Assembly (NCBI RefSeq): GCF_000379965.1 | Contig: NZ_KB904328.1 | Coordinates: 496,001-560,000 of the forward strand | Origin: Hoylesella nanceiensis DSM 19126 = JCM 15639 | Lineage (GTDB): Bacteria; Bacteroidota; Bacteroidia; Bacteroidales; Bacteroidaceae | Reading direction: 5' to 3' | Length of the DNA: 64,000 nucleotides | Shown here: in pieces, positions 1 through 64,000 of the stretch | Position numbering within the stretch: the first letter of the stretch is position 1 | Layout of the letters: each line of letters begins with the position of its first letter | Made by a program: the position numbers and the translations under genes | Notes under the pieces: generated by a model | Told to the model about the DNA's origin: nothing | Seen by the model: only the letters and a program-made list of their open reading frames with translations | Database searches by the model: none

Positions 1-1
1 T

Positions 2-835
2 TATATTGTTTGGAACCCCAACGTAGAGTTGTTTAGAATTGGTTCTTTAGCCATTAGATGGTACTCTTTGTGCTGGCTTCTTGGTCTTTTATTCGCTTAT
101 CTCATTGTGAAAAAGCTCTATAACGACCAAAAAATCAAGGAAGAATACTTCGATCCGCTCTTTCTTTATTGCTTCTTTGGCATCTTGTTGGGCGCACGTT
201 TGGGGCATTGTCTATTCTATCAGCCCGATTATTTCTTGAGTTCGTTTCAGCATTTCGTTGAGATTTTAGTGCCAATAAAGTTCTTACCTAATGGAGGTAT
301 GCACTTTACGGGCTACGAAGGCTTAGCTTCTCATGGCGGAACGCTGGGCTTAATGATTGCACTCTACCTGTATTACAAACACACTCACGTTAATCTTTGG
401 CGTGTACTCGATAACATTGCCATTGCAACACCAGTGACAGCGTGTTTCATTCGCTTAGGTAATTTGATGAATTCAGAAATCATTGGTAACGTAACCGATG
501 TGCCTTGGGCTTTCATCTTTGAGCGTGTTGACATGCAACCACGTCACCCTGGTCAGCTATATGAGGCCATTGCTTATGCCATCTTCTTTTTCATTGGCTG
601 GTATTTCTATAAGAAAAAGCCTCAAAAAGTGGGCTCGGGCTTCTTCTTTGGCTTGTGTTTAACCCTCATTTTCACCTTCCGTTTCTTTATAGAATACACC
701 AAAGAGGTGCAGGTGAGCTTTGAGTCGGGAATGCTTTTCAATATGGGTCAATTACTAAGTGTGCCCTTTATCATCATCGGAGTGGCATGTATGGTGGGCG
801 GAAAGTGGCTCAAAAAGTTAGGAGCTGAATCGTAA
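2..835 (+). CDS. lgt: Prolipoprotein diacylglyceryl transferase, 5' end cut by window
   Basis: Lgt moves the diacylglyceryl group of phosphatidylglycerol to the lipobox cysteine of prolipoproteins in the inner membrane, the first step of lipoprotein maturation. The protein is hydrophobic with about seven membrane segments. It shows the family blocks [19 protein letters not shown] and RHPGQLYE (the HPxQLYE signature). The frame stays open to the first bases of the window and reads [14 protein letters not shown] just before the TTG at 29, which matches normal Lgt N-termini. I therefore treat position 29 as internal and the true start as lying a few codons upstream of the window. A strong terminator follows. 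Several lipoproteins in this window (imelysin, DUF1111, SusD, Omp28-type) would be its substrates. Confidence 0.95.
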
Positions 836-865
836 TACGAACGCATTGAATAACAATATACAACT

Positions 866-905
866 AAAGCGGAGATAGTTTGTGTGACTATCTCCGCTTT
901 TCTTA
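866..905 (+). terminator. Intrinsic terminator after lgt
   Basis: Perfect 14-bp stem (AAAGCGGAGATAGT, 7-nt loop, ACTATCTCCGCTTT) running into a T-rich tail, about 30 nt after the lgt stop. Confidence 0.85.
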
Positions 906-970
906 TATCAATGAAGGCCTTTAAACGAAAGGAACAGATCGTATAATAGAGTCATAGTAGTGCCTAATTC

Positions 971-1183
971 TCATTTATCTCTTTCGCTAAAGAAATCTGC
1001 CCAATATGGATTTTCCTTATCAAATATTTCCTTTTGTTCTTTATTTAACTTGTAAGGGTAGTCTCTAAACAGGTTATATATTGTTTTCTTGTCAAAAGAA
1101 AACAGAAATTCTCCTATGATATCATAATTGTCAACCCAGTATATTGTGTCCTTTTTGTTGTTTTTATAAAAATCATATTTCAT
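971..1183 (-). CDS. Small conserved-looking hypothetical protein (70 aa)
   Basis: A 70-residue soluble protein, rich in aromatic and charged residues, with motifs such as IGEFLFSFDKK and KENPYWADFF. It has no signal peptide or membrane segment. It lies between the lgt terminator and the sulfatase-fold gene, on the same strand as the latter and 22 nt downstream of that gene's stop, so it could be the distal gene of that unit. The even, protein-like composition and lack of an overlapping alternative gene argue that it is real. I think it belongs to a small Bacteroidetes domain-of-unknown-function family, but cannot name it securely. No function is proposed. Confidence 0.6.
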   Translation of the reverse strand: MKYDFYKNNKKDTIYWVDNYDIIGEFLFSFDKKTIYNLFRDYPYKLNKEQKEIFDKENPYWADFFSERDK

Positions 1184-1205
1184 AATTTCTTCTTCTTATT
1201 TCACC

Positions 1206-3002
1206 CTATTTCTTTTGCGAAGGCATTTTATTGAAGCGCAACATCAAGTCGGAGATGTGCCAAGCACGTTTTAGTCGGTTGATTTCTTGTGCCGAAACGC
1301 CCTTGGTATTGCCCACAACTTCGCCGTTAGGACTTATTGCAATGGGGGCTTTTCGTGAGTCGAATATCGTTTGTCCCATTCCTTTCCAAGCGTAGTTGTT
1401 CACTTGAAACAGGCTTAAAATGGTGGGATACATATCTATTTGACCCATCACCTCGTTATAACGCATAGCCTTTGGCGAGTTAAGAACGATGAAAGGAGTG
1501 AACTGCTGTGGCGACACGATGCCCTTACCTGCGGTAGATTGGCATAGAGAAGCACGATCGGCAGCAAGTCCTTCGTGGTCTCCTGTAATCACAATAAGCG
1601 TATTTTCGTAGTCGGGTCGGCTCTTTAAATAGTCTACAATGATGCCAATTGCCTTGTCAGTGTAGTTCGCCATGATCATATAGTCACGCATTCTTTCAGG
1701 ATAATCGCCCTTTAATTGAATTTGTTGGAGTGCTTCAGGCAGTTTAAAAGGATTGTGACCCGAGTAGGTTACGAATTGAAGATAGTTGTTGTTGGGGCTC
1801 ATTCGCACCACATTTTTCTTGATTTTCTCTACCGATTGTTTCATAAACGACACGTCGCCGAGCTTCTTTCTCGAGCCCACTTTCTCGTCTAACACCCAGC
1901 TATCTTTACTGAATATGGTGCCAATACCAAAGGCTTTAGCCACCATTCCTTGGTTCCATGTCACCTCTTTGTCGACGGTTAAGAGCGTAGCATTGTGCTT
2001 GTTGCCCTCAGTAACCGCCTTGGTAAGGGTGTAAAAGTTGTTGTTGGGGTAGAGAACAGCATAGCAACCATTGGCAATGGGCAACATACCCGCATTTAAA
2101 AGGAGCTGACAGTCGATGCTTCTTCCGCCCTTTACCTGTGTAAGAACGTTGGGAGCATAGAGCGTGGTAGAATCTTTTAAAAGTTGATTGATGTGCGGTG
2201 TGAGCTCTTTTCCCTCCACTTTGCGCTCCAAAACCCAGCTTTCGAGCGACTCGCACAAGATAACCACCAGGTTGGTGCGTTGACTTAGGCAGTCGGTTTG
2301 AGGCAAAAAGTCGGGCTGTTGAGCAAACCAATCGTCAATTTCTTTCTGCATTTCAGGTGTAAACTCCTCCTTATTTTGAAGTGCTTCGTTCAACAAACAA
2401 CCGCTAATGGTATACATTGGCACCGTGCAGGTGTAGTGGTTGGCGTCTTGCAACTTGTTGAAAGCCTTGTTTAAGCCGCCCTTTGTAAATACAAGCACCA
2501 TAGAGATGCAGGCGAAAAACAAAGTCCATGCGCCATAAACACGGTTAAAACGAAGTCTTTTGTGCTTTTCCTTTCCTCGTGAAGCCGTGTAGATCATCGC
2601 CCCAATGGTTGTTAATGGGAAGAGAAGATCAATCCATCGCATCGAATCTACAACGCTTGGCATAAAGTCGGATAGGTTTCCAGCCAACGCATAGCTATCC
2701 AATGGAATGATAGAATTATAGGTTCGGCTATACATCAAGTTACAAACCAAGGCCGCATCGATGAGCAAGAGTACCAACAATTGTAGTCGGTTGCTTCGTG
2801 CAAGCATGTAGGGAGCAACCAAAATAAAGGTTGCTAAGATGGTGTTGATGTAGGTTTCGGGGTAAGAAAAAGCCGTGAAGGTGGTTTGATAGCACCATAT
2901 AATGTTGAAAAGCATTATTTTGATGAAGGTAACGGCAGCGTAGAAGCATGCTGTTGAGGTCCACATAGTGGAAGGAAAAAGACGCTTGAATAATTCTTTC
3001 AT
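1206..3002 (-). CDS. LTA synthase family (sulfatase-fold) membrane protein
   Basis: 598 residues. About five transmembrane segments (roughly residues 15-175) are followed by an extracytoplasmic alkaline-phosphatase/sulfatase-fold domain. Visible metal and active-site elements are LCESLESW (about 250), GGRSIDCQLL around the expected Ser/Thr nucleophile, and TGDHEGLAAD in the C-terminal half. Enzymes with this architecture transfer phosphoglycerol or phosphoethanolamine to surface polymers or lipids. In Bacteroidetes, which lack lipoteichoic acid, the acceptor is unknown; a lipid or glycan acceptor is my inference. Start MKELFKRLF is the first good ATG. Upstream lies a 22-bp repeat array. Confidence 0.85.
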   Translation of the reverse strand: MKELFKRLFPSTMWTSTACFYAAVTFIKIMLFNIIWCYQTTFTAFSYPETYINTILATFILVAPYMLARSNRLQLLVLLLIDAALVCNLMYSRTYNSIIPLDSYALAGNLSDFMPSVVDSMRWIDLLFPLTTIGAMIYTASRGKEKHKRLRFNRVYGAWTLFFACISMVLVFTKGGLNKAFNKLQDANHYTCTVPMYTISGCLLNEALQNKEEFTPEMQKEIDDWFAQQPDFLPQTDCLSQRTNLVVILCESLESWVLERKVEGKELTPHINQLLKDSTTLYAPNVLTQVKGGRSIDCQLLLNAGMLPIANGCYAVLYPNNNFYTLTKAVTEGNKHNATLLTVDKEVTWNQGMVAKAFGIGTIFSKDSWVLDEKVGSRKKLGDVSFMKQSVEKIKKNVVRMSPNNNYLQFVTYSGHNPFKLPEALQQIQLKGDYPERMRDYMIMANYTDKAIGIIVDYLKSRPDYENTLIVITGDHEGLAADRASLCQSTAGKGIVSPQQFTPFIVLNSPKAMRYNEVMGQIDMYPTILSLFQVNNYAWKGMGQTIFDSRKAPIAISPNGEVVGNTKGVSAQEINRLKRAWHISDLMLRFNKMPSQKK

Positions 3003-3194
3003 CTCTAAATCGATTAAATCTTATCATTATTCTTTCGAGCGATTGGAGTGCTCTGAAAGCAGTTTCATTTTATCAATGCAAAAATAGAAAAATAGAATGA
3101 AACGGCAAAAAATATACTTTCTTTTCCTGTTTGTTGCCCCACTTTGTTGTGTTGGCTCAAGGCTTTGTGGATAAGCGTTGAGCGGTGGGTGCGC

Positions 3195-3282
3195 AAAAGC
3201 GTTGCTATTGAGGTGCAAAAGCAGTGATATTGGGGTGTAATTGCATTGTTTTTGGGCGGAGAAAGCATTGCCTTTGCTTTCG
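3195..3282 (+). repeat. 22-bp repeat array A (four units)
   Basis: Four consecutive 22-bp units at 3195, 3217, 3239 and 3261, starting aaaagcgttgctattg, aaaagcagtgatattg, aattgcattgtttttg and gaaagcattgcctttg. A weaker, slightly longer unit may precede it. It lies in the 512-nt spacer between the sulfatase-fold gene and rnc. Apart from this array and the rnc terminator I see nothing in that spacer. Confidence 0.75.
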
Positions 3283-3473
3283 GGTGGTGCAGACTTGCGC
3301 TGTGAGTGCTTTTCTTTTGCTGTGAAAGGCTTTTTGTTTATTGAACCTATTACTACCCTCTTTTGATGTTTTGAGGCGTTAGAGAGGAAGAATGGTGACA
3401 AAAATCTATGTTGATAGTGGGCAATGTATCTTTCAAGTGTATATAGTCTCTCCCCCACTTCGTTTGTATATAC

Positions 3474-3509
3474 AATTAAAAAGGACGCCAATTGACGTCC
3501 TTTTTAATT
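3474..3509 (-). terminator. Bidirectional intrinsic terminator after rnc
   Basis: Perfect 14-bp stem AATTAAAAAGGACG / CGTCCTTTTTAATT with an 8-nt loop, 5 nt beyond the rnc stop. It has A/T flanks that give a T tract on either strand. Confidence 0.85.
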
Positions 3510-3514
3510 TTCTT

Positions 3515-4543
3515 CTACTCCTTACCTGCAAATGCAGCTTCTTCAGCAGCAGCAATAATTTCTTCTTGTGTGGGTTCTTTTGGATTGGCAGTGATATCCG
3601 ATAAGTCGAATTCGTCAATCTCTTTCATCTCCACAACCTCTTCTTTTGGTTTTCCAGTAGTAGTAATTACTGTTGTTTCTAAAGGTTCTTCTTGAGCAGG
3701 TTGAGTTGTGTTTTCAGTGCTTTCTACGGTTTGTTCTTGGGCAGTTTCTTTGTTCTGCTCGGCTTCTTGTCGTTTTTTCTTGGCTTCAAAAAGGGCATCA
3801 CAGAAACGAGTATTCTTCTTAATATATTCTAATGTTTCTTCTGATGCGAGCTGTTGGCTCTCCTTCTTACTGAAGCCCGATGCCGAATTACACTTAATTC
3901 CCTCGATCACCACGCAGTATTTAAATACAGGGTTGCCTTCATCATCTTTCTTTTGTTCTAACAAGTTGAATGCAATGTTCATCTTGTTCTTTTGCGCCCA
4001 TTCGATAAGTCGGCTCTTAAAGTTCACTTCTTTATAAGCCACTGTGTCGATGTTGACCATCTTTGTTAAGATTTTCTTTTGCATAAAGCGCATGCAAAGG
4101 TTATAACCTCTGTCTAAATAAAGCGCTCCTATGAGTGCTTCGAAGGCGTTTCCAGCCATGTAACTGTTGTGAGAAAAGTTGCGACCACTTGAATAAATGA
4201 GTCGAGAAAGACCAATCTCTTGGGCTATTTTGTTGAGTGTTTCTCTTTGAACAAGCTTACTTCGGGTGTTGGTTAGAAAGCCTTCACGTTTTCCAGGGAA
4301 GTGTTTATATACGATATCTCCGACTATTGCGTCGAGAATGGCATCGCCTAAGAATTCTAATCGCTCGTTGTTTACGGGTTTTCCCTTTTTGTTTTTAAAG
4401 TGAATACTCTTGTGGCTCAACGCCATTTGATATAATTCTATGTTGCGAGGATAGAACCCAAGGATAGTATATAACGACAAATAAAGCTCCTTTTCCTTGC
4501 GGAATGGGAGCTTTATTCTATCTATGAAATTACTATTCAGCAT
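3515..4543 (-). CDS. rnc: Ribonuclease III with acidic C-terminal tail
   Basis: Endoribonuclease for double-stranded RNA (rRNA and mRNA processing). The catalytic domain (about 1-165) has the signature NERLEFLGDAIL and the second metal-binding helix NAFEALIGALYLD. A double-stranded RNA-binding domain follows (about 170-250, with SGFSKKESQQLASEETL). A tail of about 90 residues rich in Glu, Thr and Gln extends beyond the usual 220-250 residues of the family; it looks disordered and is unusual. The gene overlaps the fabF 3' end by 11 nt, so it is translationally coupled to the acpP-fabF operon. A strong terminator follows. Confidence 0.95.
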   Translation of the reverse strand: MLNSNFIDRIKLPFRKEKELYLSLYTILGFYPRNIELYQMALSHKSIHFKNKKGKPVNNERLEFLGDAILDAIVGDIVYKHFPGKREGFLTNTRSKLVQRETLNKIAQEIGLSRLIYSSGRNFSHNSYMAGNAFEALIGALYLDRGYNLCMRFMQKKILTKMVNIDTVAYKEVNFKSRLIEWAQKNKMNIAFNLLEQKKDDEGNPVFKYCVVIEGIKCNSASGFSKKESQQLASEETLEYIKKNTRFCDALFEAKKKRQEAEQNKETAQEQTVESTENTTQPAQEEPLETTVITTTGKPKEEVVEMKEIDEFDLSDITANPKEPTQEEIIAAAEEAAFAGKE

Positions 4544-5795
4544 ATTTCTTGAACACTACACATGCGTTATGGCCACCGAAACCGAATGTGTTGCTAAGCG
4601 CAGCACGCACTTCTCGCTTCTGAGCCTTGTTGAATGTGAAATTCATTTTGTAGTCGATGTTAGGATCATCGTCGCCCTCTTCGTGGTTAATTGTTGGAGG
4701 AACGATGTCGTTTTGCACTGCAAGAATGCACGCCATAGCCTCTACTGCACCAGCAGCACCAAGCAAGTGACCAGTCATTGACTTTGTTGAACTGATGTTA
4801 AGTTTATATGCATGGTCGCCGAAAAGATCCTTAATAGCTTTCGCTTCTGATATATCTCCAACAGGAGTAGATGTTCCGTGTACGTTGATATAATCGATAT
4901 CTTCTGGCTTTAATTGTGCATCTTCAAGCGCATTGCTCATTACAAGCTTCGCACCTAAGCCCTCTGGGTGACTCGCTGTGATGTGATGTGCATCGGCACT
5001 TGCGCCTTCTCCCACCATTTCAGCATAGATCTTAGCACCACGAGCCTTTGCATGTTCGAGCTCTTCTAATACAATACATGCTGCACCTTCACCCATAACG
5101 AATCCATCTCTACTTGCACTAAAGGGGCGAGAAGCGTGTTCTGGGTCGTCATTACGAGTAGATAGTGCGTGAAGTGCGTTGAAACCGCCTACTCCACATT
5201 CGCAAATTGCAGCCTCAGCACCACCACTTACCATTACATCGGCTTTGCCTAAGCGGATAAGGTTGAATGCATCAGCGAGCGCATTGGTTGATGATGCGCA
5301 TGCAGAAGTGGTTGTATAGTTAGGTCCATGAAAGCCATATAGCATCGAAATTTGTCCTGATGCGATATCAGCGATCATCTTTGGGATAAAGAAAGGATTG
5401 AATTTAGGTCCTTCTTCTCTGCGAGTAGCATAGTTGGTAACCTCGTCTTCGAAGGTTTTAATACCACCAATACCCACGCCATACACAACGCCAATACGGT
5501 TAAGGTTTTCTTTTTCTAAATCAAAACCAGCGTCTTTAACTCCCTGCATTGCACTAATGATAGCCAATTGAGTGTATCTATCGAGCTTACGAGCTTCTTT
5601 GCGATCGATATACTCATTGATATTGAGGTCTTTAACCTCGCATGCAAAGGTGGTTTTGAATTTTTCTGTGTTGAAAGCTGTTATAGAAGCAGCTCCACTT
5701 TTACCGTTAATTAGGTTGTTCCAAGTTTCTTCTGGAGTATTTCCAACGGGTGTTACGGCACCAAGTCCTGTAACAACAACTCTTTTAAGTTCCAT
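4533..5795 (-). CDS. fabF: Beta-ketoacyl-ACP synthase II
   Basis: Condenses malonyl-ACP with acyl-ACP in fatty acid elongation (type II FAS, cytoplasm). The 420-residue length is normal. The thiolase-fold active site is intact: nucleophile Cys at about 166 in TTSACASSTNA, His in VHGTSTPVGD and His in MTGHLLGAAGAVEAM. It lies downstream of acpP and overlaps rnc. The 206-nt acpP-fabF gap is unusually long and holds a strong hairpin (5882-5977), which could set relative acpP and fabF levels. Confidence 0.97.
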   Translation of the reverse strand: MELKRVVVTGLGAVTPVGNTPEETWNNLINGKSGAASITAFNTEKFKTTFACEVKDLNINEYIDRKEARKLDRYTQLAIISAMQGVKDAGFDLEKENLNRIGVVYGVGIGGIKTFEDEVTNYATRREEGPKFNPFFIPKMIADIASGQISMLYGFHGPNYTTTSACASSTNALADAFNLIRLGKADVMVSGGAEAAICECGVGGFNALHALSTRNDDPEHASRPFSASRDGFVMGEGAACIVLEELEHAKARGAKIYAEMVGEGASADAHHITASHPEGLGAKLVMSNALEDAQLKPEDIDYINVHGTSTPVGDISEAKAIKDLFGDHAYKLNISSTKSMTGHLLGAAGAVEAMACILAVQNDIVPPTINHEEGDDDPNIDYKMNFTFNKAQKREVRAALSNTFGFGGHNACVVFKKYAE

Positions 5796-5881
5796 TTTTA
5801 TTATTGAATTTAAGTGGAGACCAAAAGTAATATAGAAGATCTAAAAAGTGAATTGATCTACCTGTGCTGTTTAATATACAA

Positions 5882-5977
5882 ATAAGAGATAGATGATGAA
5901 CAAGGAGAGATGATGCGAATAGATTGTTACCCGAGGGCAAATCGCTTCATCTTTCTTTGTTCAAGTCTATCTCTTAT
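5882..5977 (-). promoter_or_regulatory. Long imperfect hairpin between acpP and fabF
   Basis: Two arms of about 36-37 nt (5882-5918 and 5942-5977) pair almost throughout. The ends ATAAGAGATAGA/TCTATCTCTTAT and the inner block GAACAA...GATG.GCGA pair, with a few mismatches and a 23-nt loop. The length and imperfection resemble an RNase III substrate more than a simple terminator, and rnc is in this operon. It has no T tract immediately after it on the minus strand. The function as a processing site is inference. Confidence 0.6.
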
Positions 5978-6001
5978 AGCTCAATTCTCAACTTTTTATA
6001 A

Positions 6002-6238
6002 TTATTTTGAGTTTTCTTCTATGTAAGCGATTGCGTCTCCTACAGTTGAAATTTTTTCTGCTTTATCGTCTGGAATAGAGATATTGAATTCCTTTTCGAA
6101 TTCCATAATAAGCTCAACAGTGTCAAGTGAGTCTGCACCAAGGTCGTTAGTGAAGCTTGCTTCTGGCTTAACTTCTGTTTCATCTACACCAAGTTTATCA
6201 ACGATAATAGCTTTTACTTTTTCTTCAATTGCTGACAT
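6002..6238 (-). CDS. acpP: Acyl carrier protein
   Basis: 78-residue acidic protein carrying the phosphopantetheine attachment motif [14 protein letters not shown], with the modified Ser at about 37. It carries growing acyl chains for FabF and the other FAS enzymes, and 3-hydroxyacyl groups for lipid A. It is the first gene of the acpP-fabF-rnc unit. Confidence 0.97.
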
Positions 6239-6596
6239 AATTCTTTGTTTTTTAAATGTTTGTAATTAAATTTCTAAGTGAAAATCGCATGCAAAGAAAC
6301 GACTTTTTATTTAATTCAGCAAATATTTTTCTCAAAAAACGACCTTTTTTGCACAGAAGGGGGTAGTTTGTGCATACTTTTTAGGTCTTTTGACGAGAAA
6401 AATGAGCCTTTTTTTGTTTTTCGTCTGATGCACTTTTGGGGTGTTTGGGGTGAAAATGACCTCGTTAATGCCCTCTTTTTGCTTTTTAAGTCCCTTTTCT
6501 TTCGCCTTTACACCTTATTATATATAAGAGAGATAAACCCAAAATGAGGAAAAAAGAAGAGAATATAGATGACCAAACGAGCCAAAGAGAGGTTTT

Positions 6597-6684
6597 AAAA
6601 GCACTGCTTTTGAAGGATAAAAGCAGTCTTATTGCAATTGAAAAGCAGTGCTATTGCAAGACAAAAACAATGCTATTGCAAAGC
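6597..6684 (+). repeat. 22-bp repeat array B (four units)
   Basis: The clearest array: units at 6597, 6619, 6641 and 6663, starting aaaagcactgctttt, aaaagcagtcttattgc, aaaagcagtgctattgc and aaaaacaatgctattgc. It lies in a 727-nt region (6239-6965) between acpP and the lipopolysaccharide kinase gene. The remainder of that region shows no convincing gene; the short ORFs in it have odd composition. Confidence 0.85.
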
Positions 6685-6965
6685 AGGCGAATAGACCTGC
6701 TTTGAGAAAGACTCTGAGCTTTGAAAATAAGTAGAATGAGATGCTTGCGCAACGGACGTGCGAAAGTGGAAGAAGGGACGGAAAAAGGAAGCGAAGTGGA
6801 AGGAACAAACAGCAGAACTCTACTGACAATGTTGAAATGTTGAGATGAAAAGATGATGAGTTGAATACAGAATGCAGGCAAACTGGACTGTGAAGATGGG
6901 CAAGTGGACTGCAGAAGAAGTACGATGAGGCTCACTTGTCGAAACGAAAGGCGGTAAACGGGCAA

Positions 6966-7721
6966 CTAATCGAGCGGAAAACTGATGTAATGTCGCTTGC
7001 CATAGTTCTTCCAAAACTTGTTTCTGTGCATCACAACAAGTCGTTCGCACTCGTCAACATCAAAGTTTCTGGCTTTGGCATAGGTTCTTGCCATGGTTCT
7101 AAAGATATCGGTAATGCCCCAAAGACGTGCAAAATTGGCACAGCCTTCGTTGATATCTATCTGCTTAAACTCCATTCGGTTGATGTCGATCACTGCAAAG
7201 TGATATCCCTTTTCGTCCTTATCCCAAAGAATATTACCAGGCGAAAAGTCTTTATGCAACACCCCTTCGTTGTGCATGTGCGCCGTGAAAGCCGCCAAAG
7301 CCTCGGCTCTTTCAAAGGCTTCGCCATCTCGTTTGCCACCCATATCGTATAAATCATTGGTATAAGGGCATTTGATGTAGGCGTAATAAGTGTATTGCAA
7401 GAGGTGTAAGCCGTTGCGCTCTTCGATATAAGCAACGCTCTGCGGAGTTTCTATTTGTTTCTTTTTAAGGATATAAGGAAACTGAAAAGCCCTTAAACCC
7501 TTTGGCTTTCGGATATTTAAAGAGTAGACAAGTAGATTGAAAAACGAAGGTTTACGAAATCTCTTCACGTTAATCGTTTCGCCATTAGGCAGGGTAAACG
7601 ATTTAATGGTGTTGCGTCCGTCGTATATCTCCACGCCTTCTGTGTCGAAGATAGAAGGAATAGAGGTTAAAAACGCACGCATGTCTTCGTATTGTTCATC
7701 AATCATTATTTTGTATGCCAT
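6966..7721 (-). CDS. Lipopolysaccharide core heptose/Kdo kinase-like protein (WaaP/InaA family)
   Basis: 251 residues with a small protein-kinase fold. The catalytic loop HKDFSPGNILWD (about 155) matches the HxDxxxxN pattern, followed by FAVIDINRM in the position of the DFG metal site. In this family the enzyme phosphorylates Kdo or heptose of the LPS inner core at the cytoplasmic face. It is the last gene of a minus-strand lipid A/core operon behind a GT4 glycosyltransferase, which supports the assignment. The exact acceptor sugar is not visible. Confidence 0.8.
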   Translation of the reverse strand: MAYKIMIDEQYEDMRAFLTSIPSIFDTEGVEIYDGRNTIKSFTLPNGETINVKRFRKPSFFNLLVYSLNIRKPKGLRAFQFPYILKKKQIETPQSVAYIEERNGLHLLQYTYYAYIKCPYTNDLYDMGGKRDGEAFERAEALAAFTAHMHNEGVLHKDFSPGNILWDKDEKGYHFAVIDINRMEFKQIDINEGCANFARLWGITDIFRTMARTYAKARNFDVDECERLVVMHRNKFWKNYGKRHYISFPLD

Positions 7722-7764
7722 ATCTTTTCGGGGTCTTATATAATGGTTGGTATAAGCAAATGTC

Positions 7765-8922
7765 TTATTTCTTCATCGATAAACGCTTGGTTTCGATGGT
7801 TTTAAGGTATTGTTGTTGCACTTGAGCTGCCACGTTATTGTTTTCGAATCGGGTGACATATTCACGGGCTTTTTGCGCTCTTTGGACTCTTTCTTCGGGG
7901 TTGTCGAGCAACTGTTTCAATGCCGCTGCCATGCCTTCAACATCGTCTGGGTGCACATATAGGCACGAGTCGCCTCCCGCTTCTTCTAAACATGAGCCCG
8001 TACAAGCCACAACACTCAATCCACATTGAATGGCTTCGATGATTGGAAGACCGAAACCTTCGTAGCGAGAAGGGTACACAAAGCAGGTGGCAAGCTGATA
8101 AATGCCCGCTAAATCGTCGTTGTTCACATTGTTCAAGATGTGCACTCTATCGCTAAGGTTGTGATTCTTTGCCCACGCTTCAATCTCTTTTGTATAGGGA
8201 GTGTTGCGCCCAACGATAACAAGATGGGTGTCGTTAGATAGCAAGGGTAATGCCTTTACTGCCAAAAGAACGTTCTTTCGCTTCTCAATGGTGCCCACAT
8301 TTAAAATGAATTGTTGTGGCAATTGAAACTTGTTGCGAATTGTTTGCAATTGATTGTCAGAGAGATGGGTTTGAAAACGCTGTGATGCCGATTGATAAAT
8401 CACGTCGATTCGCTCTTCAGGATAATGCCCAAAGTGCATGATATCGAATTTGGTTCGCTCGCTGATAGCGATGATTCGGTCGGCTTCTTGACAGGCTTTC
8501 TTAAACTTCCAGCGATAAATTGCCACGTCAAGAGGGTTGTAAAATTCGGGATGACGAAGGAAAATAAGGTCGTGAATGGTTACAACTGCTGCCGTGTTGG
8601 TGTGCTTTATGCCGATAGGAAGCTCGCCCGATAAGCCGTGAAATAGGTCTATTTGGTCTGCTTTGATTTGCTTTGTGATGCCAAAGGTGCGCCACAAGCT
8701 GCGCATAAGACCGTTAGAGGCGTTTTGAGGATAGACGTATTGAACCTGATTGCTATGGATTACCTGACTTCTTAGCTGCTCATTGCCAAACGAAGGCGTG
8801 TAGAGCAGTAGCTTATCATTAGTTTCTAACAATGGAACTAATGAGTTAATGAGGTTTCTTCCATAGCTTCCTAAGCCCGTGTTGTTATTCACTATGCGCT
8901 TAGCATCATATCCTATAATCAT
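7765..8922 (-). CDS. GT4 family glycosyltransferase
   Basis: 385 residues with a GT-B fold. The N-terminal domain has GLGSYGRNLINSL. The C-terminal nucleotide-sugar-binding domain has NVGTIEKRKN (about 217), LVIVGR, VYPSRYEGFGLPIIEA (about 283, with the E-x7-E motif) and ACTGSCLEEAGGD. It transfers a sugar from an NDP- donor, probably to the LPS core given its place between the acyltransferase and kinase genes. The gap to the kinase gene is 43 nt. Donor and acceptor cannot be read from sequence. Confidence 0.88.
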   Translation of the reverse strand: MIIGYDAKRIVNNNTGLGSYGRNLINSLVPLLETNDKLLLYTPSFGNEQLRSQVIHSNQVQYVYPQNASNGLMRSLWRTFGITKQIKADQIDLFHGLSGELPIGIKHTNTAAVVTIHDLIFLRHPEFYNPLDVAIYRWKFKKACQEADRIIAISERTKFDIMHFGHYPEERIDVIYQSASQRFQTHLSDNQLQTIRNKFQLPQQFILNVGTIEKRKNVLLAVKALPLLSNDTHLVIVGRNTPYTKEIEAWAKNHNLSDRVHILNNVNNDDLAGIYQLATCFVYPSRYEGFGLPIIEAIQCGLSVVACTGSCLEEAGGDSCLYVHPDDVEGMAAALKQLLDNPEERVQRAQKAREYVTRFENNNVAAQVQQQYLKTIETKRLSMKK

Positions 8923-8947
8923 TGCTTATTGGTGTTTTGGGTTGTAA

Positions 8948-9862
8948 CTACTTAGGAACAACCTTGCCATTTTCTATTATAAATCTGCTATCAAACTCTT
9001 CTTTGGTGCGCTTCCAACGCTTATGTGTCCAAAGATAGAAATGTGGTTGATTTTTAATTGATTGTTCGAGCATTTCAAAGAACTTACGAGTTATCTCGTG
9101 TTCTGCCATGCTATTGGGGTCTTTTGTAATCAAACGGAATTCACAAACATAGTAACCTCGCTTCGGTCTGTTCATCTCTACGTAGTAAACAGCATTGTTC
9201 ATCTTTCGCATTATGCGCTCTGCTCCCGTGAAAACAGGCGTTTCGTGGTTTAAAAAAGGTAGCCAAAGATGAATGTTTTGCCATCGAGGTGACTGGTCAG
9301 AGATATACCCAAACAAGCTTCTTATGCCCTCTTTGCGATATTGAACGAGGTATCTTAGGATCTCATTCTTAGGCACTGGCACTCCACCAACGCACGAACG
9401 AAGATCGATAAACAGCTTGTCTATGGCCTTGTTTCTAATGGGTTTGTAAACAAGTCCAACCTTTCTCTCGCTCGGAAGACTGATACCTACACACGAAAGC
9501 CATTCCCAATTGCAGTAATGTCCTAATATTGCGGCGCAATCTTGACCATTTTTAAAACACGATTCAAGGTCTTCTGCATTGCGAATGGTGAGTCGTTTGC
9601 TCAGCTCTTCTTTGCTTATAGATAGCAGTTTCACCGATTCAATAAAGTAATCGGCAAACCATCGGTAGAATTTTCGTTCGATTTCTTTTAGCTCTTCTTT
9701 CGACTTTTCGGGGAAAGAAGATGCAAGGTTGCTCTTCACCACATTTCTTCTGTATCGTAAGATGTAGTAAATCAATACGAAACCCATGTCCGATAGGCGA
9801 TAAAGGCACCACATCGGCAATAGAGAAAGGGTGTAAAAGAAAGCGTAAACCAATCTATACAT
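8948..9862 (-). CDS. Lipid A acyltransferase, LpxL/HtrB family
   Basis: 304 residues. An N-terminal membrane segment (YAFFYTLSLLPMWCLY) is followed by the HX4E catalytic motif GHYCNWEW (about 118), and later KPIRNKAIDKLF and SDQSPRW blocks typical of LpxL/LpxM. It adds a secondary acyl chain to lipid A using acyl-ACP at the inner membrane, so it depends on acpP encoded 3 kb away. It sits 66 nt after msbA and 25 nt before the glycosyltransferase gene in one operon. Confidence 0.88.
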   Translation of the reverse strand: MYRLVYAFFYTLSLLPMWCLYRLSDMGFVLIYYILRYRRNVVKSNLASSFPEKSKEELKEIERKFYRWFADYFIESVKLLSISKEELSKRLTIRNAEDLESCFKNGQDCAAILGHYCNWEWLSCVGISLPSERKVGLVYKPIRNKAIDKLFIDLRSCVGGVPVPKNEILRYLVQYRKEGIRSLFGYISDQSPRWQNIHLWLPFLNHETPVFTGAERIMRKMNNAVYYVEMNRPKRGYYVCEFRLITKDPNSMAEHEITRKFFEMLEQSIKNQPHFYLWTHKRWKRTKEEFDSRFIIENGKVVPK

Positions 9863-9928
9863 AATCTGTTTAAATAGCTTTATTGTGTTGATTATAAACT
9901 TGTTGCGAAGTAAAAGCAGCGTTGTTGC

Positions 9929-11755
9929 CTACTTTTGCATGTCGTTTAATCGTTTATAATAGCCGTTTTTATTCAATAGTTCTTCGTGAGTTCCCTGCTC
10001 AACAATCTCTCCTTGATGCAGAACACATATCTCATCGGCATGTCGAATGGTTGAAAGTCGGTGTGCAATAGCGATAGTTGTGCGGCTTTTCATTAATCTT
10101 TCTAAAGCGTCTTGCACCAATCTTTCACTCTCAGTGTCGAGTGCACTGGTTGCTTCATCAAGTATTAAGATAGGCGGATTCTTTAATATTGCACGGGCAA
10201 TGCTCACTCTTTGGCGTTGACCTCCAGACAAACGACTACCTCTGTCGCCTATGTTTGTGTCGTATTGTTGCTCCGATTGCATAATAAACTCATGTGCATT
10301 GGCAATCTTTGCCGCCTCTTCAATCTGCTCTAAAGAAGCGTTTTCCACTCCAAAAGAAATGTTGTTTCTAAACGAATCGTTAAAAAGAATAGCCTCTTGG
10401 TTTACATTTCCCATCAATTCTCTTAGGCTATTGATACCTAAGTCCTTAATGTTTATGCCGTCGATGAGTATCTCTCCCTCTTGAACATCATAGTAACGAG
10501 GAATCAAATCCACAAGAGTACTCTTGCCACTACCGCTCTGTCCCACCAAAGCAACAGTCTTTCCTTTAGGAATAACGAGGTTAATATGGCGCAAAACCCA
10601 TTGTTCGTTGTATTTAAACGAAACGTTTTTGAATTCTATTTGATGATTAAATCCATTGATTTGAACAGGCTTTTCGGGGTCTTTAATAGCTATTTCAGCC
10701 TTTAATATCTTATCTATTCGCTCCATAGAAGCCAATCCTTTGGGGATAGCATAACCCGCTTTAGAAAACTCTTTCAATGGGTTAATGATGCTATAAAGTA
10801 TCACAAGATAATAAATAAAGGTCGAACCGCTAATCGAGTCGTAGTTTAATACGAGCATTCCACCAAACCAAAGCACCACAACTATCATCACTGTGCCCAT
10901 GAATTCGCTCATTGGGTGAGCCATTTGTTGGCGAATTGCAACCTTTTTAACGCTGTTTCGATAGTCGCTGTTCACCTTATCGAATCGCTTATTCATCTTT
11001 TCCTCAGCGCAAAACGCCTTAATAATGCGCAAACCGCCAAGAGTTTCTTCCACTTGACTCATGGTATCGCTCCACAATCCCTGTGCAGTTAGCGAGCCAG
11101 CCTTTAGCTTTCTGCCCACAAGACCCATGATCCAGCCGAACAAAGGTACAAAAAGAAGGGTGAAAATGGTGAGCTGCCATGAGATAAAAATAAGTGTACC
11201 AAAATAGATAATGATAAGAATTGGGTTCTTAAAAAGCATATCTAACGACGACATGATAGAGTTTTCCACCTCTTGAACATCGCCACTCATTCGTGCAATG
11301 ATATCTCCTTTGCGCTCTTCAGAGAAGAAACCCATTGAAAGAGAGGTGATTTTGCGATACAACTGATTGCGAATATCACGCACAATACCCGTTCTAATGG
11401 GGATAATAGATGCCGAAGAAAGGAAGTATGCGCCCGTTTTTAAGAACGTCATCACAGCCAATAGCAAGCCAATAACAAGTAAAGTAGTACTTGTTCCATG
11501 CACATCGATAAGCTGTTGCACATAGTAATCGGTGTTATTGCTCACCACTTCCTTTAAACTTGCTTCGTTCCAGCTCATTAAACGAGTTGCAACCGCTACT
11601 TTTTCCGTTTGAAATAGGATTTGAAGTATAGGTATAAGCGCTGCAAAAGAAAAGATATTTAATACTGCCGACAGTATGTTAAACAGCACAGAGAGTGCCA
11701 AGTACTTTTTATAAGGTGGCACAAAGCGACGTAAAACCTGTAAAAACTCTTTCAT
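9929..11755 (-). CDS. msbA: MsbA-type lipid A exporter ABC transporter
   Basis: Fused permease-ATPase half transporter of about 608 residues. Six transmembrane segments occupy about 10-310. The ATPase has Walker A GQSGSGKST (about 399), signature LSGGQRQR, Walker B ILILDEATSALD and the switch His in IAHRLSTI. It flips lipid A-core across the inner membrane. The frame is open for 16 more codons to a GTG at 11803, but a consensus promoter (TTTG-N19-TAACTTTG) occupies exactly that stretch and ends 8 nt before the ATG at 11755. I chose the ATG, which makes the mRNA leaderless or nearly so. A single 22-bp repeat-like unit (9912-9933) overlaps its stop codon. Confidence 0.92.
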   Translation of the reverse strand: MKEFLQVLRRFVPPYKKYLALSVLFNILSAVLNIFSFAALIPILQILFQTEKVAVATRLMSWNEASLKEVVSNNTDYYVQQLIDVHGTSTTLLVIGLLLAVMTFLKTGAYFLSSASIIPIRTGIVRDIRNQLYRKITSLSMGFFSEERKGDIIARMSGDVQEVENSIMSSLDMLFKNPILIIIYFGTLIFISWQLTIFTLLFVPLFGWIMGLVGRKLKAGSLTAQGLWSDTMSQVEETLGGLRIIKAFCAEEKMNKRFDKVNSDYRNSVKKVAIRQQMAHPMSEFMGTVMIVVVLWFGGMLVLNYDSISGSTFIYYLVILYSIINPLKEFSKAGYAIPKGLASMERIDKILKAEIAIKDPEKPVQINGFNHQIEFKNVSFKYNEQWVLRHINLVIPKGKTVALVGQSGSGKSTLVDLIPRYYDVQEGEILIDGINIKDLGINSLRELMGNVNQEAILFNDSFRNNISFGVENASLEQIEEAAKIANAHEFIMQSEQQYDTNIGDRGSRLSGGQRQRVSIARAILKNPPILILDEATSALDTESERLVQDALERLMKSRTTIAIAHRLSTIRHADEICVLHQGEIVEQGTHEELLNKNGYYKRLNDMQK

Positions 11756-11763
11756 AGATGTTG

Positions 11764-11794
11764 CAAAGTTAGTAGAAATAATTGCCAAATCAAA
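11764..11794 (-). promoter_or_regulatory. Promoter of the lipid A/core operon
   Basis: On the minus strand TTTG (11794-11791), a 19-nt spacer, then TAACTTTG (11771-11764), the Bacteroidetes -33/-7 pattern. Only 8 nt separate it from the msbA ATG. Confidence 0.7.
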
Positions 11795-12059
11795 GTAAAA
11801 CACACATTTTTAGTGCTCTTTAGTTCTATCCACTTCAAAATAAGTTACACCCACTTTCTTTTCCACCCTCATTGCCCCTTGTTTGTGGTGGGGTTCACTT
11901 TAGGTGCGAAGGGCATTGCCACAAGTCGGTAATAAAAATGAAAGAAAGCAACAAAAAGGCGTAAAAACAAGACAAAGTGTCGATAAAAATGATTAAGTTT
12001 GCATAGATTCAATTCATCAATAACATTGTTATTAAAACCCTAAACACTTGAAATAAGCG

Positions 12060-14141
12060 ATGAGAAAGTCTTTTCTTAGTTTCATTTTTGCTCTGTTTGC
12101 CCTTTGTTTGCATGCAGCTCAAAAGCCAATAAAGGTGGCATGTGTAGGAAACAGCATCACCTTTGGATATTTATTAGATAACCCTTCGACCGATAGTTAC
12201 CCCTCTCAGCTACAAAAAATGCTTGGAAACGGCTACGTTGTAGGCAACTTTGGTCACTCAGGAGCAACCCTTTTAAATCACGGACACCGCCCTTATACCA
12301 AGCAAAAGGAATACACTGAGGCCTTAAACTATAAGGCAGACATCGTAGTTATTCATCTTGGAGTGAACGATACCGACCCTCGTAACTGGCCATTTTATAG
12401 AGATGAGTTCGTACCCGATTATATATCGTTGGTCAATAGCTTTAAAAAGGCCAACCCAAAGGCGCACTTCATCATTGCACGCATGAGCCCTTTAACCCAC
12501 CAACACTTTCGTTTTTTAGCAGGAACTCGTGACTGGCACAAGGATATTCAAAAAGAAATAGAATATGTTGCGGGCGTTGTTGGAGCGCAACTCATCGACT
12601 TTTACGAGCCATTAATCAGTCGTCCTTCATTGCTACCCGATGCTGTTCACCCCAATAAAGAGGGCGCAACCATTCTTGCAACCGTTGTTTATCAAGCCAT
12701 TACAGGCGACTTTGGCGGATTGAAGATGCCCCTTTACTTTGGCGATAACATGGTGGTTGATTGGCAAAAGCCCTTTGTTGTAAACGGAACAGCCAATGCA
12801 AAGAGCCGTGTTTTGGTGCAACTCAACAACCAAAAGAAAATCGTTGAGGTAGGAACAGACGGACAATGGCAGGTTGTTTTCTCACCTTTAGAATTAGGAA
12901 AGAACTACACTTTGAAGGTAAGCGACAAACAAACCACCCTGACATTTAAAGACCTTGTTGCAGGAGAGGTGTGGGTTTGCTCTGGACAATCAAACATGGA
13001 GTTCCCTCTTTCGCACGCTATTAATGCCAAAGAGGCACTTCCTCAGGCGCAAGACTCATTGCTTCGCTTCTTGCATTTCAAACCTCGTTGGGACACAGAT
13101 GATGTGAGTTGGAGCGCAACGGCACTCGACTCTATCAATAAACTGCAATACTTCGAATCGAAAGGCTGGACAAAGTGCAATCCAAAAACAGCCCGTTCGG
13201 CTTCGGCAGTTGCCTATTTCTTTGGCAAAATGTTGCGAGATAGCTTAAAGATGCCCATTGGTTTGGTGATGAATGCAGTGGGTGGAAGTACTACCGAGTC
13301 GTGGATCGACCGCCCAACACTCGAGAATAACATTCCAGAACTGCTCAATGATAGATATAATAAGCATGTAATGGTGATGCCATGGGTGATGCAACGCCGT
13401 GCAAAGAACGTGGCCAACGGCAAAAATCCATTGCAACTTCACCCCTATAACCCCACCTATTTGTACGATAGTGCAATACGTCCGTTGCGCAATATGAATG
13501 TGAATGGCGTGATTTGGTATCAAGGTGAATCGAATGCAACCAACATTGAGATACACGAACGCTTGTTTCCGCTTTTAATTCAGTCGTGGAGAAGCTTCTT
13601 TGCCGATAGCTCTCTACCCTTCTATTATGTGCAGTTGTCGTCTATCAACCGCCCCTCTTGGCCTTGGTTCCGTGATAGTCAGCGCACGATGATGCAGCAA
13701 TTGCCCAACACAGGAATGGCCGTTAGTAGCGATTTGGGCGACTCTCTCGACGTGCACCCACGCAACAAGCAACCCATTGGCGAGCGTTTAGCACGTTGGG
13801 CGTTGTCGAAACACAAGGGATTTGAGCAGATAGTGCCCAGCGGTCCGTTGTTTGTTGGAGCGAAGATGCAAGGCAAAAAAGTGATAGTTGAATTTAAATA
13901 TGGAAAGAACCTCACCACAGCCGACAACCAACCTTTGCGCACTTTGGAACTTGCAGGTGCCGATAAGGTGTTCTATCCTGCCAAAACTATCTTGAAAGAT
14001 GGCGTTCTTGAGGCGTGGAGCGACAGCGTTCAGCAACCCAAATTTGTGCGTTATGCTTATCAACCCTTCACTCGTGGCAACTTGGTGAACAGCGATAAGC
14101 TACCAGCCTCTACCTTCTTGTCTGCCATCAGCGCAAAATAA
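12060..14141 (+). CDS. Two-domain sialate O-acetylesterase (SGNH + SASA)
   Basis: 693 residues with a signal peptide (LSFIFALFALCLHAAQ). An N-terminal SGNH/GDSL esterase domain has VGNSITFG (about 31), LGVNDTDP, and DAVHPNKEG as the catalytic Asp-x-x-His block. A beta-sandwich linker (about 230-300) leads to a second, SASA-type esterase domain with VWVCSGQSNMEFPL (about 310) and VIWYQGESNA. This is the architecture of NanS/EstA-type enzymes of oral and gut Bacteroidales that deacetylate sialic acids on host glycans. Likely periplasmic or surface. No sialidase or nan catabolic genes are next to it. Confidence 0.85.
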   Translation: MRKSFLSFIFALFALCLHAAQKPIKVACVGNSITFGYLLDNPSTDSYPSQLQKMLGNGYVVGNFGHSGATLLNHGHRPYTKQKEYTEALNYKADIVVIHLGVNDTDPRNWPFYRDEFVPDYISLVNSFKKANPKAHFIIARMSPLTHQHFRFLAGTRDWHKDIQKEIEYVAGVVGAQLIDFYEPLISRPSLLPDAVHPNKEGATILATVVYQAITGDFGGLKMPLYFGDNMVVDWQKPFVVNGTANAKSRVLVQLNNQKKIVEVGTDGQWQVVFSPLELGKNYTLKVSDKQTTLTFKDLVAGEVWVCSGQSNMEFPLSHAINAKEALPQAQDSLLRFLHFKPRWDTDDVSWSATALDSINKLQYFESKGWTKCNPKTARSASAVAYFFGKMLRDSLKMPIGLVMNAVGGSTTESWIDRPTLENNIPELLNDRYNKHVMVMPWVMQRRAKNVANGKNPLQLHPYNPTYLYDSAIRPLRNMNVNGVIWYQGESNATNIEIHERLFPLLIQSWRSFFADSSLPFYYVQLSSINRPSWPWFRDSQRTMMQQLPNTGMAVSSDLGDSLDVHPRNKQPIGERLARWALSKHKGFEQIVPSGPLFVGAKMQGKKVIVEFKYGKNLTTADNQPLRTLELAGADKVFYPAKTILKDGVLEAWSDSVQQPKFVRYAYQPFTRGNLVNSDKLPASTFLSAISAK

Positions 14142-14273
14142 GATAGGCAGAACGATTCCCTTAAACGTCGAAAGCGTGACAAGGAGCGTTCGAGATAAAC
14201 TATAAGAATTTTCAACATAACGACCTCTGGCACTCGATGTGCTATGTCGTTGAGCAACAACACTTTTGATGTT

Positions 14274-14361
14274 GCTTTTCAATTACGATGATATTACACT
14301 GCAATGGCATTGCTTTTGGGGTGTAATATCATTTCTTTTATAGGGCAATAGCATCGCTTTT
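14274..14361 (-). repeat. 22-bp repeat array C (four units, inverted orientation)
   Basis: Units on the minus strand end in TTTT at 14317, 14339 and 14361 on the plus strand, exactly 22 nt apart (gcaatggcattgctttt, gtaatatcatttctttt, gcaatagcatcgctttt). A fourth, weaker unit is at 14274-14295. This is the only array of the seven on the minus strand. It lies in the 470-nt spacer before the small peptide gene. Confidence 0.7.
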
Positions 14362-14486
14362 AAAATGGAATAGCTGTGTCCCTCTTTTTCAACTTTGAAA
14401 ACACTGCGCATTAATATAAATCAATTTTACTTACTGAAACTTTACTTTTCTTTTCAAATTTTATGATTTTTACAAATCTAAAGCTA

Positions 14487-14494
14487 TACCTTTG
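14487..14494 (+). promoter_or_regulatory. Promoter -7 element upstream of the small peptide gene
   Basis: TACCTTTG followed by CATCAC, a strong match to TAnnTTTG, about 118 nt before the ATG at 14612. This implies a leader of about 110 nt. Confidence 0.55.
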
Positions 14495-14611
14495 CATCAC
14501 TATTACAAACAAACAAGATACGAATGACTTGTTGAACATAAGCGAATGAACAAGGCATTTGGATTTAGAAGCGTACCAAGAAAAATAAAAAAATAACAGA
14601 AACAAAAAGAC

Positions 14612-14767
14612 ATGGTGAAGAAAATTTATGTGCAACCACGTATTGTGGCTGTGCCATTGTGTGGCGAAAGCATAATGATTGACTATTCAAAAGCTCAGAA
14701 TGGCAGTGAAGAAGCGATCAAAGGAATTAGAGAAGAAAACGAAACTACAGATATCGAACTGAACTAA
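14612..14767 (+). CDS. Short peptide of the MKKxYxxP...ES type (51 aa)
   Basis: Starts MVKKIYVQPRIVAVPLCGES and ends in an acidic tail (EENETTDIELN). Many Bacteroidales encode 45-70 residue peptides with this KxYxxPxxxxxxLxxES opening near secreted-protein genes; their function is unknown to me. It has a consensus promoter upstream and precedes the secreted-protein gene at 14900 on the same strand, so the two may be co-transcribed. No signal peptide. Confidence 0.6.
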   Translation: MVKKIYVQPRIVAVPLCGESIMIDYSKAQNGSEEAIKGIREENETTDIELN

Positions 14768-14899
14768 AGAAGCGCTCTCTTTGTGAAAACTACACAAGAA
14801 AACACTTAAAAACAGCTCTGTAAGTATATAAAAACTACTCGTTCTGGCATAGAACTGCACAAGTATCTATTACAAACACAATTAAAACAAACGAAAACA

Positions 14900-17090
14900 A
14901 TGAAAATAAAACAACATCAAGGCACAGCTATTGCTAAGCAGTTGCTTGCTAAGTTGGGCTCGAAAATCAATGCTGTGGCATTGGTTGTGGCTCTGTTTGC
15001 ATCTGCAATGCTCAATGCTCAAACGCAAAAGGTATATCCCACCTATTTCAAAGGTCACGACATTAGCGAGATTTTGGCTTCGTCTGACCCCGATATGAGG
15101 CAGATATATCTTTACAATGTGGGCTTAAAAAAGTTTATAATACCTGGCGGTGCATGGGGAACTTCGCTCGATTTGGGCGACACGGGCTTGGCTTTTCATA
15201 TCGTGAAAGACAACTCATTGCCTCTCAATAACGATGCTTATTATCTCTATTCACGTGGTGTTTTGACCGAAGTGGGATCGGGTTTGGCTATGTATAAAGA
15301 TGCTCCTGCGGCCAAACCACTTATGAATGTCGATAGAAATATCGACGATCCGCATGTAAAAGACCGCCCTCGCATCATGCTAAGAAAGATTCCTAACATC
15401 CACTCATGCACACATTTATGTGATGAGTGGCTATGAGAATGGGGAGCGAAAAAAGACTTTACGACGTGGAATGGAGCCTCTTATTGAATGGAAATATAGT
15501 CATGAATACTTTGCAGTGGCACGCAAAACGCCTACTGTAGACAATACTTATGTAGAATATTTAGACGACTTTGAGAAGGCGAAAGCATTGGGAGACTCGT
15601 TGGTTTTGTGGAAGATTGTGACCCTGAAAGACCTTAAAGCAATTGTAACCGATGTGTATAGAGCTAACCAAGAAACGGCTAATGTGAGCTATGTGATGAA
15701 AGATCCATGGGTGATGCGCTCGCAAATACGTCATCAAAACTGGAATATCACTCCTCAAAACGCTCTTTTTAATGATGTAAGCATTATCAATAGAGCGCAA
15801 ACAGGAATGTTAGCACATGCCGAGTTTCAAGGAAAAGCAGGCAGAATGAGTCAAACTGTGACGGTAACTCACCCCGGTTGGTATCTCATTACGTGCGAAG
15901 GCTTTGTGTATAAGAGTGCTAATAGCGACATTAAAGCACAGCTTTTTGCCACAGATAACAGTCATCCTGACAAAGAAGGAGCAAGCCAATATCGTCCTCT
16001 TTACAGCGTTTCGTCGCTAAGCAACATGCCCGATTATTTAGAAAGAGGTCGTAAGTTCTATCGAGGAGAATATGGAAACAACTCGGTAATGATTTATGTT
16101 TATGGCGATAAGAGCGACAAGAACTTTAAAACAACTATCACTTTGGGTGTTGATGTCACTGGAAACAAGGTGCAACCAAGCGATGTTGTGGCGTTTGATG
16201 ACTTCAAAATAGAATATACTGGCATTAATATGATTGTGTTAGATGAGGACAGAAGCGACAAAGAATATATCGAAAAGCAAGTGGCTCCCAACACTTCTCG
16301 TAACCTAATTATGCAGAGATCGTTGAAAGAAAACCAATGGAATAGTATTATTTTGCCCTTTGATTTAACGGGAGATCAAGTGGAAAAAGCTTTCGGTAGC
16401 AATGCAAAGGTATCTAAATTTAAGGGTCCAAGTGCAGTGAAAGAAACCTTGATCGAGTTTGAAAGCGTTGCTCTTGGTGCTGCAAACAAACACAATAAGG
16501 TGATTGAGGCTGGTAAACTATACCTCATCTACCCTGCAAAGACATTCGAAAATGCAACAGAAGAAAAGGTATTTACTGTGATTTCGCCTACAACAGGTAA
16601 GCAAGAAATATCGGTTACAGGCACTTATTTCACTATTCCAAACGTGAATTTAGATACTGCCCCATCAGCAGATAACATCGAAGAGCCTTACAAACACTCT
16701 ACATTTGGTGCTACTTCATTGCGCTATCGTGGTACTTATGTGAACCATACCAATGCTATTATTCCTGCGAACTCATTCGTATTGAATAAAGATGGATACT
16801 GGTATCGCACCTCAAAGGCACATACCGTGAAGGGATTCCGTTGCTGGATTGAGCCAATTAACCCAACAGCTTCGGCTATCAAACGCTTGAACATCTCTAT
16901 CGATGGGGTTATACTTAACGGCACAAGCGACACTGTTACAGGAATAGAAGAGTTGGAATTGAGCAATGATGCAAACAAAAACAGCAACATCTACGACGCT
17001 TATGGTCGTGTGATTGGTAACACTGCAGAAGGTTTAAGCAAAGACTTCAAGGGTGTTTTCATCATCAATGGAAAGAAATACGTAAAATAA
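14900..17090 (+). pseudogene. Large secreted protein gene interrupted by a frameshift
   Basis: Two ORFs join into one protein of about 725 residues. ORF 14900-15436 carries a signal peptide (VALVVALFASAMLNAQ). The second frame is open from 15384 and runs to 17090. The second frame reads HAHIYVMSGYENGER across the junction, while the first frame dies at 15436, so the shift lies between 15384 and 15436. No long homopolymer is present there. The C-terminus (NIYDAYGRVIGN...GVFIINGKKYVK) is a beta domain common at the ends of secreted Bacteroidales proteins. I do not recognise the function. It may be a true pseudogene or a sequence error; the downstream frame shows no further decay. Terminated at 17237. 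Confidence 0.75.
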
Positions 17091-17120
17091 TAATTATCCT
17101 TTAATTGAATATTTACGTAA

Positions 17121-17225
17121 GTTCGGCAGTCCTTTATATTGGGCAAATACCTTAAAACACCTATCGATTCGGTAGTGACTATAGAACGATAGAACCATTT
17201 TGTATGATTTAAAGGATTGCTGAAC
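17121..17225 (+). other. Putative structured RNA element in the 3' UTR
   Basis: Arms 17121-17136 (GTTCGGCAGTCCTTTA) and 17210-17225 (TAAAGGATTGCTGAAC) pair over 16 bp. The two differences from a perfect complement are both G-U wobbles, so the pairing works as RNA better than as DNA. A nested CTATCG/CGATAG stem (17161-17166, 17187-17192) lies inside. It sits between the secreted-protein stop and its terminator. Confidence 0.45.
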
Positions 17226-17236
17226 GCCCTTATATT

Positions 17237-17271
17237 AAGGTGAGAACAAAAACAGTTCTCACCTTTTCTTA
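17237..17271 (+). terminator. Intrinsic terminator
   Basis: Perfect 11-bp stem AAGGTGAGAAC / GTTCTCACCTT with a 7-nt loop, followed by TTCTTAT. It ends the transcript of the frameshifted secreted-protein gene. Confidence 0.8.
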
Positions 17272-17319
17272 TATCCCCCTCGCTCCTCTTTATTTATAAG
17301 GCTTGCCAAAGTGACTTGC

Positions 17320-17407
17320 AAAAACTATGCTTTTAGAGGCTAAAAGGATTGCTATTAGCGTGTAATAGCAGTGTTATTAAGATGCAAAAGCATTGACATA
17401 AGTTATT
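17320..17407 (+). repeat. 22-bp repeat array D (four units)
   Basis: Units at 17320, 17342, 17364 and 17386, starting aaaaactatgctttt, aaaaggattgctatt, aatagcagtgttatt and aaaagcattgacata. It lies between the terminator at 17237 and the regulatory region of the porin operon. Confidence 0.75.
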
Positions 17408-17477
17408 GAGGGTGATGAGGAAACAAAATAATATCTTTTTTATTCGGTGGCAATGTATCCCCAAAAATGATGAGCAA

Positions 17478-17493
17478 TACCTAAAAGTAGGTA
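17478..17493. promoter_or_regulatory. Palindromic operator candidate, copy 1
   Basis: TACCTAAAAGTAGGTA, arms TACCTA/TAGGTA perfect. It shares TACC-N8-GGTA with 17786-17801. It lies upstream of the promoter at 17520-17550. Confidence 0.45.
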
Positions 17494-17519
17494 GGGATAA
17501 AATTACCCATTAATGAGTA

Positions 17520-17550
17520 TTGCAAAACAAGTGCATAGCCATTATCTTTG
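17520..17550 (+). promoter_or_regulatory. Consensus promoter without a nearby ORF
   Basis: TTG (17520-17522), 20-nt spacer, TATCTTTG (17543-17550). It is one of the best promoter matches in the window, yet the next coding start on this strand is 320 nt away and has its own promoter. Confidence 0.65.
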
Positions 17551-17556
17551 CATCAC

Positions 17557-17735
17557 ATAACAAGTCATAATCTTTCAAACATAAAAGCCCTTTAAAAGGC
17601 GAGCTAAAAAAGAAGTGCGTGGGTGATTGATCAACACAATCGTCAATTGCAATAGATAAAAAGATGTTTCTTATTTTGTTATCGTTGTGTTATTGGAGAA
17701 TGGCGAACAATTGCGCTACTGCACTTCTTTTATTT
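17557..17735 (+). ncRNA. Candidate small RNA, hairpin-bounded
   Basis: Downstream of the promoter at 17520-17550 lies a segment without a plausible ORF. It ends in an 11-bp perfect inverted repeat (AAAAGAAGTGC 17608-17618, GCACTTCTTTT 17721-17731) enclosing a second stem (AACACAA 17633-17639, TTGTGTT 17685-17691). The overall shape is a long rod with internal bulges of about 124 nt. A 6S-like or other regulatory RNA is possible; I cannot assign a family. Ends are estimates. Confidence 0.4.
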
Positions 17736-17785
17736 CAAAAAATCTTCGTTATCGAGAACCTAATCATTGGTTTTTATAAAAAATA

Positions 17786-17801
17786 TACCAATTTTTAGGT
17801 A
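17786..17801. promoter_or_regulatory. Palindromic operator candidate, copy 2
   Basis: TACCAATTTTTAGGTA, with the same TACC-N8-GGTA frame as copy 1. It abuts the -33 region of the porin operon promoter, an ideal place for a repressor or activator. Iron or heme control is inference from the operon content. Confidence 0.5.
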
Positions 17802-17832
17802 TTGTATGTATTGTCAAATGTCTGTAAGTTTG
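17802..17832 (+). promoter_or_regulatory. Promoter of the porin-imelysin operon
   Basis: TTG (17802-17804), 20-nt spacer, TAAGTTTG (17825-17832). The expected transcript start near 17840 gives a leader of about 33 nt to the ATG at 17873. This also argues against the TTG at 17843 as start. Confidence 0.65.
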
Positions 17833-17872
17833 CAGTCTAAAATTGAATAAAAAACTAACATTCAAAACGCAG

Positions 17873-19177
17873 ATGAGAACAAGACGTATGGCACATTTAA
17901 TGGCTCTTTTGGCCATTAGCACCACTATTAGTGCTCAGAATGTAACTACCGACAGTGTAGCACAACCAGAAAAGAAATCAAGACTCACGCTTGGTGGATA
18001 TGGAGAAGCGGCTTTTAGCCGTCATTTTTACAGCGATAACCAATATCGTTACTCACGAAAAGATGCTCATAAGAATGCTCCAAGCAATGGACGTTTCGAC
18101 ATTCCGCATGCCGTTATCTATCTTGGTTACGACTTTGGAAAGGGCTGGAGCATGGGAACAGAAATCGAATTCGAACACACAGGCACTGGTTCTGCCATTG
18201 AAATAGAAACAGACGAGGGTGGAGAATACGAGCACGAAATTGAAAAAGGCGGTGAAGTTGAATTAGAACAGTTTTGGATTCAAAAGACATTCCGTCCTTG
18301 GGCTAACCTTAGAATCGGTCATATTATTGTTCCAGTAGGCCTAAATAACTCGCATCACGAGCCCCTTAACTTCTTTACAGTGTATCGTCCTGAAGGCGAA
18401 AGCACCATACTTCCAAGCACATGGCACGACACTGGCTTTAGCTTTTGGGGTAAAGTGAAGAACTGGAAGTATGAAGTTCAGATGATTGCAGGCCTCAATG
18501 CTCTTCAATTCTCACGCAACAAATGGGCGCATAACGCTGCAGGTTCGGCCTTTGAGTTTAAACCTGCCAACAAATATGGATTCGCATTGCGACTCGATAA
18601 CTATTCTATCGATGGATTAAGACTTGGTTTAAGCGGTTATTATGGATTGGCAATGCACAACACTTATCCTAATGAAATGGAAGGAAAGGGTAAGATTAAC
18701 GACAAAGTGCGTGGTAATGTGTTTATTGGTTCGATAGACTTTACCTATAAAAAATACAACTGGATTGTGCGAGGTCAAGCCGATTATGGAACCTTGAGCG
18801 GTGCAAGTGTTATCAGTAACATCAAAGCTAACACCCAAAAGCAATCTCCTTTCGATAAAACAGCAGTGGGAAAAGCCGCAACAGCCATTGGTATTGAAGC
18901 AGGATACGATGTCTTTTCTCAGATAGCTAAAATGAAAGCCGACAATCAAAAGCTATATATTTTTGGACGATACGACTTCTACGACTCTTATATTCACGAT
19001 AAAAGCCAAAGCAATTACGATTATACCCGAGTTCGAAAAATCACCTTTGGCTTGAATTATTTACCCATTCCACAAGTGGTTCTCAAAGCTAATTTCGCCG
19101 AACGACTATTCCTTGGCAAGTATAATAACGAGCCAAGTATCAACATAGGCATTGCTTATCAAGGCTTCTTCCTTTAA
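17873..19177 (+). CDS. Outer-membrane porin of the iron/imelysin operon
   Basis: 434 residues from the ATG at 17873. Signal peptide MRTRRMAHLMALLAISTTISAQ, then LGGYGEAAFSRHFYSD and many alternating aromatic strands to a C-terminal IGIAYQGFFL ending in Phe-Leu, typical of a beta barrel. It resembles phosphate-selective porin O/P-like barrels. A region rich in Glu and His (about residues 105-160, with EIETDEGGEYEHEIEKGGEVE) could face metal ions. The position ahead of imelysin and di-heme genes suggests a role in passing or sensing iron or haem; that is inference. Confidence 0.75.
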   Translation: MRTRRMAHLMALLAISTTISAQNVTTDSVAQPEKKSRLTLGGYGEAAFSRHFYSDNQYRYSRKDAHKNAPSNGRFDIPHAVIYLGYDFGKGWSMGTEIEFEHTGTGSAIEIETDEGGEYEHEIEKGGEVELEQFWIQKTFRPWANLRIGHIIVPVGLNNSHHEPLNFFTVYRPEGESTILPSTWHDTGFSFWGKVKNWKYEVQMIAGLNALQFSRNKWAHNAAGSAFEFKPANKYGFALRLDNYSIDGLRLGLSGYYGLAMHNTYPNEMEGKGKINDKVRGNVFIGSIDFTYKKYNWIVRGQADYGTLSGASVISNIKANTQKQSPFDKTAVGKAATAIGIEAGYDVFSQIAKMKADNQKLYIFGRYDFYDSYIHDKSQSNYDYTRVRKITFGLNYLPIPQVVLKANFAERLFLGKYNNEPSINIGIAYQGFFL

Positions 19178-19233
19178 AGTAGTGTCGTGAAAAGAAACAA
19201 ATTGAAATTGAATCAAATAACTCTTTTAAGACA

Positions 19234-20553
19234 ATGAAAAAGATTTTCAAGTATGCATTGTTGCTTGCTATAGCAGGAACAATGAGTTTTAGCTTCAGTT
19301 CTTGTAGTGAAAGCGATCCTAATTCGCCCACTAACGAAACCACAGAGGTGAACTTAGAGAAAGTAACTCAGCAGTATGTTAACGACGTAGTGTTTGTAAC
19401 CTATTCTAAATTAGCCGACCAATCAGAGCAATTGTTCAATAAGTTAGAAGCTTTAAGAGCCAAACTTAACGCAGGACAAGCCGTTAATCAGTCTGAAATT
19501 GATGCCCTTTGTGATAACTATAAAGAGGCAAGAAAGATATGGGAAGCAAGCGAAGCGTTCCTCTATGGTGCTGCAGATGAGAAGAATATCGACCCACATA
19601 TCGACACATGGCCATTGGATGTGGAAACCTTAGCCAAAGACTTAGAGAAAGATGAGAAGATCAATAAGTTGAATAAAACTTATGATTTAGTAACCGTTCG
19701 CAAAGAGATTACCGATAAAAACCTTGGTTTCCACGGAATAGAATTTGTGCTTTTCCGCAACGGAAAGAATCGTCCTGCATCGTTCTTCAATAACAACACC
19801 ACCGAAGATTACGAGTTCTTTACAGGCAAGAACGTAACAGCTAAAGAAGAAGTGATTTATGCTTACAACGTAGCAGGTGACCTTCGAGACAAATGTTATC
19901 AGTTAGAAGTGGCGTGGTTAGGCGATAAAGCGAAGTCAGAACACATTGCTCGCATCAATGAATGTGCGAAGTTGATGGACGATTTCGGCACACGTACAGC
20001 CAAAGGACTATTCTATGGCCAAGATCTTTTATTGGCTGGAAGCAAGGATAGTCAACATGCTACATGGCAAAAGGTGATGGAAACGATCCTAGAAAAGGGC
20101 TGTTCAAACATCTGTGGCGAAGTTGCTGACCAAAAAATGGGTCAAGCTTACAGAGCAATTGATACCAATGGAACATCAACTCACAAAGATGAAGACACCG
20201 GAGAAGATGTTAATGACCGTGCAGATTGGATCGAATCGCCTTATAGCTACAATTCTTTCACCGACTTCTACGACAACATTATGAGTATTCAAAACAGTCT
20301 TTATGGTAATTATTACAAAGAAACTGCAGAGAAATACTCAATTATGAACTGGCTAACACTGCACAATGCCGACATGGCTAAACAGCTTCAAACTAAGCTA
20401 AGTGCTGCTCTTTCTGCCTTAGACGCTTGCAAGAAGAGTGGAAAAGCATTTGTTCAAGACCCTCACTCACACTATGTTAAAGAGGCAATGGATAAAGTTA
20501 GCGAGTTAGATGATTATCTTGGAGAGGTAAAAGACTGGATTCTTAAGAACTAA
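19234..20553 (+). CDS. Imelysin family lipoprotein (IrpA/EfeO-like)
   Basis: 439 residues with a lipoprotein signal (MSFSFSSCSESD, Cys at about 24) and a helical imelysin domain bearing the hallmark GxHxxE motif as GFHGIE (about 165-170). Proteins of this family are implicated in iron uptake and show no peptidase activity in the best-studied members. It follows the porin gene after 56 nt and precedes the di-heme gene after 93 nt. A CTATTGTG/CACAATAG stem in the latter gap may modulate expression. Confidence 0.88.
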   Translation: MKKIFKYALLLAIAGTMSFSFSSCSESDPNSPTNETTEVNLEKVTQQYVNDVVFVTYSKLADQSEQLFNKLEALRAKLNAGQAVNQSEIDALCDNYKEARKIWEASEAFLYGAADEKNIDPHIDTWPLDVETLAKDLEKDEKINKLNKTYDLVTVRKEITDKNLGFHGIEFVLFRNGKNRPASFFNNNTTEDYEFFTGKNVTAKEEVIYAYNVAGDLRDKCYQLEVAWLGDKAKSEHIARINECAKLMDDFGTRTAKGLFYGQDLLLAGSKDSQHATWQKVMETILEKGCSNICGEVADQKMGQAYRAIDTNGTSTHKDEDTGEDVNDRADWIESPYSYNSFTDFYDNIMSIQNSLYGNYYKETAEKYSIMNWLTLHNADMAKQLQTKLSAALSALDACKKSGKAFVQDPHSHYVKEAMDKVSELDDYLGEVKDWILKN

Positions 20554-20646
20554 TAGAATAGTAAGAGCTTTTTAATTGACTATTGTGTCGATGAGAAATA
20601 AATACTTGTCGGCACAATAGCCTTATTCAAAATAACACATTACATT

Positions 20647-22356
20647 ATGAATAAGAAACAAATAAGCGCCCTACTTCTTGGCATGAGCCTTAGCACTTCG
20701 ATGCTCATCTCATGTAGTGAAGATGCGCCTTCGGTTGAGAATGAACCCAAACAGGTTAACGATTATGCCTATGTAGGAAAGCAAGTGGGAAACTTTTCGG
20801 CTGATGAATGGTTGCCAGGAGGTGAACTTGGAACCACAATGAGCACCGAATACGAATTAGAAACACCAGCTATTGAAAAGTCAGACCTATCGAATGCATT
20901 TTTAGTTGGTGAGGCAATGTTCGAACATGACTTTATGGGTAACAGCTCAAATCCCATCTTTGGCGGTTTAGGTCCAGCCTATGTACGTTCGTCTTGCATA
21001 CGATGTCACCCCAATTATGGACACGGACGCCGTGTAACAAGATTCGATTCAGATTTCAGAGGCAATGGTTATCTGCTCGTAGTGTACCATCCTGTAGACG
21101 GAAAGAATAGCAACGACGGTCCATTTGTTAGCGAACTAACAGGTATGCCACAAACAAAAGCCTCGTCACCATTCCTTCCTCCGGTTGATGAAAGAGGCAT
21201 AAACATAGCTTGGCACAATGTAACTGAGATGGAAAGTGGCCTTCCTTTGCGCTTTCCCGATGGCGAATCGTATGAGTTAATCTATCCTGAAATAACGATA
21301 AACGATAACGCTTTCAACACAGATCCAAAGCCTTCGAATATCGCAGTGCGCTTAGAAAGCACCATTGGACTATACGGAACGGGCTTATTAGACGCCATTA
21401 CAGAAACCGATATGCTTGAACAACACCGCAAAGAAGCTAAGTATGTTGAGCTAAACCCAGCGATGTGGGACAAGACAAACAACTATTGGGCAGGCGATAA
21501 AACCCTTAATAAGAGCAATGGAGCATGGTATAGATTGGCTGATGGCACCATGAAAATACGCAAGTTCACATACGGAATGACCAGAGCATCATTGCAAGAC
21601 GGACCTGGAGCCAATGCAATGTGGAACATAACCAACGTTAGTCGTAGCGATCGTCCATTCCTCTACACCACCAGTGCGTGGGCTAATGCCATGTCGAAGA
21701 ATAGCGATGTGATTGCAGCTATTAAGAAAAACCCTTCTTCTCCCTATTATGCTGACGGCACAGAGAGCGGTATTTCTGAAGCAGTGAAAACATTGTTAGA
21801 CCCCAAAACCAACCAATTTACCAACTCGGTGCATCGTTTCAAACCCGAAATGACCGACAATAACTTCTGGCAATTTATGGTTTGGCATCGTGGTTTGGCT
21901 GTTCCAAGAGCACGAGACCTTAACAATAAAGACGTGCAACAAGGCAAAAAGCTATTTATGGAGATGGGTTGTGCCACCTGTCACCGCCCTAAATGGGTTA
22001 CAGGAGACGACAAATATTGGGCACCAGCATATATTGTGAACAACAATTTGAGCCTACCCACCTACCCAAAACAAACCATCTATCCTTATACCGATATGGT
22101 TCAGCACCGCTTGTTTATGAAAAACGATATTCATAATTCATGGTGTCGCACCACACCTTTATGGGGAAGAGGATTAAGTGGCAAGAATACTGGAGCTGAA
22201 GATCGCCTTCACGACTGCCGTGCTCGCAACGAAATAGAAGCTATTATGTGGCATGCTTATAGCAAAAACAGCGATGCTTATCGCTCAGCAGAGAAGTTCT
22301 ACCACCTCAAAAAGAAAGATCGTGATGCCGTGGTAAAATTCTTACGCTCAATATAA
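20647..22356 (+). CDS. Di-heme oxidoreductase-like lipoprotein (DUF1111)
   Basis: 569 residues with a lipobox (SMLISCSED) and two CxxCH haem-attachment sites: CIRCH at about 117 and CATCH at about 438. It belongs to the cytochrome-c-peroxidase-related DUF1111 family often encoded with imelysins in iron-regulated operons. It probably acts on the periplasmic side, in redox handling of iron during uptake; the reaction is unproven. Haem attachment needs a cytochrome c maturation system, and a ResB-CcsA fusion is encoded next. A 22-bp array begins 18 nt after its stop. Confidence 0.88.
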   Translation: MNKKQISALLLGMSLSTSMLISCSEDAPSVENEPKQVNDYAYVGKQVGNFSADEWLPGGELGTTMSTEYELETPAIEKSDLSNAFLVGEAMFEHDFMGNSSNPIFGGLGPAYVRSSCIRCHPNYGHGRRVTRFDSDFRGNGYLLVVYHPVDGKNSNDGPFVSELTGMPQTKASSPFLPPVDERGINIAWHNVTEMESGLPLRFPDGESYELIYPEITINDNAFNTDPKPSNIAVRLESTIGLYGTGLLDAITETDMLEQHRKEAKYVELNPAMWDKTNNYWAGDKTLNKSNGAWYRLADGTMKIRKFTYGMTRASLQDGPGANAMWNITNVSRSDRPFLYTTSAWANAMSKNSDVIAAIKKNPSSPYYADGTESGISEAVKTLLDPKTNQFTNSVHRFKPEMTDNNFWQFMVWHRGLAVPRARDLNNKDVQQGKKLFMEMGCATCHRPKWVTGDDKYWAPAYIVNNNLSLPTYPKQTIYPYTDMVQHRLFMKNDIHNSWCRTTPLWGRGLSGKNTGAEDRLHDCRARNEIEAIMWHAYSKNSDAYRSAEKFYHLKKKDRDAVVKFLRSI

Positions 22357-22374
22357 GCCTATCCACTGCGCTCG

Positions 22375-22462
22375 AAAAGCAGTGCTATTGCGTTATAAAA
22401 GCAATGACATTGCAGACTAAAAGCATTGTTATTGAAGGCTAATAGCAATCCTTTTATTTCGC
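22375..22462 (+). repeat. 22-bp repeat array E (four units)
   Basis: Units at 22375, 22397, 22419 and 22441, starting aaaagcagtgctattgc, aaaagcaatgacattgc, aaaagcattgttattg and aatagcaatcctttt. It lies within the operon gap between the di-heme gene and ccsA. Confidence 0.85.
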
Positions 22463-22488
22463 AAGATAGATTTTGCCCTAAAACAATA

Positions 22489-22550
22489 CAAGACAGATAG
22501 ACCAGAAAGAGCGAAACACTTTGCTTTTGAAAGTCTATCTCTCTTGTTTT
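22489..22550 (+). terminator. Long hairpin with T-rich tail between the di-heme gene and ccsA
   Basis: Arms CAAGACAGATAGAC (22489-22502) and GTCTATCTCTCTTG (22533-22546) pair with one mismatch and extend inward less regularly; TTTTCTTT follows. It would act as a terminator or attenuator, so ccsA may be expressed partly on its own. The AGATAGAC arm sequence resembles the hairpin at 5882-5977. Confidence 0.6.
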
Positions 22551-22603
22551 CTTTAACGAGATTTTCTTAGATAGAAAACGCAATCAGTAGATCCAAAAAC
22601 ATT

Positions 22604-24856
22604 ATGATGAAGATATTCTTTCTTTTCCTTTATGCACTTGTTATTGTGATAATGGGTGCAGCAACCATCATCGAAAAATATAACGGCACCGACTTTGTGT
22701 CGCAACACATCTACACCAGTTGGTGGTTCATTGCGCTTTGGGCAGTGTTAGGCGTGTTGAGTGGCGTGGCATTGGTGAAGAATAAAAGAAAGAATGTAGT
22801 GATTATGACACTCCATGGCTCGTTTCTTGTCATTCTTTTAGGGGCATTTATAACCCATTGTTTTGCTCAAAAAGGAGTGATTTATTTAGAGAAAGGCAAG
22901 GCAACGAATGTGTTTGAGAGTGTAAACAACCATCAAGAGCAACAGAAATGCGTGTTGCCTTTTTATATTACGCTGAATAAATTTGAGACAAGTTTTCACG
23001 AAGGAACCGACTCAGAGAACGATTATACATCGTATATCACCATTACCGATGGAGATAAAACGCAGTCGATGCAAGTGTCGATGAACCATATTGCGCAATA
23101 TAAGGGCGTGCGTTTGTATCAAACAGGATATAGCGAGGTGAGCAATGCCTCTGCTTTAACGGTGAATAGTGACCCCTATGGCATTGCTATTACTTATGTG
23201 GGCTATGGCATTTTGTTTGTTTCGCTCATTGCAATGCTCGTTCGTCGCAACGGAATGTTTCGTGCTTTACTTCGTAATCCGCTCTTAAAAAAGAATCTCT
23301 TTGTGTTCTTTCTGCTCCTCTGCCCTACTCTTTCGCTCAGCACCAAGGCGCAAAACACCATTCCAAAAGATTGTGCAAAGCAGTTAGGCGAGGTGTTGGT
23401 GTTGTATAATGGTAGAATATGTCCATTGCAGACACTTGCACTCGATCTCACAAAAAAGGTGTATGGGGCACGCTCTTATCATGGTCTTACGGCAGAACAG
23501 GTGCTTGCTGGCCTGATATTTTATGACGAAAAGTGGCGTGGTGAGCCTTTTATTCACGTCAAAAAACAAGAGATTCGCACCAAATTCTTTTTGCCCGAAT
23601 ATTGCACCATGAACGAGTTTTTTAACTATGATCAAGGTGGTTATATCTTAGGTCCTTATCTTCAACCCGACGATGGCACCCGAAAAGATGCCCTACATCA
23701 GCAAATTAATGATGTAGATGAAAAGATTATGCTGGTGATGCAGGTGCGACAAGGCAACCTGTTAAAGGTGTTTCCCGTGTCAATGAACGGCAAAATAAAG
23801 TGGTTTTCGCCTACCGAAGAACTGCCCAAAAGTCTCTCTCCTAATGTAAAAGAATATATCTCGCAAGCGTTTGACTTGCTCTTTCAATATACAAAAGAAA
23901 GCAACTGGGGTGCTTTTCGCCACGAATTGAATAAAATGATGGCTTTTCAACGCACGCAAGCAGCTCGTGTTTTGCCCACAGATACAGCCATCGAGGCAGA
24001 GAAAATATACAATATGGTGCCCTTTGCAACCATTCTTTTTATGGTGAACCTAACACTGGGCTTGTGCGCTTTGGCTCTACTCATTGTGCGACTCACCAAA
24101 AACTATTCGTTAAAAGAATTGCCACGCGGTTTTAAAGTGGTGGATAGTGCGCTATCGGTGTTGCTCTTTTTGTCGTTCTTGGCATTGACCTTGTGTTTAA
24201 CTTTGCGCTGGATTGTGAGCGGAACAGTGCCTATGAGCAACGGATATGAAACGATGTTGATAGTGGCTTGGTTTGTGATGTTGGTGGCATTGATTACTTA
24301 TCGCAAAGTGAATATCGTGAAGATGTTTGCCTTTTTGTTGTCGGGTTTCTTCTTGTTAGTGAGTCACATCGCCCAAATGGACCCACAAATCACTCATGTT
24401 ATGCCTGTGCTCAATTCGCCATTGTTGGCCATTCACGTTAGTATTATCATGATGGGTTATGCTCTTCTCGCCTTTACTTTTGTTTGTTCGCTCACTTCTT
24501 TGGTCTTATATCTGCTTCATCGCCAGTCGACCGACGTGCAACAGCAAAACATTAAGGCTTTGCAAATGTTGTCGATGCTATTCCTTTTGCCTGCATTGGT
24601 GGCGCTTTGCTATGGCATTTTTATTGGAGCTATATGGGCAAACATATCTTGGGGGCAGTATTGGAGCTGGGATCCAAAAGAAACTTGGGCGCTTATTACG
24701 CTCATGGTCTATGCTGTTCCTGTGCATTTCTTCTATTCAAAGCATCAGCATGCGCCTCTCTTCTATCACATCTACATGCTTTTGGCCTTCTCAACTGTGC
24801 TGATGACCTACTTTGGAGTGAACTATTTTCTTGGTGGTATGCATAGCTATGCTTAG
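22604..24856 (+). CDS. Cytochrome c biogenesis ResB-CcsA fusion protein
   Basis: 750 residues. The N-terminal ResB-like part (about 1-225) has membrane helices and an exported loop. A periplasmic insert follows (about 240-465), then a CcsA/CcmC-type multi-helix domain with the tryptophan-rich haem-handling motif WGQYWSWDPKETWALIT (about 685) and flanking His residues. System II machinery transports haem and ligates it to CxxCH motifs outside the cytoplasm. The adjacent DUF1111 protein is the obvious client. The single-polypeptide fusion is known from Bacteroidetes and epsilonproteobacteria. Confidence 0.9.
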   Translation: MMKIFFLFLYALVIVIMGAATIIEKYNGTDFVSQHIYTSWWFIALWAVLGVLSGVALVKNKRKNVVIMTLHGSFLVILLGAFITHCFAQKGVIYLEKGKATNVFESVNNHQEQQKCVLPFYITLNKFETSFHEGTDSENDYTSYITITDGDKTQSMQVSMNHIAQYKGVRLYQTGYSEVSNASALTVNSDPYGIAITYVGYGILFVSLIAMLVRRNGMFRALLRNPLLKKNLFVFFLLLCPTLSLSTKAQNTIPKDCAKQLGEVLVLYNGRICPLQTLALDLTKKVYGARSYHGLTAEQVLAGLIFYDEKWRGEPFIHVKKQEIRTKFFLPEYCTMNEFFNYDQGGYILGPYLQPDDGTRKDALHQQINDVDEKIMLVMQVRQGNLLKVFPVSMNGKIKWFSPTEELPKSLSPNVKEYISQAFDLLFQYTKESNWGAFRHELNKMMAFQRTQAARVLPTDTAIEAEKIYNMVPFATILFMVNLTLGLCALALLIVRLTKNYSLKELPRGFKVVDSALSVLLFLSFLALTLCLTLRWIVSGTVPMSNGYETMLIVAWFVMLVALITYRKVNIVKMFAFLLSGFFLLVSHIAQMDPQITHVMPVLNSPLLAIHVSIIMMGYALLAFTFVCSLTSLVLYLLHRQSTDVQQQNIKALQMLSMLFLLPALVALCYGIFIGAIWANISWGQYWSWDPKETWALITLMVYAVPVHFFYSKHQHAPLFYHIYMLLAFSTVLMTYFGVNYFLGGMHSYA

Positions 24857-24896
24857 CAAATGGATAGAAAAAGACTTGCTTTGAGCATAAAAGCAC

Positions 24897-24904
24897 TATC
24901 TTTG
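24897..24904 (+). promoter_or_regulatory. Promoter -7 element of the carboxylesterase gene
   Basis: TATCTTTG with a TTG 18 nt upstream, 38 nt before the ATG at 24943. Confidence 0.55.
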
Positions 24905-24942
24905 TAGAGTCAAAAACAATTTTAAAGAGATATAAGATAGAC

Positions 24943-26559
24943 ATGAAGAAGACATTTTTAATGTTGCTATTCGCCCTTGTTGGTGTTTCGGTGAAAGCGC
25001 AGTTAGGCACCATTGTGTCGTACAAAGACGGACAAGTGGAAGGTATAGACTCTTCGGGAGTAAAGGTATTTCGAGGCGTTCCCTTTGCTCAACCACCCGT
25101 AGGACAGCTCCGTTGGAAAGCACCTCAGCCCGTTATTCCTTGGAAAGGTGTGCTCAATGCAAAGCAGTTTGCACCCGATCCGATGCAACACAATGCCTAT
25201 GGAGATATTGTTTTTAATGGACCTAAGCAAAGTGAAGATTGCTTATACTTGAATATATGGACTCCTGCGAAGACAAAGAAGGACAAATTGCCTGTGTTGA
25301 TCTATTTCAATGGTGGCGGATTGGTGTGTGGAAGTGGATCGGAAGCACGCTATCAAGGTTTAACTTTGGCTCGTAGAGGCGGTATAATCGTTGTTACTGC
25401 CAACTATCGTGAAGGCATATTTGGATTCTTTTCGCATCCACTCTTAACCCAAGAGGGCAACTGCAATGGTAATCAAGGATGGTTAGACCAAGCCGAAGCC
25501 ATTAAGTGGGTGCATCAAAATATTAGTGCTTTTGGCGGTGATCCTAACAAAATAACTATCAATGGCGAATCAGCCGGGGCGCAATCGGTGTGCGCTCAAA
25601 CGGTATCTCCAATAGCAAAACATCTCATTGCGGGCTATATGTGCTCGAGTGGGGCTATTGTTTCGAACGCAACTCCTGTGACTTTAAAAGAAAGTGAGCG
25701 TTTGGGTGAAGAGTGGACTCGCAAGAATAGCTTGACAAGTCTTGAACAAATGAGAGCGCTTTCTGCACAACAATTAGAGCAATTGAACGACGGACGCTTT
25801 GGAGAACCTACCAAATGTATTGATGGTATCTTCTTAACTGAAGACCCAAACGTCACTATTCAAAAGGGAAAACAAGCACAGGTGCCTGCTCTTCTTGGTC
25901 ATAATAATGCCGAGTTAACCATCTCTGCCTTCAATGGAGGAAAGGTTCCAACACTCGAAAACGTTGCTCCTTTTGTGCAACATTATTTTGGTGTGGACGC
26001 AAGTAAGGTCTATCCTCTTTACAATATCTATTCGGATGCAGACCTTCAAGGCCTTGCTGGGTACGAATTAGGTGGCGATTGCTTTATATCTTATGCCACA
26101 TGGAAGTGGACAGACATGGTTGCTGGCTCGTCTAAGAAGTCGGTTTACCGATATGTTTATTGTCACCCACGTCCTAATATGATTTTAAAAGGCAAAGCAC
26201 CAGGTCTTGCTGGGGGCACAGTTGACGTGAAAGAAGAAGACAAACCCAAAGCAATAGCACCTGGAGCGATACACTCTGCGGACATAGAATATGCGATGGG
26301 AAACCTCTCTACCAATACTTCTTTTCCCTGGAGTGCTAAAGATTATGCTGTATCGGAAATCTTTCAACAAATCTATATCAACTTTGTTAAATATGGAAAC
26401 CCAAATGGTTTGGGCGTTCCTACATGGCAACCATATTCTAAAAACGATGAGGCTCCTGCTGTGATGTATATCGATTTGAAAACGGAACAACGCAAAGACA
26501 AGGCGGTGATGCATCGATATAGAACGATTGATCAATATATTTTGAAGAAAATGAAATAG
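24943..26559 (+). CDS. Secreted type-B carboxylesterase
   Basis: 538 residues with a signal peptide (MLLFALVGVSVKAQ). Alpha/beta-hydrolase of the carboxylesterase B family: EDCLYLNIW signature (about 93), oxyanion segment FNGGGLVCGS, nucleophile elbow GESAGAQS (Ser about 208), and a C-terminal His near AIHSADIEY. It hydrolyses ester bonds of an unknown exported substrate; periplasmic or secreted. It has its own promoter and stands as a single gene after ccsA. Confidence 0.88.
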   Translation: MKKTFLMLLFALVGVSVKAQLGTIVSYKDGQVEGIDSSGVKVFRGVPFAQPPVGQLRWKAPQPVIPWKGVLNAKQFAPDPMQHNAYGDIVFNGPKQSEDCLYLNIWTPAKTKKDKLPVLIYFNGGGLVCGSGSEARYQGLTLARRGGIIVVTANYREGIFGFFSHPLLTQEGNCNGNQGWLDQAEAIKWVHQNISAFGGDPNKITINGESAGAQSVCAQTVSPIAKHLIAGYMCSSGAIVSNATPVTLKESERLGEEWTRKNSLTSLEQMRALSAQQLEQLNDGRFGEPTKCIDGIFLTEDPNVTIQKGKQAQVPALLGHNNAELTISAFNGGKVPTLENVAPFVQHYFGVDASKVYPLYNIYSDADLQGLAGYELGGDCFISYATWKWTDMVAGSSKKSVYRYVYCHPRPNMILKGKAPGLAGGTVDVKEEDKPKAIAPGAIHSADIEYAMGNLSTNTSFPWSAKDYAVSEIFQQIYINFVKYGNPNGLGVPTWQPYSKNDEAPAVMYIDLKTEQRKDKAVMHRYRTIDQYILKKMK

Positions 26560-26814
26560 GTGTTTTATTGCTTTCTGATTGTTTTACGGGTGCATTTGCA
26601 TGGCTAAATAATAGGAAAGCATATCGAAAAAGCACTTGTTTGGGTGAATTTATAAAGAATAAAGGGCGAGAATGAGACGAAAGGTTTTGTTTTTGCCCTT
26701 TTATTTTGCGTCTGCGGGCAAATAAATAGTATTGCGAACGTTGGGTAGTTTGTGAACGTTTGAGGGCTGTAAGGGCGTTTATTGAGCTACACTTGAATTG
26801 CTTTCGAAGGTATA

Positions 26815-26855
26815 TAAAGAAAAACATGCAGATACAATCACTTGCATCTGCATGT
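26815..26855 (-). terminator. Intrinsic terminator reading leftward
   Basis: Perfect 10-bp inverted repeat ACATGCAGAT (26824-26833) / ATCTGCATGT (26846-26855). On the minus strand it is followed by TTTTCTTTATATA. The T tract exists only on the minus strand, so it ends a leftward transcript, although no ORF lies to its right on that strand. Confidence 0.6.
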
Positions 26856-27001
26856 CAAAGAATAATGTTAACGTATGTCTTCTATTACAAAATTGTTATA
26901 GATGACATAACGATTGTTACAAAATCTAATAACATAATCTTTACCTTAATCTATCAAAAACTACTAACCTAATGAAAACTTATTGTAAGTATTCTCACGA
27001 A
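26815..27001 (-). ncRNA. Candidate small RNA or tiny-peptide transcript
   Basis: A minus-strand -7 element TAACTTTG (27016-27009, the -33 side is weak) and the terminator at 26815-26855 bracket about 185 nt. The only open stretch is a 16-codon hydrophobic frame reading MLLDFVTIVMSSITIL (about 26940-26890). This could be a regulatory RNA, a type I toxin-like peptide, or neither. It lies in the 1.1 kb gene-poor gap before tRNA-Leu. Confidence 0.35.
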
Positions 27002-27019
27002 TACGATGCAAAGTTATGA

Positions 27020-27605
27020 ATAAAATTTGAATAAACATTCATGGAAAGTCGCTTTTTCGTCGTGTTTATATTATATTAACAAAAAGCAAATTGTTTTGAT
27101 ATTCCTATTTATTGTTGAATAATACCCTTGCTTTGGTGTGCTATGATACTTTCTTTTTCGCTGAAATTGTGGAGATGTGATGTGGCAAAAAGTGTGTGTA
27201 TTGGGGCAATGGCGAATGGAATAGCGGCTGAAAGACGTTGTGTTGTTGGCTCGATGTTGTCGCACTTTCTGCCTGTTGTCTATTGGTTGGGGTGTATAAT
27301 CATTCACTTTATTCACTTATTGCATTGTTCCTCGTCTGCTTTGTGTACATCTTTGGGATCGAAGGTGGGTGTAATATGTTTTTAATAGGTATATAAAAGG
27401 GAGAGTAGTTACTTTACTTAGATGAGGAACAGTGATATGGTATGTTTTAATAAGAATATAAAAGAAAAGGCAAAAGGCAGTTGTTGCACTTGCTTTGCGC
27501 CTTATAACGTTCGTCTTTTACCCCTTTTATTGAGTAAAAGTAATAGGTTTGCCCTCCCCTTCTTTAGTGTTCGAGACCGAGGTGCGATCAAAAAAAGCAA
27601 TAAAA
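27020..27605. other. Gene-poor region before tRNA-Leu
   Basis: ORFs of 81-111 codons exist on both strands but overlap one another, have biased compositions and lack recognisable domains. One of them runs through the tRNA gene. I see no supported gene here. Confidence 0.5.
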
Positions 27606-27608
27606 ATT

Positions 27609-27639
27609 TTGTTATATCACAGAAAATGTATTACCTTTG
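27609..27639 (+). promoter_or_regulatory. Promoter of tRNA-Leu
   Basis: TTG (27609-27611), 20-nt spacer, TACCTTTG (27632-27639), 11 nt before the tRNA 5' end. This supplies a reference promoter for the organism. Confidence 0.75.
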
Positions 27640-27650
27640 CAACGCATTAA

Positions 27651-27732
27651 GCCCAGATGGCGGAATCGGTAGACGCGCTGGTCTCAAACACCAGTGGAGC
27701 AATCCGTCCCGGTTCGACCCCGGGTCTGGGTA
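27651..27732 (+). tRNA. tRNA-Leu (anticodon CAA)
   Basis: Class II tRNA of 82 nt. Acceptor stem GCCCAGA / TCTGGGT with discriminator A, anticodon arm CTGGT-CTCAAAC-ACCAG giving CAA, a variable arm, and T arm CCCGG-TTCGACC-CCGGG. CCA is not encoded. Its 3' end is the integration site of the following element. Confidence 0.95.
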
Positions 27733-27733
27733 C
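27724..27733 (+). repeat. attL core of the integrated element
   Basis: GTCTGGGTAC, the 3' end of tRNA-Leu, repeated at 46440-46449 next to the integrase gene. Confidence 0.75.
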
Positions 27734-27736
27734 TAT

Positions 27737-27776
27737 AAATCCCTTGTAAGTCTTTGATTTACAAGGGATTTTTCTT
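27737..27776 (+). terminator. Terminator after tRNA-Leu supplied by the element
   Basis: 13-bp stem AAATCCCTTGTAA / TTACAAGGGATTT with a 9-nt loop, followed by TTCTTTTTC. Confidence 0.8.
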
Positions 27777-27970
27777 TTTCAACATGTACTAAAAGTGTAC
27801 TTTATAGCAGAAGTATAAGAAACGTGTACTAAGACTGTATTCTACATAGTTTATTTAGATTTAATTAACGATAATCATTTCCTTTTATTCTGTTTCCTTC
27901 CAATTATTGCTATTATCTGCTGGTGATGTGTTACCTTTGCAAATGTACTTACCTTATATTAAAAAAATAT

Positions 27971-28897
27971 ATGGAAGATAATAGACTTGAAATACAACTA
28001 ACCAAGATACAAAGTTTCGTGGACCACTGCGTTATGCAAACTTTCAATATTCTCATTGGAAATGTCATGAGAAAAAAAGAATGTATAAGCTTAATACTTC
28101 TTAAAGAAATGTTGCAGAATGAGTTTTTGCAAATTACTAATAATCTATCCTCTATATACATGAAGTACCCAGCCCTTTCGTGTGTAGAAGAATCTTATAA
28201 AGAAAATAATTTCTTATGGGATAGCACTTTCTATGATTCATTGAATAAAGAGCAAAGGGTAAAGTATTCTAACTTTGATTTGGCTACGTTTGATTATAGT
28301 AAGTATATTGAGAATCACACTTTGTACGATGAAGAACTTCCGATGTTTTCATCGCTCATTGATGCAATTCTTTATGAACGCTATGCAAATTATCTAAAAT
28401 GTGAGATTGGAAAGATAGAACTAAACGAAATCAAGAATCCTTTTCAACGTCATTCTACAATTGTCTATGATGACATCGAGCCAAGTCAGTTAAAAGAAAA
28501 ACCTGTGATTGTTGGCAATGAAATCAATCCTTTCAAATCTGATTTTTCGGAAGAACAGATTGAAATACTAACTGATTGCATCAATGAAGTTAAACTTTTT
28601 ACGACCAGTGTTTCACCAAAGATTACTAAACATTTATTTGATTGTAATCTGAAAGGAGTACTAAAATCAAACAATAACCGACTACTTACGTATCTCATGC
28701 AAAGTCTTAATCTTCGGGGATACGTTACTAATGAATGGCAGTCTACCATTGCACGCAGTAAACTCATATTGGGAAAAACCAAAGACACACCATTAACACG
28801 AACTGACCTATCCACTGCAACAGATCAAATCAACATGAAGCAGCCGAAAGGATGGGAAATCATAGATAAATACATCAAACAACTGAAAAAAGATTGA
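27971..28897 (+). CDS. First gene of the element, unknown function (308 aa)
   Basis: The frame begins at 27923, but those codons overlap a promoter (TACCTTTG at 27932-27939), so the ATG at 27971 (MEDNRLEIQ) is preferred. Mostly helical, soluble protein. The C-terminal third (about 220-300: GVLKSNNNRLLTYLMQSLNLRGYVTNEWQ) looks like a small DNA-binding or scaffold domain. It resembles in position the leading regulatory genes of Bacteroides mobilizable transposons, but I do not recognise the family. Confidence 0.7.
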   Translation: MEDNRLEIQLTKIQSFVDHCVMQTFNILIGNVMRKKECISLILLKEMLQNEFLQITNNLSSIYMKYPALSCVEESYKENNFLWDSTFYDSLNKEQRVKYSNFDLATFDYSKYIENHTLYDEELPMFSSLIDAILYERYANYLKCEIGKIELNEIKNPFQRHSTIVYDDIEPSQLKEKPVIVGNEINPFKSDFSEEQIEILTDCINEVKLFTTSVSPKITKHLFDCNLKGVLKSNNNRLLTYLMQSLNLRGYVTNEWQSTIARSKLILGKTKDTPLTRTDLSTATDQINMKQPKGWEIIDKYIKQLKKD

Positions 28898-28959
28898 GCA
28901 TAGGTTGATACGTCAAACATTGCTCAATTCCAGTTCCTTTTATCGTTTCTAATTTTACT

Positions 28960-28990
28960 CTCGTTAACAGCAACGAGGGTGCGCACCCTC
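28960..28990. promoter_or_regulatory. Overlapping palindromes upstream of the excisionase-like gene
   Basis: Hairpin CTCGTT-aacagc-AACGAG (28960-28977) overlaps the perfect 16-bp palindrome GAGGGTGCGCACCCTC (28975-28990), 28 nt before the start at 29018. The two structures are mutually exclusive in RNA. It is GC-rich in an AT-rich setting. An operator, attenuator or replication site is possible. Confidence 0.55.
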
Positions 28991-29017
28991 TATCGTTTTA
29001 CCTAACAAATAAAAAAT

Positions 29018-29311
29018 ATGGAAAAGACCATAGAGGAACGAGTTTATGAACTCGAACAACTTCTCTTTACAAACAAAAATGTGCTTAGCTTTGATGAAGC
29101 AAGCAAGTTTCTTAACCTCTCAAAGAGTTATCTCTACAAGCTCACATCGGGCAATCTGATTCCTCATTATAAGCCACAAGGTAAGATGCTTTATTTTGAG
29201 AAAGCAGAACTCGAAGCATGGCTGCGTCAGAATCCTATCAAGACTTCTGCGCAAATAGCCCAAGAAGCACAGAGATATATTATGGGTAGCAAACCTTTAA
29301 TGCAGAAGTAA
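29018..29311 (+). CDS. Excisionase-family helix-turn-helix protein
   Basis: 97 residues with a MerR/excisionase-type winged helix: FDEASKFLNLSKSYLYKLTSGNLIPHYKPQ (about 25-55), then MLYFEKAELEAWL. Such proteins in Bacteroides elements act as excision directionality factors or regulators. Start MEKTIEERVYELEQLL. It is separated by only 4 nt from the primase-helicase gene and preceded by the double palindrome. Confidence 0.85.
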   Translation: MEKTIEERVYELEQLLFTNKNVLSFDEASKFLNLSKSYLYKLTSGNLIPHYKPQGKMLYFEKAELEAWLRQNPIKTSAQIAQEAQRYIMGSKPLMQK

Positions 29312-29315
29312 GGCT

Positions 29316-30506
29316 ATGGAAAACGAGAACTTTATTCGTGTTGGCACAACCTTGTATAAGATTGTGAACCAACCTCGCATCAGTGGCGGTTTTGTAAAGA
29401 AGCGTATAGTATGGAATAATGAAACGCTACGCCAGGACTATGGCAAGGACTTCATTGCCACCGTCCCAAAGTACGATGGTTTCTGCACTGTTCCTAATCA
29501 TGTCAACTACCAACCAGTGGTTGATAAGTTCCTAAATCTCTATGAGCCGATAGGACACCAACCAAAAGAAGGAGAGTTTCCGCACGTTGAATCCCTGATA
29601 AGACACATCTTCGGGGAACAATACGAGCTGGGCATGGATTACTTGCAATTGCTCTATCTCCAACCCGTGCAGAAACTCCCCATTCTCTTGATGGTATCAG
29701 AAGAACGCAATACAGGTAAGAGTACGTTCCTTAACTTTCTCAAAGCTGTTTTCCAAAACAATGTAACGTTCAATACCAACGAGGATTTTCGCAGTCAGTT
29801 TAACGCAGACTGGGCAGGTAAACTGCTTATTGTGGTGGATGAAGTATTGCTTAACCGTAGAGAAGATAGTGAAAGATTGAAAAACCTTAGCACAACACTT
29901 TCCTATAAGGTGGAAGCCAAGGGCAAAGACCGAGATGAAATCTCCTTCTTTGCCAAGTTCGTGCTGTGTTCCAATAACGAGTTGCTCCCTGTCATTATAG
30001 ACATAGGAGAAACCCGATATTGGGTAAGGAAGATAAATCGTCTGGAGGGTGACGATACAGAGTTTCTTCAGAAATTGAAAGCAGAGATACCTGCCTTTCT
30101 TTATTTTCTTCAGCATCGCACGCTGTCTACCCAAAAGGAAAGCCGTATGTGGTTTGCACCCAAGCTGACTTTTACACCAGCCTTGCAACGCATTATCCGT
30201 AATAACAGAAACAAGCTGGAACTAGAAATGTCAGAGTTGTGTCTTGACATCATGGAAACAAACAATGTCGAGGAAGTCTCTTTCTGTATCAATGATATGA
30301 TGCCTCTTTTAAGTAACACACAATGTAGGTATGACAAGGGGCAGATAAGGAGAGTTGTACAGGATATCTGGAAGCTCACACCTGTGTCCAATACGCTGAC
30401 CTACACTACGTATCAACTTAGTTACAACACCCTGCAATATTACTCTCCTATTCGAAGGACAGGAAGGTTTTATACAATCACCAAGGAGCAACTCAAGAGT
30501 TTATAA
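29316..30506 (+). CDS. Primase-helicase / replication ATPase of the element
   Basis: 396 residues with a P-loop ATPase core: Walker A variant SEERNTGKSTFLNF (about 128) and Walker B KLLIVVDEV (about 170), then CSNNELLPV as a sensor motif. This is the helicase half of primase-helicase proteins found in Bacteroidetes mobile elements; the primase half is encoded separately at 30774. It probably unwinds the excised circular form for replication. It is co-transcribed with the excisionase-like gene. Confidence 0.8.
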   Translation: MENENFIRVGTTLYKIVNQPRISGGFVKKRIVWNNETLRQDYGKDFIATVPKYDGFCTVPNHVNYQPVVDKFLNLYEPIGHQPKEGEFPHVESLIRHIFGEQYELGMDYLQLLYLQPVQKLPILLMVSEERNTGKSTFLNFLKAVFQNNVTFNTNEDFRSQFNADWAGKLLIVVDEVLLNRREDSERLKNLSTTLSYKVEAKGKDRDEISFFAKFVLCSNNELLPVIIDIGETRYWVRKINRLEGDDTEFLQKLKAEIPAFLYFLQHRTLSTQKESRMWFAPKLTFTPALQRIIRNNRNKLELEMSELCLDIMETNNVEEVSFCINDMMPLLSNTQCRYDKGQIRRVVQDIWKLTPVSNTLTYTTYQLSYNTLQYYSPIRRTGRFYTITKEQLKSL

Positions 30507-30773
30507 AAACATTATACCCATTATTTTGATGAAATGATGAATAGATTATATAAAGCTTTCAGTACAAGTCGTTTACGTTCTCATCTTTTATTCATCGTGG
30601 ATATTCTGCTGATGAAAAAAGAAAAGGATGATATTCTTCTTTTCGTCAGCAATTCTATTTTGAAGAATAGTATGATGAGGGCATGATGAGTTCTCAACTA
30701 TCTGATAACCATATAGATAAAATCAAATTCATCAAATCATCAAATTTTTCATCACTTTAACTTCCATATAATT

Positions 30774-31685
30774 ATGAATATTGACCAAATAAAAAAGATA
30801 AAGTTGCAGGAATTTCTTGCAACAATAGACTGCAAACCCGTAAAACAGTATGGTGTGAACCTCATGTACCTATCACCACTTAGAACGGAGAAGCACGCAT
30901 CGTTTAAGGTAAATACCGAACTTAATCTATGGTACGATTTCGGTATTGGCAGAGGTGGTAACATCATTGACCTTGCAGAATTGCTCTACAACTCTTCGGA
31001 TGTGTCGTATCTCATTCGTCAGATAGAGCGTAATGCACCAAGCGGTGTATCGGTAAGTCTACCTAAAGCTAAGCCGAATACACCGCAGAACTCCTTTGAA
31101 AATCTTCAGGTACTTTCCATAGCCCATCCTGCGCTTATCAAATATCTTGGGGAAAGATGTATAGACATTGAAATAGCAAGAACTGTATGTAAGGAACTGC
31201 ACTTTGATACAAGGGGCAAACATTACTTTGGTATTGGCTTTCCAAATATTGCAGGTGGCTACGAAATACGTAACCCGTTTTTCAAAGGAGGTATCACGCC
31301 AAAAGACATCAGTCTATTTCATAATGAGGAATCAAAGCAATCGTGTTTTGTCTTTGAGGGGTTCATAGACTTTCTTTCATTTATGATGCTCCAAAGAAAA
31401 GAGAATGACGGACTAAAACGACAAGATTATTTGGTACTCAACTCTGTCTCAAATATCCAGAAGGCATTAGAACCATTATCACATTATGAGAATGTTCAAT
31501 GTTTTTTGGACAATGATGAAGCAGGAAGAAATGCCTATCTGCGATTATCGAAGGAATTTGGGAATTTAGTTACAGATGCTTCAACTTTATACAGTGGTTT
31601 CAAGGACTTAAACGAGTATCTTTGTGCTGAATCCAAGCATTCTGAGAAAACAGAAAATAAGAAAATCAGAGGGATTAATCTATGA
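30774..31685 (+). CDS. CHC2/Toprim primase-like protein
   Basis: 303 residues. The N-terminal CHC2-like DNA-binding domain (MYLSPLRTEKHASFKVN...WYDFGIGRGGNIIDL) lacks the usual zinc cysteines. A Toprim domain has CFVFEGFIDFLSFM (catalytic Glu, about 187) and FLDNDEAGRNAYL (Asp-x-Asp-like metal site, about 243). It primes element DNA replication, probably together with the ATPase gene upstream. A degraded relative lies at 47205-47400. The 267-nt gap before it shows no gene. Confidence 0.82.
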   Translation: MNIDQIKKIKLQEFLATIDCKPVKQYGVNLMYLSPLRTEKHASFKVNTELNLWYDFGIGRGGNIIDLAELLYNSSDVSYLIRQIERNAPSGVSVSLPKAKPNTPQNSFENLQVLSIAHPALIKYLGERCIDIEIARTVCKELHFDTRGKHYFGIGFPNIAGGYEIRNPFFKGGITPKDISLFHNEESKQSCFVFEGFIDFLSFMMLQRKENDGLKRQDYLVLNSVSNIQKALEPLSHYENVQCFLDNDEAGRNAYLRLSKEFGNLVTDASTLYSGFKDLNEYLCAESKHSEKTENKKIRGINL

Positions 31686-31718
31686 TTGAAGGATTTGCTT
31701 TGCATAATCTATTTTTCG

Positions 31719-31766
31719 GGGGAGCAAGTTTATGTTTTGGGCATACCAAAACCACTTGCTCCACCT
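31719..31766. promoter_or_regulatory. Candidate oriT (nested inverted repeats)
   Basis: Outer 9-bp inverted repeat GGAGCAAGT (31721-31729) / ACTTGCTCC (31754-31762) encloses a perfect 7-bp repeat GTTTTGG (31734-31740) / CCAAAAC (31746-31752) around GCATA. It lies directly upstream of the mobC and relaxase genes, where oriT is expected. The nick site cannot be placed from sequence alone. Confidence 0.55.
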
Positions 31767-31834
31767 CCTGACAGTCGTTGCAGAGGATTATCCCGATGGT
31801 CTCCATCAAATCAAATAAAATAAAAGAAACAAGT

Positions 31835-32188
31835 ATGATAAAAACAGAATATAAAAAAGGTGGTCGCCCAACCAAGGGCGCAGCCGAAAAGAAGAAATAC
31901 CGTATCACGGTAAAACTGAATACGCAGGATTATTATACGCTCAAAGGCAAAGCCAAGAGCGCAGGAATATCCATGAGTGAGTTTGTAAGAAAACTTCTAT
32001 ATAATGGAAATATAATTGAACGCCTTACGGTTGAGCAGGCAGATTTCATTCGCAAGCTGTGTGGAATGGCAAACAACCTCAACCAGTTAGCACATCGTGC
32101 CAATGCGGAAGGGTTCCATACCGTTACTCCTTTTCACAAAATCATTATTGGCAAGATTGACGAAATTCTAAATCTAATACGAAGATGA
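31835..32188 (+). CDS. Relaxosome accessory protein, MobC family
   Basis: 117 residues from the ATG at 31835 (MIKTEYKKGGRPTKG); an in-frame ATG at 31778 is less likely because it would overlap the end of the oriT region. A basic N-terminus is followed by a ribbon-helix-helix (YRITVKLNTQDYYTLKGKAKSAGISMSEFVRKLL) and the MobC block CGMANNLNQLAHRAN. It binds oriT and helps the relaxase. It overlaps the relaxase start by 4 nt. Confidence 0.85.
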   Translation: MIKTEYKKGGRPTKGAAEKKKYRITVKLNTQDYYTLKGKAKSAGISMSEFVRKLLYNGNIIERLTVEQADFIRKLCGMANNLNQLAHRANAEGFHTVTPFHKIIIGKIDEILNLIRR

Positions 32189-33105
32189 TTGCAAAGATAG
32201 TGAAAGGTTCGGACTTCAGGGGTGTCATCAATTACATCCTTGACCCGAAGAAAGGGACGGAGCTAATAGACAGTACTGGAGTAAGAACAGACAGTATTAG
32301 CCATATTGTCCAAAGTTTCATCGACCAAGCAGAACTAAATCCACGAGTGGGTAAGGTTGTTGGCCATATCTCCCTGAGTTTCTCCGCACAGGACACGCCC
32401 AAACTCAGCAATGAATGGATGGCGCAGATAGCTCGTGAATATATGGATAAGATGGGGATAAAAGACACGCAATATATCATCGGTCGCCACTTCGACAAGG
32501 AACATCCGCACATTCATATTGCTTTCAATCGGATAGATAACAACGGCAAGACCATCTCTGACCGTAACGACAGATTCAGAAGTGAGAAGATTTGCAAAGA
32601 ACTGACTGCCAAATACAGTTTATACTTCGCTACAGGTAAAGAGCAAGTCAAGGAATATCGTTTGAAAGAACCCGACAAGACCAAGAATGAAATCTATCAG
32701 TCATTGAAAGCAGAAATAGCCCGGTGCAGAGATTGGAAAAACTTGCTTGTTCACTTAAAAAAGCAAGATATTGATGTCCGCTTCAAGTACAAAAGCAACT
32801 CACAGGAGGTGCAGGGAATTATCTTTGAAAAGAATGGCTATCATTTCAATGGCTCTAAGGTGGACAGAAATTTCAGTTATTCCAAGATAGACTTTGCCTT
32901 GCAACAGAATAACAGGGAACACGAACAGCAGACACAAGGAATGATAAATCTCATATCCAATGTTGCAAGTGTTACGAGCGAAATTACCAACGACCTCATC
33001 GAAGGAGGATTGGGATTGTTCCAAACTCATGGTACTGTTCCTGCGGAAGTTTACAACACTCTTGACAAAAAGAAGAAAAAGAAAAAACGTAAAATACATT
33101 TATAA
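32185..33105 (+). CDS. Relaxase / mobilization nuclease (MOBP-like)
   Basis: 306 residues. The relaxase domain holds the conserved histidine motif HPHIHIAFNR (about 112), upstream GHISLSFS and an early Tyr in VINYIL as probable nicking residue. It ends in a lysine-rich tail (KKKKKKRKIHL). It cleaves oriT and pilots the strand through a helper conjugation apparatus. It is translationally coupled to mobC and only 2 nt before the next gene. Confidence 0.88.
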   Translation: MIAKIVKGSDFRGVINYILDPKKGTELIDSTGVRTDSISHIVQSFIDQAELNPRVGKVVGHISLSFSAQDTPKLSNEWMAQIAREYMDKMGIKDTQYIIGRHFDKEHPHIHIAFNRIDNNGKTISDRNDRFRSEKICKELTAKYSLYFATGKEQVKEYRLKEPDKTKNEIYQSLKAEIARCRDWKNLLVHLKKQDIDVRFKYKSNSQEVQGIIFEKNGYHFNGSKVDRNFSYSKIDFALQQNNREHEQQTQGMINLISNVASVTSEITNDLIEGGLGLFQTHGTVPAEVYNTLDKKKKKKKRKIHL

Positions 33106-33107
33106 CT

Positions 33108-33749
33108 ATGGCTGACAATAATACATTTGTCCTCTTTGAGGAAATTAAAAATAAGCTGGAGACAATTTACAGGGAGCTAAAGGAGTTGAAAGAAAAGGAG
33201 AATGGTTCTGTTTCCCTCCCTGTTCAATCTACACTAGCACAAAGTGATGAGCAACAGGAATTGCTCAATCAGTATGAACAGCGAACAAAAGAAGTGATTA
33301 ACAAGTATATTGGTGTGCAAGTGCGCATCAAGGACGAGGAGGCTAAATCCATGGACAAATTGGTGTCAAGCGTCTTGACCATGTTGCACGAGTGGCAGGA
33401 GAATAAAGAGCATCCAATACCGCAGGAACATATTCACAGGCACAGCTTTGATATCAAATCGTCAAGAGTCTTTACTACTGTGGTGGCTGTGTCTATCATC
33501 TGTTTTATTTCTTTGGTCGGTAACTACTTCTTGTGGCAAAGCAAACAGCAAAACAAAGATGATGCCTTGAAATTTCGTATCATTAGAGTATGGAGAGGTT
33601 GTAGCCCTAAGGAAATCCTATGGCTTAACGATGTATTTGACATTCATCGTAATGAAAAGATTATCAAACTAATCAAGGAAAAAGCAGATGATTACGACAT
33701 GGAATTGAAGCAAAAGGCGGATAGCCTGATGCAAAGAAAATTGAAGTAA
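33108..33749 (+). CDS. Mobilization-operon membrane protein, unknown function
   Basis: 213 residues. An N-terminal coiled coil (IKNKLETIYRELKELKEKE) and central helical part lead to one transmembrane segment (about 124-146, VFTTVVAVSIICFISLVGNY), then a charged C-terminal helical region. It is placed 2 nt after the relaxase gene, so probably part of the mobilization unit, perhaps linking the relaxosome to the membrane or a coupling protein. The family is not recognised. Confidence 0.75.
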   Translation: MADNNTFVLFEEIKNKLETIYRELKELKEKENGSVSLPVQSTLAQSDEQQELLNQYEQRTKEVINKYIGVQVRIKDEEAKSMDKLVSSVLTMLHEWQENKEHPIPQEHIHRHSFDIKSSRVFTTVVAVSIICFISLVGNYFLWQSKQQNKDDALKFRIIRVWRGCSPKEILWLNDVFDIHRNEKIIKLIKEKADDYDMELKQKADSLMQRKLK

Positions 33750-33762
33750 CTCTATACGGAAT

Positions 33763-33797
33763 AAGCCCAACCAAACGTGGGGTGCTTGGTTGGGCTT
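33763..33797 (+). terminator. Hairpin terminator after the mobilization operon
   Basis: Perfect 12-bp stem AAGCCCAACCAA / TTGGTTGGGCTT with an 11-nt loop, 14 nt after the stop at 33749. It also faces the 3' end of the pseudogene on the minus strand. It has no strong T tract. Confidence 0.6.
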
Positions 33798-33809
33798 GTG
33801 CGCTGCATC

Positions 33810-34157
33810 TTAGTCTATGATTTCCCAAAAGCCACCATTATCTGGTCCAACACGGCGGAGGTACTTATTACGCATATATTCGATGTTACGCATGATGGAG
33901 GTGAAACTAATTCCTACAGCAGCAAGTTCCATCTTGGTAATATAATGATTTTCAGCTATTAATTGTAAGATGGAAATACGATTTAATGTTAATTTATCAC
34001 CATTTTCTAATGCCTTGGCTACCCACTTTCACCACTATAACCTTTCGTTTATCAGTTATCTTGGATTGCTTATCAGTCACCCTATCAGATACCTTTGATT
34101 GGTTATCAGTAACTTTTTCAGATACTCTTAAGTAGTAAATTCTCCCTTCTTTACTTA
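33810..34157 (-). pseudogene. Remnant of an AlbA_2/RecG-like ATP-binding regulator, C-terminal part
   Basis: Translated on the minus strand, 34157-34060 reads a repeat-like linker (VTDNQSKVSDRVTDKQSK). After a frameshift, 34020-33810 reads a winged-helix end (ILQLIAENHYITKMELAAVG ... YLRRVGPDNGGFWEIID, stop at 33810). Linkers of repeated VTD-K units followed by such a helix-turn-helix are typical of AlbA_2 (divergent AAA-4) proteins, which are often encoded inside type I restriction loci. Only the C-terminus is left; its 5' side runs into the hsdS cassette at 34181. Confidence 0.65.
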
Positions 34158-34180
34158 TTGCATATCAGTGGAGAGATATA

Positions 34181-35437
34181 ATGGCTAATTCTTCCGATAC
34201 GCCCCATTATGAGAATGTGCCGTTTGAGGTGCCAGAAAACTGGGAGTGGACTACATTAGGAGAAATTGGAACATGGCAATCTGGGGCGACTCCCAGTCGT
34301 TTGAGAAAGGATTATTATGGTGGCAACATCCCATGGCTAAAGACGGGTGACTTAAACGATGGATTGATTACGGATATACCTGAATTTATAACTCAAAAGG
34401 CATTAGATGAGACTTCTGTTAAGTTAAATCCCATAGGTAGTATTCTTATAGCTATGTATGGAGCTACGATAGGAAAGATTGGTATACTTACATTCCCTGC
34501 AACAACAAATCAGGCTTGCTGTGCCTGTAGTGACTATAAGATAGAGCAAATGTATTTATTCTATTTCTTACTTGCAAATAAAAAGGTATTTATAGCTATG
34601 GGAGGTGGTGGCGCACAACCTAATATATCAAAGGAGAAAATTGCAGTCACCTTTATGCCTCTCCCACCACTTACCGAACAGCAACGTATCGTTGTAGAAA
34701 TTGAACGCTGGTTCAAACTCATTGATGCCATTGACCAGAGCAAAGCGGACTTACAAACCACTATCACGCAGACGAAAAGTAAAATCCTCGACCTTGCCAT
34801 CCATGGCAAACTCGTACCACAAGACCCGAATGATGAGCCTGCATCGGAATTGCTCAAGCGCATCAATCCCAAGGCTGAAATTACTTGTGATAACGAGCAT
34901 AGTAGGAAGTTACCCTATAATTGGTGTTTATGTAATCTTGGAGATGTTTGTATGCTTGAGAATGGCTTTGCATTCAGTAGCGACCAATATAAAGCAAAAG
35001 GAATACCATTGATTAGAATATCAAACATCAAAGACAATGAAATTTCACTATCTTCTTGTGTCTTTATAAATGAAGGATATGAAGAAAAATATATCGTTCA
35101 TAGTGGGGATTTACTGATAGCAATGTCTGGTGCAACAACTGGGAAAATGGGCATATATAATCAAAAATATGTTGCTTATTTAAATCAGCGCGTTGGTAAT
35201 ATTAAGATTGTGGATTCTAATTTGCTTTTTGACAAGTATAGAAATTATTTCCTCTTTTCTCAAAAAAATAAAATTTTAGAATTAGCATATGGGGGAGCGC
35301 AGCCTAATATAAGCGGCAAAGTCATTAACTCTTTATTTGTTCCTCTTCCTCCCATCGCCGAACAAAAGCGCATTGTGCAAAAGATAGAGGTGCTATTTTC
35401 AATTATTGATACTGTTGAACAAGCTTTGCAAGCATAG
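34181..35437 (+). pseudogene. Silent hsdS cassette (TRD1b + conserved spacer + TRD2b)
   Basis: 418 codons resembling a specificity subunit in opposite orientation to the functional hsdS. It has a first target-recognition domain (about 1-165), the conserved central helix with TKSKILDLAIHGKLVPQDP (about 195-215), and a second recognition domain ending in IAEQKRIVQKIEVLF. It lacks the N-terminal conserved block found at the start of the active hsdS (MDTKKLRQKILDLAIHGK), and its ATG at 34181 lies inside the repeat, so it is probably a donor store rather than a translated gene. Near-identical blocks in inverse orientation (34195-34250, 34851-34900) link it to hsdS. Confidence 0.8.
34851..34900 (+). 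repeat. Inverted repeat, hsdS central region (pairs with 37274-37323)
   Basis: A 50-bp stretch identical in inverse orientation to 37274-37323 of the active hsdS. It encodes the same central spacer (NPKAEITCDNEH). Flanking similarity continues further with mismatches. Confidence 0.85.
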
Positions 35438-35464
35438 CCTTATTGGGCTACGCTTGCAAAACAA

Positions 35465-36268
35465 TTACCAGTTTACAACTTTATCCACTATCTTCTGTTG
35501 CTCATTCGTTGTCCTGCGTAGATAGATGCGAGTGGTCTCTATGCTTTCATGCCCCATAAGGTCGGCTAATAGCGCAAGGTCATTGAAACGGTCGAGGAAA
35601 TTCTTTGCAAAGCGGTGGCGGAAAGAATGTGGATAAACCACATCACGATTGATGCCATACTTTTCAGCAAAATGTTTAAGCTGTTGGGCAATACCACGTG
35701 TTGTAATTCGATTGCCAAAGCGATTGAGGAATATATACCCCGAACTTAATCCCCTTTCTTTAATCCACTTATTTGCTTCTGTCCGTAAATTCTTAGGAAT
35801 ATACAAACGCCTTATTTTGCCACCTTTACTATAAAGATCGAGATACCCTACTTGTACATGCTCTGCTTTAATTTGTAACAATTCACTGACACGTGCGCCC
35901 GTTGCTGCCATAAACCATATCGTGAAGTACCACTCATCAAAGCCATCAGCCTTTAGTTTGGTCTTCAAGAACTTGTAGTCGGCATCACTTATCACATTTT
36001 CCAAGAAGTTCTTTTGCTGTACCTTAACAAACTTCACTTTTAGTTTCTCCTGCTTTGAGTATTCCAAAAATTTATTGATTGCCTGCAAACGTAAATTAAC
36101 AGTCTGAGGCTTAAAATTCTCAACAAGGAATCCTTTGTATGCTAAAAGGTTCTTTTTATTCACTTCCTTGTAATGTTCAAAGAAGTAGTTCACTGTCCAC
36201 ACATACGATGTGATGGTGTTTGGTGCCAAGTTGGTCTTGGCAAGATGTTTCTGAAATGTTGTTACCAT
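35465..36268 (-). CDS. Tyrosine recombinase of the hsdS inversion locus
   Basis: 267 residues from the ATG at 36268 (MVTTFQKHLAKTNLAPNTIT); the frame is open upstream only through invertible hsdS sequence. It has an N-terminal SAM-like domain and a catalytic domain with Arg in ATGARVSELLQ, HxxR in HSFRHRFA, His in DLMGHESIETTRIY and the Tyr nucleophile. Small recombinases of this type lie inside hsdS shufflons of Bacteroides and Streptococcus and invert TRD cassettes. It sits between two silent cassettes, which fits that role. It is distinct from the element integrase at 44969. Confidence 0.85.
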   Translation of the reverse strand: MVTTFQKHLAKTNLAPNTITSYVWTVNYFFEHYKEVNKKNLLAYKGFLVENFKPQTVNLRLQAINKFLEYSKQEKLKVKFVKVQQKNFLENVISDADYKFLKTKLKADGFDEWYFTIWFMAATGARVSELLQIKAEHVQVGYLDLYSKGGKIRRLYIPKNLRTEANKWIKERGLSSGYIFLNRFGNRITTRGIAQQLKHFAEKYGINRDVVYPHSFRHRFAKNFLDRFNDLALLADLMGHESIETTRIYLRRTTNEQQKIVDKVVNW

Positions 36269-36315
36269 ATTACATTGATTTATAATGAATAAAGTAACAA
36301 TATAATAAAGCATAT

Positions 36316-36351
36316 CGAGCATTATCCGAAGTTGCCTAAGGGATGGAGCAT
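36316..36351 (+). repeat. Inverted repeat, TRD2 boundary (pairs with 37245-37280)
   Basis: A 36-bp perfect inverse match to 37245-37280. Sequences diverge immediately beyond its right edge, where the two TRD2 variants begin, so this is the likely crossover site. Confidence 0.88.
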
Positions 36352-36799
36352 ATACAGGCTTGGAGACGTTGTAAAATATGAACAGCCAACAGCATATATT
36401 GTACAATCAACTGCATATAGTGATGCTTATCCTATTCCTGTTCTAACGGCAGGGAAATTATTTATTATTGGGCATACGAAAGAGACGGAAGGAATCTATA
36501 ACAGACTACCTTGTATTATCTTCGACGATTTTACAACTGACTCTCGATTGGTGGATTTCCCTTTTAAGGTTAAATCGTCTGCAATGAAAATATTACAAGT
36601 GCATTATGGCGTCGAAGTGGAATATGTATCATTGTTTATGAGCATAACAAGACTTGTCGGTGACACGCATAAACGATATTGGATTTCAGAATATTCAAAG
36701 TTGGAAATACCTATTCCTCCACAAGAAGAACAGAAGCGGATTATAGGGAAAGTGCGTCTACTCTTTGAGGTTTTAGATGTAATTGAGGAGAGTTTATAA
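36316..36799 (+). pseudogene. Silent hsdS cassette (TRD2c only)
   Basis: About 160 codons: the last part of the central spacer (EHYPKLPKGW), then a complete second target-recognition domain different from that of the active hsdS and of the 34181 cassette, ending in PPQEEQKRIIGKVRLLFEVL. It has no proper start codon of its own. Its 3' end converges on that of the active hsdS; the shared final codons form a 13-bp inverted repeat (TAATTGAGGAGA / TCTCCTCAATTA) around 36781-36814. Confidence 0.8.
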
Positions 36800-38185
36800 G
36801 TTCTCCTCAATTACAGTAAGCAATGCATACGCAGCATTTATTGCATCAATAATTCTTTCTTGTTCTGCATAAGGCGGTATCGGCACAGGGATCGCCTTAA
36901 ACAGTTTTTTGTTCAAGTGTGGAATAGCAGAGCCTACTTTATTCTCTCTCAAAGGCTTTCTATGCAAATTGATGATGTCTAAGACAAACTTTTCATTCAT
37001 ATTTTCATTGATATTTAGCTGCTTGAAAGTACTACCTTGATAGCCCTCAGTTGAAGTTTGGAACACTTCTCCCGAGTTCTCTCCATCAACTAATATCATA
37101 TATGTGTTAGCTGGAACATATCTGCCAGCTTTTATAACTTTCCCATCAGAAAACCCTCTTAAAAACTTTGCGTCTAAGCTGGTCAGCAACCTATCTTCTT
37201 GCCTTTCTCCATCAAACAAACCACACACTTCCTGCATAGAAGTAATGCTCCATCCCTTAGGCAACTTCGGATAATGCTCGTTATCACAAGTAATTTCAGC
37301 CTTGGGATTGATGCGCTTGAGCAGTTCCGATGCTGGCTCGTCATTAGTGTCTTGTGGCACGAGCTTGCCGTGAATGGCAAGGTCAAGTATCTTGCTCTTT
37401 GTCTGCTTGATGGCTATTTGTAAGTCCGACTTTCCTTGCTCAACCGTATCAATTAAAGTAAACCATCGTTCAATTTCAGCTACAATGCGTTGTTGTTCTG
37501 CAAAAGGGGGGAGGGGAATGTAGAAATTCTTTAGAATATCGAAAGGTGGAATATTCTTGATGGCAGTCCCCTTACTCTCTTTTGCTGCTTCACTTTTAAG
37601 CATGAAATCAAAGTAGAGTAAATAAAAATCAGAAATGGACTTATCAAAAAGTCTAATGAGCATAAGAGCTTGGTTAATAATACCCTCCCTCAGATTTAGT
37701 GGTAATACATAGGTTTCTCCTATTGTCCCTGCACAACTGACAATTATGTCTTCTGATTGAACAGTAAAACACTTGAGTTCTTCATACTTGTCTTTGTCAA
37801 TAAAATAGTGCCCTAACGTAGCATCTTTGCTTATGGCATTTTTTTGTTCATAAACTTTATAAGCATCTGGTGAGTCCGGTACGAACATGGATTTCGTGAG
37901 ACTGCTACCAAATGGCCCCTTCTTATAAAAAGCCAAGTCGTCTAATTTGCACCACTCCCACCCCTCGGGTACTTCAAACGGCACGTCCTGCGGATAATGG
38001 GGCGTATCGGTAGTTTTAGCAGACTTTCGACTACGTTTTATTTTCCCTTCTGAGATTAAGCGTTCTTTTTCTGTACGGATGCGCTCAAGCAAAACAGATG
38101 CAGGCTCATCGTTTGGGTCTTGAGGTACAAGTTTGCCATGAATAGCAAGGTCTAATATCTTTTGTCTTAACTTCTTTGTGTCCAT
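36794..38185 (-). CDS. hsdS: Type I restriction-modification specificity subunit HsdS (active copy)
   Basis: 463 residues. N-terminal conserved helix (KILDLAIHGKLVPQDPNDEP), TRD1 (about 70-215), central conserved region repeating the same helix (about 260-285), TRD2 (about 300-440), and C-terminal PPYAEQERIIDAINA. It selects the bipartite DNA target for both methylation and cleavage. It is the distal gene of the hsdR-hsdM-DUF1016-hsdS operon, 11 nt after the DUF1016 gene. Inverted repeats with silent cassettes downstream should allow exchange of TRD1 and TRD2, giving up to 2 x 3 specificities. Confidence 0.92.
   Translation of the reverse strand: MDTKKLRQKILDLAIHGKLVPQDPNDEPASVLLERIRTEKERLISEGKIKRSRKSAKTTDTPHYPQDVPFEVPEGWEWCKLDDLAFYKKGPFGSSLTKSMFVPDSPDAYKVYEQKNAISKDATLGHYFIDKDKYEELKCFTVQSEDIIVSCAGTIGETYVLPLNLREGIINQALMLIRLFDKSISDFYLLYFDFMLKSEAAKESKGTAIKNIPPFDILKNFYIPLPPFAEQQRIVAEIERWFTLIDTVEQGKSDLQIAIKQTKSKILDLAIHGKLVPQDTNDEPASELLKRINPKAEITCDNEHYPKLPKGWSITSMQEVCGLFDGERQEDRLLTSLDAKFLRGFSDGKVIKAGRYVPANTYMILVDGENSGEVFQTSTEGYQGSTFKQLNINENMNEKFVLDIINLHRKPLRENKVGSAIPHLNKKLFKAIPVPIPPYAEQERIIDAINAAYALLTVIEENL
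37245..37280 (-). repeat. Inverted repeat partner of 36316-36351 in hsdS
   Basis: 36 bp, perfect inverse copy at the TRD2 boundary. It overlaps by 7 bp the 50-bp repeat at 37274-37323 that pairs with 34851-34900. Confidence 0.85.
37951..38010 (-). repeat. Inverted repeat at TRD1 start (pairs with 34195-34250)
   Basis: Encodes DTPHYPQDVPFEVPEGWEW in hsdS versus DTPHYENVPFEVPENWEW in the silent cassette. Blocks such as GATACGCCCCATTAT and GTGCCGTTTGA are identical in inverse orientation, with a few mismatches between. A likely site for TRD1 exchange. Confidence 0.7.
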
Positions 38186-38196
38186 TATCTACCAAA

Positions 38197-39357
38197 TTAA
38201 TCATTTGTATTGTTTTGCTCTTCCAGAAAAAGGTTGCAATATTCATTGAGTTGTTCTTGCATACGCTCTTGCGGAATAAGAATACGTTTGTATTCTGTTA
38301 TCAAAGTTGGGCTCATACTGCGACTCATAGCGTATTCTACCACCATTTTATCAACATCAGAACATAATAGAATACCAATAGAAGGGTTTTCGTTGCTTCG
38401 CTTTACATCACGATCAAGGGCTTCGAGATAAAATTCCAACTGCCCGAGATCACGAGGATGAAACTTTGTCTTTTTCAGTTCTACCGCAACAAGTGCTTGT
38501 AACCCACGATGGAAGAACAATAAGTCGGCTTTGAAAGTTGATGCACCCACATTGAGGTTATACTCTTGTTCCATAAAGATAAAATCTTTACCCAACTCAA
38601 GAATAAATTGCTTCATGTGTTCTATCAATCCTTTCTTGAGCTTTGCTTCACTATGTTTTTGAGGTAACCCAAGGAAATCAACAAACAAAGTGTCCTTAAA
38701 TACAACAGGAGCATTAGGATAATTCTGTAATAAGCCTTTCGACATATTCTTTTTATCGCCTAACAATGTTGTGTAGGTCTGGTTGGTAATGCTACGCTGA
38801 AGCTCTCTTTTTACCAAATGTTCTTTATGAGCATACAAAATATAGAATAGTCGTTCTTCGCTGCTTTTACAACGACATAATATCTCTATATGGTTTGTTA
38901 ATGTGGTCAGTGTAAGCAACTTTGGGAATTGTCCAATTCTTGGCTGGATAACTTGCATAGGAAGAGTGTCAATTCCTGGATAATCTTGTATCAAAGGCTT
39001 ATCATTAGTTTGTGCAATTTTTGGCTGCACAAATTCTTTAGATAGGTATTGTGATGCTATAGATAAGAAGTTTTCGGAAGAATACTCTTCGTAGAACTGC
39101 ACCATATTATATACACTTCTTCTGCTATATCCTTTCAACTTTGGTTGTTTGGTACGGATATATTCAGAAAGTTGAGTAACAACTTTGCTACCCCATTCTT
39201 CTGTTTTTAACTTATTGGAAACATAACCACCCACATTCCAAGCCATAAGCAGTGTTTCTTCATTCACTGCCCTTGAAGCACGACCCTGATGCTGCAAAAT
39301 GATGTTGATTACCTCATCAAACTGCTGCTCTTGACTCAATATCACATTACTATCCAT
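38197..39357 (-). CDS. DUF1016 (YhcG-type) PD-(D/E)XK nuclease
   Basis: 386 residues. The N-terminal DUF1016 domain (about 10-150, YVSNKLKTEEWGSKVV, LKGYSRRSVYNM) binds DNA in this family. The C-terminal PD-(D/E)XK domain has FKADLLFFHR and LVAVELKKTKFHPRDLGQLEFY (about 265-300). It is encoded between hsdM and hsdS with gaps of 5 and 11 nt, so it is part of the operon. Genes of this family often accompany type I systems; whether it helps restriction or acts separately is not known. Confidence 0.88.
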   Translation of the reverse strand: MDSNVILSQEQQFDEVINIILQHQGRASRAVNEETLLMAWNVGGYVSNKLKTEEWGSKVVTQLSEYIRTKQPKLKGYSRRSVYNMVQFYEEYSSENFLSIASQYLSKEFVQPKIAQTNDKPLIQDYPGIDTLPMQVIQPRIGQFPKLLTLTTLTNHIEILCRCKSSEERLFYILYAHKEHLVKRELQRSITNQTYTTLLGDKKNMSKGLLQNYPNAPVVFKDTLFVDFLGLPQKHSEAKLKKGLIEHMKQFILELGKDFIFMEQEYNLNVGASTFKADLLFFHRGLQALVAVELKKTKFHPRDLGQLEFYLEALDRDVKRSNENPSIGILLCSDVDKMVVEYAMSRSMSPTLITEYKRILIPQERMQEQLNEYCNLFLEEQNNTND

Positions 39358-39362
39358 TCCGT

Positions 39363-40787
<1,425 letters not shown>

Positions 40788-43499
40788 TTAAGCTATTTTT
40801 CTGTAAATGATAAATTGTGATAATGAAGACAAAGCTTCATTTGCTATATTTTTTCCACCAAAGGCACGGATAAGTTGTGCCGCCTGTGTCTTGTCATTGT
40901 CTTTAATCTCTGTAATTGTACAATAACCATTCGATGCAATGTAGCTAAATACTTGTTGCATCACTCCAATCTGCTCTTCTGTAAGAGGTCGTTGATTTTG
41001 TCCACACCACAGATTAAAACGTTGGTTGGCAGATGGATACAAGCTTTCGAGCCTTCCTATCTGGTGAAAAGCATAACGCACTAACTGGATAATGTTTGTA
41101 AGAGCTTCTTTTTCCTCTTTTGTAGAACTATGTTTTACCATTGGGGGATTGATTATGGCATAAGAGTTCCAAAGTAATGAAGTATTAAACTTACTATTTG
41201 CAAATTTCAATTTATTCTCCAAATCTTTTAGTATCGCATAAGTAAGAGGCTCGCCTTGATTATTGTAGATGATGCGCAATGCTTCTATTTCATCCTTATG
41301 CTCCTCACAATAGGCTTCAAAAGCCGAAGTGGTCGCCTGCGCTTCTTCCTGTGAAAAGCCTTTTGAAATAAGCATATCTTCTCCGGGCATCAAGGTCTCA
41401 ATAAAACCTGCATTAAGTATCAATAAAAACTCACGTGCATCTGGCTCATTCGCAATGTTGTGCACCAAAGCCTTGCGGATTGTATTTGACTCATTCACAT
41501 TGACGTATTCTGGTAAGGATCCTTGCTCAAGCGCATCAAAGATATTGGATGCAATATCCATCATACTTATATGTGCAAGACTGATAAACTTCTCACGGTC
41601 CTTTTCTTCACATTTATGACTGATACGAGATAAGCGACTTGCTAATAAACGCAGATAATCATCACTTACGTTACCATGCGTTATTTTCTCCAAAAGTTCT
41701 TTCAAGGAGATTAGTTTGGTGGTTGCACTGTCTGAGGGAGAAGTAATAGACTTTTCATGCTCTGTAACACCTACGGCATCTACTAAAAAGAAACAATCCT
41801 TACTGTAAGCATTGGGCGTTACATTTCGTAGTTGCTCGTCTCCTATGGTACGCACACCTCGTCCTTTCATCTGAATATATAACGGTTCTGATGCCACATC
41901 ACGCATAAACATTACCACTTCAAGGGGTTTAATGTCTGTACCTGTTGCCACCAATGTGCAAGTTACGGCGATGCGGAAATCCTTATCGTTGCGGAACTGT
42001 CGTATCAGCTCATTGCTATCACCTGCCGAATAAGTGATTTTTTGTACGAAACAATTATCATTGTGTCCAAACACTTCTTTTGCTATTTGCACGATATTAG
42101 TTGCATGATTTTCATTGAGTGCAAAGATAAGTGTCTTGGGCAGATAGTCCATATTAGGTTCTCGCTGCGGGTCGGTAAACAACTCGGTATATACGGCATC
42201 ACGGTAGGTCTCCAATATCAACTTAATCTGTGCAGGATTGATGATGCTGCGGTTAAGTTCCTCACGAGTATAATTTTTTGTTTCTTGGTTGTTAATAGTC
42301 TGAACTTGCCCCGTATAGCATGTTTCTCTCTTTACTTTATCACCTTCGAGAATAGCACCGCCGTTCTCTGTTGCCTGCGTTTTGATACGATAAACACGAC
42401 AATCAACATTTACGCCATCAACGATAGACTTCTCCAACGTATAGTTTACGATGATATTGCCATTGAAGAAAGCCTTCGTCTCAGGAATAGGTGTTGCTGT
42501 TAATCCTATCAACTTTGCTTTTGAGAAATAATTGAGGACTTTCTGCCAATTACCATAAATAGAACGGTGGCACTCATCAATAATTATCATATCAAAGAAA
42601 TCTGAAAGAAGATTAGGATTCTCTGGGAGCATTATTTCCTTATCTTCAATTTCTTCATCGTCCTCATCATTATCGGTAATTTCGTCACCCTTTAACAATG
42701 AGAAAAGTCGTTGTATAGTGGATATTACCACATTGCTATCTGTTAGTACACTTGAAGACTTCAAGCGATTAACCGTAAAAATAGTATTGAATGGATCGCC
42801 ATTCTCTGTCAAACGGAATGTACCAAATTCAGTTTCAGCCTGCTTACCCAAATTATTCCTATCCACCAAAAACAAGATGCGCTTCGTTGGCGTGAAAGCT
42901 AACATGCGATAGGCTGCCAAACAAGCAGTATAAGTCTTCCCGGCACCCGTTGCTAAAACCATCAAAGCACGATTTTCACCATTACGAAACGATTGTTCTA
43001 ATTGAGTGATTGCCTCATATTGGCACGCACGCAATCCTTTGGGGCTCAATGTGGGCAAGCCAACATAATCATCTTCCAAGCTTAATAACTTTTTAACCTC
43101 TTTGGGAGTATGGATTTTCTTACAATACTCAAATTCAGAATTACTCTTTCGAGTATCATAAAACATCAAGTCTCTACTATTAGCAACATAGGCAAGGGGT
43201 AAAGGTATATTAGGAAACCATGCTTGGCACCACTTAGGACAACTACGTGTATATAAGCGAGCTTGTTCTTGCACAATATCAGAATTTATATCTGTTTCAA
43301 TGCGCTTAGCTTCCAATACCCCAACTGCTTTTCCATTGAGAAACAATAAATAATCAGCTTCCCTATTGCCAACCATCAATCCTTCCTTGATAGCCACAGC
43401 CGTCATATTTGGAGCATACTTATCTCTATCAACGACTTTCCAGCCTGCTTCTTCAAACATTCTGTCTATGATAACTCGCGCTTTTTCTTCTGGTTTCAT
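40788..43499 (-). CDS. hsdR: Type I restriction endonuclease subunit HsdR
   Basis: 903 residues. The N-terminal nuclease domain has EADYLLFLNGKAVGVLEAKR (D-x-ExK pattern, about 48-66). The SF2 translocase has Walker A ATGAGKTY (about 183-190), DECHRSIYGNW (DEAD-like motif II), GLTATPIPET (motif III) and MKGRGVRT (motif VI). A helical C-terminal domain of EcoEI type binds the HsdMS complex. All key motifs are present, so the enzyme looks functional. It heads the restriction operon. Confidence 0.95.
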   Translation of the reverse strand: MKPEEKARVIIDRMFEEAGWKVVDRDKYAPNMTAVAIKEGLMVGNREADYLLFLNGKAVGVLEAKRIETDINSDIVQEQARLYTRSCPKWCQAWFPNIPLPLAYVANSRDLMFYDTRKSNSEFEYCKKIHTPKEVKKLLSLEDDYVGLPTLSPKGLRACQYEAITQLEQSFRNGENRALMVLATGAGKTYTACLAAYRMLAFTPTKRILFLVDRNNLGKQAETEFGTFRLTENGDPFNTIFTVNRLKSSSVLTDSNVVISTIQRLFSLLKGDEITDNDEDDEEIEDKEIMLPENPNLLSDFFDMIIIDECHRSIYGNWQKVLNYFSKAKLIGLTATPIPETKAFFNGNIIVNYTLEKSIVDGVNVDCRVYRIKTQATENGGAILEGDKVKRETCYTGQVQTINNQETKNYTREELNRSIINPAQIKLILETYRDAVYTELFTDPQREPNMDYLPKTLIFALNENHATNIVQIAKEVFGHNDNCFVQKITYSAGDSNELIRQFRNDKDFRIAVTCTLVATGTDIKPLEVVMFMRDVASEPLYIQMKGRGVRTIGDEQLRNVTPNAYSKDCFFLVDAVGVTEHEKSITSPSDSATTKLISLKELLEKITHGNVSDDYLRLLASRLSRISHKCEEKDREKFISLAHISMMDIASNIFDALEQGSLPEYVNVNESNTIRKALVHNIANEPDAREFLLILNAGFIETLMPGEDMLISKGFSQEEAQATTSAFEAYCEEHKDEIEALRIIYNNQGEPLTYAILKDLENKLKFANSKFNTSLLWNSYAIINPPMVKHSSTKEEKEALTNIIQLVRYAFHQIGRLESLYPSANQRFNLWCGQNQRPLTEEQIGVMQQVFSYIASNGYCTITEIKDNDKTQAAQLIRAFGGKNIANEALSSLSQFIIYRKIA

Positions 43500-43584
43500 A
43501 TCTTCTATGATTCTTATAAGTGCATATTATCGGAAGTTAAAGAAATGATTTTCTCAAATAAATCAATCATCTAAATAACATATT

Positions 43585-44634
43585 TCAAGATAAAGGCAAG
43601 ACTTCTTCGTCTCCAATCCGAATTAAATCACCAAGCACTATATACATTATTATTACACATTGATTAGCTTCTTGTTCCGTCACTTTATTATGTATACCCT
43701 TGTTAGAGAGCTCATTTACTTTCTCTATTCTTTTCACCAAATCTTCAACACTTTGGTTTAGCAATTCTGTATGAGTATGCTTACCTGCTTTTTCAAATAA
43801 CACAAATGATATTCTATTTAGGTATTTGTCCTCTGTTAAAACTCTCCGTTTGCCATCGGAACAGGTAACAGGGTCTGCTTGGGGAGGGCAAATCGCATTT
43901 GCATAAAGCATCAATACTTTTCTTATATCAAGTAATGCCTCCTCATAATCAATAGGCGTCCCCTTTATCATATGAGAATCTATCGCTTTAATATAATCAT
44001 TAAAATTAGTGTCTATGTTTTCCAACTTATTTACGACCCATTCTTTATTATTTTCAAAGTATCTTGATAAGGTATTACCCTGCATTAATTGCATTTCCGT
44101 TTCTATGAGATAGTCTATTACTCTGTCTCTAATCCTTTTTACTATATTCTGAAATTGCTCATACTGAAGATTAAGGAACATTCGATTCGCAGCATTATTC
44201 TGCTCCGTATAATATACATCCAAAGTATGCATACCTTTGGTATTAACCAAGGATTTTCTGTGGTTTTCGATTGTCTGGATCCTATCTTCTATATCATAAA
44301 TACTATATGGGAAGACTTGGTCGCTTTTCTTTATATCCCCTGTTGGATTTAGTTCGTTAATACTCCTTTCTTCTAACCATTTCATTAAATACTTTTTCCC
44401 ATATAATTCATAGTCTTCTTTAACGAACTTAGCCTTCATTGTGTCATCAATTCTTCGAAATGTCCCTTGTGGATTACCCTGCAATTCTTGTAATATCCAC
44501 CATAGATTTATAAAATCTTTGCGGTGGGTAGCTATGCGTTGAGCTTGTTTAAGCAAATTGTTAGTTAGATAATTCTGCGTATTCGCATTTGATAATGCAC
44601 ATTGAACCAGTTCTAATAAATATCCTTCAGTCAT
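43585..44634 (-). CDS. Uncharacterised protein with AbiTii-like N-terminus
   Basis: 349 residues, helical and soluble. The N-terminal 60 residues (YLLELVQCALSNANTQNYLT, then LLKQAQRIA and LQELQG) match the pattern of the AbiTii domain (LL..AL...LL++A..IA..EL.G), seen in proteins tied to abortive infection. The C-terminus (VNELSNKGIHNKVTEQEANQ) resembles the SN.GVH...EA block of RloC/ApeA-like defence proteins. It lies 85 nt upstream of hsdR on the same strand. A second defence gene or a modulator of the restriction system is plausible; the family call is tentative. Confidence 0.55.
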   Translation of the reverse strand: MTEGYLLELVQCALSNANTQNYLTNNLLKQAQRIATHRKDFINLWWILQELQGNPQGTFRRIDDTMKAKFVKEDYELYGKKYLMKWLEERSINELNPTGDIKKSDQVFPYSIYDIEDRIQTIENHRKSLVNTKGMHTLDVYYTEQNNAANRMFLNLQYEQFQNIVKRIRDRVIDYLIETEMQLMQGNTLSRYFENNKEWVVNKLENIDTNFNDYIKAIDSHMIKGTPIDYEEALLDIRKVLMLYANAICPPQADPVTCSDGKRRVLTEDKYLNRISFVLFEKAGKHTHTELLNQSVEDLVKRIEKVNELSNKGIHNKVTEQEANQCVIIMYIVLGDLIRIGDEEVLPLS

Positions 44635-44648
44635 AAGATTCCCTTATA

Positions 44649-44852
44649 TTATTCTGTCCACAACAAATCATCAACCCTCACGCCCAATATCTTTGCCAAC
44701 TGAATGAACATTTCAACATTTGGCTGGGCAACATTCGTTACCCACTTCGATATAACAGCAGGGTCTTTATCCAAAATCTTTGCCAGTTGTTTATTGGTCA
44801 TTCCTTTCTCGGCGAGAACCACCTTTAAACGGTTTATTTTCTTGCGCTCCAT
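44649..44852 (-). CDS. XRE/Cro-CI family helix-turn-helix regulator
   Basis: 67 residues forming a single HTH_3 domain (LKVVLAEKGMTNKQLAKILD, DPAVISKWVTN, LAKILGVRVDDLL). It is encoded 14 nt upstream of the AbiTii-like gene, so it probably acts as the controller (C-protein-like) of the restriction/defence operon. Confidence 0.88.
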   Translation of the reverse strand: MERKKINRLKVVLAEKGMTNKQLAKILDKDPAVISKWVTNVAQPNVEMFIQLAKILGVRVDDLLWTE

Positions 44853-44968
44853 ACTTATGTAACTTGATTACGCCATAAAATTACTCATTATTTCTCAGAA
44901 TATATCTCTTTTGAGTAAAAAGATGGTTGTTTCTAATCAAAAAAATGTTTTTCAATTCATTTTTCATC

Positions 44969-46192
44969 TTAAATTTTCAATTCTGGCAAACTATTGATTG
45001 CTTCCGACTTTAATTTATCCACGGCACGAGTATATTTCTCCGTGTGCTTCAATCCGCTATGCCCCAATAGGCTGGCAACGGTCTTGATGTTGGCTCCGTT
45101 GTTGAGGATGTTCACGGCAAAGCTATGGCGAGCGCAATGCCAACTGATGTGTTTGTTGATTCCTGCACGTTTTACCCATCGTTTCACAGATTTACAGCAG
45201 CTCTCATACGAGGGAAGATTGAATATAGAAGAATCCAAATCGTCTGGAGCTTCGCCTATCAATGATAGCAATCCATCGTTCAGAGGAATAACTACACCAC
45301 TATGCGCCGAATGTCCTTTTGTCTTATTCTGCTCAAACTTCAATAGGCGATTGGTGTAATCTATATTTTTATAAGTCAAGTCTTTCACATCGCAGAAGCG
45401 CAGACCACAATACAGACAAAGGATAAAGGCTCGCCTGACATTGGGATTTTCATTATCATAATGGCATTGAATCAGTGATTGAATCTCATCCATTGACAAC
45501 ACATCTTTGCGTAAAATCTGCTCATCCACCTTGCACACTACTCCCTTACAAGGGTCTTTCAACATCACTTCGTGATCGATGGCATAACGAACAACTTTCT
45601 TGAAACGCTGATAGATACTCTTTGCTCCTTCGCCGACACTTCTCGATTGTAGGTATTCAACAAATTGTTCCATCATATCCTTGGTTATTAAGTCGGGCTT
45701 AATGCTAAACTCATAAACTGGATATTGCTCTTTCAGAAAATCCTTAAAACGATTCAAGGCTATCTTTATCATTCGTAGGTCTTTCTTCGTATAACTGTCT
45801 ATGTACGCCTGATAATAGTCTAAGAAGTTGACATTTCTGTCTTTCTTCAGGCGATAACCAAGCATACTCTCCTTAAACTGTTGTTCACGCTCCGCACGGA
45901 TTTTGGTAGCCAGTTCAAGCGTTTCCTTGTTTTGTTGTCGCTCCACAGGGGTGCGAGGCTTGGCTATCAAGTATAATTGCAAGTTCTCTTTTCTTCTGTT
46001 ATGCTTGATGTGTACTTTGGGTTTGCCTGCCATCTTTCCTGTTTCATACAAAACTGTATTGCCGTTTTCGTCCAACACAGGTTTTTCTTCTCTACCGAGA
46101 TAATATTCCAGATAAAGACTTATCCGACCATCAGAAAGCGTATTTTGCTCCAATTTCGGGTTCTCCTTTGCTTTATTTTCTAATTTTGCCAT
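44969..46192 (-). CDS. int: Integrase of the element (tyrosine recombinase)
   Basis: 407 residues. Arm-binding N-terminus with Arm-DNA-bind signature (SLYLEYYLG), core-binding domain (about 130-210), and catalytic domain with Arg in LYCGLRFCDVKDL (about 262), HxxR in SWHCARHSF (about 347), His in SLLGHSGL and Tyr in TEKYTR (about 380). It is the Bacteroides NBU/CTn-type integrase and lies 248 nt from attR. It would integrate the circle into the tRNA-Leu 3' end. A truncated relative is at 50310-50554. Confidence 0.93.
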   Translation of the reverse strand: MAKLENKAKENPKLEQNTLSDGRISLYLEYYLGREEKPVLDENGNTVLYETGKMAGKPKVHIKHNRRKENLQLYLIAKPRTPVERQQNKETLELATKIRAEREQQFKESMLGYRLKKDRNVNFLDYYQAYIDSYTKKDLRMIKIALNRFKDFLKEQYPVYEFSIKPDLITKDMMEQFVEYLQSRSVGEGAKSIYQRFKKVVRYAIDHEVMLKDPCKGVVCKVDEQILRKDVLSMDEIQSLIQCHYDNENPNVRRAFILCLYCGLRFCDVKDLTYKNIDYTNRLLKFEQNKTKGHSAHSGVVIPLNDGLLSLIGEAPDDLDSSIFNLPSYESCCKSVKRWVKRAGINKHISWHCARHSFAVNILNNGANIKTVASLLGHSGLKHTEKYTRAVDKLKSEAINSLPELKI

Positions 46193-46439
46193 AGTTGATA
46201 GTTATGTACCTAAATGTGTATCAAACCGAGTAAAATCATTAACTTGTTTATTTTCAGATGTTTTCTTATTTTGCAAAGATACTAAAAAGTTCCGAACATC
46301 AAAGTGTACAAAAAGTGTACTATCTAACAAAAAATAGGCAAAAAAGGGCAAAATAACTAAATATAAGAAAATTTCAAATAGCTGATTATCAATATAATAT
46401 ATTCTTTTGGTTTCTCTTGTTTTCACGACATTGTACCGA

Positions 46440-46449
46440 GTCTGGGTAC
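46440..46449 (+). repeat. attR core
   Basis: GTCTGGGTAC, identical to the tRNA-Leu 3' end (27724-27733). The preceding bases (ccga versus ccgg) also nearly match. Confidence 0.75.
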
Positions 46450-46454
46450 AAAGT

Positions 46455-46500
46455 AAAAGGCTAAGTTTTGAATTATCAAATACTTAGCCTTTTCTTATTT
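46455..46500 (+). terminator. Displaced original terminator of tRNA-Leu
   Basis: AAAAGGCTAAGT (46455-46466) / ACTTAGCCTTTT (46482-46493), with an inner TTTGA/TCAAA continuation and TCTTATTT after it. It lies 5 nt after attR, as expected if it followed the tRNA before insertion. Confidence 0.75.
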
Positions 46501-46572
46501 TAAGAATCAACTATTGATTATTGAATTCCTTGAACTATTTTTATCTTTAAAAACTATCAAAAAGTAATTAAT

Positions 46573-47172
46573 ATGGATGTAAAAAAGCAAAAGTGGGGTT
46601 TCCTTAGAGAAACTAAGAGCATGGCAGAGAAGGCTGGAATAGACAAAGATACGGGTCTTCATAGAACTGGAATGGAAGACTATCTCAAAGTAATCTTTCC
46701 AGAAATTCCTACTAAAGAATGGATTCATGATAAGACAATTGAGGGCAGTAATCGCAGAAGTAGACCAGACTACAGATGTGAAAGTCTTAAACTTATTATT
46801 GAGTTTGATGGTGTTCAGCATTATCAGAAGCCAGATCGAATAAGGAGAGATTATGAAAACCAAAGATTTTATGAAGAACTTGGTTATAAAGTTGTAAGGA
46901 TTCCTTATTTTATCCAATTAAGTAATAATGTAGTTAAGTCTATGTTTGGTAGAGATATTGATGAACCTCTGTTTGACGAGTCAATTCCTTCATTAGGTAT
47001 CAAAGGTAGAAACACACCCGCCTATTGTTGTACTGAAGGTATAAAAAGAATGGCAAGAGAATTTAATTGTTATCCTGAACAATACCGTTCAAATCTAAAA
47101 GCGTTGCAAAATGAAAATGATGATTTCCTAACAGGAGTATCAATGCTTGAGAAAGAATATCTTAAAATTTAA
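46573..47172 (+). CDS. Small PD-(D/E)XK/Vsr-like endonuclease-domain protein
   Basis: 199 residues. The region 30-115 has GMEDYLKVIFP, RSRPDYRCE and LKLIIEFDGVQHYQ, then RFYEELGYKVVRIPYF, the layout of DUF559/Vsr-type nucleases (E, D, E-x-D/Q core). The C-terminal 70 residues are unassigned. It stands alone on the plus strand, with no methyltransferase partner. A host-defence or repair nuclease is possible; the substrate is unknown. Confidence 0.75.
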   Translation: MDVKKQKWGFLRETKSMAEKAGIDKDTGLHRTGMEDYLKVIFPEIPTKEWIHDKTIEGSNRRSRPDYRCESLKLIIEFDGVQHYQKPDRIRRDYENQRFYEELGYKVVRIPYFIQLSNNVVKSMFGRDIDEPLFDESIPSLGIKGRNTPAYCCTEGIKRMAREFNCYPEQYRSNLKALQNENDDFLTGVSMLEKEYLKI

Positions 47173-47204
47173 AATAAAGCGATTTAAATGCGCCACAAAT
47201 GATT

Positions 47205-47400
47205 GAGATGGTATGATTTCGGTTATTGCAGGGGTGGTAATATTATCGCCCTTGTAGAGCTAGCTACAATTCCTCTGATGTATCTTATATCATTCGTTAG
47301 ATTGAGTGTAATACACTAAGCTACGTTCCTTCCAGTTTGCCTGCAGCCAAGCCAATCACACTGCAGAATTCCTTTGAGCATCTTCAAGTACTTTCTCTCA
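47205..47400 (+). pseudogene. Decayed CHC2/Toprim primase fragment
   Basis: Nucleotide similarity to 30930-31125 of the intact primase gene: tatgatttcggttattgcag, ggtggtaatattatcgccct and cactgcagaattcctttgag match with scattered changes and stops. It is a remnant of a second, related element next to the intact one. Confidence 0.7.
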
Positions 47401-47402
47401 TT

Positions 47403-47705
47403 CAAAAAGACAATTTGTGCAAATAAAATTCTTATTCAAACGGAGAAAGATAAAGTAGATTTAGCTAAAGAGGAGTTGAGAAACTTTAAACAAGAGATAG
47501 AGCATTGGTATCCTGGAAATATGTGCTAATGTGGATTTTGCCGATAGATGTTCTAAATATTATCGCATAAAAAATGAGATTATTAGACAGTTGCATTTAC
47601 AGTTGCATTTCTTTAAGGTTTTCTTTCTTAATATGCGAACTTTGGGTATTATTATAGACTAAAACATACATATATTTCTTTACCATGAAGAGAATAAAGT
47701 TTGTA
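47403..47705. other. Remnant DNA without an intact gene
   Basis: A short frame (about 47410-47530) reads a charged coiled-coil-like fragment (KDKVDLAKEELRNFKQEIEH) ending in a stop. It may be a broken mobilization accessory gene. Otherwise AT-rich with no gene seen. Confidence 0.35.
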
Positions 47706-48182
47706 TTATTGTTTAAACATTATTATATTAGTACATAGGATGGCTAACTGTTTTTGTATAAACATAAGTTCAGGAGTAGTAGATGGGGTATCTGCTGTTA
47801 CCTTATTATCATCATTGAGATATACAGATATCCCTGCATGATTCTTATGTTTTTTAGATGGTTTAGGTTCTAAACAAATAGTTTGTTTTATCTTGTTATT
47901 TAACTCTCTAATATCTCCTGCTTTTAATAAAGCGTACCCATAGCGAGTATCATTAGGATTCCGTGCACGCATGCATCTGCTTTGTTCCTCCAAATCATAC
48001 CCCTCATTATCTCTCAATACTGAGATATAGTCCTCAGCTTTCCCAGACGGCATATACTCCCAACGAAATGCGGTAGGAGCCACCTTACCATTCTCAATAT
48101 AGGAAGGAGAATATATTATTCTTGCAACATTTTCATCGTCCTCTATTGGTACGCATTTAGGTCTGTGGTTTCGCTTAGTCAT
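47706..48182 (-). CDS. Unknown protein C of a three-gene island operon
   Basis: 158 residues, soluble, rich in Asn, Lys and Arg, with blocks ARIIYSPSYIENGKVAPTAF and RARNPNDTRYGYALLKAGDI. No catalytic motif or membrane segment is recognised. Its start overlaps the end of the 186-residue gene by 8 nt, so it is translationally coupled to it. Context suggests a fixed three-protein module (with 48175-48735 and 48737-49411) carried on mobile DNA, possibly defence or toxin-antitoxin. The function is unassigned. Confidence 0.7.
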   Translation of the reverse strand: MTKRNHRPKCVPIEDDENVARIIYSPSYIENGKVAPTAFRWEYMPSGKAEDYISVLRDNEGYDLEEQSRCMRARNPNDTRYGYALLKAGDIRELNNKIKQTICLEPKPSKKHKNHAGISVYLNDDNKVTADTPSTTPELMFIQKQLAILCTNIIMFKQ

Positions 48183-48735
48183 TTGTACTTAGCTTAGAGA
48201 TAAAATTATATAATTCGTTTGGTGTAAATTTAAAGTTACCTTTTTCAGAAAGTTTATCAATAGTTCCTTTGAAGTAGATAACTTCATCCTTAGACAAAGT
48301 TATTCCTGCTATATTCTTATTTTTGGTATAGTCTAAATATAAATTACCATTAGCTTGTGGAAACACTGAAATATTTTCAATATCACTATCTGTACAAATA
48401 TTTAGAACCTTTTTAAACTCAGTAATAACCTCAGAATTAATGCTTTGACTCTTGAAACCATCCCAACCTTCCTGCAAACAAGCCAAATCATCTACTCTTT
48501 GCCACATGGCTTGAACTTTCTCGCGCCCTGCTGCACCTAACTTAGAATTTCTTTGAACCTCTATTAGGGGTACTGAAAAATTATGGGCTTCTGTACAAGT
48601 AGCATTTGAAAATAAAAAGAAAATAAAAAGAAAAGTTCCTACATCAAAGATTGGCTCTAAAAATGTAAAAAGATTAATCTCGTTTTGTGGAATTATATCT
48701 TTACTATCATCTGCAAAAAACGCATCCATTTCCAT
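48175..48735 (-). CDS. Unknown protein B of the island operon, one hydrophobic segment
   Basis: 186 residues. A hydrophobic stretch near the N-terminus (about 24-45, FLEPIFDVGTFLFIFFLF) is followed by a domain with the pattern DDLACLQEGWDGFKSQSINS and FPQANGNLYLDY. I associate the L..L..GWDG..S..I pattern with a widespread small domain of unknown function on mobile elements. It starts 1 nt after protein A's stop and overlaps protein C. Probably membrane-anchored. Confidence 0.7.
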   Translation of the reverse strand: MEMDAFFADDSKDIIPQNEINLFTFLEPIFDVGTFLFIFFLFSNATCTEAHNFSVPLIEVQRNSKLGAAGREKVQAMWQRVDDLACLQEGWDGFKSQSINSEVITEFKKVLNICTDSDIENISVFPQANGNLYLDYTKNKNIAGITLSKDEVIYFKGTIDKLSEKGNFKFTPNELYNFISKLSTND

Positions 48736-48736
48736 A

Positions 48737-49411
48737 TTACATTTCTTTTTTTCTCATTAATTTAATAACATTCTCAGACATAGACCATCTCCACACATCA
48801 AATACTCTTTGATTTAGTTTGCTTACTTTATCCTTAAAAGGATGAGATGCATCAGTCTTTGTGGATGTTATAATTGTATACTCTATAGTATCAACACCAT
48901 CTTTACAAGAAAAATGAACTTTTGTTATTATTAAAAAATCATCTATAGATTGAGTATGGGTTTCATTTTCATTGATAATAGAATTAAAATCTTTTGAGAA
49001 CAATACTTGTTTCATCCAACTTTCACCCTTACTACTCTCATGTTTAATGTTATATTTATTAGTTTTAATAATAGAAGTAGTCGTTATTATATTCTTTAGT
49101 TTATTTTGTACTTGACAAATGAGGTCTATAGTATCGCTTTGATCTTCAAAAGATTGATAATCTACTTTTGGAATAGATAGGAAAATACTATTTTTTCCAA
49201 CAAACAAAAACGAAGAGCCTTTTTCAAAAGTCAATCCCACATCGTTGATATCTTTAACTCTCCAACCGCCATTTTTTAAAATAATAATAACTTTCTTATG
49301 TGAAGTACTTAAAATTTCTTTTTCAAATGAGCAGAGTATTGTCACACTATAGAGAAACGTTTTGTTAAAAATTTCTCTTTCTTGATGTGTAATGTTCATT
49401 GAATTCTTCAT
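48737..49411 (-). CDS. Unknown protein A of the island operon (TIGR04255-like?)
   Basis: 224 residues, beta-rich in appearance, with no signal peptide. The C-terminal helix (SKLNQRVFDVWRWSMSENVI) is reminiscent of the end of TIGR04255-type proteins, which are commonly paired with GWDG-type small proteins; this is a weak, unverified resemblance. It is the first gene of the operon. DNA here is visibly AT-rich compared with the flanking chromosome, which supports horizontal origin. Confidence 0.65.
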   Translation of the reverse strand: MKNSMNITHQEREIFNKTFLYSVTILCSFEKEILSTSHKKVIIILKNGGWRVKDINDVGLTFEKGSSFLFVGKNSIFLSIPKVDYQSFEDQSDTIDLICQVQNKLKNIITTTSIIKTNKYNIKHESSKGESWMKQVLFSKDFNSIINENETHTQSIDDFLIITKVHFSCKDGVDTIEYTIITSTKTDASHPFKDKVSKLNQRVFDVWRWSMSENVIKLMRKKEM

Positions 49412-50060
49412 AAAGTCATATATAAATATGGTACAAAGGTAATAAAAAAAAAGAGAACTATGGTAATTTTTAGTTTTATTTATGATCCTCTATAATTCTA
49501 TGTAAACTGTATCAAAGGTTGCCTGCATATAAGTAGAGAATAAGCTACAGATATCATTATTGCTTTTAATATCTTTGTATTTTACCATTATATAATGCGA
49601 CTGAAAATATTATAGCTTGAATTATATATTGCATCCTATTTTTTTTATACTTAGACATACAGGATGAAAGTGAAAGATTATATTTATAACCTTCATTATA
49701 ATAATTAAACCACATTGAAACATCATTATGTACGAATTTTAAAAAAGAATACGTTTTATCCCGTACTCCCCCGTCTGGAAATGGAACAATTTGAGAAAGT
49801 GACTTTATTCTTGATATTATTTTTTAGGTCTAAAGAGCTGATAGTATCTTTGTTTTTCCGTTAGTTTATTACTAGTACAGGTGCAATTTTATTACACCTT
49901 TAATTAAATATATATCCAAGATGAAGCCTTATGTAGAGATGGCTATAAAATTAGACAGCCACCGCATGAAAGGTTATGAGGAGTTTATAAAAAAATAAAG
50001 AATAAAAGGATAGCATTATTCAGATAAAAAACTATAACGTTACAAGATAAATAGGCTAAA
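49412..50060. other. AT-rich region with a promoter and a 25-codon ORF
   Basis: A TATCTTTG promoter element is at 49845-49852. A hairpin GGTGCAAT/ATTACACC (about 49880-49900) follows, then a 25-codon frame at 49921-49998 (MKPYVEMAIKLDSHRMKGYE...). It may be the leader of the small gene at 50061. Nothing else is recognisable in 49412-49840. Confidence 0.4.
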
Positions 50061-50246
50061 ATGAATAGAAAGCATATTGCAAGAGAAGAAACTGAGCAGT
50101 TTAGTAAAGAGTTATATAAAGAGATTATAGCTTATGATTGGACTGAAGAGGAGGCTAATGGTATAGCTGGAAACATAGAGCGCCTGATAAATGATATTCT
50201 TCCTTATCAGACACCACAGTCGTATGCAGAGTTTTTAAATATGTAA
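50061..50246 (+). CDS. Small hypothetical protein (61 aa)
   Basis: Acidic helical protein (REETEQFSKELYKEIIAYDW, then EEANGIAGNIERLIND). It is preceded by a promoter and a short leader ORF on the same strand, and followed by the integrase remnant. It resembles small accessory proteins of Bacteroides elements, but no family is recognised. Confidence 0.5.
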   Translation: MNRKHIAREETEQFSKELYKEIIAYDWTEEEANGIAGNIERLINDILPYQTPQSYAEFLNM

Positions 50247-50309
50247 TCGCTAAGATTATAAATGCAATCTTCTCTTTTAAATACTTGTGTTAGTAACCAA
50301 GATTTGTGC

Positions 50310-50554
50310 AGAGCAGAACAGGAATTTAAGGAAAGTATGCTCGGTTACCGCTTGAAGAAAGATAGAAACATCAACTTCTTGGATTACTACCAGGCTTACA
50401 TAGATACTAACTCTAAGAAAGACCTACAAATGATGAAGATTGCCTTGAATCGATTTAAGGATTTTTTGAAGAGCAATATCTCGTTTATGAGTTCAGTATC
50501 AAGCCCAAACTAATAACCAAAGATACGATGGATCACTTTGTTGAATATATATAA
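50310..50554 (+). pseudogene. Truncated, frameshifted integrase remnant
   Basis: Reads RAEQEFKESMLGYRLKKDRN and ALNRFKDFLK, then in another frame EQYLVYEFSIKPKLITKDTM and FVEYI before a stop. It is nearly collinear with residues of about 100-185 of the intact integrase at 44969-46192, but in opposite orientation. The catalytic domain is gone. It marks an earlier related element. Confidence 0.85.
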
Positions 50555-50702
50555 TTAGTACTGGTGTATTTTCAAACTCCATACCTAACTCATGAAGTAT
50601 AGTATATATCGCATCCGATTTGTCGTGTCTCCCATTTGCATTTAAAACTACAATAAGGTGCTGTAATTTCTCTTGGAGCTTATAATATTCATCTGATAGC
50701 AT
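50499..50702 (-). CDS. Possible small protein (67 aa)
   Basis: The first 45 residues (MLSDEYYKLQEKLQHLIVVL...ILHELGMEFENTP) look like a helical protein; the rest runs antisense through the integrase remnant and has no protein-like character, so the original C-terminus may be lost. The upstream minus strand has only a weak TACCTTTA promoter-like element. Confidence 0.35.
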   Translation of the reverse strand: MLSDEYYKLQEKLQHLIVVLNANGRHDKSDAIYTILHELGMEFENTPVLIIYIQQSDPSYLWLLVWA

Positions 50703-51030
50703 CGTATTTTAATTTGATGTAAAGGTAATAATATTTGTTTTCTCAAGTTATTTATTTTCAAGTTTCTGCTAACTCTTTGCAAATTTCAATTTGAATCATC
50801 ATTGTTATCAATCGCTTTCAGTTTCTTCTCAGGTATAAGCCAGGTATAAACTTACAACAATATGTACTCTTTTGTGGCGTGAAAACTACTCTAAAGACAC
50901 CCATCGATTTCTTATAAAATTGCTTATTTCCATTCTTTCACCCACCCTTTCGCCCTCCATCTTTCTTCCCTTCCTCCCCTCAAATCATAAAAAGATGGAG
51001 TTTTTTGCATTGCTTTCCCCAAAAAAGCAG
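50703..51030. other. Junction between island remnant and chromosome
   Basis: No gene, hairpin or clear att repeat seen. Codon and base composition return to the chromosomal pattern after about 50.85 kb. Confidence 0.4.
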
Positions 51031-51038
51031 TATATTTG
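51031..51038 (+). promoter_or_regulatory. Promoter -7 element of the DUF4840-like gene
   Basis: TATATTTG with TTG about 18 nt upstream (51010-51012). It implies a leader of about 130 nt before the ATG at 51173. Confidence 0.5.
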
Positions 51039-51172
51039 TAGGAAGAAAACGAAGCTGACCCAACAAAGAGATTTCGCATTTTGACTGTACCAATCTACAT
51101 GAAACGAGGAACCCCTTACATTGTATCAGTATTCATAAAAAGTAGTATAATCAATTGAAACGCATACGAATT

Positions 51173-51832
51173 ATGAAACAACGATCATTTATTTTATTCG
51201 TCTTAGCCGTGTTTTGCATCGGTTTGATGTCGTCTTGTGATAGTGAAAACAACGGCGATGTTCGAGTGTTGACCAAAGAAGAGAAAGCAAGAGCTTTGAG
51301 TCTTACCGTTGGAGAATATACAACAGGCATGACCTTTGTGCTTAATCAGCTTTCTAAACCAGGCTCGAAGTATAACAAAGTAGACACCGTTCGCAACATA
51401 AAGTGCAGAGTGGCTAACGACACAACGCTCACCATCGCTTCTATTCCCATGCGAGCTTTGACCGACTTTATAAAAGACAGCAATTTGAAAGCAGCCTTAA
51501 ATCAAGTAGAAGCACAACCACTTGTTTGTAAAATCAACTTCTACGACGATGCTCCTATTTGTTTTCTTATAACAAAAATACAGCCTCAAACCTTCAAAGT
51601 GACATACGGAGGCAAGCAACACACAGTGGTTCAAAACTATGATGTGGCAGCTCCTTGGTCGTGGGGATATTATGATTACAAGTTTTCTAAGGATCTTTTT
51701 GCGATCGTTACTACTGGAAAGCTGACCGTAGATGGCGTAGAAGTGCCCCTACAAGCTACCACTATTGCGGTGAATACAACGCCCGATAATATCTATAGTG
51801 TAGACCTTTTACGAGCAAAATATAAGCAATAG
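51173..51832 (+). CDS. DUF4840-like lipoprotein
   Basis: 219 residues from the ATG at 51173; the frame extends six codons further to a TTG, which I reject. Lipoprotein signal with the lipobox LMSSCDSEN (Cys about 23). The mature part is beta-rich (LTVGEYTTGMTFVLNQ, GKLTVDGVEVPLQATTI), as in DUF4840 lipoproteins of Bacteroides and Prevotella. Surface or periplasmic; function unknown. A single gene at the chromosomal edge of the island. Confidence 0.75.
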   Translation: MKQRSFILFVLAVFCIGLMSSCDSENNGDVRVLTKEEKARALSLTVGEYTTGMTFVLNQLSKPGSKYNKVDTVRNIKCRVANDTTLTIASIPMRALTDFIKDSNLKAALNQVEAQPLVCKINFYDDAPICFLITKIQPQTFKVTYGGKQHTVVQNYDVAAPWSWGYYDYKFSKDLFAIVTTGKLTVDGVEVPLQATTIAVNTTPDNIYSVDLLRAKYKQ

Positions 51833-52013
51833 CACATCAACGAGATGTTTTAATGTGATAAAAGAAGGGAGAATAGCCACAGAGCTGCTCTCCCTTTTTC
51901 GTGTTCTCTCCCACCCTTTCCCCTCCCTTTTGCCCCTTCTCTCCCACTCATCATAACATATTTAAAAGCAGTGAGATAGACATTCCTTCCAAGAAGATAT
52001 TTGCGGATGCAGA

Positions 52014-52101
52014 AAAAGCGGTGATATTGCGCCCCAATTGCAATGTAATTGGTAGATAAAAGCAGTGCTATTATGAGCAAAAAGCATAGCAATTAGATAC
52101 A
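52014..52101 (+). repeat. 22-bp repeat array F (four units)
   Basis: Units at 52014, 52036, 52058 and 52080, starting aaaagcggtgatattgc, aattgcaatgtaattg, aaaagcagtgctatta and aaaagcatagcaatta. A further isolated unit-like sequence (aaaagcagtgagatag) lies at 51964, out of phase. It is in the 477-nt gap between the DUF4840-like gene and susD, which otherwise holds only a terminator. Confidence 0.8.
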
Positions 52102-52238
52102 TAAAGGCAGAAAGCCGTTAAATAAAGCATTTTAAATGCGCTACAATCGATTAATATAGTTCGATGTGAGCATTGTGTTGCGAAAGCAAATAGAAGCAGT
52201 TAGAGGCAAAGAAAACGGCAATGAGGCGACAAAAAGCA

Positions 52239-52280
52239 ACGAGCGAGACACCCATAACATAGTGTCCCGCTCGTTTTGTA
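52239..52280 (-). terminator. Bidirectional terminator after susD
   Basis: Arms ACGAGCGAGACAC (52239-52251) and GTGTCCCGCTCGT (52262-52274), 13 bp with one mismatch. A T tract follows on the plus strand and TTGCTTTTTG on the minus strand. Confidence 0.75.
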
Positions 52281-52309
52281 TCGTTAAATATAATCTATTT
52301 CACCGATAA

Positions 52310-54073
52310 TTATTCCCAACCAGGGTTTTGTGTTAGTTGCTTGTTAAGCACCAATTCTTGTTTAGGAATAGGATATAAGAAACGACGATCGTTGGTTTTC
52401 CATTGTCTTCCTGCATCATCAAGCTTCTTAGCAGCCTTGTATTGGTATAGATATGTTGCGCCATTGTATTCTATTGTTGGGCGACCTGTTTGGCTATCGA
52501 ATGTGCCTGCAGGGAATCCGCTGATAGATTGTGGTGTAATCTTAATACCAAACATTGTTTTTGGATTAGACATTAGCTTCATTGCGTTCCAACGTTTGAG
52601 GTCATCAAGGCGGAATCCTTCAGCAATAAGCTCAATTCGGCGTTCACGTCTAATCTCATAAAGAAGATTAGAGAGTGTATAACCATAATCAATAGGCTTC
52701 GCATCGGTAACAGGAGATGTGGTTAAGTGAGGCATTCCCACACGGTCACGCAACTTGTTGATGGTCTTATCAAGCACAGCTTGTGTGCAAGTGTTCAATT
52801 CTGCATTCGCTTCGGCATTGATTAACAACACTTCTGCATAACGATAAACGAACCAGTCGAATGTAGAGTTACGTGCTTCTTGTTGCACAGTGTTTGCATG
52901 ATGGAACTTAACGCAGTCGTAACCCGTTACAGCTTTGCTCGATCCTACTCTATTTGCAGGCTCGTTAGCAATGCGTTCGCCGTTGCGTACATAGTATGGT
53001 TTGTGACTATTGTCTACAATTTGATACAAACGGGGGTCACGATTGGTTATTTCTTGTTCTAAATCGTCGTCGCCTGCATAGCCAGAACCACTGTTGTAGA
53101 TAGGTGTTCCGTCTTTCATTAAGAACGATTCGATAAAGTCTTTAGATAAACCCATACCGCCATTTTGTGCTTGTCTACCTAATTCGTGAGTCAAAACACC
53201 TGTTTCATAGAAACGAGCAAGAATACATTCTTTGTTGGTTGAAAGGTCTTCTTGGGTGAATTGGTTTGAATAGTAGAGTGGATAATTAGCGTAAGGAAGT
53301 TGGTCGCAACCTGTATCTGTACCCTTCACGATGTCGAATTTGCCACTGTCCATCAATGTATCGGTTTGTGCCACCGCTTCTTTTAATAGCGCATTAGCCG
53401 CTAAGTCGCCTGTACCTGTTTGGTTGTGGTATTTCTTATAAGTACCAAAGTGAAGATAGATGCGTGCCAATTGGGTACGTGCAGCTTCTTTGTTGAGGCG
53501 TCCAGACTCTGATAATGACTTCTCAGGAAGCCATCTTATAGCAAATTTAAAGTCCTCGATAACATGCTTAAGCACTTCGTCTTGAGGGTCACGGCCTTTA
53601 TATAGTTGCTCTTTATCATCGGTTTGAAGGTCTGAATCATAGTAAGGCACGTCGCCAAACATCTTCAATTTGTTGAAATAATGCAAGCCACGGAAGAAGC
53701 GAACCTCTGCAACATACTTGTTAATTTCATCTTGACTGCCTTGAACTTTATTGTAACGTTTCATAAAGTAGTTGCAATTTCTGATGTCGTCCCAATACCA
53801 TCCGTTTCCTGCAGATGCCTCTGTGGGTACAGTCATCTCATCAAATAGATAAGAACTATAGTTAGTTGTAACGAAGTTATCACTCACATTGTCGAGCGAA
53901 GCCGATGGACTGCTCAATGCTCCGTATAGTCCGTTGGCATAAAGTTTTAAGTCTTTGGTTGTGTTCCAGTATGTTTGATCTGTGAAAGAGTCAAGCGGAG
54001 ACAAGTCTGTATAATCACACGCAGCTGCCATTCCTGCAAGTAATGATAGTGCGATATAATTTTTAAATTTCAT
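52310..54073 (-). CDS. SusD/RagB-type nutrient-binding outer-membrane lipoprotein
   Basis: 587 residues from the ATG at 54073 (MKFKNYIALSLLAGMAAACD, lipobox Cys about 20). TPR-rich SusD fold with family blocks EVRFFRGLHYFNKLKMFGDV, LNKEAARTQLARIYLHF, VYRYAEVLLINAEANAEL and EIRRERRIELIAEGFRLDDL, ending in LNKQLTQNPGWE. It caps the SusC pore and captures glycan or other oligomers. The gene follows susC by 28 nt. No glycosidase or regulator is next to the pair, so the substrate cannot be inferred. Confidence 0.92.
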   Translation of the reverse strand: MKFKNYIALSLLAGMAAACDYTDLSPLDSFTDQTYWNTTKDLKLYANGLYGALSSPSASLDNVSDNFVTTNYSSYLFDEMTVPTEASAGNGWYWDDIRNCNYFMKRYNKVQGSQDEINKYVAEVRFFRGLHYFNKLKMFGDVPYYDSDLQTDDKEQLYKGRDPQDEVLKHVIEDFKFAIRWLPEKSLSESGRLNKEAARTQLARIYLHFGTYKKYHNQTGTGDLAANALLKEAVAQTDTLMDSGKFDIVKGTDTGCDQLPYANYPLYYSNQFTQEDLSTNKECILARFYETGVLTHELGRQAQNGGMGLSKDFIESFLMKDGTPIYNSGSGYAGDDDLEQEITNRDPRLYQIVDNSHKPYYVRNGERIANEPANRVGSSKAVTGYDCVKFHHANTVQQEARNSTFDWFVYRYAEVLLINAEANAELNTCTQAVLDKTINKLRDRVGMPHLTTSPVTDAKPIDYGYTLSNLLYEIRRERRIELIAEGFRLDDLKRWNAMKLMSNPKTMFGIKITPQSISGFPAGTFDSQTGRPTIEYNGATYLYQYKAAKKLDDAGRQWKTNDRRFLYPIPKQELVLNKQLTQNPGWE

Positions 54074-54101
54074 AATAAAATTGTTTTTAGAAGGTGACAC
54101 A

Positions 54102-57100
54102 TTAGAATGTTAGATTCAAACCTACAGCAATTTTCTTGTTAATTGGGTAGGTCATGTTGCTTAAAGTCTCAGGATCAAACGCCTTTATGAGCGAAGTGAA
54201 GGTGAATAGGTTTTCACCTGTGATGTAAACTCTAAGACGTGAAACACCAATCTTGCTAACAATAGATTTAGGAAGGGTGTATCCTAAGGTTACATTCTTA
54301 AGTCTACAGTAGCTTGCATTTTGCAAATAGCGTGTACTAACAGTACGGTTACCTCTGTTTGCCCATCCTAATTTAGGGAAGTATGCACCTGTGTTCTCTG
54401 TAGTCCAATAGTCGAGAGATGTTGTAAGCGGTGTTTGCCACTCGTCAGTGAAGCCCCAAAACGCTGCAGTACCAGAGCCTGGGAACCAATCACGCTTACC
54501 AATTCCTTGCCAGAACATTTCGAAGTCGAATCCTTTATACTCGAGTCCAGCTGTAATACCATAAGCAAAGCGAGGTGTTGAGTTACCAATTATCTTTCTA
54601 TCACCAGGGTTTGCCAATGTGTTGTCGCCTATATCGATCTTGTTATCGTTGTTTAAGTTCTCGAAACGAACGTCACCTGCTCCCCATTTACCACCATATA
54701 GGTAAGATTGGTTAACGTGATCTGTAGCCTCTTGGTCGCTTTGGAAGAGTCCATTAGATACAAATCCCCAGATTTCATTCATCTTACGTCCTTCGTAATA
54801 TTGGCTAATTAGGCCTGTAGGGTTATTGAACTTGGTGATAGTTGATTGATAATCAGATAGCACACCCTTAACATGATAAGACAAACCGCATGCTAAACGG
54901 TCGTTCCATTCCAATGAAACTTCCCAACCAACAGTCTTTAAGTTAGCTGCATTTTGGCGTGGAACGCCTGCTCCTAACACTGAAGGAAGCACCTCACCAT
55001 TGACAAGCATGTCTTTAGTATTACGACGATACCAGTCGAAAGAGAAGTTAAGACGATTGCGAAGGAATGTTGCATCGATACCTAAGTCAATCTGATTCAC
55101 TGTTTCCCATGTGAAAGAAGAGCTCACAAGACCTGGTGCTGTGATGGCAACAGGGCGTGTTCCGCCAAGGATTGCGCCATATTTGCTATTAATTCCATAG
55201 GTAGCAAGATATGGGAAGTTACCATCTACCACCTGATTACCCAAAGATCCGTACGAAGCACGTAGCTTTAAGTTGTCACACCAGTCCTTCATGCTTTCAA
55301 AGAACTTTTCTTCTGATGCACGCCAAGCCACAGAAACAGATGGGAAGAACTGATAACGATATCCTTTTTTGAATTTAGATGAACCGTCGTAGCGGCCGTT
55401 TAATTCAACAAGGTAACGTCCTTTATAGTCGTAGTTGATACGAGCAAAGGCGCCATTAACCGACCATTGACCCATATTTCCATCGATATTCATATCTCCT
55501 GTTGCCTGATTGACAGCTGGATTGTTAGAATCTATCAAGTCTTTTCTACCTCCAAAGTAGTAATCGGTGCGTTTTTTCTCTTGGTTATAACCCAACATAA
55601 ACTTAAAGTTATGCGCTTTTTGGTCTAAAGAGAGAGCATATTCTGCAAACGCATTGAATGAAGAATAGTAGTCGTTATTGCTCACTTTGGTTACACTACT
55701 TGGGTTAGTCCAAGGATAATAGTTTTCAGTTCCTGGTACAGCAGTGTAGTCGTAGAAGTTACGAACGTGCTGAGTTGAAGCCCAACCATAGTAGTTCCAT
55801 GTGTAGTCGGCATTGATAACAAGACCTTTAAGCGGAGTAAGTTTCACGCCAGCAGTCATCCAAAGGTCGTTTTGACGAGAGCTTGCGTTACCGCCTTGAG
55901 CCTGAATTGCAACAGGGTTAGTGAAGTTTCCTTGTCCAGCATAATGGCCATCGGGGTGCTTAACAGGCATTAATGGACTCAAGTCTGATTTCATCATACC
56001 GCTATAAGCAGAGATACCAGAGTATGCAGTCGAGTTCATTGCAGTTGTTCCACCTGTTGGATGCATTTCAGTTGTATAGGTATGAGCGATCTTAGCCGAC
56101 ACTTCCATCCATGGAGTTAATTCAGATGTGATGTTAATGTTAGCGTTATACTTGTTGTATTTCTCGTTTGTTGCCTTTAAAATACCGCCTTGATTGTTTG
56201 CGCCGAGCGAAACATAGTAGCGAGTTTTTGACTTCCGCCGCTAATACTTGCGTTATAAATTTGCGAGAACGATGTTTTATAAAGCTCTTTCCACCAGTCT
56301 GTGTTACCATTATAGCCATATTTGAATGTACTATAGCTCTTATCGAAGAAAACAGGCTGATCATAAGTGCCGTTCATGTATTTTTCTGTATACGAATAAA
56401 CCAATGGATTGAAGTAATGTCCACTACCACCGCTGTTTTGATAAGCGATGTCTATCATCTTAAGATAGTCTAATGAGTTGACATTATGCATTTCAACAGC
56501 GGGCTTTTGCCAGTATCCTGAAGCCGAGAACTGCACTGTTGGGCGAGAATTTAGCTTACCTTTCTTAGTGGTAATGAGGATAACTCCATACGCAGCACGT
56601 GCTCCATAGATAGCAGCAGAAGCCGCATCTTTAAGCACAGAGATAGATTCTATATCGTCGGGGTTCACTAAGTTGGCGTCCATTTGTACGTTATCCACCA
56701 ACACAAGCGGTCCTCCTCCGTTGAGAGACGTTGTACCACGAACGTTAAACGATGCTCCTGCGCCAGGAGCTCCACCCTTACCCATCGATACATTGAGGTT
56801 AGGTACAACACCTTGGAGGCCTTGTCCGAGGTTACTAATAGGTCTATTCTCGAGCACACTACCGCTAACTGAAGCCACAGCACCAGTTAAGTTGGCTTTC
56901 TTTTGTGTGCCATAACCCACAACAACCACCTCATTTAGGTCGTTAACGTCGCTTTGTAGGGTGATGCGCATGCCGTTTTGAGCTTTAGCACTGTGCGATT
57001 TAAAGCCCGTGTACGAGAAAGTGAGCTGCGTTCCGGGTGCAACATTAATAGAGAAGTTACCATCTAAGTCGGTAACAGTTCCTGCAGAACTACCCGTTGC

Positions 57101-57304
57101 ACGTACAGTTACACCAATAAGAGGCTCTCCTGTGTTACTAAGAACCGAGCCTTTGATTTGCTCTGCAGGCCGTGTTTGTTGAGTGATAGTGTTAGATGCT
57201 CCTACCGAAACAGCGGGAAGGAGTAGCATTCCACACACTAAGGTGGTGCTTCGCAATAGATGATTGAAGCTCATCTGTTGCGTCTTGTAGGTTAATCTTT
57301 TCAT
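54102..57304 (-). pseudogene. SusC/RagA TonB-dependent transporter, frameshifted
   Basis: Together about 1068 residues. The N-terminal piece (57304-56177) has a signal peptide, carboxypeptidase-like CNA domain (GSVLSNTGEPLIGVTVRATG), TonB box-like VVVVGYGTQKK and plug domain (SISVLKDAASAAIYGARAAY). The C-terminal barrel (to 54102) ends in INKKIAVGLNLTF. The reading frame is lost at a run of five A on the coding strand (56229-56225): one extra A restores SGGSQKTRYYVSLGANNQGG, the normal plug-barrel sequence. The rest is intact, so a sequencing error, a very recent mutation or homopolymer slippage are all possible. Confidence 0.88.
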
Positions 57305-57387
57305 ATTTATGTTTATCAAAAAAGGTTTATTGTCTCTTCAATACAGAGGTTTAAAGCGTGTTTAGTGATTTAAGTCAACTGTAAATG

Positions 57388-57395
57388 CAAATATA
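57388..57395 (-). promoter_or_regulatory. Promoter -7 element of susC
   Basis: TATATTTG on the minus strand, about 84 nt before the ATG at 57304. The -33 side is weak. Confidence 0.5.
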
Positions 57396-57645
57396 TGGAA
57401 AGATTTTTGTAAATCATCTCTGCGCAGCTTTCATTCTTAGTTAAATAGTTTAAAGTATTGAGAATAAAAGAGAAAGACTATTTTTGCTACCTTATTATAT
57501 AAGAAAAAGACACCAGCCACTCTCCCATTTTGATACTTTTAGTGCAAAAAAAGTAGACAACATGTAGGCAAAATAAAAGCTCTTACAAGCACCTTGCACA
57601 CCTGTTGCATTGCCTGTAAGAGCTAAAAGAATTTGTTGTTGTTCT

Positions 57646-57733
57646 AATATCAATGTAATTGCACGCTAAAGTCAATGCCATTGCAGTGTAATAGCGATGC
57701 TATTGTGAACCAAAAGCTATGCTTATTTCAACG
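57646..57733 (+). repeat. 22-bp repeat array G (four units), overlapping a gene end
   Basis: Units at 57646, 57668, 57690 and 57712, starting aatatcaatgtaattgc, aaagtcaatgccattgc, aatagcgatgctattg and aaaagctatgcttatt. The last unit contains the stop codon (57723-57725) of the aldo/keto reductase gene, so the array slightly invades coding sequence. Confidence 0.8.
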
Positions 57734-58562
57734 AAAGAATCAACTCAACGAATTGAGGATCTCTGTGAGAAGCAAACAAAGTGTGCTTAGTATCCAACTT
57801 TTCGATGGTCTTCATGTCCTCATCGGTAAGTAAGAAGTTAAAGATATCCATGTTTTGTTCCATGCGATCTTTGTGAGTTGATTTAGGAATAACAACCACG
57901 CCACGTTGCAATAGATAGCGAAGAGCCACCTGAGCCACCGTTTTATTGTGTTTGTTTCCTATCTCGATTAAAGTCTCATTGTTGAAAAAATCGTTCTTTC
58001 CCTCTGCAAATGGACCCCAAGACATGATCTGACAATTGTATTTTTCCATGTATTTTTGCTCCTCAAGCTGTTGATTAAACACATGAGTTTCTACCTGGTT
58101 CACGGCAGGTTTGATATCTACATGGTGATGAAGGTCGATCAATCGGTCGGGATAAAAGTTGCTTACGCCAATTGCACGCACCTTTCCTTCACGATAAGCA
58201 CGCTCCATTGCACGATAAGTTCCATAATAGTCGCCGTATGGTTGGTGCACAAGAAGCAGGTCGATATAATCACTTTTTAGCTTTTTAAGGCTCTCTAAGA
58301 TCGACGCATAGGCCTTTTCTTCGCCTGCATTAGCTGGCCATACCTTTGTAACGATGAATAGTTCTGAGCGAGGAACACCGCATTTGGCAATGGCATTGCC
58401 CACACCTTCTTCGTTTTTATAGATTTGTGCGGTGTCAATTAGTCTATATCCCACGCTAATTGCATCTAAAACGCAACGCTCTGCCTCTGCTGGTTCTACC
58501 TGAAAAACACCATATCCAAGCTGAGGCATCTTCACTCCGTTATTCAATTCTACGTAATTCAT
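57723..58562 (-). CDS. Aldo/keto reductase
   Basis: 279 residues from the ATG at 58562 (MNYVELNNGVKMPQLGYGVF); the longer frame overlaps its promoter. NADPH-dependent TIM-barrel oxidoreductase: GYRLIDTAQIYKNEEGVG (catalytic Asp and Tyr, about 45-55), DLLLVHQPYGDY (catalytic-loop His about 107), VRAIGVSNF, and VIPKSTHKDRMEQN binding the cofactor phosphate. It resembles 2,5-diketogluconate or methylglyoxal reductases of broad specificity. It stands alone with its own promoter. Confidence 0.92.
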   Translation of the reverse strand: MNYVELNNGVKMPQLGYGVFQVEPAEAERCVLDAISVGYRLIDTAQIYKNEEGVGNAIAKCGVPRSELFIVTKVWPANAGEEKAYASILESLKKLKSDYIDLLLVHQPYGDYYGTYRAMERAYREGKVRAIGVSNFYPDRLIDLHHHVDIKPAVNQVETHVFNQQLEEQKYMEKYNCQIMSWGPFAEGKNDFFNNETLIEIGNKHNKTVAQVALRYLLQRGVVVIPKSTHKDRMEQNMDIFNFLLTDEDMKTIEKLDTKHTLFASHRDPQFVELILSLK

Positions 58563-58602
58563 ATTATCCTTTCTGTTTAAATTGTTATTATATTGTATGG
58601 AA

Positions 58603-58610
58603 CAAAGATA
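58603..58610 (-). promoter_or_regulatory. Promoter -7 element of the aldo/keto reductase gene
   Basis: TATCTTTG on the minus strand, 40 nt before the ATG at 58562. This promoter lies inside the longer ORF and decides the start. Confidence 0.6.
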
Positions 58611-58650
58611 CAAAAATATTATTGCGCAAAAAGTTTTTCGGTCTTTTTAG

Positions 58651-59574
58651 CTATCTTTTTACTACTTTTTGTGCTCCATTAATGATTGTTTTTACCACTT
58701 TGTCGGCACATAACGAGCCTATGATGCAACAAGTTGTGGCCACAAAGGCAAAGACAAAGCGGGTAGGGTCGAAGCTAAAATAGAGCTTGAAGGCCTTGAA
58801 TAGGAAGGTGAATAAAGGAGAATAGAGGTAAATAGGGAGGGTTCTTTGACCGAGATAGCACACTTTTGAGCGCAAAAAGTGGGGACTAAGGTTGTAAACA
58901 AGTAGCATAACGCTCATCATCACATACACAATTGCGATGCCCGAAAGGCTCTCTTCTACAAAGAAAGCAGGATTAGTGCACAACACAACTAATGCAATCA
59001 ACGCCAAGATATTAGGGCTTAAAACGCTGGTTATGTGTATGTTAGAACGTCGAAGAGTAGCTCCTGCAATGAAAAAACAGCCCGAAGCAAACGAAATAAT
59101 GTGAACATATTGAGCCAAAACCCATATTGTGAGCACCATTGCAATGGCTTGTTTGCTTGTAGAGGAGGCGAAAATGGTGTGCCAAAGCTTATACACCACA
59201 GCGCAAATAATTAGCGTATGTAGGAACCAATAGGGCCCAACTGGCGATGCAAAGAAGTGATATAAGAACGTGCTTACATTGAGTTCGGCTATGGGAACTG
59301 CCGCCATTTTCAGTGCAGAGATAACGATATAGCCCGATTCGAACACGATATAGGGTAGGAGTATCTTCGAAATCATTCGCCCAAAGTGGGGTAATGGCGC
59401 TTCAATGTTCATCAACCAGCCCGAAATAACTAAGAAAGCGGGCATGTGAAAGGTGTAAACAAACTGCTTTGCAAGGGTGTATTCGGTTGAAAAATAGGTT
59501 AAATGAAAGAGCACTACGAGCGTAATCAATATGCCTTTTAAATAGTCTAACTCTTCAATTCGTACAGGTTTCAT
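58651..59574 (-). CDS. Membrane acyltransferase, acyltransferase-3 family
   Basis: 307 residues with about ten membrane segments. The N-terminal ELDYLKGILITLVVLFHL carries the conserved His of the family, then HMPAFLVISGWLM and PYWFLHTLIICAV. Such proteins (OatA, WecH, NolX types) transfer acyl groups, often acetyl, to surface polysaccharides or exported small molecules. Start MKPVRIEELDY. No glycan cluster adjoins it, so the acceptor is unknown. Confidence 0.85.
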   Translation of the reverse strand: MKPVRIEELDYLKGILITLVVLFHLTYFSTEYTLAKQFVYTFHMPAFLVISGWLMNIEAPLPHFGRMISKILLPYIVFESGYIVISALKMAAVPIAELNVSTFLYHFFASPVGPYWFLHTLIICAVVYKLWHTIFASSTSKQAIAMVLTIWVLAQYVHIISFASGCFFIAGATLRRSNIHITSVLSPNILALIALVVLCTNPAFFVEESLSGIAIVYVMMSVMLLVYNLSPHFLRSKVCYLGQRTLPIYLYSPLFTFLFKAFKLYFSFDPTRFVFAFVATTCCIIGSLCADKVVKTIINGAQKVVKR

Positions 59575-59825
59575 TCGCTTTATGGTGTTAGTGAAATATT
59601 CAGTAGAGCTGTTTTCTTAACTCGTTGCACCTTGTTTGAGGCTCGCTAAGTGTGTTGTTCATACCTTGTTAGGTGCTTAATGCAAAGGTAGAGATTAAGT
59701 GTGATATAGCAAAATCTATACTCTTTTTTGTATATTGATGTGCTTTTGGGGGCGGAAAAGGGGGCATATTGCTAACTGATAACCCCATATTGCAAGGCAA
59801 ATGGAGTGGGAGAGGAGTGTAATAA
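59575..59825. other. Intergenic region left of the parS-like site
   Basis: No gene or clear hairpin. The only ORFs are low-complexity frames on the minus strand. A promoter for the acyltransferase is likely here (a TTTGC near 59680), but weak. Confidence 0.35.
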
Positions 59826-59841
59826 TGTTTCTCGTGAAACA
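59826..59841. promoter_or_regulatory. Chromosomal parS-like site
   Basis: TGTTTCTCGTGAAACA differs at one position from the near-universal ParB-binding site TGTTTCACGTGAAACA. The palindrome extends by A/T on both sides (AATGTTTC-TCGT-GAAACATT). It is intergenic, with no gene-linked role evident. If real, it would place this segment in the origin-proximal domain. Confidence 0.55.
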
Positions 59842-59910
59842 TTGTTGTGATGTTATTGAAACACAAGGGAATAATAAAGGTGATGAATGTGTAACGACAT
59901 GAGAAAACAA

Positions 59911-59970
59911 AAAAGATGAATGTCGGTGGCGTTTGTTGCGCTTTTACCCACATTCATCTTTTGTTTTATG
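59911..59970 (-). terminator. Terminator after the secreted-protein cluster
   Basis: Arms AAAAGATGAATGT (59911-59923) / ACATTCATCTTTT (59950-59962), 13-bp stem with a 26-nt loop; TTTTTTG follows on the minus strand. Confidence 0.7.
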
Positions 59971-60034
59971 TGCTTTTTGTTTTGTGTGACGATGCAATTC
60001 GTCTTTATTTAGCACGCATAAACGAAGTAGGAGG

Positions 60035-61342
60035 TTATTGAACCACCTCTTTTTTCGTTGTGCCGTCGCTGTATTTCACGATGTTAATGCCCTTAACAGG
60101 AGCCGAAATAAACTCTCCATTGATAGTATATCTAGCCACAACGTGCTTTTCTTTGTTGTCAATTGTGGTGCTTTCGATGCCTGTTGCGTTGGCAGTTTGA
60201 ATCTTACATTTATTAGCATTCACAATTTTTCCATTGCTCGTGTCGATCAATAGCACGCAAACAGATAAGTTATCTTTGTTCTGTATCTTTCTATATTGAG
60301 CCATATTGTCGAACGATGTTTCGTGAACAATAGGCTTATCGGCAACGAATGGAGCCTTTACAATGCCCTCAAGTCCATTTGTAATGTTCTTTGCAGCAAT
60401 GGCAACATGGTTGTTAGTCATGTCATAAATAGCCTGACCACTATTCATAAAGAACTCAGCTTCTTCCGAAACGCCCTTTAAAGTCATGTCTCCTGCGAAG
60501 TTATTGTTTTGTGCTCTTGTGGTTTTTATGCCGTCTTCGGTCAAAACATAAGCCAAAGCATAGTTCCCTTCGCTTGCATCTAGTCTGAAAGTAGTGGTAG
60601 ATGTGATGCTAATCTTCTTCTTTCCTTCGTCCCAAACAGCAGAAATGTCAACGTCCATGTCTGCTCCTGCATCCCTTTCTCTTTCTAATTCGCTTTTAGG
60701 AACAAAGCTGTTCACTCTTGTTGTGCGGTTCATTAGAACGTATGGGCGACCTCTATACTTTGCCAATACATAGGCATAGTCTGGCGTACTCAATACATCT
60801 CCATCGTGAGCAGCAATACCAATGAAGCTTTCTGGATAGTGTTTTTGCATGTATTCCATTGCTGCAATACCACGAGGGCACCATCCACACCACATGCCTG
60901 TGAAGTCTTCGACCACCACTTTGCGTGTTGCAAACTTTGAAATAAAGGTAAAAGGAATGTTACAAGAGCCTAAAGTAGCCCCGTTGCGTTCGTTATTTAC
61001 CTTATTGATGCTGAATGTTAGACTTGTGATATCAGTGGTTTTGTTTACAGGAAACTCTATTTCACATGTTGAAGTGTCATATATTCTGAATGCTTCTTTA
61101 AAGGTATAAGTACCTTCAACCACTGTTCCTTTGTCGCTTGTTATGGTATATTCAAACGAGTTTACAACGTCTCTGCCAAAGCTTGTGACGCTAATAAAGG
61201 CCTTAGCAGTGCTTGATGAACGTGCAATATACGTTTTTCTTGCCGCTGCGGGCGCAAGACTTAGGTCGCCTGCCCAGCACTCATTGATGTTGAATAAAGT
61301 GCTTAAAACGAAAATAAATGCGCTTAGAACGAATTGTTTCAT
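60035..61342 (-). CDS. Secreted thioredoxin-fold (Omp28-like) protein with C-terminal beta domain
   Basis: 435 residues with a signal peptide (SAFIFVLSTLFNINECWAG). A beta-sandwich N-terminal part (about 25-130) is followed by a thioredoxin-like domain with VVEDFTGMWCGWCPRGIAAM (CxxC about 150) and a sorting-domain-like C-terminus (YTINGEFISAPVKGINIVKY). The active-site CGWC suggests redox or copper-binding ability outside the cytoplasm. Last gene of a minus-strand group with three related exported proteins. Confidence 0.8.
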   Translation of the reverse strand: MKQFVLSAFIFVLSTLFNINECWAGDLSLAPAAARKTYIARSSSTAKAFISVTSFGRDVVNSFEYTITSDKGTVVEGTYTFKEAFRIYDTSTCEIEFPVNKTTDITSLTFSINKVNNERNGATLGSCNIPFTFISKFATRKVVVEDFTGMWCGWCPRGIAAMEYMQKHYPESFIGIAAHDGDVLSTPDYAYVLAKYRGRPYVLMNRTTRVNSFVPKSELERERDAGADMDVDISAVWDEGKKKISITSTTTFRLDASEGNYALAYVLTEDGIKTTRAQNNNFAGDMTLKGVSEEAEFFMNSGQAIYDMTNNHVAIAAKNITNGLEGIVKAPFVADKPIVHETSFDNMAQYRKIQNKDNLSVCVLLIDTSNGKIVNANKCKIQTANATGIESTTIDNKEKHVVARYTINGEFISAPVKGINIVKYSDGTTKKEVVQ

Positions 61343-61363
61343 GTTAGATTACTGTGCTATAAC

Positions 61364-62050
61364 TTAGCGAATGATTTGCTTTGTTGTGTTAACTAAGCCT
61401 TTATTGTCGTATGCTTGCACGATATAAGTACCTGCTTGAAGACCTGAAAGACTTGCTGCTTTGTTTAAAACTTGAATTCCTTGAAGGTTGAATACATTGT
61501 AGTAAGCAATGTTTGCAGCCTTTGTTGCATTGATTCCAGTAGTCTCTGAGGTGAATTCATAAGTCACTTTAGGACCTGCTGTGAATGGATCTCCCTCAGA
61601 ACTAAATATACTTTGGTAGAAAAGTTGCACTGTGATGCTTGCCTTACCCTTTGTTTCAAAAGCGAAATCAACGTCTACCACTTGCTTAGTTTCATCGGTA
61701 GAAAGAAGCTGTTGTTGGTCCATTTGATATGTTCCTACCGCTTCTTCTGCTGTACAATCGCCGTTAAAGCAAACGCCAACGTTAGTTCCTTCAAGCTTGT
61801 TGATAGTGTATTGAACGTAAACAATATAGTCTTGTTTGCGCAAATTGTCGATAACAAAGCTTTCTTTGATTAGCTTTCCGCCTTCACCATAAGGGTTATC
61901 GATAGCGTTATTGCTTTTAATTGTAGCACCATTTTCAATCTCTTGTCCGCCTGTTGTTACAAACTTGAAATCGGGATTCGCTGTTTGTGCCTTAGCTTGA
62001 AGCATGAAACACAAGAGGAAAAGTAAACTAATTGAGTAGAATTTTTTCAT
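61364..62050 (-). CDS. Secreted protein with C-terminal beta (T9SS-like) domain
   Basis: 228 residues. Signal peptide (SISLLFLLCFMLQAKAQ), an immunoglobulin-like beta domain (about 20-160) with a single CFNGDC pair, and a C-terminal YNVFNLQGIQVLNKAASLSG ... GTYIVQA segment of the kind used as sorting or anchoring domain. It lies 21 nt upstream of the thioredoxin-fold gene. The exact role is unknown; it may be a partner of the Omp28-like proteins. Confidence 0.75.
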   Translation of the reverse strand: MKKFYSISLLFLLCFMLQAKAQTANPDFKFVTTGGQEIENGATIKSNNAIDNPYGEGGKLIKESFVIDNLRKQDYIVYVQYTINKLEGTNVGVCFNGDCTAEEAVGTYQMDQQQLLSTDETKQVVDVDFAFETKGKASITVQLFYQSIFSSEGDPFTAGPKVTYEFTSETTGINATKAANIAYYNVFNLQGIQVLNKAASLSGLQAGTYIVQAYDNKGLVNTTKQIIR

Positions 62051-62133
62051 AATTGTATTGTTTTTAATTATTTGTTATTGTTTATTTGTTATCTTCTTTT
62101 TATCCTTCAGAAACCATTTCCTATCGTAGTATT

Positions 62134-62922
62134 CTACTCATTAGAAACAGCTTGTTGCACCACTTGCAACACTCCGCTATCGTTATACACGAAAGCAACG
62201 ATGTGGCAGTTGTTTAAGTTGATGTAATCTTTAGCCGAATAGCGGTGCTCAAAGGTTTGAGGAGTGTTGCTGTTGAGGCTCACCTCTTCGCCCATTGCTC
62301 CGTTAATAGCGTCTCTCAACACATGGTTATGCACGTAGTTGTGTTGAACATCGTTGTTAGGTAGCTGCTGAATGGCAGTGATATTGTTTTCAACGAGCCA
62401 CAATTGCAGATGTCCTTTCACCGCTTCTCCAGTGTTGTTGGTGGTGGTAGAGATGGTGATGTCGTTGCTGTTGGCAACACGTTGAGCCTTTGTTACGATT
62501 TTGATGCTACTTGTTTGTTGCAAATCCTCGTATATCTTAGCCGCCCAAGCGTTTCTTTTAATCACGCCACTGTTGCGGTTTATCACGGCACAAGGCACGC
62601 CACTCACCTTCCATAGCTTATAATATTGGTCGGAAAGGTCGGTTCTTAAGCCCACAATATTGCCGCTTGATTTGAGTGCAAGAGGCCCTCCATGAATGCC
62701 AACTACCACCACATTGCCCTCGTTATATTTGCTTTGAATATCCTTTAAGGCAACACCTGCGGCAGGACAGTTAAGACATTTCTGCCCAGTAAACTCCTCA
62801 ACCAACACATTGCGCTCTACTGTTGCAACTGGAATCTCAATCAATCGGTTGTTACTATCGATGTTGTTACAGCCCAATAGCATAGCCATGCAAAGGAAAA
62901 GTATATAATATTGTTTCTTCAT
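62134..62922 (-). CDS. Omp28-related lipoprotein with CxxC
   Basis: 262 residues with lipobox MLLGCNNID (Cys about 18). The Omp28/thioredoxin-like domain opens with NVLVEEFTGQKCLNCPAAGV (CLNC about 52) and VVVGIHGGPLAL, followed by a beta-rich half ending in VLQVVQQAVSNE. Porphyromonas Omp28 is an outer-membrane adhesin of the same family, but a thiol role is also possible. It starts 5 nt after the stop of the upstream gene, so co-transcribed with it. Confidence 0.82.
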   Translation of the reverse strand: MKKQYYILFLCMAMLLGCNNIDSNNRLIEIPVATVERNVLVEEFTGQKCLNCPAAGVALKDIQSKYNEGNVVVVGIHGGPLALKSSGNIVGLRTDLSDQYYKLWKVSGVPCAVINRNSGVIKRNAWAAKIYEDLQQTSSIKIVTKAQRVANSNDITISTTTNNTGEAVKGHLQLWLVENNITAIQQLPNNDVQHNYVHNHVLRDAINGAMGEEVSLNSNTPQTFEHRYSAKDYINLNNCHIVAFVYNDSGVLQVVQQAVSNE

Positions 62923-62927
62923 TTACA

Positions 62928-64000
62928 TTAAAAATTATAATTATAAGATAGGCTTAAGCCCTTACTTGCAGGCACATAGCGACACACTCCGCCTGCACAA
63001 TTATAGCCAGCACGTGTTCGTTGATAGCCCAACTGAATGCGATGTGCTCCGTTATAGTAGCCAACAAACGACTGATAGTAGTGCTGTTTGGTGCTACCGC
63101 TGTTGAAAAGGTCGGAAACCGACACCATCCAATGAGGCGAGAACGACACTTCAGCCAATGCAAAGAGCCAGTCTTTATCGCCATCGGCAGAGCTTAAATA
63201 CTGCGCTTCGGCACGAAGTGTGGTTTTGTGCGATAGCTTTTGTTTTAGTTCGGCAATGAAAATGTTGTTGCGCAACATACCCCCTTCGCCCTTAATAGCC
63301 GTTTCGTTGTATCTTTGATTCATATACATCAAGCCTATTTGGGTGCTTTTAGAGAGCTTTTTCTCTACCTGTAAGTTGATATCTTGATAGTAAGTGGCAT
63401 CTCCCCACTTCCAAAATGCCGAGCCATAGCCGTCTTTTCCAGGCATGTTGAGGCCGTTGTTTTGAATGGCGTGCACATGACTTGCATTGAATTTCACCTT
63501 CGTTCCGTATGCTCCACCTAACGAACTGCCCTTTTTAAAGGTATAGTTCAACGAGCATTGGTAGGCCCATTCGCCATCGGGGTGAGTAGAATAGGGGTAT
63601 AAAGCCGCAAGAGTGTAGGTGTGTTCCATGGTGAATGGGGGCATGTGATTGATGAAAGACGATAATCCGTCCATACTTCTCACGCCTCTAAAGCCCATGT
63701 TTACACTTCTTTTGGCTTGCACAATAGCTCCCAATCCGCTTTTAGAATAAGAGCAAGAGAGCATTGTTACATATCCTTTTCGATAGATGTAGTTGTTGTT
63801 AAGCGTTGGGTCTTGTCCTTTAAAAGCACACTCTGCCAAGATATTTACGCCCTTGTGTTGCAGTTGAACCCTTGCATCTACCACCGAAACGTTGCGTGGA
63901 AGGTTTAAACGATGTGTAGAACCCACAAGAATATCCTCGTCTTTCTCGTTCTTATTCACCAGCGATGCGCCCACAGAAAGGTAGGTTTCGCTTTGTTGAA
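62928..64000 (-). CDS. Outer-membrane barrel-like protein (DUF6029-like), 5' end outside the window
   Basis: At least 356 codons; the frame is open to the window edge (QQSETYLSVGASLVNKNE), so the GTG near 63974 is not the start. Alternating aromatic strands and a C-terminal LSLSYNYNF ending in Phe indicate a beta barrel. Composition and the block ATYYQDINLQVEKKLSKSTQ are like DUF6029 proteins encoded with Omp28-type lipoproteins. It may be the membrane anchor or exporter for the CxxC proteins downstream. Confidence 0.7.
   Translation of the reverse strand, partial: QQSETYLSVGASLVNKNEKDEDILVGSTHRLNLPRNVSVVDARVQLQHKGVNILAECAFKGQDPTLNNNYIYRKGYVTMLSCSYSKSGLGAIVQAKRSVNMGFRGVRSMDGLSSFINHMPPFTMEHTYTLAALYPYSTHPDGEWAYQCSLNYTFKKGSSLGGAYGTKVKFNASHVHAIQNNGLNMPGKDGYGSAFWKWGDATYYQDINLQVEKKLSKSTQIGLMYMNQRYNETAIKGEGGMLRNNIFIAELKQKLSHKTTLRAEAQYLSSADGDKDWLFALAEVSFSPHWMVSVSDLFNSGSTKQHYYQSFVGYYNGAHRIQLGYQRTRAGYNCAGGVCRYVPASKGLSLSYNYNF

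Follow-up and report, generated by a model that had tools for sequence, protein, structure and literature searches.

In the chromosome of Hoylesella nanceiensis DSM 19126 = JCM 15639, intergenic arrays of four palindromic sites, spaced by exactly 22 bp, are in phase with a 10.98-bp rhythm of AA and TT dinucleotides in the surrounding DNA, an observation made for this genome only. The four-site combs together with the 11-base rhythm hint at chromatin-like packaging of bacterial DNA. The window analysed here is a stretch of 64,000 nucleotides (contig NZ_KB904328.1, positions 496,001 to 560,000), and with two further segments of the same genome, C1:1-400000 and C2:1-400000, it makes up the 864 kb that were scanned.

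Distribution and geometry of the arrays

The initial annotation had listed seven arrays in the window, all of which were recovered at their positions as four sites with an exact period of 22 bp (Table 1); for the array at 14274 the position stands and the strand has been corrected, the minus strand giving the best reading. All seven stand out with a matrix of the unit, and three of them (3193, 6597 and 22396) are flagged by Tandem Repeats Finder at a minimum score of 30.

Table 1. Arrays, register-bearing stretches and integrative element in the window
Feature	Position	Strand	Score or basis
Array 1: four 22-bp units, each with a 15-bp near-palindromic core	3195..3282	+	matrix score 66.5
Array 2	6597..6684	+	matrix score 76.3
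Array 3	14274..14361	-	minus-strand unit starts 14361, 14339, 14317, 14295; matrix score 58.2
Array 4	17320..17407	+	matrix score 60.1
Array 5; 18 bp 3' of the stop codon of gene 20647-22356	22375..22462	+	matrix score 73.1
Array 6; flanking genes convergent	52014..52101	+	matrix score 63.6
Array 7; unit 4 overlaps the 3' end of minus-strand gene 57723-58613	57646..57733	+	matrix score 53.6
Register-bearing stretch, 10.98 bp, 1.85-fold modulation	1..28000	.	chi2 295.6, 10 df, no power threshold
Register-bearing stretch, 10.98 bp, 1.83-fold modulation	50001..64000	.	chi2 113.0
Integrative mobilizable element genes, approximate extent	29316..46192	.	gene content

In the 864 kb, 110 arrays score above 25 (39 in C1, 64 in C2 and 7 in the window), and a pattern count over the whole genome implies about 320. 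The C2 matches themselves served to refine the matrix, and C1, from which 39 arrays were obtained, was kept out of the refinement. The four-site model finds 64 places above 20 in C2, of which 61 exceed 40; in the reversed sequence no place lies above 15, one above 10 and two above 5, and in the shuffled sequence none above 5. When periods of 15 to 33 bp other than 22 were applied to C1 and C2 (800 kb), no match was obtained at 15–32 bp and a single one at 33 bp. Chains at exactly 22 bp in C1, C2 and the window consist of four sites 80 times, three sites 16 times, two sites 20 times, and five and six sites once each, while the reversed control contains no chain of at least two sites at this period. 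Across the 110 arrays, the individual sites exceed a score of 3 in 93–97% of cases, and the adjoining fifth position on either side in 2–3%. The four sites and the fixed 22-bp phase claimed from the window are supported.

According to gene calls from a home-made gene caller, the overlap with a called gene exceeds 40 bp in six of the 109 classified arrays and is at most 40 bp in the other 103, in agreement with the intergenic bias that had been proposed. Among intergenic gaps of at least 100 bp, there are 30 arrays for 53 convergent gaps, 15 for 53 divergent gaps and 64 for 210 co-directional gaps, and 41 of the 64 co-directional arrays lie closer to the end of the upstream gene. One array was seen by eye immediately 3' of lrp.

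Sequence of the unit

The sites are imperfect palindromes of 15 bp, AAAAGCA-N-TGCTWTT. The dyad symmetry of the unit as such has been borne out by these near-palindromic cores, although the dyad named in the initial annotation, GCAAT-N3-ATTGC, is weaker than AAWAGCA-N-TGCTWTT, the strongest, whose centre is unit position 8. The cores are arranged head to tail with variable 7-bp linkers between them, and the identity between the cores of different units is about 0.73. None of seven core half-site pairs shows positive covariation in 428 units (z -3.1 to +0.9), a pattern of a protein dimer rather than of an RNA hairpin; in the linkers, one pair of positions, 22 and 16, is complementary a little more often than chance predicts (z +2.0).

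Units are equally alike within arrays (0.730) and between arrays (0.728), which argues against recent tandem duplication as the source of the arrays. The mean linker identity between arrays, 0.364, is that of column-shuffled linkers (0.364). Among 5671 linker pairs, 21 exceed 0.7 identity versus 7 after shuffling, and a small number of arrays may therefore be copies. The unit ends carry AA and TT steps in 89–99% of 107 arrays, and hence more than spacing and dyads matters in this genome. The earlier idea that selection acts on spacing and dyads rather than on identity is corrected accordingly: within this genome the sequence is also strongly constrained, and only between species does the geometry stay while the sequence changes.

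In the features tested, there is no sign of a CRISPR, REP-RAYT or MITE origin, as had been stated from the window. The variable 7-bp linkers and the core identity of about 0.73 do not correspond to the near-identical repeats with constant spacer-sized spacers of a CRISPR array. As to REP/BIME elements with their REP-associated Y1 transposase (RAYT), PF01797 has no match in this genome (G000), G003 or G012, while matches do occur in G016, G073 and G134, and the core half-sites of the 428 units show no positive covariation that would speak for a hairpin kept by compensatory change. Inspection of 60 bp on either side of 68 aligned arrays showed no terminal inverted repeat of the kind expected of a MITE. 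The 60-bp flanks of these arrays carry faint TT/AA steps phased at 22 bp.

Register of the surrounding chromosome

Fourier analysis gives AA and TT peaks at 10.98 and about 21.97 bp, which survive masking of the arrays with 200 bp on each side as well as restriction to coding DNA, and which disappear on codon permutation of C2. Synonymous shuffling reduces the coding peak of C2 from 102 (AA) and 110 (TT) to 18–28 in four shuffles. The AA/TT signal at 22-bp steps extends outward on both flanks of the arrays. The bulk period, about 21.96 bp, is not an integer; a physical helical register would behave in this way, copied repeats would not. When the 110 arrays were compared with the phase of their flanks (300 bp masked on each side), the AA resultant was 0.79 for ±1 kb, 0.73 for ±2 kb and 0.55 for ±4 kb, compared with 0.01–0.11 at ±2 kb in five sets of 110 points drawn at random from C2.

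The phase can be predicted from a distance. In a leave-out test, from which segments with a neighbourhood power below 4 were dropped, the phase determined at a distance of 150–2500 bp predicts where AA and TT occur and which synonymous codons are used; this holds for 525,621 coding bases lying more than 1 kb from arrays, with a 1.8-fold modulation of AA frequency and an AAA share among Lys codons that ranges from 0.44 to 0.755 on one strand. Nothing comparable was obtained with wrong periods, in E. coli or in another family (G025); the max/min ratios are 1.10–1.40, and these controls are weak in power since the threshold of 4 leaves few segments (91–373 of 5947 for wrong periods, 101–110 of 447 for E. 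coli and 101 of 947 for G025).

The modulation is 0.30–0.32 at 60 bp to 1.6 kb from arrays, 0.23–0.24 beyond 3.2 kb and 0.23 beyond 6.4 kb, and thus a nearby array is not needed for the register. The left and right phases agree somewhat better across arrays (0.36, n=131) than across random points (0.21, n=480), a modest gain. Periodic autocorrelation is above noise still at lags of 11–22 kb. Among 40 blocks of 20 kb from this genome (800 kb of 2.65 Mb), power ranges from 9.6 to 190 and exceeds 10 in 39, the 95th percentile of the null being 7.3–10.4; spectral power against the length of the analysed segment was computed from at most 60 segments per length.

Within the window, the block around the integrative element is an internal negative control for both arrays and register. 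No array was found in the element, whose genes include DUF5906, a primase-like gene, a MobA relaxase, type I restriction-modification genes and a tyrosine integrase, and the register is absent from the block 28001-50000 around this single element (chi2 8.2).

Other genomes

In sampled DNA of Prevotella, Bacteroides and Phocaeicola, the 22-bp geometry recurs with a different palindrome, and this check in related genomes thus supports a geometry that is kept between species while the unit sequence is not. In named loci, 42 clusters were found at lag 22, and lags 14 and 21 also gave clusters (23 and 24), so that lag 22 is not alone; the group of 72 contains a few records labelled merely Bacteroidales or uncultured bacterium, and G010 has two clusters when N runs are excluded. 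The phasing of arrays across species (0.56, n=38) is not clearly better than that of random 88-bp segments taken with the same thresholds (0.50, n=260). A dyad threshold of 0.7 was used in one cross-species comparison, where most foreign arrays failed it and were hence dropped. In three of 20 stretches from other families that lack a lag-22 cluster, weak peaks near 11 bp with a power of 12.6–14.0 were found, suggesting that the register may not require arrays; in small controls from E. coli and other families the rhythm is not significant.

The closest relative among 398 sampled genomes has about 71% identity over one gene. Across 158 ortholog pairs with a mean nucleotide identity of 63%, register conservation gave z 5.5 against a synonymous-shuffle null, and z 4.8 in 14 gapless pairs. 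Species-specific dinucleotides exclude one another, which forces anti-phase. The raw sum is negative (-18.0 versus -103.8 for the null), and z is below 2 in three of five groups; the sequences are thus only suggestive of register conservation between orthologs. In G003, one array family occurs repeatedly, its flanks being related (27 BLAST matches; 8 loci aligned), and none of 10 adjacent proteins scanned is a shared DNA-binding neighbour of the G003 arrays.

Relation to published repeats and periodicity

The closest precedent, matched by description and not by sequence, is PINSR, a 188-bp repeat of one clade reported from P. intermedia in 2015, for which the part of the report available gives no known role (PMC4755523). 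Like PINSR as described there, the arrays are high in copy number (about 320), intergenic and absent from the mobile element of the window. They differ from the available PINSR text in the four-site geometry at 22 bp, in having counterparts of differing sequence in other species and in the DNA register (PMC4755523). P. falsenii JCM 15124 was PCR-positive for PINSR (PMC4755523), and the locus of this strain sampled here (L157) contains 22-bp palindrome arrays, two of three copies having common flanks by eye. In Porphyromonas gingivalis, tandem direct repeats of 22, 23 and 41 nt are described, including BrickBuilt and 464/PgRS (PMC4596501). They are likewise short intergenic tandem repeats, in another genus of Bacteroidales, although the 23-nt copy number of BrickBuilt, as given in that text, varies from 1 to 22.8 within a MITE that has a leader, a tail and terminal inverted repeats (PMC4596501). 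The 22-nt repeats of strain W83 may belong to the same class as the arrays. Apart from PINSR and this mention, the portions of the mainly open-access literature consulted contain no description of a four-site 22-bp class.

A dinucleotide periodicity of about 11 bp in AA/TT is documented for bacterial genomes, also inside genes (PMC3431218, PMC4132750, PMC7537859). In the part of one report available, it is persistent in some chromosomes and absent from prophage stretches of two (PMC3431218); in E. coli, it is tied to codon selection and reaches at least 1 kb (PMC7537859). The rhythm described here similarly has a period close to 11 bp in most of the DNA analysed and is weak or absent in the one inserted element tested. 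Unlike the periodicity in the portions of these reports available, it allows codons to be predicted from a distant phase (1.5–2-fold), its autocorrelation reaches 11–22 kb, and four-site arrays are in register with it.

Interpretation

Among the readings considered, the best fit is the one suggested from the window, an array on which a dimeric architectural protein would bind cooperatively. We tentatively favour a reading that may well prove right, in which a nucleoid protein that wraps DNA cooperatively docks at the arrays, its fibre register spreading into neighbouring DNA. A predicted nucleoid protein would bind the 15-bp palindromes as dimers, the arrays serving as high-affinity docking sites on which four dimers would lie side by side, one per two helical turns (22 bp, 11 bp per turn). 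Along adjacent DNA this kind of complex would continue with no strict sequence demand, forming a fibre, wrapped or bent, whose natural repeat is about 21.96 bp. Over kilobases, AA/TT might then have come into register with it, chiefly via synonymous codon choice, either through weak selection or because the fibre biases mutation. From the DNA alone we infer the protein, the wrapping, the cooperativity and the part of the arrays in helping to set the register. The species-specific palindromes demand a fast-changing protein specificity or several proteins, which counts against this docking reading. A role in packaging has also been opposed by Atzinger and Lawrence, who argue from E. coli and lytic phages that the periodicity is not for compaction, and who infer, in the text available, a likely binding partner of unclear role (PMC7537859).

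The arrays resemble known sites of cooperative proteins. Lrp/AsnC octamers consist of four dimers that bind phased 15-bp palindromic sites and wrap DNA; the arrays likewise offer 15-bp palindromes for four putative dimers, with putative wrapping. Lrp was first favoured as the reader, being the sole PF01037 match of the genome with an array just downstream, and was set aside because its helix-turn-helix stretch (VSGAAIHQRIQKL) is identical across the 11 loci compared, most of them from genomes having other palindromes. The DNA-reading helix of a cognate Lrp would be expected to vary with the palindrome, and in these 11 loci it does not. HU-HIG proteins have four matches in the genome, three above the cut-off, and no tie to the arrays was found. 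We know of no genome-wide four-site rule for BldC. Proteins of the BldC type bind direct repeats as cooperative multimers, according to the text available (PMC5859096), and the arrays are similar in being direct repeats for putative cooperative multimers.

It is less likely, while deserving consideration, that the rhythm is a mutational footprint, in which a fibre or superhelix makes mutation or repair periodic and brings AA/TT into register without selection, the arrays being the sole selected part or the strongest footprints. The concentration of the signal at synonymous positions, evident from its fall on shuffling (102/110 to 18–28), is as neutral bias predicts. On the other hand, the array cores are conserved and the linkers random, so selection is needed at the arrays, and the correlation with codon selection elsewhere argues, in the available text of Atzinger and Lawrence, that the periodicity is not simply mutational (PMC7537859). 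Multi-site operators of a transcription factor, the rhythm being a separate general property of DNA, are rather improbable: the dimer-like palindromes on one helix face, the array downstream of lrp (by eye) and the weak rhythm in some array-free families fit them, but about 320 arrays and the lean to 3' ends (41/64 co-directional; convergent 30/53 versus divergent 15/53 gaps) do not, and the phase match with bulk DNA is left unexplained. More improbable still is a selfish interspersed repeat of REP or PINSR type, spread by mobility and then decayed, to which the high copy number, the G003 family with related flanks and the PINSR precedent, as far as described, would point; the linkers no more alike than shuffled ones, the equal identity of units within and between arrays, the lack of a RAYT match in G000, G003 and G012 (with matches in G016, G073 and G134) and of terminal inverted repeats within 60 bp of the 68 aligned arrays speak against it. 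The RNA-level element also considered in the initial annotation, a terminator or 3'-UTR hairpin array, is very improbable despite the 3' lean, the self-complementary units and the 22/16 linker pair, given seven core half-site pairs that do not covary positively across 428 units, the absence of Rfam matches at gathering score from the window and from three weak-register blocks, and the same phase in the surrounding DNA, coding DNA included.

Bacterial genomes have been known for decades to show helical periodicity, and no reader of it is known. Here the effect is strong enough to predict codons from far DNA, and it comes with discrete 88-bp sites in register with it, which can be synthesized and used as bait for finding the binding partner. 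Beyond the docking reading, it is conceivable, if doubtful, that Bacteroidaceae have a sequence-registered chromatin, a fibre with a repeat of about 22 bp running over kilobases, anchored at hundreds of four-dimer sites, with a species-varying sequence taste and a constant geometry, and written into codon choice; newly inserted DNA would then stand out by not having acquired the register yet. If this is true, synonymous codons in a common gut and oral genus would be partly set by DNA packaging, codon-based inference of selection, expression and gene transfer would need a correction for helical phase, and a missing register would mark foreign DNA.

Arrays in the genome

All seven arrays of the window, each made of four palindromic sites at 22-bp steps, are present where the initial annotation had placed them. 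A 15-bp palindromic matrix was built from the window units and refined with matches from C2:1-400000 (C1 and C2 being contigs of the same 2.65-Mb genome, in which the window is C2:496001-560000), and then used to score sets of four sites at constant spacing. Scores above 20 are reached at 64 places in C2:1-400000, of which 61 exceed 40, and no place scores above 15 when this sequence is reversed. Above 25, there are 39 arrays in C1:1-400000, which was kept out of the refinement, 64 in C2:1-400000 and 7 in the window, or 110. A three-site pattern with at most three mismatches gives 438 forward and 412 reverse matches in the whole genome and none when read backwards. At the calibrated 2.64 pattern matches per known array (90/110 arrays matched), the whole genome carries about 320 arrays. 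The fixed phase and the count of four, both claimed from the window, extend to the contigs: other spacings between 15 and 33, tried in C1 and C2, yielded one match, at 33, and distances between site pairs in C2 are 22 (182 times), 44 (127) and 66 (72), roughly 3:2:1, and then drop (10 at 88, 13 at 110), so that the series stops at four sites. A six-unit array is rare (see the table). Single above-threshold sites number 849 in C1, C2 and the window, against 477 in the reversed control, and isolated sites may thus exist outside arrays.

The unit consists of AAAAGCA-N-TGCTWTT and a weakly conserved 7-bp linker (68 aligned and oriented arrays, 61 from C2 and 7 from the window), with AAAAGCA, AATAGCA, AATTGCA, AAACTCA and others as half-site variants. 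Among 428 units, positive covariation between the core half-sites is absent (seven pairs, z -3.1 to +0.9), and one linker pair reaches z +2.0. Core identity between units is 0.730 inside one array vs 0.728 across arrays, linker identity is 0.32 and 0.30, respectively, and whole-array linker identity (0.364) equals the column-shuffle value, with close linker pairs slightly in excess (21 vs 7 in the column shuffle, among 5671). Recent tandem duplication is therefore rejected, since units are equally alike within and between arrays, and few arrays can be recent copies of each other. The array cores are held and the remaining sequence is randomised.

Intergenic placement was likewise borne out: of 109 classified arrays, 103 share at most 40 bp with called genes. 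They lie in convergent (30), co-directional (64) and divergent (15) settings, and the corresponding gaps no shorter than 100 bp number 53, 210 and 53; in 41 of the 64 co-directional cases the end of the upstream gene is closer than the start of the next. It is unlikely that arrays so placed are operators, that is, regulatory sites of a transcription factor.

Locations of individual features
Feature	Location	Content
Integrative mobilizable element genes	window 29316-46192	MobA relaxase, primase-like genes, tyrosine integrase
Type I restriction-modification set	within window 29316-46192	two HsdS-like, one HsdR-like
Six-unit array	C2:234358-234482 (L042 14358-14482)	
Weak-register block, possibly an island	C2:380001-400000 (L050)	GmrSD-like and EVE/AAA_5 (McrB-like) genes; 2056-aa RHS/DUF285 repeat protein
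22-bp arrays of more than four units, metagenome-assembled genomes	L160 16317-16560; L151 16439	
Sole PF01037 (Lrp/AsnC) gene detected in this genome	L077 1282-1779	
Array downstream of the PF01037 gene (by eye)	L077 about 1885-1972	precedes a glutamate-dehydrogenase-like gene (by eye)

A chromosomal register

Outside the arrays, the 22-bp steps continue over hundreds of bases, with AA recurring on one flank and TT on the opposite one, and the best phase drifts slowly with distance, which puts the true period at about 21.96 bp. Fourier transform of 400 kb gives sharp AA and TT peaks near 10.98 and 21.97 bp and a GC peak near 10.98 bp. With the arrays plus 200 bp on each side masked, the AA peak is 113 in C2 and 37 in C1, and in coding DNA only it is 102 and 37, compared with 8-16 in three other bands (C1, C2) and 10 after codon permutation of C2. 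After synonymous-codon shuffling, the C2 coding peaks (102 for AA, 110 for TT) fall to 18-28 and those of C1 (37 and 51) to 11-17, so most of this register lies in codon choice. Autocorrelation at 10.98 bp persists at lags of 11-22 kb (in units of 0.001, 1.07 vs noise of 0.10 in C2 and 0.67 vs 0.11 in C1). By 5-kb blocks of C2, the phase mostly drifts smoothly, with some jumps, and is absent in some blocks. C1 is below C2 both in arrays and in register strength.

In H. nanceiensis, the register is phase-matched with the arrays. When 300 bp on each side of an array is masked and the surrounding phase is taken relative to the array start, the AA resultant over 110 arrays is 0.79 (±1 kb), 0.73 (±2 kb) and 0.55 (±4 kb), and that of five sets of random C2 points is 0.01-0.11. 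AA/TT modulation is 0.30-0.32 at 60 bp-1.6 kb from an array, 0.28 at 1.6-3.2 kb and 0.23-0.24 farther; the register is thus somewhat stronger near arrays, although a nearby array is not required.

In a leave-out test, the phase of each segment was estimated solely from DNA 150-2500 bp away, and neighbourhoods with power below 4 were discarded. In coding DNA farther than 1 kb from every array (525,621 bases), AA frequency ranges from 0.077 to 0.141 with the predicted phase. For Lys, AAA/(AAA+AAG) varies between 0.44 and 0.755 on the plus strand (n=6253), and the minus-strand range is 0.40-0.79 (n=6371); codon choice for Phe, Asn and Asp behaves likewise. With similar code on all DNA, χ2 at 10.98 bp is 7248 in C2 and 2313 in C1. 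It is 5-22 (10 df) for six wrong periods on C2 (91-373 of 5947 segments retained), 14-15 for E. coli K-12 (50 kb; 101-110 of 447) and 13 for 100 kb of a genome from a different Bacteroidales family (101 of 947), retentions that leave room for a weak rhythm in each. Without the power threshold, χ2 is 295.6 in window 1-28 kb and 113.0 in 50-64 kb, and 8.2 in 28-50 kb, which holds the integrative mobilizable element; no array is found within this element and no register around it.

Distribution among species

At its own best period, each of four other sampled genomes is positive in the leave-out test, G016 (11.02 bp, χ2 885), G012 (10.95, 556), G073 (11.00, 329) and G134 (10.95, 157), and G003 gives a weak result (χ2 45). 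A sequence-blind scan, with self-similarity at fixed lag as its sole criterion, finds lag 22 prominent in these five and in H. nanceiensis. A Bacteroides/Phocaeicola set (131 kb) has six lag-22 clusters, the runner-up being lag 33 with three, and no lag-22 cluster occurs in 50 kb of E. coli, 100 kb of G025 or 286 kb from other families. Lags 14, 21, 28 and 35 are also raised in 72 loci of L138-L217 (23, 24, 10 and 8 clusters), a pattern suggestive of 7-bp repeats.

Among 80 loci around lrp (5.6-20.5 kb each; 95th percentile of the power null mostly 8-10), power exceeds 12 in 23 of the 72 without a Bacteroides or Phocaeicola label and in none of the eight so labelled, where the highest noted is 11.9 (L208). 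Three of 20 stretches from 11 genomes of other families also exceed 12 (12.6-14.0), all without a lag-22 cluster, and the weak register may therefore be wider in distribution than the arrays. These are L270 and L271 of G018 and L286 of G027, from other Bacteroidales families, with peaks near 11 bp of 13.4, 14.0 and 12.6.

The modal unit count is four in G016, G073, G134, G003 and both named-locus sets and three in G012 (four three-unit and three four-unit arrays), and longer arrays in metagenome-assembled genomes make the four-unit rule not absolute. Palindromes differ by species: P. falsenii has AAAACCTACGGTTTT and P. bivia has AAAAGGTAACCTTTT, metagenome-assembled genomes carry TTCCCAACGTGGGAA and GTTGACTTAAGTCAAC among others, and G003 alone has several, one of which recurs elsewhere in it. 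In one array family of G003 (L262-L269), the flanks, pyrimidine-rich on the left and purine-rich on the right, resemble by eye more 22-bp units of different sequence, as if the ruling extended past four sites. The common feature across species is geometry, not palindrome sequence. As to phase, arrays outside H. nanceiensis do no better than random 88-bp segments held to the same thresholds (0.56, n=38, vs 0.50, n=260).

Relation to published systems and possible readers

PINSR, a high-copy intergenic 188-bp repeat published for the P. intermedia clade, is probably the form that the arrays take in one clade, because P. falsenii JCM 15124, PCR-positive for PINSR (PMC4755523), carries 22-bp arrays (L157). 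The passages on PINSR there make no mention of array geometry or register. Tandem repeats of 22 nt in P. gingivalis W83 are cited in PMC4596501. Helical periodicity is long established. Atzinger and Lawrence (PMC7537859) consider a binding partner likely and argue that periodicity in general does not serve compaction.

The proposed ligand of the arrays is a dimeric protein that would occupy four cooperative sites two turns apart, which would account for the palindromes, the independence of half-sites, the usual count and the fixed helix face. Lrp was rejected as the reader, since its helix, invariant in the 11 loci compared, speaks against it. HU-HIG proteins were also considered as putative readers. 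The non-integer bulk period and the absence from the inserted element argue for a physical register rather than copying. The register may be kept by selection or laid down by biased mutation, and an ortholog test of its conservation is no more than suggestive. The leading explanation, tentative and slightly short of an even chance, is that the arrays are putative docking points of a nucleoid fibre.
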